The position numbers were made by a program, and so were the translations under genes. DNA of 64,000 nucleotides from Acidobacteriaceae bacterium dw_441. GTDB lineage: Bacteria > Acidobacteriota > Terriglobia > Terriglobales > Acidobacteriaceae. A model generated the notes under the pieces. The model ran no database searches. It was given only the letters and a program-made list of their open reading frames with translations, and was not told the origin of the DNA. The stretch lies in assembly GCA_018449715.1 (NCBI GenBank), contig JAAVVA010000001.1, positions 496,001-560,000 of the forward strand, written 5' to 3'. Position 1 is the stretch's first letter. Each line of letters opens with the position of its first letter. Below, one piece after another: positions 1 through 64,000 of this stretch.

Positions 1-101
1 CGAAGGCGACTGCGGCCAAGGCCTCTCTGCTGGAGGCCACGCTGGGACTGTCCCTGGCGCAGGGAGACCTGAAGCGCCTGATCGGCCAGCTTCCCCGGTG
101 A
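1..101 (+). CDS. C-terminal end of a probable outer-membrane efflux (TolC-like) protein
   Basis: An open frame without stops enters from the left edge and ends in TGA at 99-101, giving about 32 residues. The visible tail is an amphipathic Ala/Leu-rich helix with the pattern LLEATLGLSLAQGDLKRLIG. This resembles the last helix of TolC/OprM-type outer membrane factors, where a Leu-Leu-Glu-Ala stretch precedes the C-terminus. Too little is present to exclude another coiled helical protein. It lies 70 bp upstream of the MarR gene on the same strand, a common place for an efflux gene relative to its regulator. Confidence 0.35.
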   Translation, partial: KATAAKASLLEATLGLSLAQGDLKRLIGQLPR

Positions 102-142
102 ATCTTTGAGCTGACAATTTTTTGAATTTGTTTGAATCATTC

Positions 143-154
143 TTCGATATCGAA
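143..154. promoter_or_regulatory. Predicted MarR operator, copy 1
   Basis: The perfect 12-bp palindrome TTCGATATCGAA lies 17 bp before the MarR start codon. The identical palindrome recurs at 1520-1531 before the dioxygenase gene. Two exact copies in front of the regulator and a likely target within 1.4 kb suggest the binding site of the MarR protein, including autoregulation. The assignment is inferred from position and symmetry. Confidence 0.6.
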
Positions 155-171
155 ACATCTTAGGTCGTAGG

Positions 172-633
172 ATGACTGCTCAGGCAAAGTCGAAAGAAGT
201 TACGACGGCTCCCAGGCTGTGGGTGGTGCTGGCGCGCGCCTATGGCGCGATGTCCGATTACGTGGAGCAAATCGTTGCAGAAGAGGGGATCGGCCTCAGC
301 GACTTCATGGTGCTGGAGGTGCTGCTGCACAAAGGCTGCATGACGATCTCCGAGATCGGAGAGAAGGTGCTGCTTGCGGCTCCTTCGATGACCTCGGCCA
401 TCGACCGGCTGGAGAAGCTGGGCTACGTAATCCGCAAGAACCACAAGGAAGACAGGCGTATCCGACTGGTGGAGCTGACCCGGCAGGGACGTAAGTTCAT
501 TACGGCACTTTATGATCGTCACGCGCTAGCTCTTGAATCGACGATGGACGTTCTTAGTCAGTCGGAGAAAGAGCAACTGCGGACGTTGTTGAAGAAAGTT
601 GGGCTGGCGGCACAGGCTCGCGTTGAGAAATAA
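172..633 (+). CDS. MarR-family transcriptional regulator (MhqR-like)
   Basis: The 153-residue protein has the MarR layout: a helical dimerisation start, a winged helix-turn-helix at about residues 40-105, and a final long dimer helix. The wing motif is visible as EDRRIRLVELTRQGRKF at about residues 93-109, where the Asp-Arg-Arg is typical of MarR proteins. It is likely a dimeric repressor released by electrophiles, quinones or phenolic compounds. This is inferred from its downstream partners (pirin, ring-cleaving dioxygenase, MhqD-like hydrolase, flavodoxin-like protein), which match the Bacillus MhqR regulon in kind. It has one cysteine, Cys56, near the recognition region. The palindrome at 143-154 suggests autoregulation. 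The inducer is unknown. Confidence 0.85.
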   Translation: MTAQAKSKEVTTAPRLWVVLARAYGAMSDYVEQIVAEEGIGLSDFMVLEVLLHKGCMTISEIGEKVLLAAPSMTSAIDRLEKLGYVIRKNHKEDRRIRLVELTRQGRKFITALYDRHALALESTMDVLSQSEKEQLRTLLKKVGLAAQARVEK

Positions 634-683
634 GGAAGCCAGGGCCGGCTGTTCCTTGTAACAGGTAAGAAAGGATCGGTGAG

Positions 684-1385
684 ATGATCGCGCTTCGTCG
701 CAGTTCGGAGAGAGGGCACGTTAACCACGACTGGCTGGAGTCGTACCATACGTTTTCATTCGCAACCTATCAGGACCCGAAGCACAATGGCTTTCGCACG
801 CTGCGTGTGATCAATGACGACCGCGTCGCTCCGGGGCGCGGGTTTGGAGCGCACGCCCATCGCGACATGGAGATTCTGAGCTATGTCCTCGACGGGCAAC
901 TTGCCCATAAGGACAGCATGGGGCATACGCGGACGCTGGGACCGAATGAGATCCAGAGGATGTCCGCCGGGCTTGGAGTCATTCACAGCGAGTTCAACGG
1001 ATCGGAGACAGAGCCGGTTCACTTTCTGCAGATATGGATTGAGCCGAGCGCGAAGGGAATCGCGCCTTCCTATGAGCAGTATGGGTTCGAGCCGGAGGAG
1101 AAGCGTAATCGTTGGAAGACACTGGCTTCGAATGAGCCCGAGCCGGGCGCAGTTACGATTTATCAGGATGCGCAGGTCTACCTTACGGAACTTACTCCCG
1201 GCGGCGAAATCACGAAGACCCTGAAGACCGGACGCGGCGCGTGGGTGCATGTTGTTTCAGGGAATGTCTCGGTGAATGGAGAGGCGTTGAGCGCTGGAGA
1301 CGCCGCAGCAGTGACCGAGGAGCAGGAGATTAAGTTGATCGCCTCGGAGTCGGGTGCGGAGGTCGTGCTCTTCGATCTTGCCTGA
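684..1385 (+). CDS. Pirin family protein (YhhW-type bicupin)
   Basis: This 233-residue protein fits the YhhW-type pirins, cupin proteins that bind one metal and in some members show quercetin 2,3-dioxygenase activity. The N-terminal cupin keeps the metal ligands His57 and His59 (FGAHAHRDMEILSY) and His101 and Glu103 (VIHSEFN). The C-terminal cupin lacks an obvious metal site, as usual. An AAAGGA ribosome site precedes the ATG. It sits 50 bp after the MarR gene and is probably cotranscribed with it. A hairpin with a T-run follows its stop. A role in handling quinones or flavonoid-like aromatics is inferred from the family and neighbours. Confidence 0.88.
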   Translation: MIALRRSSERGHVNHDWLESYHTFSFATYQDPKHNGFRTLRVINDDRVAPGRGFGAHAHRDMEILSYVLDGQLAHKDSMGHTRTLGPNEIQRMSAGLGVIHSEFNGSETEPVHFLQIWIEPSAKGIAPSYEQYGFEPEEKRNRWKTLASNEPEPGAVTIYQDAQVYLTELTPGGEITKTLKTGRGAWVHVVSGNVSVNGEALSAGDAAAVTEEQEIKLIASESGAEVVLFDLA

Positions 1386-1409
1386 TAGACACGAGCTTTT
1401 GAATGGAAG

Positions 1410-1436
1410 GTCGCCTTACGAGGCGGCTTTTTCTTT
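1410..1436 (+). terminator. Rho-independent terminator after the pirin gene
   Basis: The stem GTCGCCT (1410-1416) pairs with AGGCGGC (1421-1427) around a TACG loop and is followed by a T-rich run. It would separate the regulator-pirin transcript from the dioxygenase unit, which has its own operator copy. Confidence 0.7.
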
Positions 1437-1519
1437 TTCCGCAGCAGGGAGAGAAGGACAGAAAACAGGGGAGATAGGAGCGTGTGAATTTGCCAGGCAG
1501 ACCTTCTTGAATCTTTTTA

Positions 1520-1531
1520 TTCGATATCGAA
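1520..1531. promoter_or_regulatory. Predicted MarR operator, copy 2
   Basis: This second exact copy of TTCGATATCGAA lies 12 bp before the AAGGAG ribosome site of the dioxygenase gene. It places the dioxygenase, hydrolase and flavodoxin-like genes under the upstream MarR protein. The position directly over the leader is consistent with repression. Confidence 0.62.
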
Positions 1532-1558
1532 TCTTTTGTTGTGGAAGGAGATATGACC

Positions 1559-2515
1559 ATGCAACCGATCGTAGGGCTTCACCATGTAACGGCTATCGCG
1601 TCCGATCCTCAACGCAACCTTGATTTCTACACGCAGGTGTTAGGTCTGCGGTTCGTGAAGAGGACCGTGAACTTTGACGATCCCGGAACCTATCACTTCT
1701 ATTTCGGAGACGATGCTGGATCTCCTGGAACCATCCTGACGTTCTTCCCCTGGCCTCATGCCCGTCGCGGACTTTCCGGCGCAGGCGAGACGACACGAAC
1801 GGCCTTTAGTGTTCCGCTGACATCGCTTTCGTTCTGGCGCGAGCACCTGACGAAGAGTGGCATCCTCTTTGAGGACACCGGCAAGCGCTTCGACGAAGAG
1901 GTCATCACGCTGCGCGATCCTGACGGCATGGTGATCGAGCTGGTGGGGCACGCGGATGCCTCCTCGGTGATTCCTTCGCGCTACGCGGACATTCCCGCAG
2001 AGCACGCGGTTCGCGGCTTCTTCGGAGTGACCCTGCTTGAGCAGAATGGAGAGGGGACCTTTGCCACGCTGCAGGTCATGGGCTTCAAGCAGGTGGCACA
2101 GGACGGACAGCGTTATCGTTTCAGCGCGGAGGGCAGCGCTCTCGGCAATCACATCGACGTCATCCTCGATCCCAACGCGTCGTATGGCCGCGCCGGAGCG
2201 GGAACGGTTCACCACATCGCGTTCCGCGTGAAGGACGATGCCTCGCAACTGGAGTGGCAGAAGGAGCTCTCGAAGTCTCTGAACGTAACGCCGGTGCAGG
2301 ACCGGACCTACTTCCATTCGGTCTACTTCCGCGAGCCGGGCGGCGTGCTCTTCGAGCTGGCCACCGACCCTCCGGGATTCGGTCTGGACGAGCCTGCCGA
2401 GTCGCTGGGCGAGTCGCTTCGCCTTCCGGCCTGGTATGAGTCGCGCCGCGAACAGCTTGAGCTGACGCTGCCGAAGCTTGTGTTGCACAAGGCTGTACAG
2501 AAGACGGAGGCATAA
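1559..2515 (+). CDS. Ring-cleaving dioxygenase, VOC superfamily (MhqO-like)
   Basis: This 318-residue protein has two glyoxalase/VOC modules, as in extradiol ring-cleavage dioxygenases and Bacillus MhqO/MhqA. The metal triad can be read as His8 (GLHHVTAIASD), His218 or His219 (TVHHIAFRVKDD) and Glu266 (VLFELATDPPGF). It would open hydroquinone- or catechol-type rings with Fe(II). ATG codons occur at 1553 and 1559. The ribosome site AAGGAG at 1545-1550 is spaced properly only for 1559, so that start was chosen. It heads a likely three-gene unit with the hydrolase one base downstream. The true substrate is unknown. Confidence 0.88.
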   Translation: MQPIVGLHHVTAIASDPQRNLDFYTQVLGLRFVKRTVNFDDPGTYHFYFGDDAGSPGTILTFFPWPHARRGLSGAGETTRTAFSVPLTSLSFWREHLTKSGILFEDTGKRFDEEVITLRDPDGMVIELVGHADASSVIPSRYADIPAEHAVRGFFGVTLLEQNGEGTFATLQVMGFKQVAQDGQRYRFSAEGSALGNHIDVILDPNASYGRAGAGTVHHIAFRVKDDASQLEWQKELSKSLNVTPVQDRTYFHSVYFREPGGVLFELATDPPGFGLDEPAESLGESLRLPAWYESRREQLELTLPKLVLHKAVQKTEA

Positions 2516-2516
2516 A

Positions 2517-3179
2517 GTGACAGTGAACGGACCGCACAACAATCAACCGGTCCTGCGTGCAGGAGCAGCCGTGGGTGAGGCCACGGCTGCGATGGTTCTG
2601 CTGCACGGCAGGGGAGCGTCGGCTGAGAGCATTCTTTCTCTGGCCGGTGAGTTTCAGACAAACGTCGCGGCGCAGAAGCTTGCGTTTCTCGCTCCGCAGG
2701 CCGCGGGAGCGACCTGGTATCCCAACTCGTTTCTTGCTCCACGCGAGCGGAACGAACCGTGGCTTAGCTCTGCGCTGGCAAGTGTGGAGTCGGTCGTGAA
2801 GCAGTTTGAGCAGGAGGGCATCGAACGGAAACGCATCTTCATCTGCGGATTTTCGCAGGGTGCCTGTCTGTCGACCGAGTTTGTCGCGAGCCATCCGGCG
2901 AGGTATGCGGGGCTGATCGCGTTTACCGGCGGGCTGGTCGGGCCGCTGGGAACGGATCTTACCCATGTCGGAAGTCTCGACGGAACTCCGGCGCTGCTTC
3001 AGAGCGGCGACCCTGACCCGCATGTGCCGTGGTCGCGTGTGCAGGAGTCGGCGAGCGTGCTGAAGCAGATGGGAGCGATGGTCCATGCGGAGCGTTATCC
3101 CGGACGTCCGCACACGATCACTTCGCAGGAGCTGCAGCTTGCACAGGCGATGGTCCACAGCGTTCTGGAGACGTTCTAA
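2517..3179 (+). CDS. Alpha/beta hydrolase, phospholipase/carboxylesterase family (MhqD-like)
   Basis: This 220-residue serine hydrolase matches the small phospholipase/carboxylesterase family that includes MhqD. The nucleophile is Ser113 in GFSQGACLS, the acid is probably Asp165 (LLQSGDPDPHVP), and the base is His199 (GRPHTITSQE). The oxyanion region LLHGRGASAE is near residue 30. It starts with GTG one base after the dioxygenase stop, and the ribosome site GGAGG lies within the end of that gene, so translation is likely coupled. In MhqR-type regulons such a hydrolase acts beside ring-cleaving dioxygenases, perhaps on ring-opened products. The substrate is not known. Confidence 0.85.
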   Translation: MTVNGPHNNQPVLRAGAAVGEATAAMVLLHGRGASAESILSLAGEFQTNVAAQKLAFLAPQAAGATWYPNSFLAPRERNEPWLSSALASVESVVKQFEQEGIERKRIFICGFSQGACLSTEFVASHPARYAGLIAFTGGLVGPLGTDLTHVGSLDGTPALLQSGDPDPHVPWSRVQESASVLKQMGAMVHAERYPGRPHTITSQELQLAQAMVHSVLETF

Positions 3180-3217
3180 CCGCAGCAAATAAACTACGAT
3201 GGCGAGGGGAGAGTGGG

Positions 3218-3667
3218 ATGGAGCGAGTTCTGGTTGTGTTTCAGGCGACGGAGTCGAAGACGGAGGGGTTAGCGCTTGGCTTCGGCTTGGGAGCCGTAGA
3301 GGGCGGCGCTAACATTCGTCTGCGTCACCTTGACGGCTCAGGACGAGTCTCGCTCCAGCACCAGGGATACGGTCGATTGAAGCTGGAGGACATCGCGTGG
3401 GCTGAGGTCATCGGAGTCGGGATCGAGTCCTCGGAGTCGGTCGAAGAGATTCATTCCTTCCTCGATCAGGTTCGAGCGCAACGAGAGACAGATCCTTCCG
3501 CGAAGAAGCTCGCCTATGTTTTTGGAGGTGCGGCTTCGGCAGACTCCGTTGTGCAAGTAAAGGAGGCTCTGTCGACGGTGGGGTATTCGCTTGTCGGTGA
3601 CGACCAACCTGCGGAAGAAGAGCTGCAGCATGTAACGGCGGTGGGAAGACGGCTGGCTGCCTCATAG
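3218..3667 (+). CDS. Flavodoxin-like fold protein, possible quinone reductase relative
   Basis: This 150-residue protein begins MERVLVVFQATESKTEGLAL, a beta strand followed by a phosphate-loop-like turn and a helix, as in flavodoxins and WrbA-type NAD(P)H:quinone oxidoreductases. A second strand, EVIGVGIESSES (about residues 70-81), sits where flavodoxins have their second FMN loop. It follows the MhqD-like gene by 38 bp on the same strand and probably belongs to the electrophile-response unit, where FMN quinone reductases are common. The FMN loops are not canonical, so flavin binding is uncertain. The start at 3218 follows GGGGAGAG. A longer open frame upstream overlaps the hydrolase and was not used. 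Confidence 0.6.
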   Translation: MERVLVVFQATESKTEGLALGFGLGAVEGGANIRLRHLDGSGRVSLQHQGYGRLKLEDIAWAEVIGVGIESSESVEEIHSFLDQVRAQRETDPSAKKLAYVFGGAASADSVVQVKEALSTVGYSLVGDDQPAEEELQHVTAVGRRLAAS

Positions 3668-3836
3668 CCGTTTTTCGCACAGGCAAACATCTGCAAATGA
3701 AGGAAGATGACTGCCAACCCTTTATCGCATCTATATTAAGAGTTGCCAAAGAGGGGGCTGTCTGTAGTAGCCTTCGGGGCAAGGGTGGAAACGCAGTTTC
3801 TCTTCCTTCGATCTTCACATACTAGGGTTTCGAACT

Positions 3837-4931
3837 ATGTCGCGGAGTCTCCGCCACTACTTTGCTCAAGCAGTGCCGCTGTTGCTACTGTCCGCGCTGG
3901 CAGGTTGCCGGCAGGATATGCATGATCAGCCGAAGTTCTTTCCGCTTCGCTCGACCTCGTTCTACACCGATGGCCGCTCCGGCAGGCCGCAGGTTGTGGG
4001 AACCGTGGCGCGGTCGCAGGAACAGCAGGGAAGCTACTTCCTTACGGGAATGGTCGATGGAGCCGAGGGCGATGGCCTGCCCTTCAAGCTCACCCCCTCG
4101 GTGCTGCGCAGGGGGCAGGAGCGCTACAACATCTACTGCTCGCCATGCCACTCGCGCGTCGGCAACGGCAAGGGAATGGTGGTCATGCGCGGCTATCATC
4201 CGGCGGCGACCTTCCACACGGACCGCCTGCGTCGCGCCCCGCTGGGCCATTTCTTCTCGGTCATTACCAATGGATATGGCGCGATGCCCGACCACGCGGC
4301 GCAGCTGACTCCGGCGGACCGCTGGGCGGTGGTTGCTTACATCCGCGCCCTTCAGCTCAGCCAGAACGCGGTGGACAGCGATCGTCCCAGCGGCGCGAGG
4401 GTCGTGCCGATCAAGGCTGTTCTCGAGCGCTCGGGATTCTCGGACAACTTCCTCGATTCGTGGGGAGGCCCTGCTCCGGCCCCGGCTTCGCGCCCGGCCT
4501 TCAGCACCTCTTCGGGAGCCTCTTTGCCCGCGCCTGCGGCTCAGCCGACTGCTCCTGTAGCCGCTGCGGCTCCTCAGCCGGTTGTGGCGGGAGCGGCCAA
4601 GGAAGCTGCGAAGCCGGTGACGGTTGCCTCGAACTCTGCTCCTGCGGCTCCCCAGGCTGCCGCCCCTGCCAAGGCGGCGGGAGGAGCGGGTGATGTGGAG
4701 AAGGGCAAGAGCATCTACGCGGCGAACTGCTCGATGTGCCACCAGCCCACCCGTGCGGGAATGCCTCCAGTCTTCCCCTCACTGATCGGCGTTGTGGACC
4801 GCGTGGGCGAGAAGCGCGTGCGCACGGTTGCGAAGGAGGGAATCCCCGAGGCGAAGCCTCCGATGCCTCCGCACCCGAACCTGACGGACCAGGACATTAC
4901 CGACCTGCTCGCGTTTTTGAAGACCAAGTAG
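3837..4931 (+). CDS. Diheme cytochrome c lipoprotein with an ActE-like first domain
   Basis: This 364-residue exported protein has a lipoprotein signal ending LLSALAGC (Cys24). The first heme domain (about residues 85-175) has CSPCH at 101-105 and a candidate Met ligand in YGAMPDHA. It resembles the monoheme cytochrome subunit ActE of alternative complex III. A Pro/Ala-rich linker (about 211-285) follows, then a small class I cytochrome c with CSMCH at 298-302 and a likely Met in PPMPPHPNL. It would carry electrons at the periplasmic face of a membrane. No other complex III or oxidase genes are adjacent, so its donor and acceptor are unknown. A service to periplasmic sugar oxidation next door is conceivable but unsupported. 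A terminator follows. Confidence 0.8.
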   Translation: MSRSLRHYFAQAVPLLLLSALAGCRQDMHDQPKFFPLRSTSFYTDGRSGRPQVVGTVARSQEQQGSYFLTGMVDGAEGDGLPFKLTPSVLRRGQERYNIYCSPCHSRVGNGKGMVVMRGYHPAATFHTDRLRRAPLGHFFSVITNGYGAMPDHAAQLTPADRWAVVAYIRALQLSQNAVDSDRPSGARVVPIKAVLERSGFSDNFLDSWGGPAPAPASRPAFSTSSGASLPAPAAQPTAPVAAAAPQPVVAGAAKEAAKPVTVASNSAPAAPQAAAPAKAAGGAGDVEKGKSIYAANCSMCHQPTRAGMPPVFPSLIGVVDRVGEKRVRTVAKEGIPEAKPPMPPHPNLTDQDITDLLAFLKTK

Positions 4932-4953
4932 CAATTTCATGCAAAGCTAGAGA

Positions 4954-4989
4954 GGGATGCCGGCCGATTGGTTGGCATCCCTTTTCTCT
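4954..4989 (+). terminator. Terminator after the cytochrome gene
   Basis: GGGATGCC (4954-4961) and GGCATCCC (4974-4981) form a perfect stem followed by TTTTCTCTT. It ends the cytochrome transcript. Confidence 0.8.
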
Positions 4990-5247
4990 TGCGTAAGTTT
5001 TTCTGGAAGATGAAGATGCGGTTAAGGCATTTGCCTGTGGTCGGCTGGATGCTGGGGCGATAGATTGCTCCTACATTTCGAATGTGTTGGTGCTTCGATC
5101 CTGCAGGAACGGTTGTTCTTCCTGCCGGTTTCGCCGTACTCGATGTTGAAGGGAACGAAGCGGTATAGTGCTGCTGTGCTGTTTGTTTGCCTTACCGGTA
5201 CGCCCCTGAGTTGCTCGATTAGCCTGCTGAGCTGTTGAGGAGGGTCT
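4990..5247. other. Intergenic region upstream of the lactonase operon
   Basis: This is the remainder of a 316-bp gap. No credible small gene was found. A TATAGT hexamer near 5163 could be a -10 element for the downstream operon, but no well-spaced -35 partner is clear. The ribosome site GAGGAGGG lies just before 5248. Confidence 0.4.
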
Positions 5248-6456
5248 ATGAAGAATCGTTCGCCGTGGAGTCGCAGAGCTTTTTTACAGATGGCAGGATG
5301 CTCGTCGATGGGCATGTTGTCGGCACGTCTGGCCTGGTCGAAGGGGCTCTCCGGCGAGAGCGCAAAAGACCCCCGGTTCGCCTACCTCGGCTATGAGGGC
5401 GTGAGCGCCGACGGCAGCCCGGAGCATGGCATCCAGGTCTTCGCCATCACCGGACGGCGCTGGAAGAAGGTGCAGACGGTCGCCAGCGAGCGCCCCGCCT
5501 TCCTCGCGATGCACCCCAACCAGAAGTTTCTTTACGCGGTCAACGAGATCGACTCGTTCCGTCACCTGCCTGCCGGTTCGGTCGAGGCCTATGTTGTCGA
5601 TCCTGAGAGCGGCCATCTGACGCTGCTGAACCGTCAGTCGCTTGCGCTTTCGGCGACCTCGCCGCGGCACATGGCGATCACTCCCGATGGGCGTTCGCTG
5701 GTGGTCGCGGTGCACGGTGGTGGAGCCTACAACGTGCTTCCGATCGCGGAGAACGGCGAGCTTGGACATGTCACTGGAATCATGAAGGAGATCGGCGCGG
5801 GCGTCGATGAGCACCACCAGAAGGCCGCGCATCCGCAGATGGTAGCGTTCGATTCGACCGGCCGTGTGCTCGGAGCCGACCTCGGCGCGGACCGCCTGAG
5901 CGTCTTCACACTGGCCGATCACCAGATGACGGTTCACGGACGTAGCTCGCTTCGCGCGGGAAGTGGACCGCGGAATATTGCTCTTCATCCAGAGGAGCAG
6001 CTGTTGTTTGTGGCCAACGGGCTGGAGTCCTCCGTCGCGTCGTACCGTTACGATGCCGCCGAGGGCAAGGTTCTCAGCCGCCTCGACGAGGTAACGACGA
6101 CCACGCACGGAGCGAAGGAGAAGGCCTCGGTCGTGATGGCGATGCATCCCTCGGGACGCTTCCTGTTCACCTCGCACCGCAGCCTCACGCCGGGCGAGCA
6201 CGGCAAGGACGGTCTGACCGTGTGGCGCGTCAACACGGCAACGGGCTCGCTGAAGCGCATCCAGGTAGAGAGCGAAGGCCTCAGCGGCGTTCACTCCATC
6301 GTGGCCTCCGCGGATGGCAAGGCGCTGTTCCTTCTCTCGCAGAAGAGCGGTCGCGTGATGCGCCTGAAGGTGGACGCTGCCAGCGGTCGCGTGAGCGGCC
6401 TCGAGACGGTAGCCCAGCTTCCGGCTCCGGCAAGCATGGCGATGAAGCTCGCATAA
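5248..6456 (+). CDS. Exported lactonase family protein (seven-bladed beta-propeller), copy 1
   Basis: This 402-residue protein carries a twin-arginine-type signal, SRRAFLQMA, followed by a hydrophobic stretch, then a YbhE/Pgl-like propeller. Family repeats are visible in LAMHPNQKFLYAVNE, HMAITPDGRSLVVAV, IALHPEEQLLFVANG and MAMHPSGRFLFTSH. The family includes 6-phosphogluconolactonase and other sugar or muconate lactonases. An exported member would act on free lactones in the periplasm, not on phosphorylated ones. It starts a three-gene unit with a mutarotase-like protein and a second lactonase. Its substrate cannot be read from sequence. Some propellers of this fold have lost lactonase activity. 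Confidence 0.82.
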   Translation: MKNRSPWSRRAFLQMAGCSSMGMLSARLAWSKGLSGESAKDPRFAYLGYEGVSADGSPEHGIQVFAITGRRWKKVQTVASERPAFLAMHPNQKFLYAVNEIDSFRHLPAGSVEAYVVDPESGHLTLLNRQSLALSATSPRHMAITPDGRSLVVAVHGGGAYNVLPIAENGELGHVTGIMKEIGAGVDEHHQKAAHPQMVAFDSTGRVLGADLGADRLSVFTLADHQMTVHGRSSLRAGSGPRNIALHPEEQLLFVANGLESSVASYRYDAAEGKVLSRLDEVTTTTHGAKEKASVVMAMHPSGRFLFTSHRSLTPGEHGKDGLTVWRVNTATGSLKRIQVESEGLSGVHSIVASADGKALFLLSQKSGRVMRLKVDAASGRVSGLETVAQLPAPASMAMKLA

Positions 6457-6484
6457 GGACGACTGGATGAGATCGAAAGGAACG

Positions 6485-7609
6485 ATGAAAGCTTCGTCCC
6501 GTGTGCTTCGACAAATGAGATTACGTGGTGCGGTGGTCGTTGCCGGGCTTGCCCTGGCTACGGCTGCTGCATCGGCACAGGCCGCCCCGGCAACCTCGCC
6601 CTGTGCGGATGTTCCGCACAGCGACCACCCGAAGGCCCTGATCTCCAACGGCAAGGTCAATGTGATGGTCTTTCTTCCCGACGCGCAGAACGGTTTTTAC
6701 CGCGCTGCGCGCTTCGACTGGTCCGGCGTAGTAGGCTGCGCCGAGCTGAACGGCCACACCTTCTTCGGCGAGTGGTTCAATCAGTACGATCCCATGAGGA
6801 ACGACGCGATTACCGGACCGGTGGAGGAGTTCCGCTCCGCAGGCAAGGATGGGCACATCGGGCCGAAGGGCGAGTACGCGGTGCAGGCGACTGCCATTGG
6901 ATATGACGAGGCCAAGCCGGGCGAGCTTTTCCTGAAGCCCGGAGTCGGTGTCCTTCGCAAGATCAGCGATGCTCCCTACCAGTTCGGAGCGGCTTATCCC
7001 ATCGTCGACGGAGGCAAGTGGACGAGCGAGGTCAAGTCGCGTTCGGTGACCTTCCGTCAGGTTTTGAATGGACCGGACGGCTACGCCTACGTCTACGAGA
7101 AGGTGCTCTCGCTGGATAAGGACAGCACCATGACGCTCGAGCACCGCCTGAAGAACACCGGCAAGAAGGTGATCGACACCTACGTCTACGACCACGACTT
7201 CTTTATGCTGGACAAGAAGCCGACCGGACCGGGGATGACCGTCCACTTCGCCTTTCCTCCGAAGCCGATTGATCCGATCGGCGACGCGGCGAAGATCGAA
7301 GGCAACGACCTGATCTACGTGGACGCGCTGGCACCTCGCAAGGGAGTCGCAGGCTACCTGACCGGCTACTCGGACAAGGTTTCGGACTACGACTTTACCG
7401 TGAAGGATACGACCACCGGAGTTTCGGTGCGGCAGACCTCGGACACTCCGCTGGCTCGCGTTTACTTCTGGTCGACGCGCAACGCGATCTGTCCCGAGGC
7501 ATATATCCATCTGAATATTCCTCCGGGGAAGACGGGGCACTGGAAGATTCACTACCAGTTCACGGCTCCCGCGTCCTCGGATGTAACTGCCACGAATCTC
7601 TCGAAGTAA
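6485..7609 (+). CDS. Exported galactose-mutarotase-like (aldose epimerase fold) protein
   Basis: This protein of about 374 residues has a signal peptide (VVVAGLALATAAASAQA) and a body that looks like the galactose mutarotase-like fold. The strand and loop sequence TLEHRLKNTGKKVIDTYVYDHDFF is typical of that superfamily, as is an N-terminal FDWSG region. No mutarotase active site was confidently aligned, so it may be a carbohydrate-binding relative and not an epimerase. It lies between two lactonase genes with short spacers, which suggests a shared role in processing sugars or sugar lactones outside the cytoplasm. ATG codons occur at 6467 and 6485 in frame. The second follows an AAAGGA site closely, but either could be used. 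Confidence 0.6.
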   Translation: MKASSRVLRQMRLRGAVVVAGLALATAAASAQAAPATSPCADVPHSDHPKALISNGKVNVMVFLPDAQNGFYRAARFDWSGVVGCAELNGHTFFGEWFNQYDPMRNDAITGPVEEFRSAGKDGHIGPKGEYAVQATAIGYDEAKPGELFLKPGVGVLRKISDAPYQFGAAYPIVDGGKWTSEVKSRSVTFRQVLNGPDGYAYVYEKVLSLDKDSTMTLEHRLKNTGKKVIDTYVYDHDFFMLDKKPTGPGMTVHFAFPPKPIDPIGDAAKIEGNDLIYVDALAPRKGVAGYLTGYSDKVSDYDFTVKDTTTGVSVRQTSDTPLARVYFWSTRNAICPEAYIHLNIPPGKTGHWKIHYQFTAPASSDVTATNLSK

Positions 7610-7618
7610 GGGGAATGA

Positions 7619-8773
7619 ATGTCTACGATCTCAAGGCGTGATTTTGTTCGCGGCTCGTCGGTGCTTGCTCTTGGAACCCACCCCTGGGCGGCGTGGGCGA
7701 AGGGAAGCGGCAAGAAAAGCCTTCTGCTGGTTGGCCCACAGACCTCCGCTCCCAGCACGAGCAAGGGCATCTATGCCTACCACTTCGATTCGTCTACGGG
7801 CGAGCTGGAGCAGATCGGCCTCGCGGTCGAGTCGGAGAACCCGACCTTCTTCGTGCTCTCTCCCGATGGAAAGCTGGTCTATTCGGTCAATGAGGTTCGC
7901 CAGTTCGAGGGCAAGAACGGTGGCTCGGTGTCGAGTTTCGCCTTCGACCGCAAGGCGGCGAAGATGACCGACATCAACAAGTCCTCTTCGATGGGCGGAG
8001 GCCCCACCCACATTGGGATCGACCACACCGGCCGCTGTGTCTTCGCGGCGAACTATGGCGGAGGCAGCGTCGTCTCGTTCCAGGTGGATAAAGATGGGCA
8101 CCTCAGCGATGCGGTCTCCTTCTTCCAGTACGCTCCGGAGGGACCGAAGAAGCGGTCGCACGCGCACCGGGTTACGGTTTCGCCGGACAACCGCTTCCTG
8201 TTGGTGAATGATCTTGGACTCGATGTGATTCACGTCTATCGTCTGGATGCCGAGACTGCCAAGCTGACGCCGCACGATCCTCCGGTCTGGCAGGCTAAGG
8301 AAGGATACGGTCCTCGGGCGCTGCGTTTCCACCCGAATGGCAAGTGGGCCTACTGCGTCAACGAGCTGAAGCCGAATGTAAATGTGCTGGAGTGGGACAG
8401 CGAGAAGGGAGTCCTGACCACGTTGCAGGACATCGCGCTGGTTCCCGAGGGATACGACGGAAAGGCAGCTCCGGCGGATATCGTCTTCGACAAGAAGAAC
8501 CGCTTCGCCTATGTTGCTAGCCGACTGGACGACTTCATGGCGACGTTCACGGTCGATCCCGACACTGGAAAGCTGACCTTCCTCGAGAAGACCTCCTGCG
8601 GCGGAAAGCGTCCGCGCCATCTTGCTCTGGACCCCAGCGACCGCTGGCTGCTGGTGGCCAATCAGGATTCGGACTACATCTCCGTATTCCCTCGCGACCC
8701 GAAGACTGGAAGGCTGTCCAATTCAGGGAAGGACTTTCCCCTGGACCGACCAGAGTGCCTTGTTTTCGTGTAA
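7619..8773 (+). CDS. Exported lactonase family protein, copy 2
   Basis: This 384-residue member of the YbhE/Pgl propeller family has a Tat-type signal, ISRRDFVRG, at its start. Blades appear as FVLSPDGKLVYSVNE, IGIDHTGRCVFAANYGG, VTVSPDNRFLLVNDLG and LALDPSDRWLLVANQ. It closely resembles the minus-strand lactonase at 22434-23591: both share the segments FAANYGGGS and VTVSPDNRFLLVNDLGLD, so they are paralogues. It begins 9 bp after the mutarotase-like gene and closes that operon. A hairpin terminator follows. It probably hydrolyses an aldonolactone or a related cyclic ester in the periplasm. Confidence 0.83.
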   Translation: MSTISRRDFVRGSSVLALGTHPWAAWAKGSGKKSLLLVGPQTSAPSTSKGIYAYHFDSSTGELEQIGLAVESENPTFFVLSPDGKLVYSVNEVRQFEGKNGGSVSSFAFDRKAAKMTDINKSSSMGGGPTHIGIDHTGRCVFAANYGGGSVVSFQVDKDGHLSDAVSFFQYAPEGPKKRSHAHRVTVSPDNRFLLVNDLGLDVIHVYRLDAETAKLTPHDPPVWQAKEGYGPRALRFHPNGKWAYCVNELKPNVNVLEWDSEKGVLTTLQDIALVPEGYDGKAAPADIVFDKKNRFAYVASRLDDFMATFTVDPDTGKLTFLEKTSCGGKRPRHLALDPSDRWLLVANQDSDYISVFPRDPKTGRLSNSGKDFPLDRPECLVFV

Positions 8774-8796
8774 CTTATAAAAAATAAATCGATTAC

Positions 8797-8826
8797 GGTC
8801 CCGCGTTGCGGGGCCATTTTCTTTTT
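8797..8826 (+). terminator. Terminator after lactonase 2
   Basis: GGTCCCGC (8797-8804) pairs with GCGGGGCC (8808-8815), with one G-T wobble, and is followed by ATTTTCTTTTT. It ends the lactonase-mutarotase-lactonase operon. Confidence 0.75.
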
Positions 8827-9037
8827 GCCCGCATGTTGCGGAAGCTCGAAGGGAAACATGCGTTGCGGAGGTTTTTCTTCGGTAAGGCCAGTTCAATATG
8901 CGATTTTATATAGTAAATGGCAACTCCAGTTTGGCATTGGTGTTCTGGATTCCGGAAACGTCGTTACTGAAGCCATTGCAACGAAACCATGTGCTTTCAG
9001 TTCGCATAGATTTGTGTTGCCGTGGGAAAGGGATTGG

Positions 9038-10336
9038 ATGTTAGGACGGTGGTTTCGTGTACGTTACTTCCTGGCGTTCTGGCTGTTTGTGTTGAGCGGG
9101 GTCGCGTTTCTTGATCGAACGAATCTTTCGATTGCGGGCCTTCAGATCAGCACGGAGTACGGTCTCGGGAACCAGCGTCTTGGGTGGATCTTCAGTGCGT
9201 TTCTGATTGGATATGCGGGGTTTCAGCTTCCGGCTGGCTGGCTGGCGGCGAGGTTCGGGCCTCGGCGGGTGCTGTCGCTTGGAGTGTTGTCGTGGGGTGT
9301 CGCAACGGCCCTGACGGCGCTGCTTCCCTCGGGGATTCCCTCCGCGGTGTTCCTGTTGATCGGGATACGTTTTGTCCTCGGGGCAGGAGAGAGCGTGATC
9401 TATCCTGCGGCGAACCAGTTCGTGGCGCGCTGGGTGCCTTTGCAGGAGCGCGGTTTCATCAACGGCCTGATCTTCGCCGGTGTCGGCGCGGGAAGCGGTC
9501 TGACGCCTCCGCTGCTGACGTGGCTGATCCTGCATCACAGCTGGCGCGCAGCGTTCTGGTTCAGCGCGGTGATCGGTGTGGTGGTAGGAGGCGTCTGGTG
9601 GCAGTCGGCTCGTGACACCCCGGAGGAGCACCCCGGAATGACACCGGAGGAGCTGAAGGAGATCCGCGACGGCCTCTCGTTCGGCTCGCAGGGCTCACAG
9701 GACCAGGGCGCGGGGGTGATCTCGTGGAGCGCGATCCTGCACCGCCGCGACCTTCCGGCGCTGGTGGTGGGGTACTTCAGCTTCGGTTACGTGGCGTGGA
9801 TCTTCTTCAGCTGGTTTTTTCTGTACATGGCGCAGGTTCGCGGCTTCGACCTGAAGTCGAGCGCGCAGTATGCGATGCTGCCCTTCCTGTGCATGACGAT
9901 CTTCTGCCTTCTTGGCGGGGCCATGAGCGACCGCCTGACCTCGCGTTACGGGCTGCGCGTGGGCCGCTGCGGACTGGCGTCGGTGGCGATGCTGCTGTCT
10001 GCGATCTTCCTCGTGCTGGGCTCGCAGGTGCATAGCCCGCAGCTTGCCGGGGTGATTCTGGCGGGCGGTGCGGGGGCTCTCTACCTGTCGCAGAGTTCGT
10101 TCTGGTCGGTGTCTGTGGATATCGCCGGACGTAGCTCCGGGGTGTTTTCGAGCATGGTCAATATGGGCGGCCAGTTAGGGGGAGCCGTGACCGCCTCCCT
10201 GACCCCGTGGATTGCCCAAAAATACGGCTGGACGACCTCTTTTGCGTTCTCAGCGGCGCTCGCGCTCATCGGATCTGTCTGCTGGATGACGGTCCATCCG
10301 GAGACCCCGCTAAAAGAAGATTTGACAGCTGTATAA
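9038..10336 (+). CDS. MFS transporter, ACS (hexuronate/galactonate-type) family, copy 1
   Basis: This 432-residue carrier has the 12-helix MFS pattern. It carries the ACS-family opening DRTNLSIAG and a first-loop motif (AGWLAARFGPR). The second half has the matching loop in MSDRLTSRYGLR. ACS carriers (GudP, ExuT, DgoT) import sugar acids such as glucarate, hexuronates or galactonate by proton symport, so an organic acid substrate is likely. The start at 9038 was chosen because AAAGGGA lies just upstream and the same start is conserved in the paralogue at 17326. A longer open frame upstream is not conserved between them. Its paralogue is nearly identical over most of its length. Confidence 0.88.
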   Translation: MLGRWFRVRYFLAFWLFVLSGVAFLDRTNLSIAGLQISTEYGLGNQRLGWIFSAFLIGYAGFQLPAGWLAARFGPRRVLSLGVLSWGVATALTALLPSGIPSAVFLLIGIRFVLGAGESVIYPAANQFVARWVPLQERGFINGLIFAGVGAGSGLTPPLLTWLILHHSWRAAFWFSAVIGVVVGGVWWQSARDTPEEHPGMTPEELKEIRDGLSFGSQGSQDQGAGVISWSAILHRRDLPALVVGYFSFGYVAWIFFSWFFLYMAQVRGFDLKSSAQYAMLPFLCMTIFCLLGGAMSDRLTSRYGLRVGRCGLASVAMLLSAIFLVLGSQVHSPQLAGVILAGGAGALYLSQSSFWSVSVDIAGRSSGVFSSMVNMGGQLGGAVTASLTPWIAQKYGWTTSFAFSAALALIGSVCWMTVHPETPLKEDLTAV

Positions 10337-10384
10337 GTTTTTGATGCAGTTATGACAAGCCATTGATGCCTTAATAACACATAC

Positions 10385-11683
10385 GTGACTACTCATCCAT
10401 ATTTCGTGGACGTGTGTAATCACGCGGCGGTGAAGTCATTCACCGCTCCGCGCAGCGTCTTTGTGCGCCGTCTGTGTTGTTGGGGCGTTCTATCCTTTGC
10501 CCTTTGTTGTCATGCGTTTGCGGAGCCAGAAACGCATCCTGCAACGGTTGTGCCTCCCACCTATCTCGCCGCAAAAGACGCTTCGAAGACGCTTCCCAAA
10601 ATCTCTCCCTGGTTTTCGAAAAAAGCCGAGCCTGAAGAATCGCATATTGATCTTGAGAGCGGGCAGCCCGATATTGTCATCCTCTTTGACCGGGATCTCC
10701 CCTACGACACAGGACAGACCGAGGTCCGCTACCGCCTCGTCGGTTATGACTCGGAATGGAGGAACACGCGCTTCCGATCCGCGCATTACAGCCAGCTAGC
10801 CCCGGGACGCTATCGCTTCGAGGTGCAGGAGCGGCAGGACGGCAGCAGCGAGTGGCTTTCGCATGTGCTGACCCTCTCGGTCGGGCAGCGACCCGATCTC
10901 TATCAAACCTGGTACTTCTATCTCGCGCTGACGGTGCTGGCCATTGTGCTTCCGGCCTATCTCTATCGCCGTCGCGTACAGATGATGAAGGGGCATATCG
11001 GAATCGTTCTCGAAGAGCGCAACCGCATTGCGCGGGAGTGCCACGATACGCTGATGGCCGGTTTTGCCGCGATCTCGTGGCAGCTGGAGGCCACGGCGAA
11101 GCTGTTTCACGATGGAGAGCTGGAGACGACGCCCGCGGCGAAGTCCTGCGAACTGGCGCGCAGCATGGTCTCGCACTGCCAGGCGGAGGCCCGCCGCATC
11201 ATTTGGGATCTGCGCGACAGCGACGAGATCACCAGCGTCCTTTCGCAGGCGCTGGCCCGTGCCCTGACGGCGAATCATCTGCGCGAATCCATTGCGACGG
11301 TGCTGGATGTGGAGGGGGATGAGATTCCTCTGCCTCCGGGCTGCGTGCATCACCTGGTCTGCATAGGGCAGGAGGCGATTACCAACGCCGTTCGCCATGC
11401 CGATCCCACCAACATCATGGTTCACCTCAAGTACGAGGCGGATGCGCTTGCACTGTCGATTCGCGACGACGGGCATGGTTTTCTGGCATCCGACCGCTCC
11501 GCCTCCCGACACGGGCATTTTGGAATCCCGGTCATGGAAGAGCGTACTCGCAAGCTTGGAGGAACCTTCCGCCTGCAGACGATGGTCGGCAGCGGAACAG
11601 AGGTTAGCGTCCGAGTTCCATTCAACGCAATGCAGCAGCCTGTGAACCAGGAACATCACGTCATACGGTGGATCGGTATATGA
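10385..11683 (+). CDS. Sensor histidine kinase (HisKA_3 type)
   Basis: This 432-residue protein has an N-terminal hydrophobic signal or anchor (about 30-46), then a periplasmic segment resembling a Y_Y_Y (triple-Tyr) domain (about 95-168). A transmembrane helix (about 176-194) leads to the dimerisation/phosphoacceptor helix with His220 in RIARECHDTL. The HATPase domain shows QEAITNAVRHA (N box) and IRDDGHGF (G1). This is the NarX/LuxR-coupled kinase class. It lacks the large propeller sensor often joined to Y_Y_Y domains. The GTG start is the first plausible one. It overlaps the response regulator by ATGA. Set between a sugar-acid carrier and exported catabolic enzymes, it probably senses a periplasmic substrate of this locus. 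Confidence 0.87.
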   Translation: MTTHPYFVDVCNHAAVKSFTAPRSVFVRRLCCWGVLSFALCCHAFAEPETHPATVVPPTYLAAKDASKTLPKISPWFSKKAEPEESHIDLESGQPDIVILFDRDLPYDTGQTEVRYRLVGYDSEWRNTRFRSAHYSQLAPGRYRFEVQERQDGSSEWLSHVLTLSVGQRPDLYQTWYFYLALTVLAIVLPAYLYRRRVQMMKGHIGIVLEERNRIARECHDTLMAGFAAISWQLEATAKLFHDGELETTPAAKSCELARSMVSHCQAEARRIIWDLRDSDEITSVLSQALARALTANHLRESIATVLDVEGDEIPLPPGCVHHLVCIGQEAITNAVRHADPTNIMVHLKYEADALALSIRDDGHGFLASDRSASRHGHFGIPVMEERTRKLGGTFRLQTMVGSGTEVSVRVPFNAMQQPVNQEHHVIRWIGI

Positions 11684-12303
11684 AGCAGATACGCGTTCTC
11701 CTCATTGAGGATCATTTCCTCGCCCGGATAGCCCTTCACTCTGTCCTTTCAGGGCATTCACAGATCCGGATCATCGGAGAAGCCTGCGATGGCGAGTCCG
11801 GCCTCGCCATGTATCGTCAGCACCGCCCGGATGTGGTGGTGCTCGACCTGCGGCTGCCTCGCATCAGCGGCTTCGAGGTCATCACGGAGCTTCGCAAGGA
11901 GTTTCCCTCGGCGCGCATCGTCGTGCTCTCGAACTACCGGGGCAGCGAAGATATTTACCGCGCCGTGCGCAGTGGAGCGATGGCCTATCTCACGAAGGAC
12001 GCCAGCGGGGAAGAGTTGCTGAACGCGATTCAGAACGTGGACCGCGGGCTGCGTTATCTTCCGCACATGGCGCTCGACCGACTGGCCGAGCGTATGCCTT
12101 CGGTCGAGCTGACGCCGCGAGAGTCCGAGGTGCTGGCCTGTATCACGCAGGGGCGCAGCAATCGCGAGATCGCGGAAGAGCTGCGGATTGCGGAGAAGAC
12201 GGTGCGGATTCACGTCAGCTCCGTGCTCGACAAGATGGGAGCCCGGGACCGGACGCAGGCGACGATCTACGCTCTGCAGCGGGGTCTGATTCATCTGGAC
12301 TGA
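11680..12303 (+). CDS. NarL/LuxR-family response regulator
   Basis: This 207-residue protein has an N-terminal receiver with acidic pocket Glu10-Asp11, phosphoacceptor Asp56 (VVVLDLRLP) and Lys in YLTKDAS. A C-terminal LuxR helix-turn-helix follows (LTPRESEVLACITQGRSNRE, then the recognition helix in EKTVRIHVSSVLDK). The ATG at 11680 overlaps the kinase stop as ATGA, so production is translationally coupled. This start is preferred over the GTG at 11668. It should be activated by the adjacent kinase and probably controls the surrounding carrier and exported-enzyme genes. No repeated binding site was recognised. Confidence 0.9.
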   Translation: MKQIRVLLIEDHFLARIALHSVLSGHSQIRIIGEACDGESGLAMYRQHRPDVVVLDLRLPRISGFEVITELRKEFPSARIVVLSNYRGSEDIYRAVRSGAMAYLTKDASGEELLNAIQNVDRGLRYLPHMALDRLAERMPSVELTPRESEVLACITQGRSNREIAEELRIAEKTVRIHVSSVLDKMGARDRTQATIYALQRGLIHLD

Positions 12304-12370
12304 TGTCTTCCTTATCGTGCTGAAATTCCAGTAGCATGTTGTGTAGCTTTCAGGAGCGAAAGGGAGTTTC

Positions 12371-13144
12371 ATGTCTTCTTCTTTGTATCTGCGCCTTCGC
12401 ACGGTGGCGACCGTCGCCGTTGTCTGTGCTTCTGCTCTCACCATTACGCATATCGTCCGTGCCGATGCTCCGAAGACGGCCGCTGACTATGCTGCCGATC
12501 CCGCGGGCATGATCGATGCCTATCGCCATGTCGAGGCGGCCTCTGTCTCCGATGCCATCGAACAGAGTCTTCATGTGAAGACGTACATGTCGCACCGGAT
12601 GCAGTCGATCTTCCCCACCAAGTTTGCCGGTACGGCCCTGACGGTTCGTCTGGACAAGGTCGAGAACAAGGACTCCGATGCTCTCTCGGGAATGTTGAAG
12701 GCGATTGATTCGGGTGGTCCCGGCTCCGTGTACGTGATGAAGGTTGAGGATGGAGCGGACATCGCCGGAATGGGCGGCCTGATGGGAACCGCGATGTTCT
12801 CGCGCGGCTTTGCCGGAGCCGTCGTCGATGGCGGCGTGCGCGACCTGCCGCAGCTGAAGAAGATCGGCTTCCCGGTCTATGCGCTTGGCCCGGTGCCTTC
12901 GACCTCGGTCGGCCACTACCGCTTCGGCGGCGTCAACGTTCCGATTGATGTGGATGGCGTGAAGGTCAACCCGAACGACATCATCGTTGCGGACCAGGAC
13001 GGCGTGGTGGTCGTTCCCCGCGAGCACGCGGCCGATATTCTTGTGCTTGCCCAGAAGCTGGATAACAGCGAGCACTCGATGTATCCGTACATTGAAAAGT
13101 TCCACTCCATTGTTGAGGCGGTCAAGCAGTTCGGACGAATCTAA
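12371..13144 (+). CDS. Exported RraA/HMG-aldolase family protein
   Basis: This 257-residue protein has a clear signal peptide (about residues 1-32, ending HIVRADA) before an RraA-like domain. Family motifs are GTAMFSRGFAGAVVDGGVRD, where the Gly-Gly-x-Arg-Asp segment holds the pyruvate- and metal-binding residues of HMG/CHA aldolases, and VPIDVDGVKVNPNDIIVADQDG near the end. Cytoplasmic members are RNase E inhibitors (RraA) or class II pyruvate aldolases that cleave 4-hydroxy-4-methyl-2-oxo acids. A secreted copy cannot be an RNase E regulator, so an aldolase or related lyase role on keto acids is more likely. It follows the response regulator by 67 bp and precedes a terminator. Confidence 0.8.
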   Translation: MSSSLYLRLRTVATVAVVCASALTITHIVRADAPKTAADYAADPAGMIDAYRHVEAASVSDAIEQSLHVKTYMSHRMQSIFPTKFAGTALTVRLDKVENKDSDALSGMLKAIDSGGPGSVYVMKVEDGADIAGMGGLMGTAMFSRGFAGAVVDGGVRDLPQLKKIGFPVYALGPVPSTSVGHYRFGGVNVPIDVDGVKVNPNDIIVADQDGVVVVPREHAADILVLAQKLDNSEHSMYPYIEKFHSIVEAVKQFGRI

Positions 13145-13167
13145 GCGCCGCCGTGTCTTGTAATAAA

Positions 13168-13203
13168 GGACGGGCGGCTCCAGTTGAGCCGCTCGTCCGC
13201 TTT
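13168..13203 (+). terminator. Strong hairpin after the RraA-like gene
   Basis: GGACGGGCGGCTC (13168-13180) pairs with GAGCCGCTCGTCC (13186-13198), with one wobble, followed by GCTTT. It is a long stable stem with a short T-run and probably works as a terminator between the regulator unit and the SelA-like unit. Confidence 0.65.
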
Positions 13204-13370
13204 AAGCGTCTGGAGATCGAGAACGGGGAGTATGGCATTAGTCCTATGACAATTGCCCTCGCTTGAGTTCAGATGAAGGAATATTTTTACCAACCAGTTA
13301 CAGACACGGGCTCCGAGCCCGGTGGTCGGTTGTTTTAAGCCTCACATGATGGATGAAAGGAAGGTTCTCG

Positions 13371-14642
13371 ATGGCAGCAGGGAATAAATCCGGAACGATT
13401 ACGCGGCGCGGATTTTTACAGCGCTCGCAGGCGATGATGGCGGTACTTGGAGCGGGATCGCTTGTTGGTTCTACCGAGGCGCTCGCTGCGCCCACCAAGA
13501 CCACCGGCACGGATTACTATTCGAAGCTCGGTGTGAAGACGCTCATCAATGCCGCCGGAACCTACACTTTCCTGACTGCTGCGGTGATGCCGCCCCAGGT
13601 GCGTGATGCCGTGTACGAGGCTGCGAAGCATCCGGTTTACCTGAAGGATCTTCAGGTGAAGGCCGGAGAGTACCTCGCGAAGAAGCTTCGCTGCGAAGGC
13701 GCAGTGGTGACCTGCGGAGCCTCCTCGGCCCTGACCCTGGCGGCGGCTGCCTGCGTGACGGCCGCCAACAACTGTAAGCCCGAGGACATTCCGCAGAACA
13801 TCGGCTCGAAGAATGAGGTGATCGTTCAGCATGGTCATCGCTACGGCTACGATCATGCGCTGGAGCTGTGCGGCCTCAAGTTCGTCGAGGTGGTGACGAT
13901 GGAGGACTACCGCAAGGCGTTCAACGAGAAGACGGTGATGACGAACTTCTTCAACGCAGCGGAGCATGGCGAGATCGGCCACAAAGACTGGCTGGCGATC
14001 GCGCATGAGCACAATGTGCCCTGCTGTATTGACGCCGCCGCCGATATGCCTCCGATCGAGAACCTGTGGAAGTACACCGAGATGGGCTTCGACCTGGTCT
14101 GCTTCTCGGGAGGCAAGGGAATCCGCGGACCGCAGAACGCCGGTCTGCTGCTGGGCAAGAAGCACTACACCGACCTGGCGCACGCGAACAACAACCCGGT
14201 CGATGGTGTTGCTCGCGGCATGAAGGTGGCAAAGGAGCAGATCGTTGGCATGGTCGCCGCCATCGACTGGCTGCTTGAGCAGTCGAACGAGTCGATGACG
14301 AAGGAGTTCACCCGCCGCGCAGAGGCAATCGGCAACATCGTGAAGGATGTTCCCACGATGCAGGTGACGTACTTTACTCCTCCCGCTGCCAATCAGGTTC
14401 CGCACGTCATCATGACCTTCGATCCGGCGGCTCTTGGGATCACGGCCAAGGAGGCTCAGCAGAAACTTCGCGAGCTCGATATGCCCATCGAGCTGAACCC
14501 CGCGACTGGAAGCACGCGGTCCAGCGGCGGCGTTCCTCCTCACCCGAATGCGCTGGTTGCAACAACCTGGATGCTGAATCCCGGCGAAGACGAGATCATC
14601 GGAAAACAGATCAAGGCAATTTTGACAAAGAAGAAAGCTTAG
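13371..14642 (+). CDS. Tat-exported SelA/DgaE-like PLP enzyme, copy 1
   Basis: This 423-residue protein has a twin-arginine signal, TITRRGFLQRSQ, and a hydrophobic helix to about residue 40. The catalytic body belongs to the SelA-like fold-type I PLP family. The Schiff-base lysine is Lys249 in CFSGGKGIRGPQ, and the cofactor-ring Asp lies in CCIDAAADMPP (Asp221 or Asp225). SelA-like members outside selenocysteine synthesis include D-glucosaminate-6-phosphate ammonia-lyase (DgaE) and EF_0838-type proteins. Export argues for a substrate-level lyase, racemase or transaminase in the periplasm. The start at 13371 follows AAAGGAAGG. The ATG at 13353 would place that site inside the gene. It forms a unit with RidA1 and SelA copy 2. 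Confidence 0.82.
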   Translation: MAAGNKSGTITRRGFLQRSQAMMAVLGAGSLVGSTEALAAPTKTTGTDYYSKLGVKTLINAAGTYTFLTAAVMPPQVRDAVYEAAKHPVYLKDLQVKAGEYLAKKLRCEGAVVTCGASSALTLAAAACVTAANNCKPEDIPQNIGSKNEVIVQHGHRYGYDHALELCGLKFVEVVTMEDYRKAFNEKTVMTNFFNAAEHGEIGHKDWLAIAHEHNVPCCIDAAADMPPIENLWKYTEMGFDLVCFSGGKGIRGPQNAGLLLGKKHYTDLAHANNNPVDGVARGMKVAKEQIVGMVAAIDWLLEQSNESMTKEFTRRAEAIGNIVKDVPTMQVTYFTPPAANQVPHVIMTFDPAALGITAKEAQQKLRELDMPIELNPATGSTRSSGGVPPHPNALVATTWMLNPGEDEIIGKQIKAILTKKKA

Positions 14643-14692
14643 TCATTTCTACTCATAACAGGTGGTCTTAACCACAGGAGGAAAGTAAAGTC

Positions 14693-15178
14693 ATGGATCA
14701 GAAACAATCGAGAAGGGGTCTTCTTAAGAACGCAGCCAAGGCGGCAGTCGTTGCAACCGGTGGGGCGATGATGACGCAGAGCGCTTCGGCGAAGTCGAAA
14801 GACAAGCTGGAGAAGAAGTCGTATCCGCCCGCCAAGCCGAGCGCCGATGGCAAGCCCCCGATGTATTCGAGCGCGGTTTCGTTCGGAAACCTGCTTTTCC
14901 TCGCCGGAGTGGGAGCCCACTTCGAGGGAACGATCGAGCAGCACACCCAGCACGTTCTGGATGAGTTGAAGGCGAAGCTCGAGAGCGCCGGTTCGTCAAT
15001 CGAGAAGGTCCTCAAGGTCAACGTGTACCTGAACGACCTGAAGGACTACGCCGCGATGAACAAGGTCTACGCGACGACGAACTGGGGCGCGGTTCCCCCG
15101 GTCCGGACGACGGTGGCTCCAGCTGCCGGCATCCCCGGCAACTCGCTGATCGAGATCGACCTGATCGCTCACCTCTAG
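14693..15178 (+). CDS. Tat-exported RidA family protein, copy 1
   Basis: This 161-residue protein has a twin-arginine signal, QSRRGLLKNAA, to about residue 33, and a RidA (YjgF/L-PSP) domain. The domain keeps the catalytic arginine, Arg138, in PPVRTTVAPAAGIPGNSLIE. RidA proteins hydrolyse reactive enamine or imine intermediates released by PLP ammonia-lyases to keto acids plus ammonia. It lies directly between two exported SelA-like PLP enzymes, which is the expected partnership if those enzymes release 2-aminoacrylate-like intermediates. An AGGAGG site lies before the start. RidA is normally cytoplasmic, so export is unusual. Confidence 0.85.
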   Translation: MDQKQSRRGLLKNAAKAAVVATGGAMMTQSASAKSKDKLEKKSYPPAKPSADGKPPMYSSAVSFGNLLFLAGVGAHFEGTIEQHTQHVLDELKAKLESAGSSIEKVLKVNVYLNDLKDYAAMNKVYATTNWGAVPPVRTTVAPAAGIPGNSLIEIDLIAHL

Positions 15179-15297
15179 CCCGTTCAGAATCTGTTGCGGC
15201 GGGCAGGTTTTCGTGCCTGTCTGCCGCGACGGATTCACGGATCTTCCCCTCCAGTTGTCCTCGTTATTCAGTCCCCAATCTGCAAGGAGAGTACGTT

Positions 15298-16917
15298 ATG
15301 TCGCCACTTCGCAATGCCAAATGGTCGCGCCGGGAGATGCTCAAGCAGTCCGGAATTCTTTCTGCACTGGGGGCCGCGTCCGCGGCTGCTCCGCTTACGG
15401 CCAGCGCCGCTGGATTGGCGGAGAAACCCGCCCCGAAGCATACGCTGACCCACGACGGCGACATCCACGACAACCTATTCACCCGCATCGGCGTTCGTCC
15501 GATGATTAACGGACGCGGCACCTTTACGATCATCAGCGGCTCGACGTCGCTGCCCGAGGTGAAGCAGGCGATGTACGACGCCTCTTTCTTCTACGTTCAC
15601 CTCGACGAGATGATGAACGGCATCGGCGCGCAGCTTGCAGAGCTGACCGGGGCGGAGTGGGGAATCACGACGACGGGCTGCGCGGCGGCGACCTGTCTTG
15701 CGACCATCGCCTGTATCGCCGGAACCGACGTCGAGAAGTGCCAGGTGCTTCCGTTCATCAAGAAGAAGGACCAGGTCATCATCCCGAAGCACTCGCGCAA
15801 CCCCTATGACATCGGTGTGCGCATGGTTGGGGCCGAGATCGTCGAGGTGGACTCCGTCGAGGAGTTCCGCGCGAAGATCACCGACCGCACGGCGATGATC
15901 TATATTCTTTCCGGGCCGGACTCAACCTCTGGCCCTATGAGCATCGCGACCCTGTGCGCCATCGCGAAGGAGAAGGGCATCCCCGTCTTCGTCGATGCCG
16001 CTGCCGAGGAGCCGCGCAAGCCGAACATTCACCTTGAGGCGGGGGCCACCCTTGTGGCTTACTCCGGCGGCAAGTGTATGCGCGGGCCGCAGTCGGCGGG
16101 CCTGCTGCTGGGAGACAAGAATCTTTGCAAGGCGGCCTACTATCAGGCGGCCCCGCACCACTGTTTTGGACGCGCCCTGAAGTGCAGCAAGGAAGAGGCG
16201 ATGGGAATGCTGGCGGCGGTCCGCCAGTGGCACAAGCGCGATCACGAGGCCGAGCAGGCGCAGTGGCTCTCGTGGATGCAGCACATCGCCGACCGCGTGA
16301 AGGGGCTTCCTTCGCTGACCGCCGTGGTTTCACCCGCGCATGAAGACCTCTCCAACCGCTGCCCTACGGTTCGGATCAGCTGGGATGCGAAGGTCCTCGG
16401 GATCACAGGCACGGAGCTGGCGGCCAAGCTCGACGCAGGCTCGCCCCGCATTACGCTGGCCGGGGCGCAGGGCGTCCGTCCGGGCATGATGCAGAGCGCT
16501 ATCGGTGTGACCTCGTACATGATGTCTCCGGGAGACGAGAGCATCATCGCCGACGCGCTGTACGCGGCCTTCAAGAACCCCGGAACCTACAAAGACCCCG
16601 TGGTTCCCTCCGGTGCTCCGGCCTCTGTCGCGGGACACTGGGACGTTAGCATCAAGTATCTTCGCGGCACCGGCGAGCAGCAGTTCGTTCTCGAACAGAA
16701 TGGCGGCACGGTGACCGGCGAGCAGCATGGCGAGCACTACACCGCGAAGTTCGAGGGCGTCGTTCACGGCGACCAGGTGGAGTTGCACAGCGTCATGCCG
16801 GTTCCCGGCAACCCCTTCCGCTGCACGCTCAAGGGAACGGTGCAGGGCAATAACATGTCTGGAACGATCAACATGGGAGAGTACGGCGATGCGACCTGGA
16901 GCGCGATTCGGGCCTGA
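15298..16917 (+). CDS. Tat-exported SelA/DgaE-like PLP enzyme with C-terminal beta domain, copy 2
   Basis: This 539-residue protein starts with WSRREMLKQSG and a hydrophobic stretch (Tat-type), then a SelA-like PLP domain. The domain contains VFVDAAAEEPRKP and the lysine motif VAYSGGKCMRGPQSAG. From about residue 440 an extra domain of about 95 residues follows (GHWDVSIKYLRGTGEQQF onward) with regular Gly-rich strands, such as LEQNGGTVTGEQHG and CTLKGTVQGNNMSGTI. This looks like a small beta barrel or sandwich. Copies 1 and 3 lack it. AAGGAGA stands 7 bp before the ATG. It lies 119 bp after RidA1. It is likely an ammonia-lyase or related enzyme. The extra domain could bind substrate or a partner. 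Confidence 0.82.
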   Translation: MSPLRNAKWSRREMLKQSGILSALGAASAAAPLTASAAGLAEKPAPKHTLTHDGDIHDNLFTRIGVRPMINGRGTFTIISGSTSLPEVKQAMYDASFFYVHLDEMMNGIGAQLAELTGAEWGITTTGCAAATCLATIACIAGTDVEKCQVLPFIKKKDQVIIPKHSRNPYDIGVRMVGAEIVEVDSVEEFRAKITDRTAMIYILSGPDSTSGPMSIATLCAIAKEKGIPVFVDAAAEEPRKPNIHLEAGATLVAYSGGKCMRGPQSAGLLLGDKNLCKAAYYQAAPHHCFGRALKCSKEEAMGMLAAVRQWHKRDHEAEQAQWLSWMQHIADRVKGLPSLTAVVSPAHEDLSNRCPTVRISWDAKVLGITGTELAAKLDAGSPRITLAGAQGVRPGMMQSAIGVTSYMMSPGDESIIADALYAAFKNPGTYKDPVVPSGAPASVAGHWDVSIKYLRGTGEQQFVLEQNGGTVTGEQHGEHYTAKFEGVVHGDQVELHSVMPVPGNPFRCTLKGTVQGNNMSGTINMGEYGDATWSAIRA

Positions 16918-17325
16918 GCTAGGCAATTTGGCCTAGTTCAACTCTGAACTACGCGACCGATGCCGTATGGGGCATGGCGTTCGACAATGATTGCGATTTT
17001 ACGTTCCGGGGCTGCGGGGCCAGCGTGCCAGCATCCCCGGTGACGATTTACATTTAACGAGGCTGTTTTACGTATCCATCGAAACTGAGTTCGGGATTCC
17101 AATGGCCATGGCCGCTTGTGCGACCAGGGTCATTTTTATGCAGCAGGAGTTTGTCGATGAGGGCTGATTGCAGTGGGGCCGTCGATGGAGTGGATGCGCC
17201 GTAAGCGTTGGTCGCCGCGCCTTCCGGAGCGGCGCTGAACTGGAAGTCAGGCGTGGATGCGATCCATGTCTATTGTGGATGTTTTGTTTGCGGCGACCCA
17301 TGTTGCTGTAGAGAGAGGGATTTGG
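16918..17325. other. 408-bp intergenic region before MFS copy 2
   Basis: No gene was found. The segment contains short dyads, such as ATGCC with GGGCAT near 16960-16975, but no convincing terminator or riboswitch. Its last 60 bp resemble the leader of MFS copy 1, with the shared context GGGAT(T)TGGATGTTAGGACG, consistent with duplication of the carrier gene and its ribosome site. Confidence 0.4.
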
Positions 17326-18636
17326 ATGTTAGGACGTTGGTTTCGAATTCGGTATTTTCTTGCGTTTTGGTTGTTTGTGCTGAGTGGAGTCTCATTCCTT
17401 GATCGGACGAATCTTTCGATTGCAGGCCTTCAGATCAGCACGGAGTACGGTCTGGGGAACCAGCGCCTTGGCTGGATCTTCAGCGCATTTTTGATTGGAT
17501 ATGCAGGATTTCAGATTCCCGCAGGCTGGCTGGCGGCCCGCTTTGGACCCCGCAAGGTTCTTACCCTTGGCGTGCTTTCGTGGGGAGTCGCCACGGCCCT
17601 GACGGCTCTGCTGCCCTCCGGAATTCCGTCGGCGGTATTTCTGCTGATGGCCATCCGCTTCATGCTTGGAGCCGGTGAGAGCGTGATCTATCCTGCGGCG
17701 AACCAGTTCGTTGCCCGCTGGGTTCCCATGCAGGAGCGCGGCTTCATCAATGGCCTGATCTTCGCCGGTGTCGGCGCGGGAAGCGGTCTGACGCCCCCGG
17801 TTCTAACCTGGCTGATCCTGCATCACGGCTGGCGCGCTGCCTTCTGGTTCAGCGCGATTCTTGGCGTTGTCGTCTGCGTGGTGTGGTGGCAGTCGGCGCG
17901 TGATCTTCCCGAGGAGCACCCCGGAGTGACGCCGGTGGAGCTGAAGGAGATCCGCGATGGTCTTTCGTTCGGCTCGCAGAAGGACTCCGGTTCCTCGCAG
18001 CTCTCGTGGAGCGCGATCCTGCACCGCCGCGACCTTCTCGCCCTGGCGGTTGGCTACTTCAGCTTCGGTTACGTGGCGTGGATCTTCTTCAGCTGGTTCT
18101 TCCTATACATGGCGCAGGTCCGCGGCTTCGATCTGAAGTCGAGCGCGCAGTACTCGATGCTTCCATTCCTGTGCATGACCGTGTTCTGCCTTCTGGGTGG
18201 AGTCCTGAGCGACCGCCTGACCGCGAAGTTCGGTCTGCGGGTGGGACGTTGCGCCCTGGCTTCGGTTGCCCTGTTTCTGTCGGCGATCTTCCTCGTGTTT
18301 GGCTCGCAGGTCCACAGCCCCCAGCTTGCCGGGGTAATCCTGGCGGGTGGCGCAGGTGCCCTGTACCTGTCACAAAGCTCGTTCTGGTCGGTCTCGGTCG
18401 ATATCGCGGGCCGCAGCTCCGGAATATTTTCGAGCATGATCAACATGGGAGGACAGCTTGGAGGAGCCGTAACCGCCTCGCTGACCCCGTGGATCGCGCA
18501 GCGCTATGGCTGGACGACCTCGTTTGCAGTAGCCGCGGGTCTAGCCCTGCTTGGCTCTATCTGCTGGATGACGGTTCACCCGGAGCGTCCCTTGCAGGTG
18601 GAATCCACCGAGCCGGAGCAGCTTCTGGCCAAGTAG
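17326..18636 (+). CDS. MFS transporter, ACS family, copy 2
   Basis: This 436-residue 12-helix carrier is nearly identical to copy 1 at 9038-10336. Long stretches such as NQRLGWIFSAFLIGYAGFQ and ESVIYPAANQFVARWVP match, and most differences fall in the central loop and C-terminal tail. It keeps the ACS signature DRTNLSIAG. GAGAGGGA lies 5 bp before the ATG. The substrate is probably a sugar acid or keto acid released by the exported enzymes. Having one carrier in each half of the locus suggests duplication to serve two related substrates or conditions. Confidence 0.88.
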   Translation: MLGRWFRIRYFLAFWLFVLSGVSFLDRTNLSIAGLQISTEYGLGNQRLGWIFSAFLIGYAGFQIPAGWLAARFGPRKVLTLGVLSWGVATALTALLPSGIPSAVFLLMAIRFMLGAGESVIYPAANQFVARWVPMQERGFINGLIFAGVGAGSGLTPPVLTWLILHHGWRAAFWFSAILGVVVCVVWWQSARDLPEEHPGVTPVELKEIRDGLSFGSQKDSGSSQLSWSAILHRRDLLALAVGYFSFGYVAWIFFSWFFLYMAQVRGFDLKSSAQYSMLPFLCMTVFCLLGGVLSDRLTAKFGLRVGRCALASVALFLSAIFLVFGSQVHSPQLAGVILAGGAGALYLSQSSFWSVSVDIAGRSSGIFSSMINMGGQLGGAVTASLTPWIAQRYGWTTSFAVAAGLALLGSICWMTVHPERPLQVESTEPEQLLAK

Positions 18637-18859
18637 GCCATTTGCCTGTAGTCAGGCATCTGGACGGAACCATATGATTCGACACAATCTTGTGAGTGTG
18701 TCATTTTTCTGTAAATTGCTTTCCGGCAGGGGATGCGGTCGGACTCTGTTGTTCTCGTAACTCCTCCGGAGAGCAAAAAACAGCCTGAGACGGGAACGGT
18801 TCCGGCTGGATGAGCCGCAGTCAGGGATTTCGCAAAGATCGCTAAGGAGATAGATACAG

Positions 18860-19438
18860 ATGGAGATGAATTCGCGCCGTAACTTCTTCGGAAAGATTGC
18901 TGCTATGGCAGCGGCCTTTGCCGGTTCCTCGAAGCTCTTCGCCCAGCAGACGCCCGCCACTCCTGCAACCCCTGCCGCTCCTCCCGCAGGACCGGGAGCA
19001 GAGCGTCCGCGCCGTTTCCCCAACCACACCCACAACGGAATCTTCTACTTCTCCGGAACCGGTTCCAACGACGGTTACCCGAAGGACGATCATGTTCTGG
19101 TGACGGATCCCTTCGAGAAGCATGTGACCCGCACGATGGATGCCCTGAAGCGGTCGGTCGAGCGCGCGGGCAGCAACATGGACAGCATCATCAATCTGCA
19201 GGTCTTCCTCTGCCTTCCCCTGGCCGACGGCGTACCCACGCTCACCGGAAAGGCCCGCTTCGATGCGCACAAGGCGCAGTATGATGCGTTGAACAAGATC
19301 TACGGAACCTATTTCAGCCCCGGCAAGGCTCCGGCGCGTGCCTGCATGGCGCTCGAGTGGATTCCTGGCGACTCTCTGATCGAGATCGTCGGAAGCGCCA
19401 CCGTCGTCAATCCGCCCGCCCCCCCGGCGAATTCGTAA
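18860..19438 (+). CDS. Tat-exported RidA family protein, copy 2
   Basis: This 192-residue protein has a twin-arginine signal, NSRRNFFGKIAAMAAAF, a Pro/Ala-rich linker (about 31-50) and a RidA domain with the catalytic arginine Arg160 (APARACMALEWIPGDSLIE). Compared with copy 1, it has an insertion in the middle (LPLADGVPTLTGKARFDAHK). The AAGGAGA site is 9 bp upstream. It precedes SelA copy 3 by 61 bp, repeating the RidA/PLP-enzyme pairing seen at 13371-16917. The expected activity is hydrolysis of imine or enamine products outside the cytoplasm. Confidence 0.83.
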   Translation: MEMNSRRNFFGKIAAMAAAFAGSSKLFAQQTPATPATPAAPPAGPGAERPRRFPNHTHNGIFYFSGTGSNDGYPKDDHVLVTDPFEKHVTRTMDALKRSVERAGSNMDSIINLQVFLCLPLADGVPTLTGKARFDAHKAQYDALNKIYGTYFSPGKAPARACMALEWIPGDSLIEIVGSATVVNPPAPPANS

Positions 19439-19499
19439 TCATGACCCCGCAGGGTGTCATAGTAATTAAAGAGAGAGAAGAGGTTAGAGGAGTTTACGC

Positions 19500-20882
19500 A
19501 TGATCCTGAAGTCTGGTTGGAACCGCCGTTCCTTTTTGTCCGCCCTTGGCGCCCTGAGCGGAAGCATGTTCACACCCGCCGAGATGCGGGCCGCCGCCCC
19601 CAAGAAGTCCAAGACGGGCGCTGCCCCGGTCGATGGACACCCGATTGTCCCGATCACCAGCGGTCTCGGCTCGACCGGCGACGTTTATGCGGAGCTTGGT
19701 GTGAAGCCCCTGGTCAACATCGTCGGTACGGTCACCGTCATCGGTGGCTCGGTGATGAAGCCCGAGGTGATGGAGCTGATGCGCCAGGGCAACCAGCACT
19801 TCGTGATGATCAACGAGCTTGAGGTTGCAGCGGGCCGTTACATCGAGAAGCTCTGTAAGACGCCTCCCGGCTATACCGGACTGGTGACCGGCGGTGTGGC
19901 TGCCGGTATCGTCGTTGGCTACGCCGGAATGCTGACCGAGGATCTCGAGCCCCGCATGAAGGTGGTTCCCGACCTCACCGGCTTCCCCAAGACCGAGGTC
20001 ATCATCCAGAAGGCGCATCGCAACAACTTCGACCACCAGGTTCGTCAGACGGGCGTGAAGCTTGTCGAGGTGGAGACGAAGGAGCAGATGATCAACGCCA
20101 TCAACCCGAAGACGCTGGCGATGCACTACATCAACATCCAGTCGGACCGCGGCAAGGTCAGCGGCGCCGAGATGCTCGAGATCGCGAAAGCGCACAACAT
20201 CTACACCTTCAACGACGCTTCGGCGGACGTTCCGCCGAAGGAGCGCCTGTGGGAGTACCCGGCGCAAGGTTGGGACTTCGTGGCTTTCTCGGGCGGCAAG
20301 GACATCTGCGGCCCCCAGGCTTCGGGCATCCTGATCGGCAAGGAAAAGCTGATCCGCTGGGCGCAGATGAACATGAGCCCGCAGGAAGACCGCATCGGTC
20401 GTTCGAGCAAGGTAGGCAAGGAGACGATCTTCGCCCTGCTCAAGGCGCTCGAGCTGTTCGTCAACCAGGACTACGACGAGGTCATTCGCAGCTACGACGC
20501 TCGCGCCGAGGTCATCACCAAGGCCGTTGCGAAGTTCGGCGTGACCGCTCTGCCGCGCCAGTTCAACCCGAACGCTCTGGGCAACGTGACGCCGCACTAC
20601 AGCTGGCAGATCGATCCCTCGAAGGTGAACATCACCTCCGACCAGATCATGCAGCAGCTCGCGGAGACGAAGCCTGTCGGTATCGGCAGCCTGAGCGCCG
20701 ATGCAGCCGGTATGCGTGGTCGTAACCCCGATGCCCCGGCAGGACAGGCGCCTGCGCCTCGCCGTCGCGCACCGCGTGATCCTCACACCTTCGGTTTTGC
20801 CATGTGGCAGCTGAAGGAGGGCGAGGACAAGCTCATCGCCGACCGTCTGGTCGAGATCCTGAGCGCTGCGCCGAAGGCGTAA
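19500..20882 (+). CDS. Tat-exported SelA/DgaE-like PLP enzyme, copy 3
   Basis: This 460-residue protein has a Tat-type start, WNRRSFLSALGALSG. The PLP body has the Asp motif TFNDASADVPPKE and the lysine motif VAFSGGKDICGPQASGILIG. The likely substrate-domain start, AELGVKPLVNIVGTVTVIGG, aligns with the same region of copies 1 and 2. A Pro/Arg-rich insertion (DAPAGQAPAPRRRAPRD) occurs near residue 420. It lies between RidA2 and an exported amidohydrolase of the EF_0837/AHA_3915 type. That amidohydrolase family is known to be encoded beside SelA-like EF_0838 proteins, so this pair looks like an exported version of that module. Confidence 0.82.
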   Translation: MILKSGWNRRSFLSALGALSGSMFTPAEMRAAAPKKSKTGAAPVDGHPIVPITSGLGSTGDVYAELGVKPLVNIVGTVTVIGGSVMKPEVMELMRQGNQHFVMINELEVAAGRYIEKLCKTPPGYTGLVTGGVAAGIVVGYAGMLTEDLEPRMKVVPDLTGFPKTEVIIQKAHRNNFDHQVRQTGVKLVEVETKEQMINAINPKTLAMHYINIQSDRGKVSGAEMLEIAKAHNIYTFNDASADVPPKERLWEYPAQGWDFVAFSGGKDICGPQASGILIGKEKLIRWAQMNMSPQEDRIGRSSKVGKETIFALLKALELFVNQDYDEVIRSYDARAEVITKAVAKFGVTALPRQFNPNALGNVTPHYSWQIDPSKVNITSDQIMQQLAETKPVGIGSLSADAAGMRGRNPDAPAGQAPAPRRRAPRDPHTFGFAMWQLKEGEDKLIADRLVEILSAAPKA

Positions 20883-20919
20883 GCTAAGAACCGAACATAG
20901 CCTCTACCTGGACTTCCCG

Positions 20920-20960
20920 GGGCCATCTCTCAGCAACAGAAGAGAGGTGGCCCCGTTGAA
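20920..20960 (+). terminator. Hairpin between SelA copy 3 and the amidohydrolase
   Basis: GGGGCCATCTCTC (20920-20932) pairs with GAGAGGTGGCCCC (20943-20955) with one wobble. Only GTTGAAG follows, so it may be a weak terminator, attenuator or RNA-stabilising stem and not a strong stop. Confidence 0.5.
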
Positions 20961-20996
20961 GTTAGAATCAACCCCCAGCCGAGATCGAGGAGCTTC

Positions 20997-22361
20997 ATGA
21001 CCCATCCGTTTGCCCGACTGACACGTTCCATCCTTTCCTGCTGCGCGGTTCTCTCGCTTGCCGCCGCTTCTGTTCATGCCTACGCCCAGGCTCCCAACTT
21101 TGCTTATGATCTGGTCCTGCAGAACGGGCACGTCATCGACGACAAGAACCACATCGACTCGGTGATGGACGTTGCCATCAAGGATGGAAAGATCGCGAAG
21201 GTCGCCCAGCACATCGCGTCTTCGGACGCTCTGAAGGCGATCGACGTGAAGGGTCTCTACGTGACCCCCGGCCTCATCGACCTGCACTTCCACGGCTTTG
21301 AGAATCCCGGCGAGCGCGGCTCCTACGCGGGCGACAACAGCATCCGTCCCGACGGCTTCACCCTCCGCACCGGTGTCACCACGGTGGTCGACGCGGGTTG
21401 CGCGGGCTGGCGCAACTTCGAGGAGTACAAGGAACGCATCATCGATCGTCAGAAGACCCGCATCCTCGTCATGCTGAACATCGTTGGCAGCGGTATGCGC
21501 GGCGGCAAGTACGAGAACAACCAGGCGGACATGGACGGCGAAGCCACCGCCGCGATGGCGCTCAAGTATCCGAACATGATCGTCGGCGTGAAGACGGCGC
21601 ACTACGCCGGACCCGAGTGGACTCCGGTCGAGCAGGCTGTGATCGCCGGAACCAAGGCCAACATCCCGGTCATGGTCGACTTCGGCGAGAACCACCCCGA
21701 GAGCCGTCCGCTGTATGACCTGCTGACCAAGAAGCTGCGTCCCGGCGACATCTACACCCACATGTACTCCGGTCTGCGCAACGAGCAGGACCCCACGACG
21801 AAGGGACCGAGCAAGGCCTTCATTGAAGGTCGCAAGCGCGGCGTGATCTTCGACGAAGGAACGGGCGGCGGAAGCTTCCGCTTTTCGCTCGCGGTTCCGA
21901 TGGTCAAGGACGGTTTCCTTCCCGATTCCATCTCGACCGACCTTCACATCGGCAGCATGAACGGTGCGACCAAGGACGAGCTGAACGTCGCCAGCAAGAT
22001 GATGGCGATTGGCCTTTCGCTGCACGAGGTGATCGCCGAGATGACCTCGCACCCGGCGCGTGAGATCAAGCACGAGGAGCTGGGTAACCTCTCCGTCGGA
22101 TCGGTTGCTGACATCGCCGTGCTCCGCCTCGAGGATGGTCACTTTGGCTTCACCGACATGGACAACGTCCGCGTCGATGGCACGAAGAAGCTGACCGACG
22201 AGATTACCCTCAAGGACGGCAAGATCGTGTACGACCTGAACGGCATGGAAGCCGACAAGTACGGCGCTCCCGCCAGCCCGAACGCCGACCAGGCCTATCG
22301 CTGGACGAGCTTCGCGCGCGGTCCGCGCCCGACGGTTCCGTCCGACAACAACCGCCACTAA
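20997..22361 (+). CDS. Exported amidohydrolase/deacetylase (EF_0837/AHA_3915-like)
   Basis: This 454-residue protein has a Sec-type signal (SILSCCAVLSLAAASVHAYAQ) and a metal-dependent amidohydrolase barrel. The metal motif is His97 and His99 (GLIDLHFHG). A likely carbamylated Lys lies in IVGVKTAHYAGPEW, and the catalytic Asp in SISTDLHIGSMNG. The small beta domain frames both ends (LQNGHVIDDKNHIDSVMDVAI and VADIAVLRLEDGHFG). Relatives deacetylate N-acyl amino acids or open cyclic amides and are found beside SelA-like enzymes. Here it may remove an acyl group before a SelA-like enzyme acts. The true substrate is unknown. A strong bidirectional terminator follows. Confidence 0.85.
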   Translation: MTHPFARLTRSILSCCAVLSLAAASVHAYAQAPNFAYDLVLQNGHVIDDKNHIDSVMDVAIKDGKIAKVAQHIASSDALKAIDVKGLYVTPGLIDLHFHGFENPGERGSYAGDNSIRPDGFTLRTGVTTVVDAGCAGWRNFEEYKERIIDRQKTRILVMLNIVGSGMRGGKYENNQADMDGEATAAMALKYPNMIVGVKTAHYAGPEWTPVEQAVIAGTKANIPVMVDFGENHPESRPLYDLLTKKLRPGDIYTHMYSGLRNEQDPTTKGPSKAFIEGRKRGVIFDEGTGGGSFRFSLAVPMVKDGFLPDSISTDLHIGSMNGATKDELNVASKMMAIGLSLHEVIAEMTSHPAREIKHEELGNLSVGSVADIAVLRLEDGHFGFTDMDNVRVDGTKKLTDEITLKDGKIVYDLNGMEADKYGAPASPNADQAYRWTSFARGPRPTVPSDNNRH

Positions 22362-22385
22362 TCGCTGCCTCTCAGCAAATAGAAA

Positions 22386-22411
22386 AGCCCAGCTTCGGCT
22401 GGGCTTTTTCT
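22386..22411. terminator. Bidirectional terminator
   Basis: AGCCCAGC (22386-22393), loop TTCG, GCTGGGCT (22398-22405), with A-run before and T-run after. It can end both the plus-strand amidohydrolase transcript and the minus-strand lactonase transcript. Confidence 0.88.
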
Positions 22412-22433
22412 GTGTCTGCTGTCAGGGGGAAGG

Positions 22434-23591
22434 CTACACGAACACGATGCATTGTGGCCGGGAGAGAGGGAAGTGTTTCCCTTCGTTGGCCAGCTTGCCT
22501 GTCTTCCGGTCACGGGCGAAGACGGAGAGGGTATCGGTTGCTTGATTGGCCACCAGCAGCCACCGCTCGCTCGGATCGAGAGCGATGTGCCGGGGCGTCT
22601 TGCCTCCGCACGAGGTCCGCTCCATCAGGGTGAGCTTTCCGTCCGTCGAAGAGACAGAGAACGACACCATGAAGTCGTCCAGACGGTTGGCGACGTAGAA
22701 GAATTTGCCCGTCCGGTCGAGGATGCCCTCCGAGGGAGCCGATGGCCCGGTGTGGCCATCTGGCACGGTTGAGATCGTCTGAACGGTCGTGAAGATGCCC
22801 TTCTGCGCGTCCCAGTGCAGCACGCTCACCGACGATCCCACCTCGTTCACGCAGTAGGCCCACCTGCCGTTCGGATGAAACTGGAGCACGCGAGGCCCGG
22901 AGCCCGGCGCCGCTGTCCATGCGGGAGGATCGTTCGGGGTCAGCTTCGCGGTTGCGGCATCCAGACGATAGACGTGGATCGCATCCAGCCCGAGATCGTT
23001 CACCAGCAAGAAGCGGTTGTCGGGCGAGACGGTCACGCGATGCCCGCGCGGCCCCGTCTGCTGAGGCTTCGGGCCGTGGCCGCTGTACTGGAAGAACGAG
23101 ACAGCGGGACTGAGTTTGCCTGAGCCGCCCACGGAGAACGATGCCGCGCTTCCTCCACCGTAGTTGGCCGCGAAGGCGCTCCGTCCCGTATGGTCCACGC
23201 TGACGTGGCAGGTTCCGGGGCCACCAGCGGAGACCTCGCTGAGCTTGGTCAGCTTCTCTGCTTTGCGGTCGATGGCGAAGCTGGAGACGGCTCCGCTCGG
23301 CTTGCCCTCGTACTCATCCAGCTCGTTGGCGGCGAACAGTGTCTTCCGGTCGGGGGAGAGGGCGAGGAAGGTTGGGCTATCGGCCTCGACCGCGAGCCCC
23401 CGCTGCGTCAGTTCGCCCGTCGCCGGGTTGAAGTGATAGGCATAAATGCCTTTGCTTGTCTTCGCAGTCTGGGTTCCCACAAACAGCAACCGCTCTCCGG
23501 TCTGTTGTGCCAGCATCGCCAGAGGGGTGGCTCCAAGAGCCGTTGCCGCCGCCGAACCCTGAAGGAACCCTCGTCTCGATATCTTTGTCAT
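22434..23591 (-). CDS. Exported lactonase family protein, copy 3
   Basis: This 385-residue propeller protein has a Tat-type signal, KISRRGFLQGSAAATALG. It shares long segments with copy 2 at 7619, for example the blade VTVSPDNRFLLVNDLGLD and the closing LVANQ segments, so the two are recent paralogues. The start at 23591 follows AAGGAAG. An upstream in-frame ATG at 23654 would add an unlikely basic extension before the Tat signal. It is the only gene of the locus on the minus strand and shares its terminator with the amidohydrolase. It probably opens a sugar or related lactone in the periplasm. Confidence 0.83.
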   Translation of the reverse strand: MTKISRRGFLQGSAAATALGATPLAMLAQQTGERLLFVGTQTAKTSKGIYAYHFNPATGELTQRGLAVEADSPTFLALSPDRKTLFAANELDEYEGKPSGAVSSFAIDRKAEKLTKLSEVSAGGPGTCHVSVDHTGRSAFAANYGGGSAASFSVGGSGKLSPAVSFFQYSGHGPKPQQTGPRGHRVTVSPDNRFLLVNDLGLDAIHVYRLDAATAKLTPNDPPAWTAAPGSGPRVLQFHPNGRWAYCVNEVGSSVSVLHWDAQKGIFTTVQTISTVPDGHTGPSAPSEGILDRTGKFFYVANRLDDFMVSFSVSSTDGKLTLMERTSCGGKTPRHIALDPSERWLLVANQATDTLSVFARDRKTGKLANEGKHFPLSRPQCIVFV

Positions 23592-23767
23592 GGAATGGAT
23601 CTTCCTTTCGCGCCCGATCCTGCGACCGGGCTTGCGCCTTGCATCGTCCTTCATCGTATTGCAGACCGTATGTCTTTGTCTGCAAGCGAGTTCCGTTTCG
23701 GGAGCTCTCCGGAATCCTTCTCGATTTTCCGGTTGGGAGGCAAAGAGCGTCCCTTATAGTTCAGTCC

Positions 23768-25024
23768 GTGCCTACTCCGACAATAGAGCTGTCGATGATC
23801 GTAAAGAATGGCGCTGCGACCCTGGCGCGCTGCCTGTCGAGTGTGCGTGGCGTGGTGGACCGCATCGTCGTCGGCGATACCGGCTCAACCGACGACAGCA
23901 TTGCGGTGGCGAAGAGCTTCGGGGCGGAGGTGGTCCCGGTTTCGTGGCAGAACGACTTTGCCGAGGCTCGTAATGCGGTGCTTGCTCGTGCCTCCTGTGA
24001 CTGGGTGCTGGTGCTGGACGCTGACGAGATGCTCGACCTGGACGGAGCTGCCGGGTTGCGGAGTGCGGTGCAGACGCCGGAGGTGGCAGCGTACGAGGTC
24101 TGGCGCTGGAACTACGTCTCCGATACGAGCAGCCGAAGCGGGGAACAGGGGGCGTTGAGGAATCCGGGGGCTCTGAAGGAGGCCTCGGAGTATCCCGCCT
24201 ATGTCCTCAGTCTGAACACGCGACTTTTTCGCCGCCATCCCGAGGTCTACTTTGAGCGGCCCGTCCATGAGACGGTCGCCCACCGCTTGCAGGTTCTGGG
24301 GATGCCGGTGATGACGGCTCCGTTCGTCATCCATCACCTCGGGCAGGCAGAGGATGCGCTGGAGGAGAGGAAGCGGAAGAACGAGCTTTATCACAGGATC
24401 GGACTGGAGCATCTGAAGAATTCTCCGGAAGACGCCCGGACCTGCTTCGAGCTGGGGCTGGGTGAGTTGGAGCATTATCATCGCCCAGACCGGGCACTCA
24501 GATTCTTTCTGAAGGTTTTGCAGCTATCTCATAGAGACAGCAACGCTTTACTCTTCGCGGGGATATGTCTGAATCGTCTCGGGCGCTTTCCCGAGGCATT
24601 GGAGATGCTCACTCGTTCTGCGATGATTCACCCCGGCAGCGTTGTCCTGCAGGAGGCAATTGGAGACGCATACTTCCACCAGGGACTCTACGGGGAGGCT
24701 TGTGAGGCCTATCGGACGGCGCAGGATCTGGGAGGCTCCTCGGCGCTGGTACTGGCCAAGCGGGGTGCCTGCGAGGTCCACCTGGGGCGTTCAGGGGTGG
24801 GGATGCACTGCATGAGGAAGGCCCTTGAGCTGGAGGAGGGGTTTCCCGAGCTGCTCGACGTGGTTGCAGCTGGGGCCGCGCTGGCGAAGGAGTATCGTTT
24901 TGCAGCTAAGGTGGCCGAACGACGCCTGGGGCTTCCCGCCGCTTCGGGGTTTCATCGGGAGCTGGCTACCGCGCTGCTGCGCCTTGCGGAGCAGCAGGAG
25001 ACGGTTCGAGAGACAGGCACTTAA
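23768..25024 (+). CDS. Family 2 glycosyltransferase with C-terminal TPR repeats
   Basis: This 418-residue protein opens with ELSMIVKNGAATLARCLSSV, the start of GT2 (GT-A fold) transferases of the SunS-like/TPR group. The nucleotide-sugar DXD motif appears in VLVLDADEML. The second half contains TPR-like helices, such as SNALLFAGICLNRLGRFPEA and DAYFHQGLYGEACEAYRTAQ. The GTG start at 23768 gives the usual short lead before the first strand. It probably transfers a sugar to a protein or surface glycan. It diverges from lactonase 3 with a 176-bp gap and has no obvious functional partner. Confidence 0.8.
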   Translation: MPTPTIELSMIVKNGAATLARCLSSVRGVVDRIVVGDTGSTDDSIAVAKSFGAEVVPVSWQNDFAEARNAVLARASCDWVLVLDADEMLDLDGAAGLRSAVQTPEVAAYEVWRWNYVSDTSSRSGEQGALRNPGALKEASEYPAYVLSLNTRLFRRHPEVYFERPVHETVAHRLQVLGMPVMTAPFVIHHLGQAEDALEERKRKNELYHRIGLEHLKNSPEDARTCFELGLGELEHYHRPDRALRFFLKVLQLSHRDSNALLFAGICLNRLGRFPEALEMLTRSAMIHPGSVVLQEAIGDAYFHQGLYGEACEAYRTAQDLGGSSALVLAKRGACEVHLGRSGVGMHCMRKALELEEGFPELLDVVAAGAALAKEYRFAAKVAERRLGLPAASGFHRELATALLRLAEQQETVRETGT

Positions 25025-25108
25025 CTCCCCGTAAGGCAAGGGAGAAGTGCATAATCTTCTTGGTTCCAGTCGAGTGAAGCATTAGGTATTTCTAATAAAC
25101 AACTCTAT

Positions 25109-25741
25109 CTATTGGTTTTGAAGGAATAGGTTATCGTTCCGTTCTTCTCCGATGGTCGTGTTGGGACCATGCCCAGGAACGACCTTAACATCGTCGGAAA
25201 GAGGGAGAAGCTGATCGTGGATCGACCGGATCAGTTGGCTGGTATTGCCTCCCGGAAGGTCGGTTCTTCCGACGGAACCCGCGAAAAGGGTGTCCCCGGA
25301 GATCAGGACCTTCTGTTCGGGCAGGTAGAGGCAGATGCTCCCCTGGGTGTGTCCGGGCGTGTGCAGCACCGTTCCCTTGATCCCCTCGACCGAGACGGTC
25401 TGGCCGTCCGCGAGGGAGGCATCGGGAGCATCTACCTCCGGGGTGGCCATCTGGAGCCATGAGGCCTGCACGTCCATCATCTTCACCAGCGGGAGGTCGT
25501 TCTCGTTGTAGTAAACGGGAGCGCCGGTCAGCTGTTTGAGCCTTCGTGCTCCGGCGATGTGGTCGATGTGGGCGTGGGTGATGACGATGGACTTCACGAG
25601 AAGTCCGTGGCGCTGGAGGATGGCTTGGATGGCCGGGATATCGTCGCCTGGGTCGATGACGATGGCCTCACGCGACGTTTCGTCGCCGAGGATGGAGCAG
25701 TTGCACTGAAGCAGGCCTACGGGAAGAATCTCGTGGATCAT
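25109..25741 (-). CDS. MBL-fold metallo-hydrolase (glyoxalase II-like)
   Basis: This 210-residue protein has the MBL metal motif THAHIDHIAG (His56, His58, Asp60, His61), a second-site His in TPGHTQGS, and the closing VPGHGPNT. Small members like this hydrolyse thioesters such as S-lactoylglutathione or related thiol esters. It may equally be a general hydrolase, because it lacks the long C-terminal glutathione-binding domain of true glyoxalase II. It lies downstream of secG on the same strand but is separated from it by a hairpin terminator. Confidence 0.87.
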   Translation of the reverse strand: MIHEILPVGLLQCNCSILGDETSREAIVIDPGDDIPAIQAILQRHGLLVKSIVITHAHIDHIAGARRLKQLTGAPVYYNENDLPLVKMMDVQASWLQMATPEVDAPDASLADGQTVSVEGIKGTVLHTPGHTQGSICLYLPEQKVLISGDTLFAGSVGRTDLPGGNTSQLIRSIHDQLLPLSDDVKVVPGHGPNTTIGEERNDNLFLQNQ

Positions 25742-25763
25742 ACCTTCAGGGTACAGGCCGGAA

Positions 25764-25793
25764 ACAGAAAACGCAGGCCAGAGGCCTGCGTTT
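25764..25793 (-). terminator. Terminator between secG and the MBL gene
   Basis: AAACGCAGGCC (25769-25779) and GGCCTGCGTTT (25783-25793) form a perfect 11-bp stem with loop AGA. On the minus strand it is followed by TTTTCTGTTT, so it ends the secG transcript. Confidence 0.8.
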
Positions 25794-25814
25794 CGTCGGA
25801 ACTATCAAGAAGCT

Positions 25815-26108
25815 TTACTTGGAGGGCGTGCTCTGCTGGGTGGTTGTGCCGCGTCCGGAGAGAACCGAGTGGTCCGAGGCGCGCGAGAGCAGGATGGTCA
25901 GGCCGATGGAGGTCAGCATGAAGATGATCGCCGCCCATGTGGTGAGCTTCGTCAGCAGATTGGCAGCTCCACGGGGTCCGAAGGCGGTCTGTGAACCCTG
26001 TCCTCCGAAGGCTGCGGCGAGATCAGCCGACTTGCCCTGCTGAATCAGGACGACGCCGATCAGGAAGAGTGCAACCAGAACGTGCAGGATGACAAGAACG
26101 ATGACCAT
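25815..26108 (-). CDS. secG: Preprotein translocase subunit SecG
   Basis: This 97-residue protein has two transmembrane segments: an N-terminal VIVLVILHVLVALFLIGVVL and one near TTWAAIIFMLTSIGLTIL. Between them is the conserved loop IQQGKSADLAAAFGGQGSQT with the family's Gly-rich FGG-x-Gly motif. A Ser/Thr/Gln-rich tail follows, as in many SecG proteins. SecG assists SecYE and SecA in protein export at the inner membrane. The gene lies next to tRNA-Leu, an arrangement common in many bacteria. Confidence 0.93.
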   Translation of the reverse strand: MVIVLVILHVLVALFLIGVVLIQQGKSADLAAAFGGQGSQTAFGPRGAANLLTKLTTWAAIIFMLTSIGLTILLSRASDHSVLSGRGTTTQQSTPSK

Positions 26109-26145
26109 CGGGGGAACGAAAAGCCTTCCGGGTAATGTGTTGGAT

Positions 26146-26230
26146 TGGTGCGGAGGAGGGGACTTGAACCCCTATGCCTTGCGGCGCAAGCACCTCAAGC
26201 TTGTGCGTCTGCCAATTTCGCCACCTCCGC
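26146..26230 (-). tRNA. tRNA-Leu (anticodon GAG)
   Basis: An 85-nt class II tRNA with encoded CCA at 26146-26148. The acceptor stem GCGGAGG pairs with CCTCCGC. The anticodon stem CAAGC/GCTTG closes the loop TTGAGGT, giving anticodon GAG. A long variable arm follows, as expected for Leu, and the T arm contains GGTTCAAGTCC. It aligns well with E. coli tRNA-Leu(GAG) from memory. Confidence 0.95.
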
Positions 26231-26286
26231 GTTTGGCACTGCACTGCAGGTCCAGAAAGAGCGGTTGAGCAATCAATCCGTAACGT

Positions 26287-26292
26287 AGTATA
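26287..26292 (-). promoter_or_regulatory. Candidate extended -10 box for tRNA-Leu
   Basis: On the minus strand, TGCTATACT provides TATACT with an upstream TG, 57 nt before the tRNA 5' end. A TTGCAC lies further upstream with a spacer (21 bp) too long for a standard -35, so it would work as an extended -10 promoter if real. Confidence 0.4.
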
Positions 26293-26420
26293 GCACCTCG
26301 TGAGGGATTTTGTGTGCAAGGTTCTGGATCGACATAAGTTGCTGGATTTTCCGGCCTGAAGCGGTCCTTCGTGATTCTGCACACACGGTCTTCCACAGGA
26401 ACGATGGTTTAATCGGTGGC

Positions 26421-28160
26421 ATGCTCGACTACTTTTTCTGCCTGCGAGGGCCCGTGAAGCTCTGGATTGCTTTAGTTTTGCTTGGTGGTCTTGGATGTTC
26501 TTCCCAGACGGCGAATCAGGCTCCGAAGACGGAGCCGGTGGCGCAGTCCTCAGAGATTCATAAGGTGCAGGTCGCCCCGCAGGAGCAGCCGGTTGCTCCC
26601 GCACAGGTTTCGGCGGAGTTCGGCACGCGGGTTCGCGCGATTGCGGCGGCGGCCAAACTGGAGCCGATGGAGCGGTCGAACTTCTCCGACTACAAGGAGC
26701 ACTTCCGCGCAGTCTACGAGGAGGCGGGGTACGCTCCGTTATGGCTGAGGTCCGATGGACCCAGTCCGCAGGCGAAGGGCGTGATGCAGGCGCTGGAGGC
26801 GAGCGAGCGCAAGGGGCTCAGCCCGGCCGACTACGACGCGTCGAAGTGGCCTGAGCGCGTGGAGGCTCTGAAGACGGCCAGCGATGCCCAGAAGGCAGAT
26901 TTCGACGCCGCGCTGACCGTGGCGACGATGCGGTACATCTCCGACCTGCACATTGGCAGGGTGAATCCGCAGCAGTTCAAGTTCGGGATCGACGCGACGG
27001 TGAAGAAGTATGACCTGCCGCAGTTCCTTACCCAGCAGGTGATCCACGCGGCCAACATTCAGGAGGTGCTGGCCGAGGTCGAGCCCGCTTACAACGGTTA
27101 CCGCAGGACGGAGGAGGCGCTGGGGCATTACCTCGATCTTGCGAAGCAGGGGGACGGCCCTGCGGTTCCACCGGTAACCAAGGGCGTCGGCGTGGGGGAT
27201 ACCTATGTGGGGCTTCCGCAGCTTGTGGCTCGGCTTCGTCTGCTGGGCGACATGCCTGCGGGCGGCGATCCGCAGGGTTATGACGACTCGGTTGCGGCGG
27301 GGGTGAAGCGGTTTCAGTCGCGGCATGGGCTGGGGGACGACGGCAAACTCGGTCCGGCGACCGTGGCGGCATTGAATGTTCCTCTTGCCCAGAGGGTGCA
27401 GCAGCTTGGGTTCGCGCTCGAGCGCTGGCGGTGGATGCCGCCGGACTTTCCGCAGCCTCCGGTGGTGGTGAACATTCCCGAGTTCCGCCTGCGGGCCTTC
27501 GAGGCGGGGCAGAAGGTCGCGCTTTCGATGAAGGTGGTGGTCGGCAAGGCTGCTCCGACGCAGACGCCGGTCTTCACTGACAACATCCGTTTCATTGTGC
27601 TGCGTCCTTACTGGAATGTTCCCCTGAGCATCGTGCGGTCGTCGGTGATTCCGGGAATCAATCGCAGCGGGAACGCCTACCTGGCGCGGGAGCGGATGGA
27701 GATTTCGGGAGGAGGCGGCAACCTGGCCGCCGGGCTGCGCAGCGGGAAGTACACGGTGCGGCAAAAGCCGGGGCCGAAGAACTCGCTGGGGCTGATCAAG
27801 TTCATGTTTCCGAACCACTTCAACGTCTACCTGCACAGCACGCCCGCGACGGAGCTGTTCGAGCGGTCACGGAGAGATTTTAGCCACGGCTGCATCCGCG
27901 TGGAGCGGCCTGCGGATCTGGCGGCGTTCCTTCTGCGGAATCAGGATGGAGGGAAGTGGACGGCCGAGGCGGTGCAGCAGGCGATGGATTCTGGCCCGGA
28001 CAACCGGACGGTCAATCTTGCGATGCAGGTTCCGGTGCTGATCCTGTATGCGACGGCGGTGGTGGAGGAGGATGGGACGGTCTATTTCTTCGACGACATC
28101 TACAAGCACGACCGCAGCCTGAAGGCTGTGCTGGACAAGGGACCTCCTTATCCCTGGTGA
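26421..28160 (+). CDS. L,D-transpeptidase with peptidoglycan-binding domain (YcbB/LdtD-like)
   Basis: This lipoprotein of about 579 residues (signal KLWIALVLLGGLGCSSQT) has a YcbB-like N-terminal scaffold with EAGYAPLWL. A peptidoglycan-binding helical domain follows, including GVKRFQSRHGLGDDGKLGP (about residues 290-320). The YkuD catalytic domain then shows NVYLHSTP and the active-site motif FSHGCIRVERP, with catalytic His and Cys. It makes 3-3 cross-links in peptidoglycan at the periplasmic face. The start is uncertain: ATG at 26421 or GTG at 26454, the latter giving a more standard lipoprotein signal. Its last 13 bp overlap the converging ECF sigma gene. Confidence 0.88.
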   Translation: MLDYFFCLRGPVKLWIALVLLGGLGCSSQTANQAPKTEPVAQSSEIHKVQVAPQEQPVAPAQVSAEFGTRVRAIAAAAKLEPMERSNFSDYKEHFRAVYEEAGYAPLWLRSDGPSPQAKGVMQALEASERKGLSPADYDASKWPERVEALKTASDAQKADFDAALTVATMRYISDLHIGRVNPQQFKFGIDATVKKYDLPQFLTQQVIHAANIQEVLAEVEPAYNGYRRTEEALGHYLDLAKQGDGPAVPPVTKGVGVGDTYVGLPQLVARLRLLGDMPAGGDPQGYDDSVAAGVKRFQSRHGLGDDGKLGPATVAALNVPLAQRVQQLGFALERWRWMPPDFPQPPVVVNIPEFRLRAFEAGQKVALSMKVVVGKAAPTQTPVFTDNIRFIVLRPYWNVPLSIVRSSVIPGINRSGNAYLARERMEISGGGGNLAAGLRSGKYTVRQKPGPKNSLGLIKFMFPNHFNVYLHSTPATELFERSRRDFSHGCIRVERPADLAAFLLRNQDGGKWTAEAVQQAMDSGPDNRTVNLAMQVPVLILYATAVVEEDGTVYFFDDIYKHDRSLKAVLDKGPPYPW

Positions 28161-28699
28161 GCGGCAGTGTGGTCGCAGGTGCAGTCGAGGCAACTGGTGC
28201 GGGCGCAGGCTCCGCAGCATTCGAGCAGCTGCTTGCGTAGCGCTTGATGGGCGCGGTGCGAACGGACGGCGGCGTTTCCGGCAGTGATGCCGGAGCGGCG
28301 GGCAAAGTCTCCGAGCGGGGACTCATCGAGATCGACCTGCTGGATCACCTCGCGGTAGTTGGGGTGGATGCGGTCGATGGCTCCGGCGAGGCAGCGGCAG
28401 GTGTTAGGGGGAGCCTCGTTGAAGGGGGCGGCCTCGGGGTCGTGCTCCGGGGTCCACGGCTCGAAGGTGCGGCCTTCGACGGCGTGGTGGCGGTAGTGGT
28501 CGATGATGGCGTTGCGAAGGATGCGGAAGAACCACGCGGTGGCCGATTCGTCGTCGCGGAGGGCGGCCTGCCGGTCGATGGCGCGGGCGTAGGCGGCCTG
28601 CAGGATGTCCTCGGCCTGGGCACGGTCGTGGACGCGGCGCTCGACGAAGCCGAGGAAGCGGTCGCGCTGGAGTCCGAGGCTGGCGATGGCTGAGGTCAT
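28148..28699 (-). CDS. ECF-type sigma-70 factor with cysteine-rich C-terminal tail
   Basis: This 183-residue protein shows sigma region 2 (AEDILQAAYARAIDRQAALR; TAWFFRILRNAIIDHYR) and region 4 (YREVIQQVDLDESPLGDFAR). It ends in an unusual tail with cysteines at 161, 162, 165, 170, 173 and 175, plus Cys101 and Cys103 in the linker (NTCRCL). The tail could bind zinc or an iron-sulfur cluster and make the factor redox- or metal-responsive. This is inferred. No anti-sigma gene is adjacent. Its end overlaps the converging L,D-transpeptidase gene by 13 bp, so the two may interfere transcriptionally. Confidence 0.88.
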   Translation of the reverse strand: MTSAIASLGLQRDRFLGFVERRVHDRAQAEDILQAAYARAIDRQAALRDDESATAWFFRILRNAIIDHYRHHAVEGRTFEPWTPEHDPEAAPFNEAPPNTCRCLAGAIDRIHPNYREVIQQVDLDESPLGDFARRSGITAGNAAVRSHRAHQALRKQLLECCGACARTSCLDCTCDHTAAHQG

Positions 28700-28776
28700 G
28701 GGTTCTCCTTTACTTTAGATGCCGGAGGGATTCGGAGGAAGCTCCGGTTCTCGAGTTGGTGGGAGGAGAGTGTGCC

Positions 28777-29040
28777 ATGCGTTGCAGGCATCTGGGTCAG
28801 ATTCAAAAGGTAAGCCCCTCGTCGAAGGGGTGCGAGGAGTGCCTGAAGATGGGGGGCCGGTGGGTGCATCTGCGGATGTGCGAGATTTGCGGGCATGTGG
28901 GCTGTTGCGACTCCTCGCCGGGCAAGCACGCGACGCAGCACTTTCATACGACGAGGCACCCGATCATGCGCTCGCTGGAGCCGGGGGAGACGTGGGGTTG
29001 GTGTTTCGTGGATGAGGTGGAGTTGGATTTTCCGGCCTGA
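28777..29040 (+). CDS. Small UBP-type zinc-finger protein
   Basis: This 87-residue protein has the Cys/His pattern of UBP-type zinc fingers: CRHL near the start, CEECLKMGGRWVHLRMCEICGHVGCCDS in two halves, HATQHFHTTRHPIMRSLE, and GWCFVDEVE near the end. In eukaryotes such fingers bind the C-terminus of ubiquitin. In bacteria they are found in small proteins of unknown role. The ATG at 28777 was chosen because GGAGGAG lies 9 bp upstream. It is transcribed away from the ECF sigma gene and ends 6 bp before the end of the converging inhibitor gene. Confidence 0.82.
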   Translation: MRCRHLGQIQKVSPSSKGCEECLKMGGRWVHLRMCEICGHVGCCDSSPGKHATQHFHTTRHPIMRSLEPGETWGWCFVDEVELDFPA

Positions 29041-29046
29041 TCTTCA

Positions 29047-29367
29047 TTACTCGATAACGAGGTGAAGCTCGAAGGTTTCCTGTGGGGAACGGGTTGAGTC
29101 TTCCCATGCCCGACGGAGCGAGAGGCGCAGGGGCAGGCCTTCGGCTGCGTCGAGAGAGAAGCGCAGGAGCCGGGTTCCTCCTGCTCCGGGCGAAGTGGAG
29201 GAGGGCGTGAAGGCGTCTCCGACGGCGATGATGCCTTCCGTGGCAGAGTCCTGCTGCCAGCGGTAGCCGGTGGTGGGGTTCTCGGGAAGGCGGACGGAGA
29301 GTGTGTCCCCAACGGAGGCCTGGAGGGAGGTGCCGTTGTCGCTTTGGGTAACTTCGATCTCGGCCAT
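29047..29367 (-). CDS. Chagasin-like (I42 family) cysteine protease inhibitor
   Basis: This 106-residue protein has the I42 loops: NPTTGYRWQQ (residues 30-39), GAGGTRLLRF (61-70), and a third loop around RRAWED (85-90), where classic members have Arg-Pro-Trp. Inhibitors of this family insert these loops into the active site of papain-like proteases. It has no signal peptide. It is the last gene of a minus-strand cluster headed by a papain-like protease, so it likely restrains that enzyme inside the cell. The replacement of Pro in the third loop may alter affinity. Confidence 0.85.
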   Translation of the reverse strand: MAEIEVTQSDNGTSLQASVGDTLSVRLPENPTTGYRWQQDSATEGIIAVGDAFTPSSTSPGAGGTRLLRFSLDAAEGLPLRLSLRRAWEDSTRSPQETFELHLVIE

Positions 29368-29464
29368 GATGACGGACTCCTCTGTGCCGTTGCGGGATCA
29401 TCCGGGAGACAGCAGGGTGGGCGCGCTGTCCCCGGTGATCTTCTCCTTTTGATGCTCGCTTTGG

Positions 29465-29644
29465 TCAGAGAGCAGTCGGCGGCGTTGCGATGGGTGAAGC
29501 CGGAGGGGCGGAGGCAAGGGCTGCCTCCGCCTCCTCGGGCTTCAGGGTGGGAGCGGTCTGCCGGGCTTCGGCGGTGGATCGCGAGGCAGACAGACTGAGA
29601 GCGATCTCGTCGGGAGTGAGGTCGCGGGGACGGGAGTCGTTCAT
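29465..29644 (-). CDS. Small 59-residue peptide, unknown
   Basis: This short frame starts at 29644 with a good ribosome site (GAGGAGA, 6 bp upstream) and ends in TGA at 29467-29465. The peptide begins MNDSRPRDLTPDEIALSLSA, continues with a Glu/Ala-rich helix (LKPEEAEAALASA) and ends Pro/Thr-rich. It has no signal peptide and no cysteine. It lies between the 149-residue companion gene (12 bp downstream of that gene's stop) and the inhibitor, in the same direction, so it is probably cotranscribed. It has no recognised family. It could be a substrate or propeptide-like partner of the protease, or a small structural peptide. Confidence 0.55.
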   Translation of the reverse strand: MNDSRPRDLTPDEIALSLSASRSTAEARQTAPTLKPEEAEAALASAPPASPIATPPTAL

Positions 29645-29656
29645 TGCGGTTCTCCT

Positions 29657-30106
29657 CTACCAGACGTAAATCTCGTGGATCATGCCGTCGGACTCCTGCC
29701 GGTAGTTGACCGTGCCCTGCGTGTTGCGGGCGTTGGCCCCGAGCATGGTGAAGGCGACGATGGCGGTGTCGGAGTTGTTGGCGAGTTTGACCCAGCCGAC
29801 TCCTGTGACGCCGACCCACGAGTTGCGGTTTTCGTTGATGGACCAGAGGGCGTTGATCTTCTTGCCGTTGACCCAGGTGGTGGCGGCCACGGCCACGGCC
29901 GTGGCTCCCGTGAACGCTGCGGCTTCGCTGGTGAACGAGGCGGCGGCGATGTTGGTGGCGAGAGCGGCGACGTTGCCGGAGGCCGTGGCCAGGGCAAGCT
30001 CCTCTGGAGGAGCTGCGGTGGGAGCGGCGACGAGCGAGGCGATCTCACCGATACTGGTGGCGGCCAGTTCGGACGGTACGTTGAGCTGAGGTTTTGAGTC
30101 GGCCAT
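29657..30106 (-). CDS. Protein sharing the C-terminal domain of the papain-like protease
   Basis: This 149-residue protein has an Ala-rich, low-complexity first half (to about residue 75). It then has a domain of about 68 residues starting KKINALWSINENRNSWVGV and ending EIYVW. That domain aligns over its whole length with the last 68 residues of the upstream protease: Trp-Ser/Thr-Ile, Glu/Asp-Asn/Gln-Asn-Arg-Asn, Gly-x-Gly-Trp, and a final I-x-x-I-Tyr-Val-aromatic. No signal peptide is visible. It lies 48 bp after the protease gene on the same strand. The shared domain may mediate pairing, targeting or decoy binding of the inhibitor or substrate. The family was not recognised. Confidence 0.75.
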   Translation of the reverse strand: MADSKPQLNVPSELAATSIGEIASLVAAPTAAPPEELALATASGNVAALATNIAAASFTSEAAAFTGATAVAVAATTWVNGKKINALWSINENRNSWVGVTGVGWVKLANNSDTAIVAFTMLGANARNTQGTVNYRQESDGMIHEIYVW

Positions 30107-30154
30107 GATGTTTGATCCTTTCTTTAGGTGGCTGTCTGAATCAGAAGAGTCTGA

Positions 30155-31246
30155 TTAGAAGACATAGATCTGCTTGATGACGCCGTTGTCCTGGTAGACG
30201 TTGACGGGGCGGTTGCCCTCCTTGGCGGCGGCGAGCAGGCGCAGAAGGTCGAAGAAGATGTTGTCGTTGTCGGTGGCGATCTTTCTCCAGCCAATGCCGT
30301 TGAGGTAGGCCCATGCGTTGCGGTTCTGGTCGATGGTCCAGAGTCCGATGACGCGGGTGTTGTTCAGCCAGCCGGTCTCGAGGACGCCTTCGACGGCCCA
30401 CATGGTGGAGTCGATGCCACAGTCGCCATAGGCAATGTTGAAGAAGCCGGACATTCCGAAGCCGGTGCCCCAGCTGTTCTTGCAGATCCAGTAGCCGCCT
30501 GCGTCGTTGAAGCCGACGACGGAGACGCAGTGGCCTCCGACAAAGCTTCCGGTGACATGTTTGTAGATGCCGGATTTGTAAGAGTAGAAGTCGCCGTAGA
30601 CGGAGAAGCAGGTGGCGAGAGGCCCCTGGGTGGAGATCCATGTCTTCATGTCGGCGCTGTTGGAGATGGTGTGCCATCCGGTGATCTTCGTCGCGCGGCT
30701 GGCCGAGTCGGAACACTGAGCGCAGGCTTGCTGATGGTCGGTGTAGGGGAAGCAGCCTTCGTCGGGAACGCCGGTGTTCTTGACACCGTTCATGGAGGGC
30801 GTCATGTACCAGCCTCCGCTGCAACTGGCTCCAGAGGAGGGGCCGATGCAGAAGAAGAGCGAGGCTTCGGAGAGATCGACGGCGAGCGAGGGATTGCCGC
30901 GCTGGATGCGGAACTTGGCCTCGACGGTGGCGAGGGTTCCGAAGGCGACGCAGGAGCCGCAACCTCCCTGGTCGCGGATGGGGGTGACATAGTTCAGGCC
31001 GTTGACGTTACGCCAGTCGAAGGAGGCGGCTGCTGCTCCGATGGCTTCGCGAGTGAGGTTGAGACGAGCAAGGGAAACCTTGACGCGTTCTTCGAGCGAC
31101 TCTTCGCGTTCGGAGGGAACGTAGCCGAGGCGGCGTTTCTGGTGGTCCAGCGAAAGCTCGGAGACGCTGGTGACGCCGGCGACCCAGTCGACCTTGGCGT
31201 GCTGGATGAGGAGATTGAGTTGATCGATTTCGATGTTTTCTGGCAT
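30155..31246 (-). CDS. Papain-like (C1A) cysteine protease with extra C-terminal domain
   Basis: This 363-residue protein starts MPENIEIDQL after a CAGGAG site. Residues 1-75 may be a propeptide (SLDHQKRRLGYVPSEREES). The C1A domain follows with oxyanion Gln93, catalytic Cys99 (DQGGCGSCVAFG), His239 (FVGGHCVSVVGFN) and Asn257 (CKNSWGTGFG). Residues about 291-363 form an added domain shared with the 149-residue protein downstream. There is no N-terminal signal, so it may stay inside the cell or be exported another way. A dedicated inhibitor gene closes the same cluster. The substrate is unknown. A longer reading from 31486 exists, but its extension lacks a ribosome site. Confidence 0.85.
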   Translation of the reverse strand: MPENIEIDQLNLLIQHAKVDWVAGVTSVSELSLDHQKRRLGYVPSEREESLEERVKVSLARLNLTREAIGAAAASFDWRNVNGLNYVTPIRDQGGCGSCVAFGTLATVEAKFRIQRGNPSLAVDLSEASLFFCIGPSSGASCSGGWYMTPSMNGVKNTGVPDEGCFPYTDHQQACAQCSDSASRATKITGWHTISNSADMKTWISTQGPLATCFSVYGDFYSYKSGIYKHVTGSFVGGHCVSVVGFNDAGGYWICKNSWGTGFGMSGFFNIAYGDCGIDSTMWAVEGVLETGWLNNTRVIGLWTIDQNRNAWAYLNGIGWRKIATDNDNIFFDLLRLLAAAKEGNRPVNVYQDNGVIKQIYVF

Positions 31247-31604
31247 GTCGAAGCTCCTGGCGGAAGATGGTGTTCCACGGGCGCGACGATGCGGAAACGC
31301 AGGCGCGTCGCATGGGGGGAACGTGGCCGGGGACCTGGAAAAGAGCCGAGTGGGAGCGCGTGAGGCGTTGCGCTTCAAGGGATGCGGGGGCTGGGATACC
31401 CGCGTCCGCTTCGCTGTGGAAATGTGCAATTGGCGCGCCACGAGCCGAAGATTGATAAGACAGAACTTCGCCGAGCTACGGAACACGGCATATGCAAGGG
31501 ATTGCGGAGGGAGTCCGTGGGAGTACGCACAGAAGAAACAGAAGAAGAAGAGGGCGGTTTGTTATGCTGGGCACATCTTTTTGAAAAGAGAGTGAGCAGC
31601 ACAA
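31247..31604. other. 358-bp divergent intergenic region
   Basis: This lies between the protease cluster (minus) and the CDGSH gene (plus) and must hold both promoters. No clear -35/-10 pair, riboswitch or small gene stood out. A purine-rich stretch at 31530-31555 precedes the CDGSH leader. Confidence 0.4.
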
Positions 31605-31826
31605 ATGTCAGAACAGGCAGTAAAGATTACAGTTCGCCCCAACGGTCCTCTGCGGGTGGAAGGACCGATTTCGTTAACCGATGCGGATGGAAGGCATTGG
31701 GATCTGACGGGCAAACCCGCAATTTCACTGTGCCGCTGCGGCGCAAGCGAGAAGAGGCCCTTCTGTGATGGAGCACATAACCGGATCGGGTTTCAGTGCG
31801 CGGCGTCTCCGGCGCTGTTGACCTAA
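31605..31826 (+). CDS. CDGSH iron-sulfur domain protein
   Basis: This 73-residue protein contains the CDGSH cluster motif CRCGASEKRPFCDGAH (about residues 43-58), with three cysteines and one histidine that hold a 2Fe-2S cluster. Such small proteins carry electrons or act in redox or iron control. Its exact partner is unknown. It stands alone, 114 bp before the CocE hydrolase gene. The start is the ATG at 31605. Confidence 0.88.
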   Translation: MSEQAVKITVRPNGPLRVEGPISLTDADGRHWDLTGKPAISLCRCGASEKRPFCDGAHNRIGFQCAASPALLT

Positions 31827-31940
31827 ATTGTTCGATCACAACCTTTGATGCCGCTGCAGCCTGCGATTCTTCGATGAAGGGACGGTTGCAGCGGCGAAGT
31901 ATTTTCAGCCGCACAGATTCTTCTCGATAAGGAAGGCTCG

Positions 31941-34124
31941 ATGGGACGTTGTAACTGGCAGTGGAGGGTGTGGTCGGGTGTTCTGCTGTTTTCCTCGTGC
32001 GTGGCCTGGTCGCAGTCAGGCGGCCCGAAGGTGTTTCCTCTTACGACCGATAAGCTGACCGAGTATGCGGGCGAGTATCGCGGCTCGGTGGAGCCGGATG
32101 TGGTGAGCGCCATCTCGGTTCGCGGGGACGGCCTTTCGATCGAGGGCGAGCGGATGCCTCCGATGGAGATGAAGCCGGAGGCGCAGGACCGCTTCTTCGT
32201 GCCGGGGACGGCGCTGCGTTTTACCTTTACGCGAGATGCCAGTGGCAAGGTGACTGGGCTGACGACCGCAGCCTCGATGGGGCCGCGACTCACGGGGACC
32301 GTGAGCCTGATGCGCTTCAAGGATGAGCCGGAGAAGCTGAACCACTTTCGCGAGTACACGCGTACGGAGCAGATGGTTCCGGTGCGCGATGGCGTGAAGC
32401 TGCATGTGGTGATCCTGCGGCCTGTGGGGTCGGAGAACTCGGACGAGCCGCTGCCGATCCTGATGCAGAGAACGCCGTACGGCGTGGATGGCGAGTCGTC
32501 GCTGAGCGTGAATGCGTCGAAGCCGGAGCTGGCGTCGAGCGGATACATCTTTGTTTTCGGAGATATTCGCGGGCGGTACAAGTCCGAAGGACAGTTCGTG
32601 ATGAACCGTCCTATCGTCGAGCATAAGACGAAGAACGATATCGACGAGACAACGGATACGAACGACACGATCGACTGGCTTCTGAAGAATCTTCCGAACA
32701 ACAACGGACGCGTGGGTGTGTATGGCATCTCGTATCCAGGATTTCTTTCGATGATGGCGGGGATCGACGCGCACCCGGCGGTGAAGGCGATCTCTCCGCA
32801 GGCCCCGATGACGAATATCTGGATCGGGGATGATTTCTTTCATAACGGAGCGTTTCGCCAGTCATATGGCTTCGATTATGTGCAACAGCTTGAGGCACAG
32901 AAGACTGACGTGCGGGTGGACTCTACCGAGGACACGTTTGACTTCTTTCTGAAGAACGGCAACTTCGCGGGAGCCGCCGAGAGCGCCGGGATGAGCAACC
33001 TGCCGACGGCGAAGGCGTTTCTGACGCAGCCCGCGTACACGAAGTTCTGGCAGGCGATGGCGGTGGAGCCGCATCTGACGAAGGCGGAGGTTCCGACGCT
33101 CGAGGTTGGCGGATGGTGGGACCAGGAGGATATGTGGGGGACTCAGGCGGAGTATGCCGCTCTTGAGCCGCACGACAGCAAGCACGAGGTCTTCATGGTG
33201 CTGGGACCGTGGAACCACGGCGGATGGGTTCCGACGACGCGGCATCTTGGCGTGGTGGACTTCGGCGCGGCCACGGGAGAGACGTATCGCAAGACGATTG
33301 AGGCTCCGTTCTTTGAGAAGTATCTGAAGGACAAGGCGGGATTCGACTTGCAGGATACGGCGAGCTTCCGCACGGGAGTGAACGAGTGGAAGAGGTACGA
33401 GGCATGGCCTCCTAAGCTGGGCTTCAAGGAGGCGAAGTTTTATCTGAACGCCGACCGCAGCCTGACGCTGGAGGCTCCGGGAGAGAAGGGCGCGGGCGGG
33501 AAGGATTCGACGAGCTACAAGGCCGATCCGAAGGACCCGGTTCCTTATCGCCATCGTCCGGTGCAATCGACGTATGGGACAGGCTCGACGTGGAGGACGT
33601 GGCTGGTGGAGGATCAGCGCTTCGTCAGCGGAAGGAAGGACCTGGCGAACTTCACGACTCCTGTGCTCGATCATGATGTGACGGTGACGGGCGATGTGGT
33701 CGCGGACCTCTTCGCTTCGACGACGGGGAGCGATGGCGACTGGGTCGTGAAACTGATCGACGTGTATCCCGATGATGCGCCGGATGGGATGGGAGGGTAT
33801 CAATTGATGATCGCCGATGAGATTCTGCGCGGTCGTTATCGCAAGAGCTTCGAGAAGCCGGAGCCGGTGAAGCCGGGAGAGATAATGGAGTACAAGTGGA
33901 GTCTGCATGGGGCAGACCACACTTTCCTCAAAGGACACAGAATCATGGTCGAGGTGCAGTCGAGCTGGTTCCCACTGTACGACCGCAACCCGCAGACGTA
34001 TGTGACGAACATCATGTCGGCTCCGGCGGACGCTTACAAGGCTGCAACGATCTCGATTTATGGTTCTTTAAAATATCCATCTCATATTGAGTTTGAGATG
34101 CCAGAGCAGGAGGGCCAGGAATGA
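31941..34124 (+). CDS. Exported CocE/NonD family hydrolase (X-Pro dipeptidyl-peptidase-like)
   Basis: This 727-residue protein has a signal peptide (WSGVLLFSSCVAWSQ), an N-terminal beta region (about 30-125), an alpha/beta hydrolase core and the C-terminal jelly-roll domain of the CocE/PepX group. The nucleophile is Ser264 in YGISYPGFLS. The likely catalytic His is in LGPWNHGGWV and the oxyanion Tyr in RTPYGVDGES. The family includes cocaine esterase, glutaryl-7-ACA acylase and X-Pro peptidases, so it cleaves an ester or amide of unknown identity in the periplasm. Its stop overlaps the Nudix gene start (ATGA), implying coupled translation. Confidence 0.87.
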   Translation: MGRCNWQWRVWSGVLLFSSCVAWSQSGGPKVFPLTTDKLTEYAGEYRGSVEPDVVSAISVRGDGLSIEGERMPPMEMKPEAQDRFFVPGTALRFTFTRDASGKVTGLTTAASMGPRLTGTVSLMRFKDEPEKLNHFREYTRTEQMVPVRDGVKLHVVILRPVGSENSDEPLPILMQRTPYGVDGESSLSVNASKPELASSGYIFVFGDIRGRYKSEGQFVMNRPIVEHKTKNDIDETTDTNDTIDWLLKNLPNNNGRVGVYGISYPGFLSMMAGIDAHPAVKAISPQAPMTNIWIGDDFFHNGAFRQSYGFDYVQQLEAQKTDVRVDSTEDTFDFFLKNGNFAGAAESAGMSNLPTAKAFLTQPAYTKFWQAMAVEPHLTKAEVPTLEVGGWWDQEDMWGTQAEYAALEPHDSKHEVFMVLGPWNHGGWVPTTRHLGVVDFGAATGETYRKTIEAPFFEKYLKDKAGFDLQDTASFRTGVNEWKRYEAWPPKLGFKEAKFYLNADRSLTLEAPGEKGAGGKDSTSYKADPKDPVPYRHRPVQSTYGTGSTWRTWLVEDQRFVSGRKDLANFTTPVLDHDVTVTGDVVADLFASTTGSDGDWVVKLIDVYPDDAPDGMGGYQLMIADEILRGRYRKSFEKPEPVKPGEIMEYKWSLHGADHTFLKGHRIMVEVQSSWFPLYDRNPQTYVTNIMSAPADAYKAATISIYGSLKYPSHIEFEMPEQEGQE

Positions 34125-34678
34125 TTAAGACCATCAGTAGCCGCGAGGTGTATCGCAACCCGTGGACGAGTGTGCGCGAGGATGTGATTGAGCGAGCGAA
34201 TGGACAGCGCGGCATCTATGGCGTGATCGACAAGGACCCGGCGACGATTGTTATTCCGCTGGAGACGACGGAAGAGGGCGAGTTCTTATACCTTGTCGAG
34301 CAGTATCGCTACACCGTCGGCGGGCGTTTCTGGGAGTTTCCGCAGGGCGGGTGGGAGCAGGCGGACGTGGTTCCCGAAGAACTTGCGCGGGGAGAGTTGC
34401 GCGAAGAAACGGGATTGATTGCAGAACGTCTAACATTCCTGAGTACGTTTCAGATTGCTTACGGCGTGATGAACCAGAAGCACCATGTCTTTCTGGCGGA
34501 AGGACTTATTCGGGGAGAACCTGATCCTGACGCGGAAGAGAGCGACCTCGTGCTGCGGCGGGTCAGCGTGGCGGAGTTTGAGCGTATGCTGTTGGACGGC
34601 ACGATTGTGGATAACTGCACGGCGGCAGCCTGGGGGCTGTACAAGGTGTGGCTGGAGCACGGTCGGCCCGCGAGGTGA
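34121..34678 (+). CDS. Nudix hydrolase
   Basis: This 185-residue protein has the Nudix box around PQGGWEQADVVPEELARGEL, continuing REETGLIAE (about residues 74-102). Catalytic glutamates remain in GELREETG, but two consensus positions differ: Gly for the usual Arg before Glu-Leu, and Val where the box usually has Glu. The overall arrangement resembles ADP-ribose or nucleoside-diphosphate-sugar pyrophosphatases. The ATG overlaps the CocE stop codon as ATGA, so the two are translated together. The reason for that pairing is not clear. Confidence 0.85.
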   Translation: MIKTISSREVYRNPWTSVREDVIERANGQRGIYGVIDKDPATIVIPLETTEEGEFLYLVEQYRYTVGGRFWEFPQGGWEQADVVPEELARGELREETGLIAERLTFLSTFQIAYGVMNQKHHVFLAEGLIRGEPDPDAEESDLVLRRVSVAEFERMLLDGTIVDNCTAAAWGLYKVWLEHGRPAR

Positions 34679-34726
34679 TGTTTGGGGAGTAGCGAGATCA
34701 ACCGTAGCGAGCTTGTAGACGAGCGA

Positions 34727-35152
34727 ATGGAGCAGGCCCAAGGAGTAGAGAAGAATCTGCGCTGGGCGAATCTTGGCAGCCTGTTGTTTGCGGCACTGCA
34801 AAGCCTCTGCCTGGCGGTGATGACGCTCAGCAGCGTCAGTGCGCTGCTGGGTGTGGGCGCTCTGGTGGCTGCGAGCGGAGTCTATGTCGTAGCGGCAAAG
34901 TTTCACCAGAGTTCGGTCCGCGCTCCGATGATGTTGGTGGCTCTGTCAGGAGCCCTGGTGAATCTTTATTCCGTGTGGCGCGTGCGTTCGCTGCGTGCGC
35001 GTCCTGCGGCGCAGTGGCGCGTGCGCCCAGTCTCGCAGGAGAAGCTACGCTCCGAACGCATCCAGATCACGCTGGCGGTTTTTACGCTGGTTCTGCTGGC
35101 TATCGAGTACCTGATGCACACATTCATCCCTCATCATCACCCTGTGAGATAA
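34727..35152 (+). CDS. Small integral membrane protein, unknown
   Basis: This protein of about 141 residues (from ATG 34727) has four likely membrane segments: LGSLLFAALQSLCLAVMTL, SALLGVGALVAASGVYVVAA, MMLVALSGALVNLYSVW and ITLAVFTLVLLAIEYLMHTF. A basic cytoplasmic loop lies between the third and fourth, and the tail is His-rich (IPHHHP). A TTG at 34682 is a possible alternative start. No family was recognised. It follows the Nudix gene on the same strand and converges on the anti-sigma gene with only 17 bp between. Confidence 0.6.
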   Translation: MEQAQGVEKNLRWANLGSLLFAALQSLCLAVMTLSSVSALLGVGALVAASGVYVVAAKFHQSSVRAPMMLVALSGALVNLYSVWRVRSLRARPAAQWRVRPVSQEKLRSERIQITLAVFTLVLLAIEYLMHTFIPHHHPVR

Positions 35153-35169
35153 AGGCATCCTTCCCTTTA

Positions 35170-35436
35170 TCAGGACGACTCTTCTTCTTCCGGTGGCGGA
35201 ATCTCAAGCATGGCCTCAGTGAGCCGTGAGTGGAGTCGCTCGCTGTAGCCGAGAGGAAGCTCGAAGACGCGATCATCCGCGGTGAGGATGAGAACGTTGC
35301 GTGTGGAGTCGAGGACTGCGGAGCAGATCTCGCAGTGCTCAAGGTGCTTTTCGACATCGGCGCGGGTCTGCGTATCGAGCGTGTTGTCGAGGTAGCCGGA
35401 GATATAGTCCCACACATGGCGGCAGTTTAGAACCAC
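35170..35436 (-). CDS. Anti-sigma factor with zinc-finger (zf-HC2) domain
   Basis: This 88-residue protein has the zf-HC2 pattern: an N-terminal Cys and His in NCRHVWDYISGYLDNTL and H-x3-C-x2-C in EKHLEHCEICSAVL (about residues 30-43). That zinc-binding helix pair grips ECF sigma factors. It has no transmembrane segment, so it is a soluble, possibly redox- or metal-responsive anti-sigma. It overlaps the end of the ECF sigma gene by 10 bp and ends the bufferin-type operon. The acidic tail is PPPEEEESS. Confidence 0.85.
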   Translation of the reverse strand: MVLNCRHVWDYISGYLDNTLDTQTRADVEKHLEHCEICSAVLDSTRNVLILTADDRVFELPLGYSERLHSRLTEAMLEIPPPEEEESS

Positions 35437-36044
35437 GGGAACCTCCTTCGGCTCTTCGGCGTGGCGGCGATCAACTGCGGGGCGAGTTGCTTCTGCAGCA
35501 TCAGCCGGGCGCGGTGAAGCCTCATCTTAACGGATGCAACGGTGATGCCGAGGGTTTCGGCGGTCTCCTGTATGTTGCGCTCTTCAAGCTCGCGAAGGAC
35601 GAAGACCTCGCGGTAGGGGAGGGGGAGCGTATCGACGGCGCTGCGGATGAGTGTACGGACCTCATTGCGCTCGAGCGAGTCGGAGGGAATCTCGCGCCAG
35701 TCGGTGAGCTGGGCTGGGGTGACTGGGCCTTCCGTATCGTCGATGGAGTCGGTGAGTCCGGGCTGTTTGCGGCGCAGGCGCCCGCGGGCCTCGTTGAGCA
35801 CGATGGCTATGAGCCAGGTGCTGAAGCGCGACTCGGAGCGGAAGCGGCCAAGATTGCGGTAGGCCTTGATGAAGGTCTCCTGCGCGGCGTCTTCGGCTTC
35901 GGCTTCATTGCGCAACAAAGAGAGCGCCATGAGATAGACGCTGCGCTCGTGCGGGCGGATGAGATCGTGAAAGACCTCAGTGCGTCCGGCGAGTACTTCC
36001 GCGATCATGGCTGCCTCGTCTCGTGGCTCAGCTGGCGGTTGCAT
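35427..36044 (-). CDS. ECF sigma-70 factor of the bufferin-type operon
   Basis: This 205-residue protein has sigma region 2 (EAEAEDAAQETFIKAYRNLG; SRFSTWLIAIVLNEARGRLR) and region 4 (LPLPYREVFVLRELEERNIQ, then ETLGITVASVKMRLHRAR). The ATG at 36044 was preferred. It overlaps the DoxX gene end by 17 bp and the anti-sigma start by 10 bp, so these three genes are cotranscribed. In Caulobacter an ECF factor controls bufferin genes. By analogy this one may drive its own operon in response to copper or another metal. No promoter signature was confirmed. Confidence 0.87.
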   Translation of the reverse strand: MQPPAEPRDEAAMIAEVLAGRTEVFHDLIRPHERSVYLMALSLLRNEAEAEDAAQETFIKAYRNLGRFRSESRFSTWLIAIVLNEARGRLRRKQPGLTDSIDDTEGPVTPAQLTDWREIPSDSLERNEVRTLIRSAVDTLPLPYREVFVLRELEERNIQETAETLGITVASVKMRLHRARLMLQKQLAPQLIAATPKSRRRFPWF

Positions 36045-36537
36045 CCACTTCCCAGCGTGCGGTGTGCATATATGGATGGTAGCGTCGGGCGATGAGCGCG
36101 TCGAGAGAGAAGAGTCCAGGGCCGAAGACGAGAATGAGTAAAGCTGCGAAGAAGAAGGGGTAGGGATCGGCTCCGTAAAATTTTTCCGGAGCCGAGAAGA
36201 TGGAGGCGAGCGCTTCGTGGTCGGCGGTCCAGTAAGCGACGAACATGGAGCCGGTGAGCAGAAGCGAGATGGGGCGCGAGAAGAGTCCGAGAGCGAGCAG
36301 GATGCCGCCGAAGAACTCAAGCCCGGAGACGAAGTGCGCGCTCAGCGCGGGGAAGGGAATGTTGAGCGAGGTAAAGAACTCGACGATGCGCGACTGGTGC
36401 TGCAGCTTGCCCCATCCGGTCTGAGCGAACTGCCATCCCCAGTAGAGGCGCACGGCGAGAAGCAGAGGCGAGGCGAGCTTTTCCGCGAGGCTGCAGAAGA
36501 GTCCGTGAAGCGATGCGAAGCGTGCGGGGAGGCTCAT
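36028..36537 (-). CDS. DoxX family membrane protein
   Basis: This 169-residue protein has four membrane segments with the DoxX opening LLLAVRLYWGWQFAQTGWGKL and the second segment SGLEFFGGILLALGLFSR. DoxX proteins are linked to quinone or redox tasks, and one often closes bufferin/Hvf operons. It starts with an ATGA overlap after the DUF2063 gene (36534-36537), showing translational coupling. Its role may be to supply electrons or a membrane platform for the modification enzymes or the modified peptide. Confidence 0.88.
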   Translation of the reverse strand: MSLPARFASLHGLFCSLAEKLASPLLLAVRLYWGWQFAQTGWGKLQHQSRIVEFFTSLNIPFPALSAHFVSGLEFFGGILLALGLFSRPISLLLTGSMFVAYWTADHEALASIFSAPEKFYGADPYPFFFAALLILVFGPGLFSLDALIARRYHPYMHTARWEVDATAS

Positions 36538-37433
36538 CCGGCCTCCGTGGGGAGAGGCTCGCAGAGCCAGCCCATGTGCATAAAGTACTGGAAGGCGGAC
36601 TGTACGTGCGCTAGTCGGTCCTCTTCGGAGAGAGGGCTGTCGGTGAACGCGGCCTCGATGGCTTCACCAAGCGAAGAGCCGCGCTCGAAGGCTTGCAGAA
36701 GAAGATAGTCTTCGCACTGAAGGCGTTTGTAGTAGACGGAGTTCTCGTGGCGGTGAACCGCGAGATAAATCTGTCCTGGCGCGGGCTTGCTGGAGCGTGT
36801 GCGGCGCACGAGATGAATGCCGACGGCGTTTGATGCCTGCGCGCCCGCGCCCTGCGATGCGTCGCGAAGGGCGATGAGTGCGTCATCGACGGCGCAGGGA
36901 GCTTCGACAAGACGGACGTAGGGTTGCAGGGACAGGCACGTGCTATCGTCGAGCGCGGCGATGGCTTCGACTGTCAGCGCGGGGCGCTGTTCGTTGTCGA
37001 AGGCCTCGATGTGCGCCCATTCGAGTGCGGCCATTGCGATGGCTGTGTCGGTGTCCGGCTGCGCGTGCTCAGGATTTTCGCGAAGCCATGCGACGAGCGG
37101 GGATCCAAGGTTTCTCAACGTGAAGGAGCGCGAGGGATGCTCGTGAAGATAGGCGCGCATCAGGCGATCGAAGCGGCGTGAGCCCACGATGGACTTGAGG
37201 CCGGGGAAGTCTTCTTCAAAGGAGGAGAAGAGGCGGAACCAGTATTGGCGGTTGTAAATTTCCAGCCGCTCGAAGGAGTTGAGGCGATCGTTGGGCTTGA
37301 TGAAGGAATCTACTTCGTCTGCGATGGAGCGGTTGCGCTCGTCGCGGCGGCGCATCTGTTCGTCGAGCGTGAGCGGACGCATGACAGCGGCTGCCATGCG
37401 CTTCTGCAACTCGTAAAGGCCGGGCGCGTTCAT
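36534..37433 (-). CDS. DUF2063 family protein (HvfC/BufC-like partner of the MNIO enzyme)
   Basis: This 299-residue protein has the DUF2063 N-terminal helical part, including NDRLNSFERLEIYNRQYWFR and a following FEEDFPGLKSIVGSRRFD. The C-terminal half holds YLAVHRHENSVYYKRLQ and ends with helices (AFQYFMHMGW). In known systems this partner (HvfC, BufC, MbnC) forms a complex with the DUF692 enzyme and recruits the precursor peptide. It overlaps both neighbours by ATGA (37430-37433 and 36534-36537), the tightest arrangement possible. Confidence 0.87.
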   Translation of the reverse strand: MNAPGLYELQKRMAAAVMRPLTLDEQMRRRDERNRSIADEVDSFIKPNDRLNSFERLEIYNRQYWFRLFSSFEEDFPGLKSIVGSRRFDRLMRAYLHEHPSRSFTLRNLGSPLVAWLRENPEHAQPDTDTAIAMAALEWAHIEAFDNEQRPALTVEAIAALDDSTCLSLQPYVRLVEAPCAVDDALIALRDASQGAGAQASNAVGIHLVRRTRSSKPAPGQIYLAVHRHENSVYYKRLQCEDYLLLQAFERGSSLGEAIEAAFTDSPLSEEDRLAHVQSAFQYFMHMGWLCEPLPTEAG

Positions 37434-38290
37434 GCGGTCACCGCCAGCGGTTCTGCGGCCTGCGGGGTGAGATAGCGGTTGGCCTTGAGGGCCTCGGCAT
37501 GGACCTCTTCGAAGGAAGGAATGCGATCGTCCCACTCCAGCAGCGTGGCGGTGGGGCCGCAGCGCTCGATGGCGCGGGCGTAGAGCGACCAGACGGGATC
37601 GAGCACGGGATGATCGTGCGTGTCGAGGATGTACTTCTCGAACTTGGAGTGTCCGGCGATGTGGATCTGCGCGACACGCTCAGCAGGAATCGATTCAACG
37701 TAGGTGCACGGGTCGAAGTTGTGGTTCTGCGAGGAGACGTAGATGTTGTTGACGTCGAGAAGAATGCCGCAGTCGGCCTGCTCGACGACCTCGTTGAGGA
37801 ACTCCCACTCGGTCATCTGCGAGACGTGAAACTCCGCGTAGCTGGAGACGTTTTCAACAGCGATGGGAACCTCGAGGAAGTCCTGCGCCTGGCGAATCTT
37901 TTCCGCGGTGTGGCGTGCAGCCTCGAAGGTGTAGGGCATGGGGAGAAGGTCGTGCGTGTACGTGCCATCGACCGAGCCCCAGCAGAGATGATCGGAGAGC
38001 CACGGGGTCTTGGTGCGGCGCACGAGTTCTTTGATGCGACGCAGATGCTCGCGTGAGAGCGGCTCGGCTGAGCCGAAGTACATGGAGACACCGTGCTGCA
38101 CGACGCGGTACTGATCGAGAATGCTGTCGAGGATCGCGAGCGGGCGGCCTCCTCCGATCATGTAATTCTCGGAGATGATCTCGAACCAATCGACGACAGG
38201 CTTCTTCTCGAGGATGTGCCGGTAGTGCGGCACGCGCAGGCCGATGCCGACTCCATAGTTCGTGAACGCGTTGAAACGATTTGCGGGCAT
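37430..38290 (-). CDS. MNIO (DUF692) multinuclear iron oxidase, HvfB/BufB-like
   Basis: This 286-residue TIM-barrel protein belongs to the multinuclear non-heme iron-dependent oxidases that modify cysteines in peptides (MbnB, TglH, HvfB, BufB). Likely iron ligands include Glu146 (VENVSSY), Asp179 (LLDVNNIYVSS), His210 and His214 (IHIAGHS), His225 (DTHDHPV) and Glu252 (LLEWDD). The start is 38290, with AAGGA upstream. The ATG at 38323 falls inside an inverted repeat and lacks a ribosome site. It would turn precursor cysteines into thiooxazole- or oxazolone-type groups. The precursor gene lies 100 bp upstream. Confidence 0.9.
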   Translation of the reverse strand: MPANRFNAFTNYGVGIGLRVPHYRHILEKKPVVDWFEIISENYMIGGGRPLAILDSILDQYRVVQHGVSMYFGSAEPLSREHLRRIKELVRRTKTPWLSDHLCWGSVDGTYTHDLLPMPYTFEAARHTAEKIRQAQDFLEVPIAVENVSSYAEFHVSQMTEWEFLNEVVEQADCGILLDVNNIYVSSQNHNFDPCTYVESIPAERVAQIHIAGHSKFEKYILDTHDHPVLDPVWSLYARAIERCGPTATLLEWDDRIPSFEEVHAEALKANRYLTPQAAEPLAVTA

Positions 38291-38310
38291 GGCTCGATCC
38301 TTGCAGAGAG

Positions 38311-38354
38311 GCTGTATCGCCATGAGAGGAACTCGAGACTCATGGCGATACAGC
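38311..38354. repeat. 16-bp perfect inverted repeat between precursor and enzyme genes
   Basis: GCTGTATCGCCATGAG (38311-38326) and CTCATGGCGATACAGC (38339-38354) pair perfectly across a 12-nt spacer. In the minus-strand transcript this forms a very stable stem between the precursor stop and the MNIO ribosome site. No U-run follows, so it is more likely a partial terminator or a 3' stabiliser of the precursor mRNA than a full stop. Either would make more precursor than enzyme. Confidence 0.75.
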
Positions 38355-38389
38355 GATGCTTCGTGTCGCGTGATGGCCTGGTGTGTTGC

Positions 38390-38680
38390 TTAGTGCTTCT
38401 TGGAGCCGTCGGTAGCGCAGCCGCCTTTGCCCTTGCAGCTGTTCTTGCCCTTGCATCCGTTGTCGCCGGCCTTGCAGCCGCCCTGTCCCTTGCAGTCATT
38501 CTTGCCTTTACAGGCGTGCTTGTCTTTGTCCTGGTCCTGCATCGCGGACGAGGAGAGAGCGGCCTGGCCAAGCTGCTGGGCTCCATTGTGCAGGCTGGCA
38601 GCGTGCAGCGAAGGGGTGGTGCCACTGAGCATACCGCTGACGGCAGCGCTCAACATCATTGCCTTGAACGAGTTCTTCAT
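38390..38680 (-). CDS. Cys-rich bufferin-like precursor peptide
   Basis: This 96-residue precursor has a signal peptide (KAMMLSAAVSGMLSGTTPSLHA, cut near residue 28), an Asp/Lys spacer, and a core with six cysteines at 57, 63, 69, 76, 82 and 88. The core is a twofold repeat of Cys-Lys-Gly-Lys-Asn-x-Cys-Lys-Gly-x-Gly-Gly-Cys. AAGGAG stands 6 bp before the ATG. It is the first gene of the operon. In bufferins and HvfA-type peptides, cysteines are modified by the MNIO enzyme and the exported product binds copper or other metals. The Lys-Gly-rich core differs from the Glu-Gly-Lys-Cys repeats I recall for HvfA. Confidence 0.82.
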   Translation of the reverse strand: MKNSFKAMMLSAAVSGMLSGTTPSLHAASLHNGAQQLGQAALSSSAMQDQDKDKHACKGKNDCKGQGGCKAGDNGCKGKNSCKGKGGCATDGSKKH

Positions 38681-38701
38681 AGATTCTCCTTGATCTGGGA
38701 T

Positions 38702-38724
38702 GGGCAGGTTCTCCCCATCTGCCC
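38702..38724 (-). promoter_or_regulatory. Small stem in the precursor leader
   Basis: GGGCAG (38702-38707) and CTGCCC (38719-38724) can pair 22 nt before the precursor start codon. It may stabilise or regulate the leader of the bufferin operon. The divergent AsmA-like gene lies on the other side, and no certain promoter was read for either. Confidence 0.35.
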
Positions 38725-38839
38725 CGTTAGATACGAGGTGGGGAGAAGGGTAACAGCTTTTGTAAGGAGAATTCGTCACAGCGAGGAGGATTTCTCAGAA
38801 AGTGAAGACGGGAAAGGGAATCCGCGCATCCAACAAAAC

Positions 38840-40462
38840 GTGAACGACCTCAATCGAAGCTCTGGGTTGGAAGCGGCTACACCGAAGCAGGGAAAGAAGC
38901 GAAGCGTGTGGCGATGGATTGTCGTGTCCCTGCTGGTGATCGTGATCTCCGTAACGATTGCAGTGGAGTGGGCGGTGCATCATGCGGAACCAATTTTGCG
39001 CGCGCGTGTGGTCGAGACACTGAGTGCGCGTTTCGACAGCCGCGTGGAGATGAAAGCGTTTCATGTCTCGGTGTTGAAAGGGTTTGAGGTCTCGGGCGAG
39101 GGGCTTGAGATTTATCCGCCCGACGATGTGGTGGAGGCTGGAGCCAAAGACCCTTTGATCTCGCTCGATCATTTTTCGTTTGCTGCGCCGCTGCGAGGTC
39201 TGTTCGATAAGCCGATGCATGTTGGAGTCGTGAGCGTGAAGGGAATGACGATCAGCATTCCTCCGCGTGAGATGCGCCAGCAGGCTGAGAAGCGCGAACC
39301 GAAGAAGGGCAGCATCAAAATTCTTGTGGATGAGATTGACTGCGTCGATTCGAAGTTAATTATCGGAACAGCCAAGCCAAATAAAGATCCCAAGGAGTTC
39401 GACCTGCAACGCATCGTCATGCACAACGTAGGCCCGGACGATCCGTGGCGTTACGATGCTACGTTGGTCAACGCGATTCCTACCGGGGATATTCACGCCG
39501 TGGGAACCTTCGGACCCTGGGTAAACGAGAGCCCCGGTGATTCGACGGTGACAGGAAAGTACACCTTCGACCGCGCTGACCTGGGAACGATCAAAGGCAT
39601 CGGCGGCACTCTTTCGTCGGTGGGAGAGTTTAACGGCCAGCTGAACCGCATCGTTGTGGATGGCACGACGGAGACGCCGAACTTCTCTCTGGATACGGCG
39701 GATCGCCCGGTGCCGCTGCATACGAAGTTTCATGCGATTGTGGATGGCACCAGCGGCGACACGTATCTGCAGCCGGTGGAGGCAAAGCTGGGGCAGTCGA
39801 ACTTTTCCTGCACGGGCGCGATCGTGAACGTGAAGGGCAAGGGGCACATCATCGACGTGGATGCGACTGTGCCGGATGGAAGGATTCAGGACTTTCTCGC
39901 GTTGGCGGTCAAGACGCGTCCGGTACTGATGACCGGGCGGCTGAACATGAGGGCGAAGCTGCACATCGATCCCGGCAGCGAGCGCGTCATCAACCGGATG
40001 GGACTGCGTGGAGGATTCCGTCTGCGGTCGATTCACTTCAGCAATCCCGAGTGGCAGGACAAGGTGGACATGCTGAGCCTGCGAGCGCAGGGGCAGCCGA
40101 AGATGGCCAAGCCAGGAGCGGAGGACGTCAGCTCGATGATGACGGGGCAATATGTGCTGGGGAGCGGACAGCTGAACATCAGCCAGCTTCTCTACACTCT
40201 TCCGGGCGCGGACGTGAACCTGTCAGGCATGTACGCTCTGAATGGCAGCGATCTCGATTTCAGCGGCAAGGTGCGGACGAAGGCAGCGCTTTCGCAGATG
40301 GTGGCGTCGCGGTGGAAGTCGTGGCTGCTGAAGCCGGTCGATCCCTTCTTCCGCAAGAACGGCGCAGGTGCCGAGATCCCGATCAAGATCAGCGGCACCC
40401 GCGGAGCCCCGAAGTTCGGGCTCGACCTGAAGCATAAGGATAAGGACAAGGGCGGGGAGTGA
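38840..40462 (+). CDS. AsmA-like protein with one N-terminal membrane anchor
   Basis: This protein of about 540 residues has a single hydrophobic anchor (WIVVSLLVIVISVTIAVEWAV) followed by a long beta-strand-rich body. The AsmA-type opening is visible in ILRARVVETLSARFDSRVEM and the closing segment in IPIKISGTRGAPKFGLDLK. AsmA/TamB-like proteins span the periplasm and are linked to outer membrane lipid or protein homeostasis. The GTG at 38840 is the best start near the anchor but lacks a strong ribosome site, and the GTG at 38910 is an alternative. A much longer frame upstream runs antisense across the precursor gene and was rejected. Confidence 0.75.
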   Translation: MNDLNRSSGLEAATPKQGKKRSVWRWIVVSLLVIVISVTIAVEWAVHHAEPILRARVVETLSARFDSRVEMKAFHVSVLKGFEVSGEGLEIYPPDDVVEAGAKDPLISLDHFSFAAPLRGLFDKPMHVGVVSVKGMTISIPPREMRQQAEKREPKKGSIKILVDEIDCVDSKLIIGTAKPNKDPKEFDLQRIVMHNVGPDDPWRYDATLVNAIPTGDIHAVGTFGPWVNESPGDSTVTGKYTFDRADLGTIKGIGGTLSSVGEFNGQLNRIVVDGTTETPNFSLDTADRPVPLHTKFHAIVDGTSGDTYLQPVEAKLGQSNFSCTGAIVNVKGKGHIIDVDATVPDGRIQDFLALAVKTRPVLMTGRLNMRAKLHIDPGSERVINRMGLRGGFRLRSIHFSNPEWQDKVDMLSLRAQGQPKMAKPGAEDVSSMMTGQYVLGSGQLNISQLLYTLPGADVNLSGMYALNGSDLDFSGKVRTKAALSQMVASRWKSWLLKPVDPFFRKNGAGAEIPIKISGTRGAPKFGLDLKHKDKDKGGE

Positions 40463-40468
40463 CGACAG

Positions 40469-41248
40469 CTAGAAGTTGCTATCGTCACCGCCGGAGTCGA
40501 AGCCGTCCGTGGAGCTGTCGCTGAAGTCTGAGCCATCGCCGAAGTTCGAATCGCTCCCGAAGCTGTCGGAGTTGTCGTTGCCGTAGTTGTCGTCCAGTAG
40601 GCTGTTGCCGTGGTCGTTGTTATCGACGGCTTGCGAGAAGGCCGACTCGCCGCGACGGTCTTCGATGTCGGACGAGAGATGACCTTCGTGCGAGTGCTCT
40701 TCGCTGTCGCCGTAGTAGTTATTGATAATCTCGGGGCGATCGTCGCCGAAGCTTCCAAAACCTGGGCCGTAGCCTCCAGAGTGCCCGAAACCGTGCAGAA
40801 GGCCCCCGATGCTCTCGAAGGCAAGCGCGCCCGCGGCGACACCGGCAGCGGTCTGCATGGCCCCGCGCAGGAAGCCTCCGGACTGCGGCGCGCCGTATCC
40901 GCCGTATCCCACGGCATAGCCGGGAGCGGGAACATACTGCGGCTGCGCGTATTGCGGCGGCGGCGGCGGAGGTGGCGGTGCGGGCTGCTCGTTGCGTCCC
41001 AGCAGGCTTCCGAGAAAGCTGGTCGCGCGTTTCGGCTGCTGCTGGCGAAGCTGTTCAAGCTGGCTCTGCGCCTGGTCGAGAGCGTACTGCTGCACCAGCA
41101 CGGTCTGGGCAAGGATGTAGAGAGCATCGGGATTCCGCCCAAGTGTCTGCTGCAGCATCTCTTCGGCGTCGAAGTCCTTTTCCTGAAGCTGGGTCTGGTT
41201 GACGCGTTGAATCAGACCTTGAAGCATCTCCTGTTCCTGCGGTGTCAT
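40469..41248 (-). CDS. DUF2076 family protein
   Basis: This 259-residue protein starts MTPQEQEMLQGLIQRVNQTQ, the usual DUF2076 opening, with a helical coiled region (VLVQQYALDQAQSQLEQLRQ). A Pro-rich spacer (PAPPPPPPPPQYAQPQYVP) and a Gly-rich hydrophobic stretch near LRGAMQTAAGVAAGALAFES follow. It ends in a long Asp/Ser/Gly tail with repeated SDS and DSF units. The function is unknown. It lies downstream of the VWA gene on the same strand, 112 bp away. Its end faces the AsmA-like gene with 6 bp between. Confidence 0.8.
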   Translation of the reverse strand: MTPQEQEMLQGLIQRVNQTQLQEKDFDAEEMLQQTLGRNPDALYILAQTVLVQQYALDQAQSQLEQLRQQQPKRATSFLGSLLGRNEQPAPPPPPPPPQYAQPQYVPAPGYAVGYGGYGAPQSGGFLRGAMQTAAGVAAGALAFESIGGLLHGFGHSGGYGPGFGSFGDDRPEIINNYYGDSEEHSHEGHLSSDIEDRRGESAFSQAVDNNDHGNSLLDDNYGNDNSDSFGSDSNFGDGSDFSDSSTDGFDSGGDDSNF

Positions 41249-41360
41249 GGTGCTCCTTCGGCACGGGCGTGCCCGTGCGCCGTCATGTAAGACGCAGAAA
41301 GATACGGAAAGGGTAGGATGCGGGTTCCCGATCCTATGTAAACCTTTGTGCAGACTTCCG

Positions 41361-42602
41361 TTAGTGGACGGTCTTCATGCGGCGCGACATGAAATCCATC
41401 AGCAGGTAGTTGCCGAGGTTCTGCGGCGTGGTGAAGTAGGCCTTGCCTCGGCACATCGCGCTGACCTTCTGGACGAACTGCATCAGCGTGAAGTCGTTGG
41501 CCAGCATGAAGGTGTTGATCATGATGCCTGCACGCTTGCAGCGAGAGACCTCTTCCAGCGTCTCTTCGATCACCAGCGGGTCGAGTCCGAAGGCGTTCTT
41601 GTAGATGCGTCCGTCGGCCAGCGTGAGCGCCGAGGGCTTGCCGTCGGTGATCATCACGATCTGCTTCATGTCCTTGTTCTGCTTCGCGAGGATGCGCTGC
41701 GCCAGCCGCAGGCCGTCGCGGGTGTTGGTGTAGTGCGGGCCAACCTTGACGCGCGAGAGTTGCGAGACGGGAATCTCTTCGGCGGTGTCGTGAAAGAGAA
41801 CAAGGTTGAGCGTGTCCCCGGGGAACTGGGTGCGGATGAGGTGCGCGAGTGCCATCGCGACGCGCTTGGCCGGGGTGAAGCGGTCCTCGCCGTAGAGGAT
41901 CATCGAGTGCGAGCAGTCGAGCAGCACGACCGTCGCGCAGGAGGACTGGTAGTCCGACTGGTGCACGTGCAGGTCGGAGTATTCGATGTTGAGCGGCGTG
42001 TGCTCCTCGCCTTCGACGGCGGTGCGGATGCCCTCGCGTGCAAAGACGTTCGAGAAGGTCGCTGTGACGTCGAGGTTGAGCGTGTCGCCAAACTCGTAGA
42101 GCTTGGAGGAGCCGTTGACTTCGACGCCCGCAGCCTCGTGGCGCGTGTCGTGACGGCCGAGGTTCGACTTGCCGAGCGGCCCGAGCAGGTCACGCAGGGC
42201 CTTGTAGCCGAGGAAGTCCATGCCCTTGTCGGTGACCTCGAAGCGGGCGTTCTCCGCGCCCTCGCCGAACTCGCCCTGTCCCTCCTGGGGCATCTCGGCG
42301 TTGATGAAGTTCTGCTCCTGCATCTTCTGAACAATGTTGTCGATCAGCTCTTCGACCTGTTCCTCGTTGAGCGCGTCGTACTTCTCCTGCGCCTCGTCGT
42401 CGAAGATCTCGCCGGACTCAAGCGCCTGCCGGATAGCATCGCGCAGGTTGTCGAGCGTCTGGTCATTGAACTCGCTGAAGTTGGCGTAAGGATCGTTGAA
42501 GCCGGAATCGAGCAGGAAATCGGACAGGGCCTGCATGAGGTCTTCGAGGCCGAAGCTCGAAGAGAGGTCGCCGGTGAATTTGGTATAGCGAACGCGTTTC
42601 AT
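41361..42602 (-). CDS. VWA domain protein paired with the AAA ATPase
   Basis: This 413-residue protein has a C-terminal von Willebrand A domain with the MIDAS motif [17 protein letters not shown], a DxSxS-type metal site. The TDGKPSA segment lies further on. The first half is acidic and helical ([20 protein letters not shown]). It is 64 bp downstream of the AAA ATPase, the classic MoxR-or-ChlI plus VWA pairing used in metal-chelatase-like or protein-remodelling complexes. The client is unknown. Confidence 0.86.
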
Positions 42603-42666
42603 GCCTGCTACCTCCGGGTGGAAGACGCGCCACCCCTCGCGCTGTTGCTAGTTAAAGCCCTGGCCT

Positions 42667-44175
42667 CTAGTTGAAGCCCCGACGCGTGCGGTTGCGCGAG
42701 GTGAACTCCTCCTGCGCACGCTCGGCGTACTGAGAGGCCTGCTCCACGCGCTGCTTCTTTTCAGCGGCGGTGAAGACGCGCTCCTCGGCCCGGCTGATGC
42801 GCTTGTGCGCGGTCATGCCTTCGAGCAGGAACTCGGCGCCGCTGACGGTTGTCTCCGGGGTGGTCTTGCTGTCGATCTTCAGCGGCGTGAGCTTTTCGAG
42901 AAGCCCTTGAATCTGCTTCAGCTCTGCGAGCGAGGCTGCGGAGGGCTGCACGTCGTTGAGCTGTACCGTGCCGCCAAGGTTGAACCACTGCTCGATCTGC
43001 TGGGTGTCGGTTCCGGCGAAGTACTTGTCGAAGACCGTGGCGACAGCGACGCGAATAATCTCGCGGATAACGGTCTCGGCACCGCGCATCTCGCCCTCGT
43101 ACTCCAGCTCGATCTTGCCGCTGATGCCGGGAAGAGCGGCGTAGATATCGCCGATGCGGGGCACCACAAGCTGCTCGCCGTGGATGAGGGCGCGGCGCTC
43201 GGCGTTCGAGACCACAAGCTCCATCGTGGTGATGGGCAGGCGCTGCGAGACGCCGCTGCGCTTGTCGACCTTCTTGTCCTCGCGGGCGGTGAAGGCAATC
43301 TGCTCGACGACCTGACGGATGTAGTGCGGAATCTCGATCTTCGACGCAGGGCGCGTGGACCATGCCTCCTGCGAGGTAATGCGGATGCCTTCTTCTATGT
43401 CCTCGGGGTAGTGCGTGCGAATCTCGGAGCCGATGCGGTCCTTCAGCGGCGTGACGATCTTGCCGCGAGCCGTGTAGTCCTCGGGGTTCGCGCTGAAGAC
43501 GATGGCCACGTCGAGCGGAAGCCGCACGGGGTAGCCCTTAATCTGCACGTCGCCTTCCTGCATGATGTTGAAGAGCGCGACCTGGATCTTTCCAGCGAGG
43601 TCGGGAACCTCGTTGATGGCGAAGATACCGCGGTTGGCGCGGGGCAGAAGGCCGTAATGCATGGTCAGCTCGGAGCCGAGGTCCTGGTTGGAGCGTGCGG
43701 CCTTGATGGGGTCGATGTCGCCCACGAGATCAGCCACGGTGACGTCCGGCGTCGCAAGCTTTTCGACGAAGCGATCTTCAGGCGTGAGCCACGCGATGGG
43801 CGTCTCGTCGCCGAGCTTCGCGATCAGGTCACGCGAATACTTGCTGATGGGCGCGTAGGGATTGTCGCGAACCTCCGAGCCTGCGATGTACGGGGTGTGC
43901 GGGTCGAGCAGCGTCGTCAGCGAACGCAGGATGCGCGACTTCGCCTGTCCGCGCAATCCCAGCAGGATGAAGTTGTGGCGAGAGAGCAGGGCGTTGACGA
44001 TCTGCGGAACGACCGTGTCTTCGTAACCGACGATGCCGGGGAAGATGGTTTCCTTCGAGCGCAGTCGGGCGATCAGGTTCTCGCGAAGCTCGTCCTTGAC
44101 GCTGCGCGCAAGGCGCTCCGGGGTGTATTCGCTGTTGCGGAGGGCGCCGAGGGTCGAGGGAAGTGTGTTCGCCAT
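42667..44175 (-). CDS. AAA ATPase of the magnesium-chelatase (ChlI/MoxR-like) type
   Basis: This 502-residue protein begins MANTLPSTLG at 44175. The nucleotide site reads LLGLRGQAKSRILRSL, a Walker A loop with Ala in place of the final Gly. A Walker B-like segment is GIFAINEVPDLAGKIQ and sensor 1 is VFSANPEDYTARG. It resembles the ChlI-like ATPase of chelatase-type complexes, with TPLKDRIGSEIRTHYPE matching that family. The changed Walker A is shared by some relatives as far as I recall, so activity is still likely. It is followed by its VWA partner. Confidence 0.85.
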   Translation of the reverse strand: MANTLPSTLGALRNSEYTPERLARSVKDELRENLIARLRSKETIFPGIVGYEDTVVPQIVNALLSRHNFILLGLRGQAKSRILRSLTTLLDPHTPYIAGSEVRDNPYAPISKYSRDLIAKLGDETPIAWLTPEDRFVEKLATPDVTVADLVGDIDPIKAARSNQDLGSELTMHYGLLPRANRGIFAINEVPDLAGKIQVALFNIMQEGDVQIKGYPVRLPLDVAIVFSANPEDYTARGKIVTPLKDRIGSEIRTHYPEDIEEGIRITSQEAWSTRPASKIEIPHYIRQVVEQIAFTAREDKKVDKRSGVSQRLPITTMELVVSNAERRALIHGEQLVVPRIGDIYAALPGISGKIELEYEGEMRGAETVIREIIRVAVATVFDKYFAGTDTQQIEQWFNLGGTVQLNDVQPSAASLAELKQIQGLLEKLTPLKIDSKTTPETTVSGAEFLLEGMTAHKRISRAEERVFTAAEKKQRVEQASQYAERAQEEFTSRNRTRRGFN

Positions 44176-44223
44176 GTGTGCAGTATAGATGTTCGGCGAG
44201 CAGGAAAGACGCAAGGAATCTGT

Positions 44224-44934
44224 CTATCCGCGCCAGCAGAGCGAGTTGACGGCGGGTAGGGAGGAGAGCTGGTTAATCGCTACAGGGGTTCCGGGCTGAG
44301 GGCGGCCTCGCTGCGACCATTGCAGGTCGCAGGTGATCGAATGCAGCAATGGGCCGCGGTAATGCACCGTCCACTCCTCAATGGTGTATCCGGCGCTTTG
44401 CAGGCGCTGGCGAAGCTCTGCTTCGGAAGGCAGGGGTGCGTTATCGGTTACGTCGTTGAACTCGATAGAAAGCGAACCCCTGCGATGGGTCGGGATTCTC
44501 AGCTCGACCCACCGCAGCGTCCACAAGATAAACAAAGCAAGCAGGGTTGAGGCGATGCCGAGCGTCAGTTGTCCGCCGCCGAAAAGCAGCCCGAGGACAG
44601 TGACGAACCACATCGTCGCGGCGGTTGTGACACCGTGAACGAGGCCGTCCTTGCGGATGATCGCCCCGGCCCCGATAAAGCCGATGCCCGAGAGGATGCC
44701 GAGGGGAAGGCGCATCAGGTCGAGCTGCACGAACGAGTCCGAGGCCCTTCCCGCCGTATTCATCATCTGGTTGGTCTGGATCATCGCCAGCGTGGCCGCA
44801 AGGCAGACGAGCATCGTCGTCCTGATGCCCAGCGACTTGCCGCGCTCGTCGCGGTTGTAGCCGATCAGGAAGCTGGCCACGGAGGCCAGCAGGATGCGGA
44901 GTGCGATCTGTTCCCACGTCAGAACGACCGTCAT
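44224..44934 (-). CDS. MgtC/SapB family membrane protein
   Basis: This 236-residue protein has the MgtC opening: membrane segment ALRILLASVASFLIGYNRDE, then SLGIRTTMLVCLAATLAMIQ, and PLGILSGIGFIGAGAIIRKD with the conserved Gly-Ile-Gly-Phe-Ile-Gly-Ala-Gly motif. GLTTA-type residues appear as HGVTTAATMWFVTVLGLLFG. A soluble ACT-like tail follows (about 150-236). MgtC-like proteins support growth at low magnesium, though the transport role is disputed. It lies 19 bp downstream of a small TPR gene. Confidence 0.9.
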   Translation of the reverse strand: MTVVLTWEQIALRILLASVASFLIGYNRDERGKSLGIRTTMLVCLAATLAMIQTNQMMNTAGRASDSFVQLDLMRLPLGILSGIGFIGAGAIIRKDGLVHGVTTAATMWFVTVLGLLFGGGQLTLGIASTLLALFILWTLRWVELRIPTHRRGSLSIEFNDVTDNAPLPSEAELRQRLQSAGYTIEEWTVHYRGPLLHSITCDLQWSQRGRPQPGTPVAINQLSSLPAVNSLCWRG

Positions 44935-44953
44935 GGGAAGGTTCGATGCGGAA

Positions 44954-45265
44954 TCAGCGGGTAAGGTCTTCCCGCAGGGCCTCCATCTCAGCCAGGGCGT
45001 GCTGGTTGCCGGTGCGGTTGGCGGCGGAGATTCCGGTATGCAGGCGTTCGAGCGCCTCCTCGGTGCGGCCCTGTTTGGCCAGCGTCTGGGCGGCCATCTG
45101 GTAGCCAGGAACGTAGTCGGGGTTGTGCTGGGTCAGGGTGTTGAACTCGGCAAGGGCAGAGTCGATGTTTCCCTCGGCGAGATGCGCCATTGCGAGTCCG
45201 TAACGGGCGAAGGCATCGGAGGGGTTCTGTTCGAGCACCTGGTTGAGAAGGGCAATGCGGTCCAT
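44954..45265 (-). CDS. Small TPR protein
   Basis: This 103-residue protein is built almost only of TPR helices, seen in NPSDAFARYGLAMAHLAEGN, DSALAEFNTLTQHNPDYVPG and GRTEEALERLHTGISAANRT. TPR units hold protein partners together. There is no enzymatic domain. It precedes mgtC in the same direction and diverges from the thioesterase gene at 45349. Confidence 0.8.
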   Translation of the reverse strand: MDRIALLNQVLEQNPSDAFARYGLAMAHLAEGNIDSALAEFNTLTQHNPDYVPGYQMAAQTLAKQGRTEEALERLHTGISAANRTGNQHALAEMEALREDLTR

Positions 45266-45348
45266 AGCTTCGATGTTCCGACGGGCCGGGGTAGATTGGC
45301 AAGCTGAGGCAGGTTGGCAAGCCGCATCTAAGATTTACACTAGAGTTA

Positions 45349-45870
45349 ATGAGCGAAGTCGTCCTGACAAGAACGGTGGCTGAGTCGCAGTCCGAACGTA
45401 GCGAGATTATCTTTCCCTCTGACGCCAATGCGTTGGGGAATCTCTTCGGCGGCAGGTTGATGCAGTACATCGACCTGGTGGGCGCGATTGCGGCCTGCAG
45501 GCACGCGCAGGCCATCACAGTCACGGCCAGCATGGATCATCTCGACTTTCTCGCCCCCGTCCGCGTGGGCGATCTGCTGATCCTGAAGTCCAGCGTGAAC
45601 CGCGCCTTCCGCACCTCGATGGAGGTGGGGGTGAAGGCGATGGTGGAGGATATTAGGACCAGCCGCCTGCGCCACGTCTCCTCGGCCTACCTGACCTACG
45701 TTGCAATGGATATGTCGGGGACCCGGCTGGTGGTTCCGCAGGTGCTTCCGGAGACGGAACACCAGAAGCGCCGTTACGAGGACGCAGCCCGCCGCCGCGA
45801 GATGCGCGCCGGCGAAACCCAGCGCAAGAAAGAGATACGTGCCACGCTCGGCGATGCCTGGCATCTCTAA
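45349..45870 (+). CDS. Acyl-CoA thioesterase (hotdog fold, YciA/BACH-like)
   Basis: This 173-residue hotdog protein has the acyl-CoA thioesterase start FPSDANALGNLFGGRLMQYIDLVG, with the catalytic Asn/Asp region and the Asp on the central helix. The second motif is MDHLDFLAPVRVGDLLILKS. The last 30 residues are a charged helix (RRREMRAGETQRKKE). It releases free acids from medium- or long-chain acyl-CoA in the cytoplasm. It is a plus-strand gene 36 bp before mrp. Confidence 0.88.
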   Translation: MSEVVLTRTVAESQSERSEIIFPSDANALGNLFGGRLMQYIDLVGAIAACRHAQAITVTASMDHLDFLAPVRVGDLLILKSSVNRAFRTSMEVGVKAMVEDIRTSRLRHVSSAYLTYVAMDMSGTRLVVPQVLPETEHQKRRYEDAARRREMRAGETQRKKEIRATLGDAWHL

Positions 45871-45906
45871 GAAGCGCGGCACGAGCTAAAGATCGGAGAA
45901 AAGTTT

Positions 45907-46740
45907 ATGGGACACATGGGAGCAGGAATGCCGCAGGGGCCGCAGCCTCTGCCGGGAGTAGCGCACGTCGTAGCCGTCGGCAGTGGCAAGGGTGGGGTCG
46001 GTAAAACCACGGTTGCAGTGAATCTTTCGGTCGCGCTGGCGAAGCTGGGGTACAAGGTCGGACTGGTCGACGCCGACATCTATGGTCCGAACGTCCCGAC
46101 AATGTTGGGGGCCACGCGTCAGCCGAACGTGGTCGGGGAGAACCGTATCGAGCCGATCGTCGCGCACGGCGTAAAGTTCATCTCCATCGGGTCGATCTCG
46201 CCGGGCGACAAGCCTATGGTGATGCGCGGCCCGATGCTGCACCAGATCATCCGCCAGTTTCTGCAGCAGGTGGAGTGGGGCGAGCTGGACTTCCTCATCA
46301 TCGACCTTCCTCCGGGAACGGGCGACGTGGTGATCTCGCTGGTCCAGACGGTTCCCCTGACCGGGGCGGTCGTGGTTTCGACCGGCTCGAACGTGGCCCT
46401 CGAAGACGCCCGCAAGGCGCTCGAGATGTTCCACCAGGTGAAGGTGGACGTGCTGGGCATGGTCGAGAACATGTCGCAGATGACGCTGCCGAGCGGCGAG
46501 GTCATCGACGTCTTCGGAGCGGGCGGAACCGAGCGGACCGCCGCGCAGTTCGGGCTCGACTTCCTAGGCGCGCTGGAGCTGAACCCGTCGATCCGCGAGG
46601 GCGGAGACCGCGGGCTTCCCATCGCGCTGGCTGGCCCCGATTCGAAGCAGTCAGCGGAGCTTTACGCCATTGCCCGCCGCGTGGCGGACAAGGCGAAGGA
46701 AGTCGCGTCGAAGAGCGAAGACGTATTTGAGATCAGCTAG
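45907..46740 (+). CDS. Mrp/NBP35 family ATP-binding protein
   Basis: This 277-residue P-loop protein starts with a short Gly/Met/Pro-rich lead and has the deviant Walker A VGSGKGGVGKTTVAVNLS. It shares the family segments VDADIYGPNVPTMLG and FLIIDLPPGTGDVVIS. Such proteins carry and insert Fe-S clusters. Where family members usually have a C-x-x-C pair after VENMS, this one reads VENMSQMTLPSGEVID and lacks it, so cluster binding would need other ligands. The N-terminal MIP18-like domain is also absent. Confidence 0.88.
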   Translation: MGHMGAGMPQGPQPLPGVAHVVAVGSGKGGVGKTTVAVNLSVALAKLGYKVGLVDADIYGPNVPTMLGATRQPNVVGENRIEPIVAHGVKFISIGSISPGDKPMVMRGPMLHQIIRQFLQQVEWGELDFLIIDLPPGTGDVVISLVQTVPLTGAVVVSTGSNVALEDARKALEMFHQVKVDVLGMVENMSQMTLPSGEVIDVFGAGGTERTAAQFGLDFLGALELNPSIREGGDRGLPIALAGPDSKQSAELYAIARRVADKAKEVASKSEDVFEIS

Positions 46741-46810
46741 TCTTTTCCGGCTCGTTTAATACGGGCCGGTTAGACTGGATGCGTCTGGATATGTCCGGGC
46801 GGAGGGCAGG

Positions 46811-47857
46811 ATGATTACGGCACGGCAGCAAGCCATTCTGACGGCCATCATCGAGAGCTACATCGAAACCGGCGAGCCGGTGGGCTCGGGAACAATCGCC
46901 CGCCTGCAGAGCCGTGAGGTTTCGGGGATGAGCCCGGCGACGATCCGCAACGAGATGGTCGCGCTCTCCGAGGCCGGATTGCTCGAACAGCCGCACACCT
47001 CCGCCGGGCGCATACCCACAGCGCAAGCCTTCCGCATGTACGTCGAGCAGTTGAGCGGCGGGGCCTCGCGTCTGCCGGCGCGCTCAAGGAGACAAATAGA
47101 CTCGAGTTTTGTTGGAGTTGCAGGGACTCAGGCGGTACTGGAGCGGACTTCGCATGTGCTGGCGACGCTTTCGAGCGGCGTCGGCGTGGCCATCGCGTCG
47201 GCCACAGGGGGCGACCTGCTGGAGCACGTCCACTTCTCTCGTCTGGCCCCGTCGAGGATTCTGGCGGTGGTCGTAACGCGGTCGGGAATGGTTCGGGACC
47301 GCGTGCTGGCGCTCGACCACGACCTTACGCTGGTCGAGCTGGAGACGGCGGCGAACTTCCTGAACGAGCAGTTTCGCGGCTGGAGCATCGAGCAGGTCCG
47401 GCTGGAGCTGGCGAAGATGCTGGAGCGCGAGCGGAGCGAGTATCACCAGCTGCTGAACGCGGTCCAGCAGCTATGGGCGAAGACTCTTCCCGCCAGTGAG
47501 ATGGCGATGCCCACGGTTTACGTAGAGGGCGTGGCGAATCTCGTCGGCTCGAACATGGACGGCGAGCGGCTGCGAGAGATGCTGGCCGCGCTCGAGGCCA
47601 AGCAGCGGCTGGTGGAGCTTCTGAACGCCTACATCGATGCGCGGCAGGAGAGCGTGCGCGTGATCTTCGACCTTGAGGAGCAGGCTCCGCAGATGGCAGG
47701 TCTGGTGCTGATTGCGGCCCCGGCGAGGCTCGCGGGCGAGAGCCGGGGAACGATCGGGGTGATCGGAACGACGAGGATGGATTACGAGAACACGATGAAT
47801 GCGGTGAGTTACCTGTCGCGGGTCTTCGACCGGATTGTGTTGCGTCCAAATGAGTAA
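46811..47857 (+). CDS. hrcA: Heat-inducible transcription repressor HrcA
   Basis: This 348-residue protein opens with the HrcA winged helix (AILTAIIESYIETGEPVGSG, then SPATIRNEMVALSEAGLLEQ) and PHTSAGRIPTAQAFRMYVE. The C-terminal GAF-like domain closes with GTIGVIGTTRMDYENTMNAV. HrcA normally represses chaperone genes by binding CIRCE. I saw no CIRCE half-sites (TTAGCACTC/GAGTGCTAA) before hrcA, grpE or dnaJ. grpE follows after 96 bp, and dnaK is absent from the cluster. Confidence 0.94.
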   Translation: MITARQQAILTAIIESYIETGEPVGSGTIARLQSREVSGMSPATIRNEMVALSEAGLLEQPHTSAGRIPTAQAFRMYVEQLSGGASRLPARSRRQIDSSFVGVAGTQAVLERTSHVLATLSSGVGVAIASATGGDLLEHVHFSRLAPSRILAVVVTRSGMVRDRVLALDHDLTLVELETAANFLNEQFRGWSIEQVRLELAKMLERERSEYHQLLNAVQQLWAKTLPASEMAMPTVYVEGVANLVGSNMDGERLREMLAALEAKQRLVELLNAYIDARQESVRVIFDLEEQAPQMAGLVLIAAPARLAGESRGTIGVIGTTRMDYENTMNAVSYLSRVFDRIVLRPNE

Positions 47858-47953
47858 CCGCCTCGCTCTTCGGGTGGGCCGGGGCGCTTTCAAGTCGGGT
47901 TGCGCGATCGGCGATAATAGAAGAGGAAAACACTGATGAGGAGACATAATTCC

Positions 47954-48505
47954 ATGCAGGACGAGACGACTGTGCAGGACGTGCAGGAGGGCGAAATCGT
48001 GAACAGCTCCGACGAGCCGGTGCAGGACGCGGCCTCCGCGTTGCAGGCGGAGATCGAGCAGTTGAAGGGCGAGCGCGACCAGCTGGTGGACCGGCTGGCG
48101 AGGCTGCAGGCCGAGTTCGACAACGCCCGCAAGCGCGAGGCGAAGGAGCGGCAGGACGCCCGCGATTACACCGTTTCGAGCACGGTGGAGCCCTTCCTCG
48201 GCGTGATGGACAACTTTCAGCTGGCGCTGAAGTCGGACGGCTCCGCTGAGCAGCTTCGCGCCGGCGTCGAGCTGATTCTGAAGCAGATGGAGGATGCTCT
48301 GCGCGGCCTGAATGTGGTTCCGGTCGAGAGCGTGGGGGTGCAGTTCGATCCTCGATTTCATGAGGCTCTGGGCAGTGTTGAAACCAAGGAGTTCCCCGAT
48401 CATCAGGTACTGGAGGAGATTCGTCGCGGCTATAAGATCCGCGAGAAGCTTCTTCGTCCGGCGCTGGTGAAGATCGCGACGAACACTTCTGTCGTAAGTG
48501 ACTAA
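47954..48505 (+). CDS. grpE: Nucleotide exchange factor GrpE
   Basis: This 183-residue protein has an acidic N-terminal tail, the long coiled coil (ALQAEIEQLKGERDQLVDRL, then LQAEFDNARKREAKE) and the C-terminal beta wing with VESVGVQFDPRFHEALG and ILKQMEDALRGLNVVP. GrpE releases ADP from DnaK. The ATG at 47954 was preferred because GAGGAGA is 9 bp upstream. An ATG at 47936 would lie before that site. It is followed by dnaJ after 32 bp. Confidence 0.94.
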   Translation: MQDETTVQDVQEGEIVNSSDEPVQDAASALQAEIEQLKGERDQLVDRLARLQAEFDNARKREAKERQDARDYTVSSTVEPFLGVMDNFQLALKSDGSAEQLRAGVELILKQMEDALRGLNVVPVESVGVQFDPRFHEALGSVETKEFPDHQVLEEIRRGYKIREKLLRPALVKIATNTSVVSD

Positions 48506-48537
48506 TTTTGAGTTGGTTGTAGAAGGTAGTTGAAGGG

Positions 48538-49701
48538 ATGAGTGCGACGGCTAACGTGACCAAAGTTGATTTCTATGAAGTGTTGAGCGTCTCCCGGGAC
48601 GCCTCCGACCAGGAGCTTAAGACGGCGTACCGTAAGCTCGCCATGAAGTATCACCCGGACCGCAATCCGGGCGATCAGGAGGCGGAGGAGAAGTTCAAGG
48701 AGTGCAGCGAGGCTTACCAGGTCCTGAGCGACCCGGACAAGCGTGCTGCTTACGACCGCTACGGCCATGCGGCCTTCAACGGCAGTTCCAGCGGAGCGGG
48801 TGCGGGACCATTCGGCGGCGGCGGTGGATTCGGCAACGCGCAGGACCTTGGGGATATTTTCGGCGATATTTTCGGCGAGATGTTCAACATGGGCGGCTCG
48901 GGCCGCGGAGGCCGGGCCTCCAGGGCGCAGCGCGGGCGTGATCTGCGCTATGACATGCCTCTTGAGTTTGAGGAGGCGGTCTTTGGCGTCGAGCGCGAGA
49001 TCAAGATTCGCCGCAGCGAGACCTGCCCGGACTGCCACGGCGAGGGTACGGCCAAGGGTAAGCAGCCTGTGACCTGCCCGCAGTGCGGCGGTCGCGGCCA
49101 GCAGAGGTTCCAGCAGGGCTTCTTCTCGGTCGCGCGGACCTGCTCCTCCTGCGGAGGGACTGGGACGCTGATTTCGGACCCGTGCCAGACCTGCCACGGC
49201 GAGACGCGGGTTCAGGCCGAGCATACGATTCTGGTGAAGGTTCCAGCTGGCGTCGAGCAGGACACGCGCATCCGCTATCAGGGCGAGGGCGAGGCCGGGA
49301 AGTTCGGCGGTCCGTCCGGAGATCTGTATGTCGTGCTGAACGTGAAGGACCACAAGTTCTTCGAGCGCGACGGCGACGACCTGCACTGCGTGATGCCTAT
49401 CTCGTTCCCGCAGGCGGCTCTGGGGACTGAGCTTGAGATTCAGACGCTGGAGGGCTCGGAGACCATCAAGGTTCCGGAGGGCACGCAGAGCGGGCATGAG
49501 TTCCGGCTGCGGGGCAAGGGAGTTCCTCACCTGAACCAGCGGGGCAAGGGCGACCTGATCGTCGAAATCCGGGTCCAGACCCCGGCCAAGTTGAACAAGC
49601 AGCAGAAGGAATTGCTGCGGCAGCTTGGGGAGACGATGGAGGTGGAGAATACTCCGACCTCGCGGGGAATCTTCGACAAGGTGAAGGAGATGTTCAACTA
49701 G
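48538..49701 (+). CDS. dnaJ: Chaperone DnaJ
   Basis: This 387-residue protein has the J domain with the His-Pro-Asp motif ([10 protein letters not shown], about residues 37-46), a Gly/Phe region, and four zinc motifs: [24 protein letters not shown] and CQTCHGET. Two beta-rich substrate-binding domains follow. It delivers clients to DnaK and stimulates its ATPase. dnaK is elsewhere in the genome. A strong terminator follows. Confidence 0.95.
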
Positions 49702-49747
49702 CTCCTGATTTCTTCAAGCTATTCAAACAACTTGGTTTAGATGAAAT

Positions 49748-49776
49748 GGCCCCGGATTCTTCCGGGGCCGTTTTGT
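49748..49776 (+). terminator. Terminator after dnaJ
   Basis: GGCCCCGGA (49748-49756) and TCCGGGGCC (49761-49769) form a perfect 9-bp stem with loop TTCT, followed by GTTTTGTTTT. Confidence 0.9.
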
Positions 49777-50052
49777 TTTCCTGCACGCTTGAGGCTGGGC
49801 AGGGAGAGCGGTGGAAAATCCCCGCTGTTGAATTAAGGTTCGGATGCCGATGACGGGAGGGAGAGATTTGGCGTCGAAGAGAGGCAAGAGAGATTATCAG
49901 GCCGGTCCGATGCCGGGGAGAGGGACGGTCCGCCCCTTCCTCCCGGAAAATCGGACTGAGAGAGCTTGTTCTCTGGGGCGATTTTCCTGGAGCTGCGACT
50001 TATAGTAGAGTTGCTGCATCGAATAGCTAATAATTTGATAGAAGGGCACTCA
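49777..50052. other. Intergenic region with lon leader
   Basis: This is the rest of a 351-bp gap. TATAGT at 50001-50006 may be the lon -10 element, but no well-placed -35 was found. GAAGGG lies just before the start codon. No HAIR-type or CIRCE-type heat-shock repeat was recognised, and no small gene was found. Confidence 0.4.
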
Positions 50053-52497
50053 ATGGCAAGCGACTTCGTAAGTGTAATCAAACCGACGGCAAAAAACTCT
50101 GAAGGGAGCGAGGGCGCGAACGGCAAGCGGCCAGTTCCGGTTCTGCCGGTACGCGACACGGTTCTCTTTCCGCATGCGGTCCTTCCCCTGACGGTGGGCC
50201 GTGAAAGCTCCATCCAACTGATCCAATCGCTGGGAGAGGACAAATCGATCCTCGTGGTGGCCCAGCGAGACGCCCGACAGGACGCCCCGCAGGCCTCCGA
50301 TCTCTATGCCATTGGAACGCGTGCGACCGTACACAAGGTCGTGAAGATGCCCAACCAGAGCCTCTTCGTCTTTACGGAGGGCAATGAGCGTGTGCTCGTA
50401 GGTGAGTTCACGCAGGTTCAGCCGTTCATGACGGCCGAGTACGAGCTGGTCGCCGAGACCGAGCCTGTGAAGACCCCGGAGTTCGAGGCGCTCGAACGCA
50501 ATGTAATCAGCCAGTTCCAGCAGATCGTCAGCTCGTCCCCGACCCTGTCGGACGACCTGCAGACGATTGCGATCAACATCGAGGAGCCGGGACGCCTGGT
50601 GGACTTTATCGCCGCCTCGCTTCCGTTTCTGACGACGACCGACAAGCAGGAGCTGCTGGAGACCCCCGACACCACCAAGCGGATGGAGCGGATCAACCAG
50701 CACCTGGCGAAGGAGATCGAGGTTCAGCAGCTTCGGAACAAGATCCAGTCCGAGGTGCAGGACTCGGTGCAGCAGTCGCAGAGGGACTACTACCTGCGCG
50801 AGCAGCTCAAGGCGATTCAGAAAGAGCTGGGCGATGTGGACGAGTCTCAAAAGGACATCGCTGAGCTGAAGGAGAAGATCGAAGCCGCCGGAATGCCGGA
50901 TGAGGTGAAGAAGGACGCGCTGAAGGAGCTCGCCCGTCTGAGCCGGATGAACGCGATGGCCGCGGATTACAGCCTGACACGGAACTACGTGGAGTGGCTG
51001 GCGGTGCTGCCGTGGGCGAAGAGCTCGGCCGGCGAGGTCGACATCAAGAAGGCGAAGGAGGTTCTGGACGACGATCACTACGGCCTGAAGAAGGTGAAGG
51101 ACCGCATCCTGGACTACCTCGCGGTGCGTCGCCTGAAGCCGGATATGAAGGGGCCGATCCTGTGCTTCGTCGGGCCTCCGGGCGTGGGTAAGACCTCGCT
51201 GGGGCGGTCGATTGCGAAGTCGCTGGGACGGAAGTTCTCGCGCATCTCGCTGGGCGGAATGCATGACGAGGCGGAGATCCGCGGACACCGCCGCACGTAC
51301 ATCGGCGCGTTGCCGGGACAGATCATTCAACACCTGAAGAGGGTGGAGGTGAACGACCCGGTCTTCATGCTGGACGAGATCGACAAGCTGGGACGCGACT
51401 TCCGGGGTGACCCGGCGAGTGCTCTGCTGGAGACGCTGGACCCGGAACAGAACAATACGTTCCGCGACAACTATCTCGATCAGCCGTTCGATCTGAGCAA
51501 GGTGCTGTTTATCTGCACGGCCAACCAGCTGGATACGATTCCCGGCCCGCTGCTGGATCGTATGGAGATCATCGAGCTCACGGGCTACACCGAGGAGGAG
51601 AAGGTCAACATCGCGGAGCGTTATCTCGTCCCGCGGCAGCTGAAGGAAAACGGCGTCGATGCCGCGATGATCGACTTCCCGACGCAGAGTGTGGCGCTGG
51701 TGGCGCGGCACTATACGCGTGAGGCCGGTGTGCGCAGGCTCGAACAGCAGATCGGAACGGTGGTCCGCAAGGTGGCTCGCAGGATTGCCGAGGGCGCGAC
51801 GGAGAAGCTTACGATCACGCCCGAGGTGATTCACGAGTTCCTGGGCGGCATCAAGGTCCGGGTGGATACGGAGATCGCGGAGCGGACGAAGCGTCCGGGC
51901 GTGGCGGTTGGCTTGGCGTGGACTCCGGCGGGAGGCGACGTGCTCTTTATCGAGGCGAACAAGATGAAGGGCAAGGGCGGCTTCACGATCACGGGCCAGA
52001 TCGGCGATGTGATGAAGGAGAGCATGCAGGCCGCGTTGACCTGGGTGCGCTCGAATGCGGGAAGGTTCGGACTGGAGCAGGACTTCACGAAGGACACGGA
52101 TATCCATATCCATGTGCCTGCGGGAGCGATTCCCAAGGACGGGCCTTCGGCGGGAGTCACGATGGCGACGGCGCTGGTGAGTCTGTTGACGGACACTCCG
52201 GTGCATCCGCTGACGGCGATGACCGGCGAGATCACGCTGAGCGGCAACGTGCTGCCGGTGGGAGGCATCAAGGAGAAGTTCCTTGCGGCCAAGCGCGCCG
52301 GAGTGCGGGACGTGATTCTTCCGCTGGAGTGCAAGACGCAGGTGGACGAAGACCTCACGACGGATCAGATCGGCGACGTGACGATCCACTATGCGACGCG
52401 CATTGAAGAGGTGCTGGCGGTCGCGCTGCCTACGACTCTGCAGGAAGAAGCGCAGGACGAGGCGGTTCGTGAAGAGGTGATTCACGCCACGGCGTAA
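50053..52497 (+). CDS. lon: ATP-dependent protease La (Lon)
   Basis: This 814-residue protein starts [11 protein letters not shown] after GAAGGG. It has the LAN substrate domain ([20 protein letters not shown]), a coiled middle ([19 protein letters not shown]), the AAA module with Walker A ([14 protein letters not shown]) and Walker B ([11 protein letters not shown]), and the Lon protease domain. The catalytic Ser is in [16 protein letters not shown] and the Lys in [14 protein letters not shown]. Lon degrades misfolded and regulatory proteins. An in-frame extension to 49966 exists, but the ribosome site supports the shorter form. Confidence 0.96.
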
Positions 52498-52513
52498 TAG
52501 CTGAAGTAGCAGC

Positions 52514-52553
52514 AGGGCGGTTCGGGGTTTCCCGGGCCGCCCTCTTTTGTTTT
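52514..52553 (+). terminator. Terminator after lon
   Basis: AGGGCGGTTCGGG (52514-52526) pairs with CCCGGGCCGCCCT (52531-52543), with two G-T pairs, followed by CTTTTGTTTTG. Confidence 0.85.
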
Positions 52554-52567
52554 GGGAGAGAGAAGTA

Positions 52568-53104
52568 ATGATGACGATTGGGCACTCCACGCTGGGAATC
52601 GAGGCGTTTCTTCGGGCGCTCGAAGAGAACGGCGTGGAGGTGCTAGTGGATGTGAGGAGGTTCCCGGGATCGCGGAGGCATCCGCAGTTTTCACAGGCGG
52701 CGCTGTTCGCTTCGTTGAAGGCTGTCGGGATTCGCGGGGTTTGGCGCGAAGGGATGGGAGGTCGGCGGGAGCCTGTGCCGGACAGCGTGCATACGGGATG
52801 GAAGAACGAGAGCTTTCGCGGATATGCGGACTACATGCAGACGGAGGCGTTTGCGAGGGAGATCGACTGGCTGGTGGGCCTGCCGGAGATCGATCGGACG
52901 GTGGTGATGTGCGCGGAGGCTCTGCCGTGGCGGTGCCATCGGTCGCTGATTGCGGATGCGGTGCTGGCGCGCGGGGTTGCGGTCGAGGATATCTTCGTGA
53001 AGGCCGATGGAGAGAGCCAGCGGCGGACGCATGAGATGACCTCGTTTGCACAGGTGAGCGAGGGACGTGTGTGGTATCCGAAGGAGCCGTTGCTGTTCGG
53101 ATAA
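52568..53104 (+). CDS. DUF488 family protein
   Basis: This protein of about 178 residues begins MTIGHSTLGIEAFLRALEEN and continues VLVDVRRFPGSRRHPQFSQA, a typical DUF488 start. The conserved C-terminal Cys/His segment VMCAEALPWRCHRSLIADA follows. The family is widespread but has no assigned function. It follows lon after its terminator and precedes a small DUF6321-like gene. ATG codons at 52568 and 52571 are both possible. Confidence 0.85.
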   Translation: MMTIGHSTLGIEAFLRALEENGVEVLVDVRRFPGSRRHPQFSQAALFASLKAVGIRGVWREGMGGRREPVPDSVHTGWKNESFRGYADYMQTEAFAREIDWLVGLPEIDRTVVMCAEALPWRCHRSLIADAVLARGVAVEDIFVKADGESQRRTHEMTSFAQVSEGRVWYPKEPLLFG

Positions 53105-53125
53105 GGTAGCTGAAGGGGATCTCTG

Positions 53126-53509
53126 ATGGCGGGAACGAAGAAGGCTGTAGCGAAGAGGGTTCCGCGTTCAATGCCGGCGGAGGGAAAGGATCCTCGGGGC
53201 GGGCTGACGGATGTGGGGAGAGAGTTCTATCGCCTGACGCAGGGCGCGAATCTGAAGCCGGGAGTGAAAGGGCCTGCCGATACTCCGGAGAAAATGCGCC
53301 GCAAGGGATCGTTTTTGACCAGGATGTTTACCAATCCGAGCGGACCGATGATGAGGAACGGCAAGCCGACGCGGCTGGCCGTGTGTGCGCAGGCGTGGGG
53401 AGAGCCGATTCCGAAGACAGTGGAGGAGGCATATCTTCTGGCGGCGGAGGGAAGAAGGTTGTTGGAGCAGTATCGTGAGGCGATGCGGCGGAGTAGGGTT
53501 GAGGGATGA
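53126..53509 (+). CDS. Small basic protein, DUF6321-like
   Basis: This 127-residue basic protein has GLTDVGREFYRLTQGANLKP, VKGPADTPEKMRRKGSFLTR and FTNPSGPM. It then has PTRLAVCAQAWGEPIPKTVE and a helical tail. I recall this pattern as DUF6321, found in many soil and plant-associated bacteria, with no known function. It lies 21 bp downstream of the DUF488 gene. Confidence 0.7.
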   Translation: MAGTKKAVAKRVPRSMPAEGKDPRGGLTDVGREFYRLTQGANLKPGVKGPADTPEKMRRKGSFLTRMFTNPSGPMMRNGKPTRLAVCAQAWGEPIPKTVEEAYLLAAEGRRLLEQYREAMRRSRVEG

Positions 53510-53577
53510 GAGGACTGTGGCTGATGGTACTGGTGATCGCAGTGGTCGTTCTGCGGAGGATCGCCCTGCGGCGGTGA
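53506..53577 (+). CDS. Possible 23-residue membrane peptide
   Basis: An ATG overlapping the previous stop as ATGA opens a 23-codon frame ending at 53575-53577. The peptide is one hydrophobic helix, LWLMVLVIAVVVL, flanked by Arg residues. It could be a coupled small membrane protein, but the frame is short and may be chance. Confidence 0.25.
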   Translation: MRGLWLMVLVIAVVVLRRIALRR

Positions 53578-53590
53578 TGACAGCAGCTTC

Positions 53591-54214
53591 CTAGCGAACA
53601 GTGCGGCGAGGCGATGGATCGTTGTGTACCTTGGCGTCGTAGCGCTGCATCTGCCGGGTGACGAGATCGTTGGTCTTCAGGATGGCCTTCTGGGTGGTGG
53701 CGTCGAGCTGATCCCATGTCTTGAAGTAGGAGGAGTCCTGAATGGATTCGGGGACAAGGTCGCCGTCCTGATCGATCATGGCTGCCATAAGAAGCTGAAC
53801 GGATCTCTGTCCGGTGTCGATCTTGAGCTGACGAACCCGGTAGCCGATATCGTTGCAGGCGTCGAGATGGGCGGCATCGCCATTGCCCCAGCTAATCTGG
53901 TTTGCGCGGCAGGCGTTTACGGTCTTGTAGCGGGTGAAGGTCGACAGAATGTAGGTTCCCCGGTTCTGGAAGTCGGGGTAGTTGCGGCTGAGCCAGGTGG
54001 TCGCGGTGATGTCGGCAATGTAGACCTCGATCTCTTTATCGGAGGAGACGAGAAGAGGGATGGTCCATTGCTGGGTTTCGTCGAGAACCTGTGCCGGTTT
54101 GTTGAAGGGGCCTCTCTGGATGACCTGCTGCCCGAAGCTCACCGCAGGAGAGAGCAGAAAGAGCAGTGATGCAAATCGAAGGATTGGGGATTGGAGATGT
54201 TTCAGCGGGTCCAT
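53591..54214 (-). CDS. Exported protein, unknown
   Basis: This 207-residue protein has a signal peptide (ILRFASLLFLLSPAVSFGQQ) and a soluble body with segments such as EVYIADITATTWLSRNYPD and DACNDIGYRVRQLKIDTGQR. Two cysteines in the body may pair (KTVNACRANQ and HLDACND). No family was recognised. It is a minus-strand gene between two plus-strand blocks, with its own promoter region toward moaD. Confidence 0.65.
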   Translation of the reverse strand: MDPLKHLQSPILRFASLLFLLSPAVSFGQQVIQRGPFNKPAQVLDETQQWTIPLLVSSDKEIEVYIADITATTWLSRNYPDFQNRGTYILSTFTRYKTVNACRANQISWGNGDAAHLDACNDIGYRVRQLKIDTGQRSVQLLMAAMIDQDGDLVPESIQDSSYFKTWDQLDATTQKAILKTNDLVTRQMQRYDAKVHNDPSPRRTVR

Positions 54215-54348
54215 TAAAGTGCCTGTGTCTTACTTCAAAATATAAGGGACTCGATGGAGCTTGTCTTGTAAAACAGACGGACCATGAGGGCTGTGATGTT
54301 TTTGCTGCTTGAGCCGTCCAAACGGTGGGGTCACGTATTCTTGGAGAG

Positions 54349-54600
54349 ATGCGCGTCAAAGTGCTCTATTTCGGGGTTTTGAAGGATATGGTTGGCCATC
54401 GATCTTCGGAGATGGAGATGCCGGAAGGTGTGTCGGTCGCGGAGCTGGTGAGACGCCATGCGATGCAGTTTGAAGCTCCTGCACAGGTTTGGGATGCCAT
54501 CGGGGTGGCGGTGAATCGGCAGTATGCGCGGGCGGAGGATGTTTTGCGCGAAGGGGATGAGGTGGCCCTGTTGCCTCCGGTGAGCGGAGGGCTGCAGTGA
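54349..54600 (+). CDS. moaD: Molybdopterin synthase small subunit MoaD, with two residues after the Gly-Gly
   Basis: This 83-residue ubiquitin-fold protein begins MRVKVLYFGVLKDMVGHRSS and ends VALLPPVSGGLQ. MoaD normally ends in Gly-Gly, which is adenylated and thiocarboxylated by MoeB. Here Leu-Gln follows, so removal of two residues would be needed before activation, as seen for a few ubiquitin-like sulfur carriers. The stop overlaps the moaE GTG start (GTGA). The ATG at 54349 was chosen over an upstream frame beginning at 54325. Confidence 0.87.
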   Translation: MRVKVLYFGVLKDMVGHRSSEMEMPEGVSVAELVRRHAMQFEAPAQVWDAIGVAVNRQYARAEDVLREGDEVALLPPVSGGLQ

Positions 54601-55052
54601 GGGTCGAGATGGTGGACGGGGTGATTCCCGCAGCGGAGATTGTGGCGGAGCTGAAGGCCGGGCCCGATGGCGCGGTGTGTGTCTTCGACGGCATCGTGCG
54701 GGACAACACGCGCGGAAGGAAGACGCTGCACCTGGAGTATGAAGCGTATCGCGAGATGGCGCTGGAGCAAATGCATGGGCTGGCAAATGAGGCCATCGCG
54801 AAGTTCGGTGTGCGCGATGTGGCGGTGGTGCATCGGCTGGGAAGATTATTTGTCGGGGAGACGAGCGTGCTGATTGCGGTGGCTTCGGAACATCGCGGGG
54901 CCGCATTCGATGCGTGCGAGTGGCTGATTGATACGCTGAAGAAGACGGTGCCGATCTGGAAGAGGGAACAGTTTGTGGATGGTGCAATTTGGGCCGCTGG
55001 AGAGCCGTTTCCAGAAGGTACGGGGATTGCAGCCGAGAAGGAGCAGGCGTGA
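54597..55052 (+). CDS. moaE: Molybdopterin synthase large subunit MoaE
   Basis: This 151-residue protein has the MoaE features: GAVCVFDGIVRDNTRGRKTL near residue 22, the body with LEYEAYREMALEQMHGLANE, VAVVHRLGRLFVGETSVLIA, and the catalytic KKTVPIWKREQFVDGAIW, with Lys residues for molybdopterin formation. It starts with GTG overlapping the moaD stop, so the two subunits are translated together. Its own end overlaps the VWFA gene start in the same way. Confidence 0.93.
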   Translation: MRVEMVDGVIPAAEIVAELKAGPDGAVCVFDGIVRDNTRGRKTLHLEYEAYREMALEQMHGLANEAIAKFGVRDVAVVHRLGRLFVGETSVLIAVASEHRGAAFDACEWLIDTLKKTVPIWKREQFVDGAIWAAGEPFPEGTGIAAEKEQA

Positions 55053-56047
55053 GGATGCTGGTTGCAGCCGCAGGCTGGCTGCTGGGAACGACGATGCTGG
55101 CGCAGGCTCCGATTGTGAGAAGGCCGCCGATGCAGCCGGTGAATCCGGATGCGGATCAGCAGCAGTCGCAACGACCGTCGCAGGGGCAGGGGCAGGTTCC
55201 GACGATCCGGGTGCAGACGCGGCTGGTGAATCTTGCGGTGAATGTCGTCGATCAGAATGGCGCTCCTATCGGCGGGCTGGGAAGGGACGACTTCGAGATT
55301 GAAGAAGACGGCAAGCCTCAGAAGATCGCTTACTTCGAAAAGGAGTCTTCGACGCCGCTTTCGATTGTGCTGGCGATCGACGCGAGCGAGAGCGTGCTGC
55401 GTGACGAGCGGCTGGAGAAGAACGCGGCGAAGCACTTCGTCAATGCGCTGCTGCGCGATCAGGATGAGCTGGACCTGATGGACTTCTCGGATAATGTGCG
55501 CGAGGTTGTTCCGTTTACCAATCAGAAGAAGAAGATCGAGGGGGGACTGAACGATTTGCAGCACGGGGACGAGACGGCTTTGTACGACGCGATTTATCTG
55601 GCCTCGGAGAGGCTGGAGCAGACGCGGCTCGATGCCGGGCGCAGACGCGTGCTGGTGGTGATTACCGACGGCGAGGACACGGCGAAGCGGTCGCGCTACG
55701 GGCAGGCGCTTGAGCAGGCGCAGAGGGCTGGCGCGATGATCTATTCGATCATCATCGTGCCGGTGTGGGAGGACGCGGGAAGGAACACGGGCGGCGAACA
55801 TGCGTTGATCCAGATGGCGACCGACACGGGAGGGAAGTACTTCTATGTTCGCGACAAGAGTGACCTGGAGCCCGCGTTTGCGAAGGTATCGGACGACCTG
55901 AGGACGCAGTATGTGCTGGGCTACTATGCGCCGCAGGGCAAGGGAAGGGATGCGTTTCGCTCGGTGAAGGTGCGGCTGAAGGATGCGACGCTGCGGCAAA
56001 GATACGCTGTGCGGCATCGCAGCGGATACTACGCCGACGGGCGCTAA
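55049..56047 (+). CDS. Exported VWFA-related protein (acidobacterial type)
   Basis: This 332-residue protein has a signal (VAAAGWLLGTTMLAQ), a short beta segment typical of the VWFA-related acidobacterial family (TRLVNLAVNVVDQNGAPIGG; LGRDDFEIEEDGKPQKIAYF) and a VWA domain. The MIDAS reads IVLAIDASESVLRDE (DxSxS). The end is YRSVKV-like (AFRSVKVRLKDATLRQRYAV). The GTG at 55049 with AAGGAG before it overlaps moaE by GTGA. The ATG at 55055 is an alternative. The function is unknown. Such proteins are numerous in acidobacteria. Confidence 0.82.
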   Translation: MRMLVAAAGWLLGTTMLAQAPIVRRPPMQPVNPDADQQQSQRPSQGQGQVPTIRVQTRLVNLAVNVVDQNGAPIGGLGRDDFEIEEDGKPQKIAYFEKESSTPLSIVLAIDASESVLRDERLEKNAAKHFVNALLRDQDELDLMDFSDNVREVVPFTNQKKKIEGGLNDLQHGDETALYDAIYLASERLEQTRLDAGRRRVLVVITDGEDTAKRSRYGQALEQAQRAGAMIYSIIIVPVWEDAGRNTGGEHALIQMATDTGGKYFYVRDKSDLEPAFAKVSDDLRTQYVLGYYAPQGKGRDAFRSVKVRLKDATLRQRYAVRHRSGYYADGR

Positions 56048-56056
56048 GGAAGACGG

Positions 56057-56110
56057 TCGAGCTTCGCTCGATGTCCCACATCTGGCGATACGACTGCCAG
56101 ATATGGGGCA
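56057..56110. repeat. REP-like inverted repeat element 1
   Basis: Two stems stand side by side. TCGAGC/GCTCGA surrounds TTC (56057-56071). TGTCCCACATCTGGC (56072-56086) then pairs imperfectly with GCCAGATATGGGGCA (56096-56110), leading into CCC. The ending GGGGCACCC is shared with the element at 57112-57252. Confidence 0.6.
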
Positions 56111-56212
56111 CCCTGTTTTCTGCTGGCGTTAACGGATTATTGACTCTGCGTAAAAGCTCGCTGGTTTGGGGAGACCCCCCTGCGCATATAGAGTAGAAGG
56201 CGAGAGGGAACA

Positions 56213-57088
56213 GTGAGCCAATTCGAGTTTGCACATAAGGCCGAAGAGATTGCGCGTGAAGCAGGCGCGTTGCTGAGGAGCTTTTACGAGAAGGGTGTGA
56301 CGGCGGAGTACAAGGGCGACGTGGACCTTGTGACCGAAGCCGACAAGGCCAGCGAGAAGCTGATTCGCGAGCGTCTGCAGGCGGCGTTTCCGACGCATGG
56401 CATCTACGGCGAAGAGGGAACGCGCGATGCGCTGGACGCGGAGTATCGCTGGTACGTGGACCCTCTGGATGGAACCACGAACTTCGCGCATGGGTTTCCG
56501 GCGTTCGCGGTGGTGCTGGGGCTTGAGCATCGTCCGGCGGGGCTGAAGCCGGAGGAAGACGGCGTGATGACGGCGGGCGTGATCTACGATGCGCTGCGCG
56601 ATGAGATGTTCACGGCGGAGAAGGGCAAGGGCGCGTGGCTGAACGGGAAGCCGATTCATGTGTCGAAGGTGAAGACGCTGCAGGAGTCTTTGACCGCTAC
56701 GGGGTTCCCGAGCCATAAGCGGCACCTGAATCCGAATGTTCACTTCTACTACCAGATCACGCTGCGGTCGCATGGCGTGCGGCGTGCGGGTTCGGCTGCG
56801 CTGGACCTTGCTTATGTCGCCTGTGGGCGGCTGGAGGGGTTCTGGGAGTTCAACTTGAATCCGTGGGATACGTCGGCGGGCGTGCTGCTGGTCGCGGAGG
56901 CCGGTGGCACGGTGACGCACTTTGACGGTGGGGCGTTTACGCTCGACAGCCGCGAGGTGCTGGCGACCAATGGGCTGATCAAGGATGAGCTGGTGCACGT
57001 CTTTACCGAGCTGTTTGCCGGACGCGATCTGGAACCGATTCCTACTCCTGCGGAGTTCGCGGCCCGGAGGGCGGCAGAGGGACGGTAG
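56213..57088 (+). CDS. Inositol monophosphatase family protein
   Basis: This 291-residue protein has the family metal site: IYGEEGT (Glu67, Glu68), YVDPLDGTTNFAHGFP (Asp83, Asp86) and the C-terminal NLNPWDTSAGVLLVAEAGG. These bind two or three Mg ions to hydrolyse a phosphate monoester. The family covers inositol-1-phosphate, 3'-phosphoadenosine 5'-phosphate and fructose-1,6-bisphosphate. Which one applies cannot be read. The GTG start is preceded by GAGGGA. Repeat elements flank it on both sides. Confidence 0.9.
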   Translation: MSQFEFAHKAEEIAREAGALLRSFYEKGVTAEYKGDVDLVTEADKASEKLIRERLQAAFPTHGIYGEEGTRDALDAEYRWYVDPLDGTTNFAHGFPAFAVVLGLEHRPAGLKPEEDGVMTAGVIYDALRDEMFTAEKGKGAWLNGKPIHVSKVKTLQESLTATGFPSHKRHLNPNVHFYYQITLRSHGVRRAGSAALDLAYVACGRLEGFWEFNLNPWDTSAGVLLVAEAGGTVTHFDGGAFTLDSREVLATNGLIKDELVHVFTELFAGRDLEPIPTPAEFAARRAAEGR

Positions 57089-57111
57089 GGATAGAGCCCC
57101 CGCCTATGTCC

Positions 57112-57252
57112 GGGTGCCCCATCCTTCGCGGTTTTATTGCGAAGGGTGGGATGCAGGATGGTCGTACTGGAAGGAACAGAACCGTACTGATGTTGAGCAG
57201 AGTTCATCCCACCCTTTCCGACGATGAGACTGTCGTAAAGGATGGGGCACCC
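57112..57252. repeat. REP-like nested inverted repeat element 2
   Basis: Outer arms GGGTGCCCCATCCTT (57112-57126) and AAGGATGGGGCACCC (57238-57252) match perfectly over 15 bp. Inside lie CCTTCGC/GCGAAGG (57123-57145), a GAAGGGTGGGAT stretch opposite ATCCCACCCTTTC (57206-57218), and a small stem near 57218-57237. The nested palindromes resemble the mobile or REP-type elements common between genes in this lineage. Confidence 0.75.
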
Positions 57253-57271
57253 GATCATCCTGCAAAGAAAT

Positions 57272-59083
57272 TTAGCTGGCGACGGAGATCTCTTCTTCGA
57301 GGCGCTGCTTCTCGAAGAGGCTGGTGTAGTAGCCGTTCAGGGCGATCAGCTCGTCGTGGGTTCCAAGCTCGGCGATGCGACCCTGCACGAGCACGGCGAT
57401 CTGGTCGGCGTGGCGTGCGGTCGAGATGCGGTGCGAGATGAAGATGGTCGTGCGGCCCTGCATGACCTTTGCGAGCCCCTGCAAAATCTTTTCTTCGGTG
57501 TAGGTGTCGACCGAGGCGAGAGCGTCGTCGAGGATGAGGATGCGCGGGTCGCGGATGATGGCGCGGGCGATGGAGGTGCGCTGTTTCTGGCCTCCCGAGA
57601 GAGTGACGCCGCGCTCGCCGACCATCGTGTCGAAGCCGCGGGGGAACTCCAGAATTTCGGTGCGGATGTGCGCGGTAGAGGCGGCGTCTTCGATCTGCCG
57701 GTCGGTGGCGTCGGGGGCTCCGAAGGAGATGTTGTGGCGAATAGTGTCGGAGAAGAGGAAGGTCTCCTGCGGGACGAAGCCGATGTTGGCGCGGATCTCT
57801 GCGAGCGGGTAGGAGCGGATGGGGGCTCCGTCGAGCAGGACCATGCCGGGTGCGGCGTCTTCAAGGCGCGCAATCAGGGAGACGAGCGTGGATTTGCCTG
57901 AGCCGGTGGGGCCAACGACCGCGAGGGATGATCCAGCGGGAATGTGGAGGTTGATGTTGTCGAGGACGGTGGGGCCGGAGGGGTAGGCGAAGGAGAGGTT
58001 CTTGAACTGGATGTCTCCTCCGAGGTTGCAGAGCGGGAGAGTGGAAGAGACGAGGGCGTCGTCCGGCGTGGGGGTGTTCGGGTGGGGGCGACAGGCGAGC
58101 AGCGTGGGGTCGTCTGCGATGGTGGGCTGCTGCTTGAGCAGCTCGTCGATACGGGCGACAGAGGCGGTTCCGCGCTGGAAGAGGTTGATGACCCAGCCGA
58201 TGGCGATGATAGGCCAGATGAGCTGCACCATGTAGACGTTGAAGCTGGTGAACTCGCCGACGCTGATGTGGTGCTGCGCGACCTCGTGGCCGCCGACGAG
58301 CAGGGTGATCATCAGCGAAAGGCCGAGGACGAATTCCAGCGTGGGCCACAACATGGCCATCAGGCGGACGAGGTGCAGGCTGCGACGGATGTACTCGCGG
58401 TTGGCCAGCTCGAAGGAGGCGATCTCGGCGTCTTCCTGCGCGAAGGCGCGGATGAGGCGGGCTCCGGAGAAGTTCTCCTGCGCCTTGGCGGAGATGTCGG
58501 AGAACATGGACTGGATGCGCTCGAAGCGGCGATGAATGCGGTTGCCGAAGTATTGCACCAGCACCGAGGCCGCGGGCAGAGGAACGAAAGCAAAGAAGGT
58601 CAGCTTATGGCTGATGCGGTACATGAAGGGCAGCGCGGCGCAGGTGAAGACCAGGGTGTTCGCGCTGTACATGATGGCCGGGCCGAGAAGCTGGCGGACG
58701 GCGTTGAGGTCGTTGGTGGTGCGGGCCATGATGTCGCCGGTGCGGTGCGTGTGGTAGAAACCGGGCTCCTGGCGTTCGAGGTTGGCGAAGAGGTCGTTGC
58801 GGAGGTCGTACTCGATCTCGCGGGAGGCCCCGATGATGACCTGCCGGGTGATGTAGAGAAAGACCGCCGAGCCACTTGCGACGGCGAGCAGGCTGAGGGC
58901 GTGGGTGACGACCTTCTGCTGGGTGATACTGCCGTGGCGCATGTCGTCGATGGCGTGGCCGATGACGATGGGGAGCAGCACCTTGAGCGAGTTATAGAAG
59001 ATGACGGCGACGCCTCCCCACGCGAGGGACTTCCAGTAGCGCTTGAGGTAGGGGGCGAGAGGTTTGAGGCGATCCATCATCAT
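57272..59083 (-). CDS. ABC exporter, MsbA/lipid-type (fused permease and ATPase)
   Basis: This 603-residue half-transporter has six membrane helices (first near LAWGGVAVIFYNSLKVLLPIV). The ATPase has Walker A (VVGPTGSGKSTLVSLI), Q-loop (IGFVPQETFLFSDT), signature LSGGQKQR, Walker B (ILILDDALASVD) and H-loop (IFISHRIST). As a homodimer it would export a lipid, drug or other hydrophobic molecule. It lies downstream of the FKBP gene with an inverted repeat between. Several ATG codons in a row stand at the start, so the exact first codon is unclear. Confidence 0.9.
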   Translation of the reverse strand: MMMDRLKPLAPYLKRYWKSLAWGGVAVIFYNSLKVLLPIVIGHAIDDMRHGSITQQKVVTHALSLLAVASGSAVFLYITRQVIIGASREIEYDLRNDLFANLERQEPGFYHTHRTGDIMARTTNDLNAVRQLLGPAIMYSANTLVFTCAALPFMYRISHKLTFFAFVPLPAASVLVQYFGNRIHRRFERIQSMFSDISAKAQENFSGARLIRAFAQEDAEIASFELANREYIRRSLHLVRLMAMLWPTLEFVLGLSLMITLLVGGHEVAQHHISVGEFTSFNVYMVQLIWPIIAIGWVINLFQRGTASVARIDELLKQQPTIADDPTLLACRPHPNTPTPDDALVSSTLPLCNLGGDIQFKNLSFAYPSGPTVLDNINLHIPAGSSLAVVGPTGSGKSTLVSLIARLEDAAPGMVLLDGAPIRSYPLAEIRANIGFVPQETFLFSDTIRHNISFGAPDATDRQIEDAASTAHIRTEILEFPRGFDTMVGERGVTLSGGQKQRTSIARAIIRDPRILILDDALASVDTYTEEKILQGLAKVMQGRTTIFISHRISTARHADQIAVLVQGRIAELGTHDELIALNGYYTSLFEKQRLEEEISVAS

Positions 59084-59114
59084 GTATGTATTAGTTTAAA
59101 GCCGCAGAGATTAG

Positions 59115-59178
59115 ATACCCGCGCAGGCGGGAGGGGTGCGAAGAATTGCTCCTCTCGCCTGCGCGGGTATTTTGTTGA
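59115..59178. repeat. Inverted repeat between the ABC and FKBP genes
   Basis: ATACCCGCGCAGGCGGGAGG (59115-59134) pairs with CCTCTCGCCTGCGCGGGTAT (59151-59170) with one mismatch, followed on the plus strand by TTTTGTTG. Both neighbours run on the minus strand, so a terminator-like T-run lies on the wrong side for them. It may be a REP-type element. Confidence 0.65.
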
Positions 59179-59189
59179 AGGGAAACGGA

Positions 59190-59828
59190 TTACTGGTTGG
59201 GCTGCGAACCGTTGGCGGGAGATTCCGGCTGCTGGGGCAGGGATTCGGACTGGGAGACCAGCTCAAGGTCGAAGATGAGGTCGGCCTTGGCGGGGATGAC
59301 GGGGGGACGTCCGGTTTCGCCGTAGGCAAGCTGCCAGGGGATGTAGAGGCGGCGCTTGCCTCCGACGCGCATGCCCTCGAAGCCGGTATCCCAGCCTGCG
59401 ATGACCTGCCGTGCGCCGTAGGGGAAGACGATGGGCTCGCCGCCGGGATGGTCGTGCGAGGAGTCGAACTTGGTGCCGTCAGGGAGCCAGCCGGTGTAGT
59501 GAACGGTGTAGTACTGGCGGGACTTGGCAAGCTCGCCGGTGCCGATCTGGGTGTCGATGTAGCGGAGGGCGTAGAGGCTCTGGGGCATTCCCTCTACCTT
59601 CGGGACATTGGGCGGGTTGTCTGCTGGGTTCATAACTGGGGCTGCGGGCGCGGGTGTTGTCGCGGCTTGCGTGGCGGGCTTCGCTGGGGACTTTGCAGCG
59701 GTTGTCGCGGTGCGCCGGTGCGTCTGCGTCGTGGTGGTCTTTTTCGCGGGAGCCGGGGTGGTGGCGGTCTGGGCTGCGGCGGAGACGGCGACGAGCGTCA
59801 CCAGGGCGAGAGAGGGTCGAAGTGTCAT
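59190..59828 (-). CDS. Exported FKBP-type peptidyl-prolyl isomerase
   Basis: This 212-residue protein has a signal peptide (LALVTLVAVSAAAQT), a Pro/Ala/Thr-rich linker (about 25-60) and an FKBP domain. The domain has YTVHYTGWLPDGTKFDSSHD, VIAGWDTGFEGMRVGGKRRL and YIPWQLAYGETGRPPVIPAKADLIFDLEL in overlapping pieces. It speeds prolyl isomerisation during folding in the periplasm. It ends with a Gln/Ser/Pro-rich tail and is upstream of the ABC gene on the same strand. Confidence 0.92.
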   Translation of the reverse strand: MTLRPSLALVTLVAVSAAAQTATTPAPAKKTTTTQTHRRTATTAAKSPAKPATQAATTPAPAAPVMNPADNPPNVPKVEGMPQSLYALRYIDTQIGTGELAKSRQYYTVHYTGWLPDGTKFDSSHDHPGGEPIVFPYGARQVIAGWDTGFEGMRVGGKRRLYIPWQLAYGETGRPPVIPAKADLIFDLELVSQSESLPQQPESPANGSQPNQ

Positions 59829-59896
59829 CGTGGTCTTTAGTTTAGGCCAGACAACGGTCTTTCTTCACGCTGGGCGGGGAATCTCTTGGAGAAGGG

Positions 59897-59924
59897 AAAG
59901 GTCCGCTCGGCGGAGCGGACCTTT
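59897..59924 (-). terminator. Terminator after the Gly/His-rich protein gene
   Basis: AAAGGTCCGCTC (59897-59908) and GAGCGGACCTTT (59913-59924) form a perfect 12-bp stem. On the minus strand it follows the stop of the gene at 59947 and leads into TTTCCCTT. Confidence 0.75.
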
Positions 59925-59946
59925 CGGGGATGAGATGCGAGGTGAT

Positions 59947-60381
59947 TTAGCGACGGCCTCCGCGACCGCCTGCAAATCCGCCGCGATGCTCGCCGCCGCC
60001 CTCGTGGCCAGGGTTTCCGACGTGTCCCAGACCGTCACGGCCTTCATTAGCGTGGAAGTGCTCGAAGGGACGCGCGCCGCGCTCGGGGAAGGGGCCTGCG
60101 TAGCCGTGACGGGGGTCCCAGCGGTTATCGACGTGTCCGTAGAAGCCGCGCGGGCCGTGGAACCAGGGACCGGCTCCGATGAAGATGCCGCCGGTGAACC
60201 AGTCGGGTCCGTAGTAGCCGTAGGGAGCGCAGTTGTAGGGGGCGTAATCGTAGTAGCCGTAGGGACAGACTGGGGCCGGACCGATGTTGATGTTGATCTG
60301 GGCCTCGGTGGTTTTTGAAGAACTCGCAAACAGGAGTCCGGTGGCAAGCGCCAATGCTCCTAAAAATTTTGAAGTACGCAT
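59947..60381 (-). CDS. Exported Gly/Tyr/His-rich protein, unknown
   Basis: This 144-residue protein has a signal (LGALALATGLLFASSSKTTEA), a Tyr/Pro-rich first half with VCPYGYYDYAPYNCAPYGYY (two Cys) and a Gly/His/Arg-rich tail (GHVGNPGHEGGGEHRGG). The composition suggests a structural or surface-associated role. No enzyme motif is seen. It has its own terminator and stands between FKBP and LptFG genes. Confidence 0.6.
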   Translation of the reverse strand: MRTSKFLGALALATGLLFASSSKTTEAQININIGPAPVCPYGYYDYAPYNCAPYGYYGPDWFTGGIFIGAGPWFHGPRGFYGHVDNRWDPRHGYAGPFPERGARPFEHFHANEGRDGLGHVGNPGHEGGGEHRGGFAGGRGGRR

Positions 60382-60583
60382 ATTGTTATTTTCACCTCAG
60401 GTAATAAGACGGTTTGTGTGGAATCAATCAGACATCCTGATTGAAAAACAGAGGCTTATACGATTTTCGACGATAGAAACCCGCTGGGAGTTTCTTCGGG
60501 AGGCTCGTATCCTGCAAAAACGCCTTCGCCGAGCCTCAGAATGACAGTTTTGTCATGGTGCTGGTAACAGTACCTGTCCCTGG

Positions 60584-62965
60584 TTAGGTCGAGGTGCGGA
60601 GCAGCAGGTAGGTTCCGGCGATGCCGAAGAGGAGGTCCGGGGACCAGGCTGCGAGCATCGCGGGCAGCGTATTGACGTTGCCCATCGCCTGAAAGAGCGC
60701 ATCGACGACCCAGTAGGCGATGGCGAGTCCGATGGCGGTGGCGACTCCCGCGAGCGAGCCTCGCTTGCCCATTGAAAGCGCGAACGGGATGGCGAGGATG
60801 GCCATGACCAGCGTGATGAGCGGATAGGCGAGCTTGCGGTTGAGCTGCACGCTGAGGCGCTTGGTGTCGAAGCCAGACTGGTTGAGGTCGGAGATATAGC
60901 GCGACAGTTCGTTGTAGCTCATCTCCTGCGCGGGGCGGTCTTCCTTGACGAAGTAGGAGGGCTGCTCGTGGATGTCGGGGAAGGCGGTGACAGTGAAGGG
61001 CTGATAGGAGGCGATGGTGTCGCCCTCGAAGGTGCGCTGCCAGCCGTTTTCGAAAATCCATTGGCCCCACTGGTTGCCGCGCTCACTCCAGTGCGCCGAG
61101 GTGGCGAAGATGCGGCGCTTGAGAGCGAAGGTTTTAGGGTCGAACTCGAAGACGGTGAGGTTGGCGAAGACGTTCCGATTGGCGTCGAAGAACTGGTAAT
61201 AGAAGACGCGTGTGGGCGAGCCGCTGGGGCCATTCTGGCCGGAGATCCACTTGCGGTCGGGGCGAAGGAAGGTCTGCGCGGGCTTGTTCTTGATGACGGA
61301 GCGCAGGGCTTCCTGGCGGCGGTTGGCCGCGGGGAGGTACAACTCATCGAAGGCGAAAAGCAGCGCCGCGATCATGATGGTCGTGACGAGGATGGGGGTC
61401 ACGATGCGGTAGAGGCTGATGCCGGTGGCCTTCATGGCGGTCAGCTCCGAGGAGCGGCTGAGGGCTCCGAAGGTGACGAGCACGGCGACCAGAACGCAGA
61501 GCGGAGTGACGTTGTAGAGGATGAAGGGGATGAGGCTGGTGAGGTAGTCGCCGACCGTGACCAGAGGCGTGCGGTTGCGGATGATGTCGCCCACCAGCTC
61601 GAAGAGGGTGAAGATGAGGAAGAGAGTAGAGAAGGAGAAGAGGATCAGCGCGAAGTTGGTGGTGTACTCGCGCATGACGTAGTCGTCGAGCAGCAGGGGG
61701 AACTGGATGTGGAAGGTGCTGCGAAAGCGGCGAAGCTGCGTGGCGATGTTGAGCGAGCCGCTGGCGGAGGCAAGGCGGCGGCCGCGGGGGAAGCGGTCGA
61801 GCAGCTTGTTGATCCAGACACCGAGGGAGGAGGCGAGGCCGAGGGCGATGCTGCCGCGCGACATCTGGTAAAGCAGAAGGATTCCGGCGATGCTGAAGAG
61901 GATGTTCGCTCCCCAGACGCCGAGGAAGGGAGGCAGCTTGCCGTTTTTGGCGAAGGCAATGCCGATCTGCGAGAGGATGTAGTAGACGAAGACCAGAACG
62001 ATGGTCAGGACGAAGCCGGTGGACTTGCCTCCCCGCTTGGAGGCGATGCCGAGCGGAACGCCGATGAGCATGAGAACGAGGCAGGCGAAGGGGTAGGAGA
62101 AGCGCCGGTTCAACTCGATGCGGTAGATGCGGGCGCTCTGGCCGGGGACGGTGTTGTCGGGCGAGTGGCTGAGACGCCACAGGTCGGGCAGGGGGAGCGC
62201 GAGCAGAGGAGTGTCGGAGCGGCCGAGGTGTGGGTCTTCCTGGGTGCCAGTCTGGATGGGCAGATCAGTGGAAGCGAAGGTGGAGATGTTGTACTGGTTC
62301 GGGTCGGTGGGTGAGGTCTGGTGCTGGCCTCCGTCGATCAGGTGGAGGCGGATGCTTCCGGGGTCGTTGGAGACGACGACAGCCTGGTCGGCGGTGGTGA
62401 TGTTGGGGTTCGCGGGCTGGGTGAGGTCGGCGAGGAAGACGTGACGCCAGAGGGCGGCTCCAGAAGCGGGGCGGACGTCCTGAATAAAGAGGACGTAGTT
62501 GCGGAAGTCTTCGTAGAAGACGCGGGGCTGGACCTCGAAGGAAGCCTGCGAGGACTTGAGCGAATCCTGAAGCGCGAGCGTTGCGGAGGCGGCTCGGGGC
62601 GCGAGGTAGAGCGAGTTGAAGAGTCCGAGCGCGACGGCTACCGCCGAGACGATGGAGACGATGCGGACGAAGCTGAGGACTCCCATGCCTGCGGCGCGCA
62701 TGGCGGTGATCTCGGAGTCGGAGGCGAGGCGCGAGAGGCCAAGCAGGATGCCGACGAGAACCGCCATCGGGATGGTGACGATGAGGAAGTTCGGAAGCAG
62801 GTAGGCGAAGATGCGCAGGACGTCGGTGAGCGAGGCGGAGTCGCGCACGACCAGCTCGAGGATGTGGCCGAGGTCGCGCATGAAGAGCACGAAGGTGAAG
62901 AGGGCTCCGCCAAGCAGGGCGTGAGAGGTGACCTCGCGGAGAATGTACCGGGTGAAGATGCGCAT
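60584..62965 (-). CDS. LPS export permease, LptF-LptG fusion
   Basis: This 793-residue protein contains two LptF/G-type permease halves. The first starts RIFTRYILREVTSHALLGGA and contains AVLVGILLGLSRLASDSEIT. The second starts near residue 405 with LDDYVMREYTTNFALILFSF and contains VAVLVTFGALSRSSELTAMK. Both have the conserved S-E-x-T-A-M coupling helix and a beta-jellyroll periplasmic domain (TADQAVVVSNDPG in half 1; VFYYQFFDANRNV in half 2). Normally LptF and LptG are separate proteins of about 360 residues. It would extract LPS with an LptB ATPase encoded elsewhere. The ABC ATPase at 57272 is a fused exporter, not its LptB. Confidence 0.9.
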   Translation of the reverse strand: MRIFTRYILREVTSHALLGGALFTFVLFMRDLGHILELVVRDSASLTDVLRIFAYLLPNFLIVTIPMAVLVGILLGLSRLASDSEITAMRAAGMGVLSFVRIVSIVSAVAVALGLFNSLYLAPRAASATLALQDSLKSSQASFEVQPRVFYEDFRNYVLFIQDVRPASGAALWRHVFLADLTQPANPNITTADQAVVVSNDPGSIRLHLIDGGQHQTSPTDPNQYNISTFASTDLPIQTGTQEDPHLGRSDTPLLALPLPDLWRLSHSPDNTVPGQSARIYRIELNRRFSYPFACLVLMLIGVPLGIASKRGGKSTGFVLTIVLVFVYYILSQIGIAFAKNGKLPPFLGVWGANILFSIAGILLLYQMSRGSIALGLASSLGVWINKLLDRFPRGRRLASASGSLNIATQLRRFRSTFHIQFPLLLDDYVMREYTTNFALILFSFSTLFLIFTLFELVGDIIRNRTPLVTVGDYLTSLIPFILYNVTPLCVLVAVLVTFGALSRSSELTAMKATGISLYRIVTPILVTTIMIAALLFAFDELYLPAANRRQEALRSVIKNKPAQTFLRPDRKWISGQNGPSGSPTRVFYYQFFDANRNVFANLTVFEFDPKTFALKRRIFATSAHWSERGNQWGQWIFENGWQRTFEGDTIASYQPFTVTAFPDIHEQPSYFVKEDRPAQEMSYNELSRYISDLNQSGFDTKRLSVQLNRKLAYPLITLVMAILAIPFALSMGKRGSLAGVATAIGLAIAYWVVDALFQAMGNVNTLPAMLAAWSPDLLFGIAGTYLLLRTST

Positions 62966-63012
62966 GACGTGGGCTCGTGCCCACTCATGAGTTTATCGTG
63001 ACTGACCGGGGT

Positions 63013-64000
63013 TTAGTGGGAGAAGAGGAGGCGATCGCGCTGGGCCTGGTCCCCGGCGACGTAGGAGGAGGCGAACCAGCTTTTGGGCTGGCCGCTGATC
63101 TTGATGGGTTTTTGCAGGGTGAGGGCCTTCTGTGTGTCGCTTGTGGAGAGCGTGGTGGTCTGGTTCATGCGGGCGCGGAAGTGCAGGTGGTCGAAGATCT
63201 GCAGGGCGTCGAGGGCATAGGCGGTGGCGATGCGCTGGTCCTGAAGGACGATGAGATTGTCGCCGTTGCCGGTTTCGCCGGAGGGCGAGAGGTTGGAGGA
63301 GCCTGTGTAGACACGGGCAGAAGGAAGGTTGAAGTCGGTGACGACGAACTTGTTGTGCTCGTTGATGCCGGAGCCTCCGCTCCACTCGGCGGAGAAGGGA
63401 GGGGGAGCCTTCTTGGAGAGATAGCTGAAGGGAACGAGCGCGACGGTGCCGTCGGGCTTGGTGATCTCGAGCGAAGAGGTCTTGTCGGAGATGCCGTAGG
63501 AGAAGAGGTCGCGCTTCATCAGGCGGTCGACGGCTTCTCGGACTGCGCCGGATTTCGTCTGGTAGAGGAAGGCGATGGCGAAGAAGACGGCGGTAGTGGC
63601 GTCGTCCATCGCCTTGCCGATGGGGTCGAGCGAGAGGTCGGCGGAGGCGTGCGGAGAGAAGCAGAGCTGCAGGTCGGGTTTGCCTTCCAGCGGTGCCGCG
63701 TGCCAGCTTGCGAAGAAGGCGTTCGAGAGGAGGCCCGGGGAGTTCTGGAAGGCGAGGTCGAAGTACTGCGAGAAGAGTCCTGCGACGTCTTCGCTGGTGA
63801 AGAGCAGGGCATTGTTCGCTTGGATATAGATGCCGCGGAAGCTGAAGTTGGTGGACCCGAAGAAAACCTTGGTGGCCTTGCCGTTCTTCTTCACGATCAG
63901 CACTTTGTTGTGCTGGAGGCTCTTGAAGTGCATCCGGTGGACGTTGCTCGCGCCAGCGGAGGTGACCAGCTTTGCCGCGGCCAGCGAGGCATCGTTGGTG
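63013..64000 (-). CDS. Phospholipase D-like protein, N-terminus outside the window
   Basis: An open frame runs without a stop from the window end to TAG at 63013. The visible 328 residues have two HKD-like motifs: SLQHNKVLIVKKNGKATKVF with the following GSTNFS, and INEHNKFVVTDF with the later GSSNLSPSG. These are the two halves of a PLD active site. The first half is near the window end, so the N-terminus is missing. PLD-like enzymes cut phosphodiester bonds in lipids or nucleic acids. It ends 47 bp before the LptFG start on the same strand. Confidence 0.8.
   Translation of the reverse strand, partial: TNDASLAAAKLVTSAGASNVHRMHFKSLQHNKVLIVKKNGKATKVFFGSTNFSFRGIYIQANNALLFTSEDVAGLFSQYFDLAFQNSPGLLSNAFFASWHAAPLEGKPDLQLCFSPHASADLSLDPIGKAMDDATTAVFFAIAFLYQTKSGAVREAVDRLMKRDLFSYGISDKTSSLEITKPDGTVALVPFSYLSKKAPPPFSAEWSGGSGINEHNKFVVTDFNLPSARVYTGSSNLSPSGETGNGDNLIVLQDQRIATAYALDALQIFDHLHFRARMNQTTTLSTSDTQKALTLQKPIKISGQPKSWFASSYVAGDQAQRDRLLFSH

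Follow-up and report, generated by a model that had tools for sequence, protein, structure and literature searches.

Most descriptions of PLP chemistry, and of enamine repair by RidA, place them in the cytoplasm. The locus studied here encodes such enzymes with apparent export signals. It occupies positions 5248..23591 of a 64,000-nucleotide stretch of Acidobacteriaceae bacterium dw_441, which we refer to as the window. Every gene that a sequence-only reading had assigned to it was found where that reading had placed it (Table 1), and family profiles confirmed two MFS carriers and a single two-component system among the module genes. Judged from sequence, the locus probably encodes a deaminating catabolic module acting outside the cytoplasm, most likely on (N-acetyl)-hexosaminates. 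For comparison we used 80 GTDB loci with an exported-type lyase, as well as 49 lyase loci and 100 genomes of the family Acidobacteriaceae.

Table 1. Genes of the locus, with positions in the window, strand and supporting evidence.
Feature	Position	Strand	Evidence
7-bladed lactonase-family protein A	5248..6456	+	PF10282, 200 bits; Tat-type signal SPWSRRAFLQ
Exported protein, family unassigned	6467..7609	+	hydrophobic N-terminus
7-bladed lactonase-family protein B	7619..8773	+	PF10282, 351 bits; Tat-type signal STISRRDFV
MFS carrier 1	9038..10336	+	PF07690
Y_Y_Y histidine kinase	10385..11683	+	family profile; position conserved
LuxR-type response regulator	11668..12303	+	family profile
RraA-like protein (class II aldolase fold), exported	12371..13144	+	PF03737; Sec-type signal
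S1, Tat-exported DgaE/SelA-like PLP enzyme	13353..14642	+	TIGR01437, 176 bits; PLP lysine K255
RidA 1	14693..15178	+	PF01042; Tat-type signal KQSRRGLLK; R138, E154 kept
S2, Tat-exported DgaE/SelA-like PLP enzyme	15298..16917	+	TIGR01437, 145 bits; C-terminal extension of ~95 aa
MFS carrier 2	17326..18636 (listed ORF start 17257)	+	TIGR00893, 237 bits
RidA 2	18860..19438	+	PF01042; Tat-type signal NSRRNFFGK
S3, Tat-exported DgaE/SelA-like PLP enzyme	19500..20882	+	TIGR01437, 148 bits
EF_0837/COG3964-type amidohydrolase, exported	20997..22361	+	NF006689, 393.7 bits; Sec-type signal
7-bladed lactonase-family protein C	22434..23591	-	PF10282; Tat-type signal KISRRGFLQ

The MFS carriers are 85.4% identical to each other, and carrier 1 probably starts at 9038 rather than at the listed TTG at 8825. 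Carrier 2 is nearest the D-galactonate subfamily, below the TIGR00893 cut-off of 395 bits. Proteins similar to lactonase A are found at loci L037, L045, L056 and L059. The protein at 6467-7609 had been called mutarotase-like, a label that was not borne out, with zero sequence matches in Pfam, NCBIfam or PDB. Its homologues occur in 11 of the 100 family genomes, whereas the 80 GTDB loci yielded a single one, a partial ORF in L091, and the 49 family lyase loci yielded none in their ORFs. We therefore dropped it from the module core, and its membership in the module is doubtful.

As the sequence-only reading had proposed, all three PLP proteins, both RidA proteins and all three lactonases in the window carry RRx(F/L/M) ahead of a hydrophobic stretch, which is weakest in lactonase B at 7619. 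With TatC encoded in the same genome, they qualify as putative Tat substrates. Tat export of a PLP enzyme has a precedent in PvdN of Pseudomonas. The N-termini of the RraA-like protein, the amidohydrolase and the 6467 protein are hydrophobic without RRx(F/L/M/V/I/A), and the proposed export of the first two is upheld by a predicted Sec-type signal on each. The signals also appear Tat- or Sec-like in relatives. Within the GTDB loci the Tat test was passed by 85/86 assessable PLP copies, and Sec-like signals were called in 35/40 amidohydrolases and 11/13 RraA-like proteins, while the RidA proteins (n=36) divided into 25 Tat-like and 10 Sec-like. A cruder first test called Tat for 48/59 family PLP proteins and also for 4/19 MFS proteins, and it is therefore not specific for membrane proteins. 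It is hardly credible that these motifs are an annotation illusion, unused by enzymes that remain cytoplasmic, since the 85/86 copies come from several phyla and compare with 1.9% of 1720 shuffled N-termini, the partner proteins bear signals of their own, and translated alphaproteobacterial relatives lack the N-terminal extension.

The nearest solved structure of the PLP enzymes by sequence is D-glucosaminate-6-P ammonia-lyase (DGL; 7lc0/7lce, 6e-29). S1, S2 and S3 score far under the curated cut-off of 385 bits of the DgaE family model TIGR01437, a cut-off exceeded in none of the 100 family genomes. In our alignment, the PLP lysine in S-G-x-K is present in 80/80 exported rows and the carboxylate-binding position (DGL Arg-226) is Arg or Lys in 77/80. 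The DGL proton-donor pair His-162/His-163 appears as HH in 0/80 exported rows, with some His in that stretch in 31/80. In 5/6 cytoplasmic rows, His fills both of the aligned positions (H-T-H in Streptomyces), and in Haladaptatus it fills neither. The position of Arg-301 in the DGL phosphate cluster is mostly His or Thr in exported rows. In the tree, a single branch (100/100) sets the exported PLP proteins (80/80) apart from cytoplasmic DgaE. The missing pair would also suit enzymes with a different activity, such as a transaminase, epimerase or decarboxylase acting on a cell-surface polymer or secreted metabolite in the manner of PvdN, with RidA guarding the periplasm from side products. That the locus retains three neighboring paralogues with pairwise identities of only about 31-33% fits this explanation, as does PvdN itself, a known periplasmic PLP enzyme by the titles of its publications. 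However, the catalytic lysine and the carboxylate position are DGL-like, and the amidohydrolase-RidA-lyase trio is also found signal-less beside ABC transporters, so that we regard a different activity as improbable.

RidA 1 and 2 exceed the PF01042 cut-off (73.4 and 47.2 vs 27.3 bits) and fall under the TIGR00004 cut-off of 106 (66.9 and 37.9 bits). R138, conserved in 62/62 aligned RidA proteins, and E154, in 61/62, are presumably the catalytic Arg and Glu of imine deaminases. The amidohydrolase exceeds the cut-off of 371 bits for NF006689 (EF_0837/PRK09237) and is under that of TIGR03583 (EF_0837; 202 vs 432 bits). Its Asp228, present in 52/52 rows, occupies what we take to be the fifth metal-ligand strand, where His is expected. 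Its reaction is uncertain because 2ogj, 8wzy and 2ics have His there.

The RraA-like protein (PF03737, 128.8 bits) keeps R157 and D158 in at least 85% of sequences (n=31), a pair that aligns with aldolase 3noj. RraA-like proteins are encoded at 18/49 family and 13/80 GTDB loci. With the mostly Sec-like signals of the latter, this allows a variant in which the route runs to the keto-deoxy acid, RraA then splits it outside, giving pyruvate plus an aldehyde, while other acids are what the MFS carriers import. However, RraA-fold proteins include non-aldolases, and RraA is missing from the examined stretch in most GTDB lyase loci. DgaE does partner an aldolase, DgaF, in the available text of PMC9529869, and external cleavage is in our judgment unlikely, though a serious candidate.

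The sequence-only reading had named two outcomes that would count against it, signals that are not Tat/Sec and a gene set not kept together in relatives, and both checks came out in its favor. The set is kept together in other Acidobacteriaceae, and in Bacteroidota in the form RidA-lyase-amidohydrolase, sometimes with RraA. The order MFS-HK-RR-RraA-S1-RidA-S2 is repeated at seven other loci (L037, L045, L054, L056, L085, L089 and L094), four of which have an inserted TonB receptor that is absent from the window's cluster. In the 80 GTDB loci, 13 of which have <8 kb of sequence, an amidohydrolase lies near the lyase in 35 and RidA in 32. The available stretches around bona fide SelA (~4 kb each) were too short for neighborhood controls, and 20 hand-chosen regions of 20 kb from nine lyase-bearing genomes, away from lyase matches, were used instead; they contained no RidA, RraA or such amidohydrolase. 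The examined stretch lacked all three in 11/49 family and 35/80 GTDB loci.

No oxidizing dehydrogenase is encoded in the window. Elsewhere in the genome there are quinoproteins, PqqE, KDPG aldolase and an operon TBDR-cytc-SMP30-quinoprotein. PQQ use is not assured, as the quinoprotein passes neither the 'acido-empty-quinoprotein' model (523.5 bits, cut-off 650) nor the PQQ alcohol dehydrogenase model (472.4 bits, cut-off 480). The genome also has NagA over its cut-off and a NagB-like protein under its cut-off, and amino sugars may therefore be handled conventionally. Family lyase loci contain a quinoprotein in 21/49, SMP-30 in 14/49 and cytochrome c in 15/49. The dehydrogenase link is weaker in the GTDB loci, where a quinoprotein or SMP-30 is found in 13/80 and a quinoprotein with RidA in 2. 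Bacteroidota loci include a protein combining GSDH and cytochrome c, together with SusC/D and a carrier of the SBF type.

These neighborhoods bear on whether the exported chemistry might instead act on N-acyl-D-amino acids or free 3-hydroxy amino acids (D-Ser, D-Thr, wall-derived), with the lactonases and carriers as neighbors in other roles. The glucosaminate deaminase OngC accepts D-Ser and D-Thr too, according to the available text of PMC9537276. Both quinoprotein and SMP-30 are missing near 28/49 family lyase loci, and the ABC transporters beside alphaproteobacterial relatives are annotated without substrate. The IclR regulator of one relative is nearest BhcR (200.5 bits), a regulator of beta-hydroxyaspartate metabolism, rather than KdgR (175.7 bits), both below cut-off. 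The failure of the quinoprotein at both cut-offs, the thin dehydrogenase link in GTDB loci and this IclR match make the amino-sugar reading, also in its fullest form, slightly weaker and its amino-acid counterpart slightly stronger. However, the carriers are nearest the D-galactonate subfamily, and part of the loci have SMP-30, quinoprotein/GSDH or CBM9 neighbors. We therefore consider amino acids rather unlikely as the main substrates.

A signal-less counterpart is found in Alphaproteobacteria. Of five annotated loci, 5/5 have both RidA and an ABC transporter next to the lyase and 2/5 have the amidohydrolase, and the three translated relatives have no signal peptides. The clusters of Aminobacter and Sagittula (amidohydrolase-RidA-DgaE-like) and Rhizobium (RidA-DgaE-like) have the same families adjoining as in the window, but with an ABC transporter in place of MFS carriers. 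Their lyases keep the His pair that the window enzymes lack, the Aminobacter and Sagittula amidohydrolases have the usual His of MVHVGEP where the window protein has Asp228, and the RidA of these clusters seems to be another Rid subtype. We read the exported locus as a cytoplasmic deamination module that may have been relocated outside. As alphaproteobacterial lyases with the pair also adjoin RidA, loss of His-163 is weakened as a full explanation for the presence of RidA.

For the hexosaminate module, we infer the activity, substrate, order of steps and transport direction as follows. Upstream, periplasmic dehydrogenases (quinoprotein/GSDH, cytochrome c) would oxidize the sugar to a lactone, which the candidate lactonases would open. 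The exported amidohydrolase would strip the N-acyl group ahead of the lyase. The Tat-exported DgaE-like PLP lyase would then eliminate the 3-hydroxyl of the 2-amino-3-hydroxy acid, and exported RidA would hydrolyze the resulting enamine/imine to a 2-keto-3-deoxy acid and ammonia. The MFS carriers might import this acid, or RraA might cleave it beforehand, with the two-component system probably controlling the module. Likely substrates would be (N-acetyl)-hexosaminates from GlcNAc-type sugars, glucosaminate possibly among them. The deacylation-lyase-RidA-uptake sequence of the sequence-only reading is still the best reading given the signals and conservation, while its scheme lacked the signal-less alphaproteobacterial form and the oxidizing step (quinoprotein or GSDH, cytochrome c and SMP-30 lactonase), whose genes some relatives have inside the cluster and this genome has elsewhere.

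More tentatively, it is possible that a full extracytoplasmic amino-sugar route exists. Quinoprotein/GSDH would oxidize GlcNAc-type sugars and pass the electrons to cytochrome c. After opening and deacetylation, Tat PLP lyases together with exported RidA would carry out the deamination, leaving acetate and ammonia outside, so that only a nitrogen-free keto-deoxy acid enters. Such a route would have a single origin in the cytoplasmic module and would have spread through the Acidobacteriota, Bacteroidota, Balneolota and Gemmatimonadota. The DGL proton-donor pair would have been lost, and the enzyme may as a result let go of the enamine and rely on RidA. If true, a widespread exported pair would mean that elimination-deamination is run outside the cytoplasm, with Tat as a way of carrying out a folded, cofactor-loaded enzyme. 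It would further suggest that nitrogen is stripped from amino-sugar-type acids before uptake and that electrons pass straight into cytochrome c, and it would give a testable role to many genes annotated 'aminotransferase class V-fold PLP-dependent enzyme' and 'RidA family protein'.

Titles and abstracts in the open-licence PMC literature contained no exported ammonia-lyase/RidA route that we recognized, and the nearest known systems each share part of the scheme. The window amidohydrolase shares the family, HxH, Lys, His and Asp with EF_0837-type enzymes, a family we take to be COG3964 (2ics, 2ogj, 8wzy, 8je0), but differs in its signal peptide and in Asp228 for His, where the alignment of 8je0 is unclear. 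DGL and the window PLP enzymes have in common the SelA-like family, the PLP lysine and the carboxylate-binding residue (Arg, or Arg/Lys). They differ in that DGL has His-162/His-163 and Arg-301, while the window enzymes have Tat signals and no such pair. The DGL substrate is phosphorylated, following PTS uptake (PMC9529869, available text). The Ong pathway of Pseudoalteromonas prydzensis converts N-acetylglucosaminate to KDG in the cytoplasm, and growth on this substrate requires every one of its deacetylase, its PLP deaminase and its RidA (PMC9537276, available text). Going by that text, deacetylation, PLP deamination, RidA, KDG as the product proposed here and TonB receptors (in relatives' clusters only) recur in our scheme. 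However, an SSS carrier takes up the unprocessed acid, and OngB (D-aminoacylase-type) and OngC (fold-type III) are predicted to be cytoplasmic, whereas the window has EF_0837-like and SelA-like enzymes with signals. PvdN resembles S1-S3, as proposed here, in being an extracytoplasmic PLP enzyme of fold type I, but it acts in pyoverdine formation, whereas S1-S3 stand in a putative catabolic cluster.

The proposed deamination locus lies between positions 5248 and 23591 of the window, where fifteen genes were counted. The sequence-only reading had described an exported set of SelA-like PLP enzymes with RidA, RraA, lactonase and amidohydrolase proteins, and both the gene content and the export-type signals were borne out by family searches and N-terminal motifs. 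Its label of mutarotase-like for the 6467 protein was unsupported, as this protein, exported by its N-terminus, has no Pfam, NCBIfam or PDB match and no assignable family; homologues occur in 11/100 family genomes. The two MFS carriers share 85.4% protein and 82.4% DNA identity over 1.29 kb and form a duplication flanking the regulator-RraA-S1-RidA-S2 block. S2 carries a conserved C-terminal extension of ~95 aa (residues about 445-539), common to the S2 relatives aligned, for which a Pfam search gave no match. The genome encodes TatC.

Features of the locus (window: 496001-560000 of contig 1 in the 4.9-Mb genome; Tat-type: RRx(F/L/M), then a hydrophobic stretch)
Feature	Position in window	N-terminus	Basis
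Neighbouring protein with two cytochrome c stretches, directly upstream of first lactonase; may serve the module	3837-4931		
Three 7-bladed lactonase proteins	within 5248-23591	Tat-type	family search
6467 protein	6467-7609	Sec-like	
Two MFS carriers	9038-10336; 17326-18636	 	family search
Y_Y_Y histidine kinase and LuxR-type regulator	within 5248-23591		family search
RraA-like protein	within 5248-23591	Sec-like	family search
DgaE/SelA-like PLP protein S1	13353-14642	Tat-type	family search
DgaE/SelA-like PLP protein S2	15298-16917	Tat-type	family search
DgaE/SelA-like PLP protein S3	19500-20882	Tat-type	family search
Two RidA proteins	within 5248-23591	Tat-type	family search
EF_0837-like amidohydrolase	within 5248-23591	Sec-like	family search

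The gene set is conserved in relatives, as the sequence-only reading required, and the window order is repeated in 7 other loci. The order MFS-histidine kinase-regulator-RraA-S1-RidA-S2 is found in family regions L037, L045, L054 and L056, and in the isolates Acidicapsa dinghuensis (L085), Edaphobacter aggregans (L089) and Bryocella elongata (L094). A TonB receptor, which the window lacks, is inserted between regulator and RraA in L045, L085, L089 and L094. S3-RidA occurs with the same regulator and carriers in L049 and L055, and Acidobacteriaceae KBS 146 (L084) has S1-RidA-S2-amidohydrolase-MFS-RidA-S3-amidohydrolase-lactonase. TIGR01437 gave 63 high-tier matches (95 bits or more; tier and matches counted by hand) in 23/100 family genomes, the own genome included, and the tier below contains ordinary SelA. 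Five PLP protein copies are found in the own genome, three of them inside the window. The trait is patchy, since matches at 1e-40 occur in 15/149 genomes of the phylum sample and in 4 of the 8 genomes listed for the genus to which the window belongs.

The 49 family regions comprise all high-tier matches except the three of the window and one contig-end fragment, and include two overlapping pairs (L037/L038 and L049/L050). Profile counts gave RidA of either kind in 31, quinoprotein in 21, RraA and MFS in 18 each, cytochrome c in 15, SMP-30 in 14 and amidohydrolase in 13, a count that is partly circular because the profiles were built from those same loci; RidA, RraA and amidohydrolase were all absent in 11/49. 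In control regions, RidA, RraA, amidohydrolase, SMP-30 and MFS were each found in 0/20, quinoprotein in 1/20 and TonB receptor in 6/20. S3-like proteins in the same genomes often lie beside RidA, RraA, MFS, an IclR regulator and gene families c3 (SMP-30/gluconolactonase), c4 (like c16, PQQ-type quinoprotein propellers) and c7 (cytochrome c), with one member of each tested. S4-like proteins are often beside DUF4380, cupin and triple-RidA proteins, the latter with three RidA-like stretches in each of two proteins tested (L036 and L058 clusters). The clusters of L036:8057-9313 and L058:6879-8117 are exported proteins of about 410-430 aa beside S4 lyases. Separately, the S1-amidohydrolase loci L043, L064, L066, L069, L079 and L082 carry ApbE, and most also DUF362, a BamB/PQQ-like propeller and a lactonase; this association is different from that of the window.

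The count in GTDB loci is fairer than the family count. A contig scan with 21 PLP proteins confirmed at least 567 relatives, of which the best 80 were taken; exported kin are favoured in this set because ranking was by similarity to S1 including its signal. Two loci duplicate family loci (L088/L042 and L092/L076) and 13/80 are shorter than 8 kb. Hosts of the best 80 include many acidobacterial groups, Balneolaceae, Gemmatimonadetes, one planctomycete MAG and the Bacteroidota Spirosoma, Larkinella, Dyadobacter, Chitinophaga, Flagellimonas and Cyclobacterium. Three MAG contigs labelled Alphaproteobacteria/Arcobacter (L096, L099, L111) may be mis-binned; their lyases group among acidobacterial ones in the tree. 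Within the stretch covered for each of the 80, neighbours were amidohydrolase (35), RidA (32), RraA (13), SMP-30 (9), MFS (8) and quinoprotein (6), with at least one of RidA, RraA and amidohydrolase in 45/80 and none in 35/80. Five Bacteroidota loci (L140, L145, L146, L147, L158) share the order SusC/D-RidA-lyase-amidohydrolase. A family present in 13/80 loci has GSDH and cytochrome c domains in its tested member, and among the other neighbours are a small cytochrome c and CBM9 proteins, as well as an SBF carrier whose closest match, PanS, scores below cut-off. The Tat test was passed by 85/86 PLP copies with a locatable core, and RR is visible by eye in the failure (L102) and in 9 copies without located core. 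Signals were 25 Tat, 10 Sec-like and 1 none for RidA (n=36); 35 Sec-like, 4 flagged Tat and 1 none for amidohydrolase (n=40); and 11 Sec-like, 1 Tat and 1 none for RraA (n=13).

Possible upstream and downstream enzymes are encoded elsewhere in the own genome. At ~37-44 kb of the window's contig, an operon-like row of TonB receptor, cytochrome c, SMP-30 and quinoprotein scores 838, 324, 509 and 912 bits against profiles from the relatives' lyase loci. This quinoprotein stays below the cut-offs of the NCBI 'acido-empty-quinoprotein' model (523.5 bits against 650) and of a PQQ alcohol dehydrogenase model (472.4 against 480), so that PQQ is at most a putative cofactor. PF01011 is matched many times in the genome, three of the matches being long frames (747-827 aa); PqqE above its cut-off and a KDPG aldolase are also present. 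A conventional amino-sugar route may coexist, since NagA is found above and a NagB-like protein below cut-off.

D-Glucosaminate-6-P ammonia-lyase (DGL; 7lc0) matches an exported PLP protein at 6e-29. In the alignment to DGL, whose Lys-217 in the paper is residue 213 counted along the PDB chain, the PLP lysine is retained in 80/80 exported rows. At the carboxylate-binding position (Arg-226 of DGL), 51 of the 80 have Arg and 26 have Lys; at that of Arg-301, from the phosphate cluster, 55 carry His and 13 carry Thr. The HH pair of DGL is found in 0/80 rows, with some His in that stretch, where the alignment is gapped, in 31. According to PMC9529869, DGL H163A is still active but lets the enamine go, and RidA is the type of enzyme removing enamines. 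An intermediate absorbing near 293 nm has been reported for this variant. The exported enzymes, lacking the pair, may therefore likewise release enamine. That this absence is the sole reason for RidA is opposed by alphaproteobacterial lyases, which bear the pair and also adjoin RidA. RidA retains Arg138 (62/62) and Glu154 (61/62), and amidohydrolase His97, His99, Lys199, His255 and Asp315 are kept in 52/52; its Asp228 aligns to a His of 2ogj, 8wzy and 2ics.

Relatives without signals bear on the origin of the module. A tblastn of DGL against plasmids gave 316 records, of which nine were fetched, two without annotation. In Aminobacter and Sagittula the lyase is accompanied by genes for an amidohydrolase, RidA, an IclR protein and an ABC transporter. 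On three Rhizobium plasmids it is joined by RidA and an ABC transporter, with amidohydrolase absent from the 11-kb view; in two haloarchaeal records both RidA and amidohydrolase are missing from the region covered. The lyases that were translated lack signals, and so do the amidohydrolases of Aminobacter and Sagittula and the three RidA proteins examined with them. In a 91-row tree, the 80 exported rows all fall on one side of a single branch (support 100/100; 200 of 200 bootstraps); a long-branched Haladaptatus protein is their uncertain sister (92/43). The simplest picture is that a cytoplasmic module would have moved outside once, an outcome that the sampling favours. Among haloarchaeal DgaE-like proteins, L229, without signal, shares the SGGKxIRGPQ motif with the exported branch and has PIG-L deacetylase and mannonate dehydratase genes in its vicinity, and L232 has heparinase-like genes nearby.

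Collectively, the locus is real, conserved and unusual in its compartment, its enzyme families are already known, and its substrate is putative. The pathway would start with oxidation at C1, followed by lactone opening, N-deacylation and PLP elimination forming an enamine. RidA would hydrolyse this to a 2-keto-3-deoxy acid and ammonia, and the acid could be imported via MFS or cut by RraA. In the cytoplasmic Ong pathway, as reported in PMC9537276, growth on N-acetylglucosaminate needs a deacetylase, a PLP deaminase and RidA, each essential. The window module likely works like the Ong pathway; it is not a member of it, and the deacetylase and lyase described there belong to other families.
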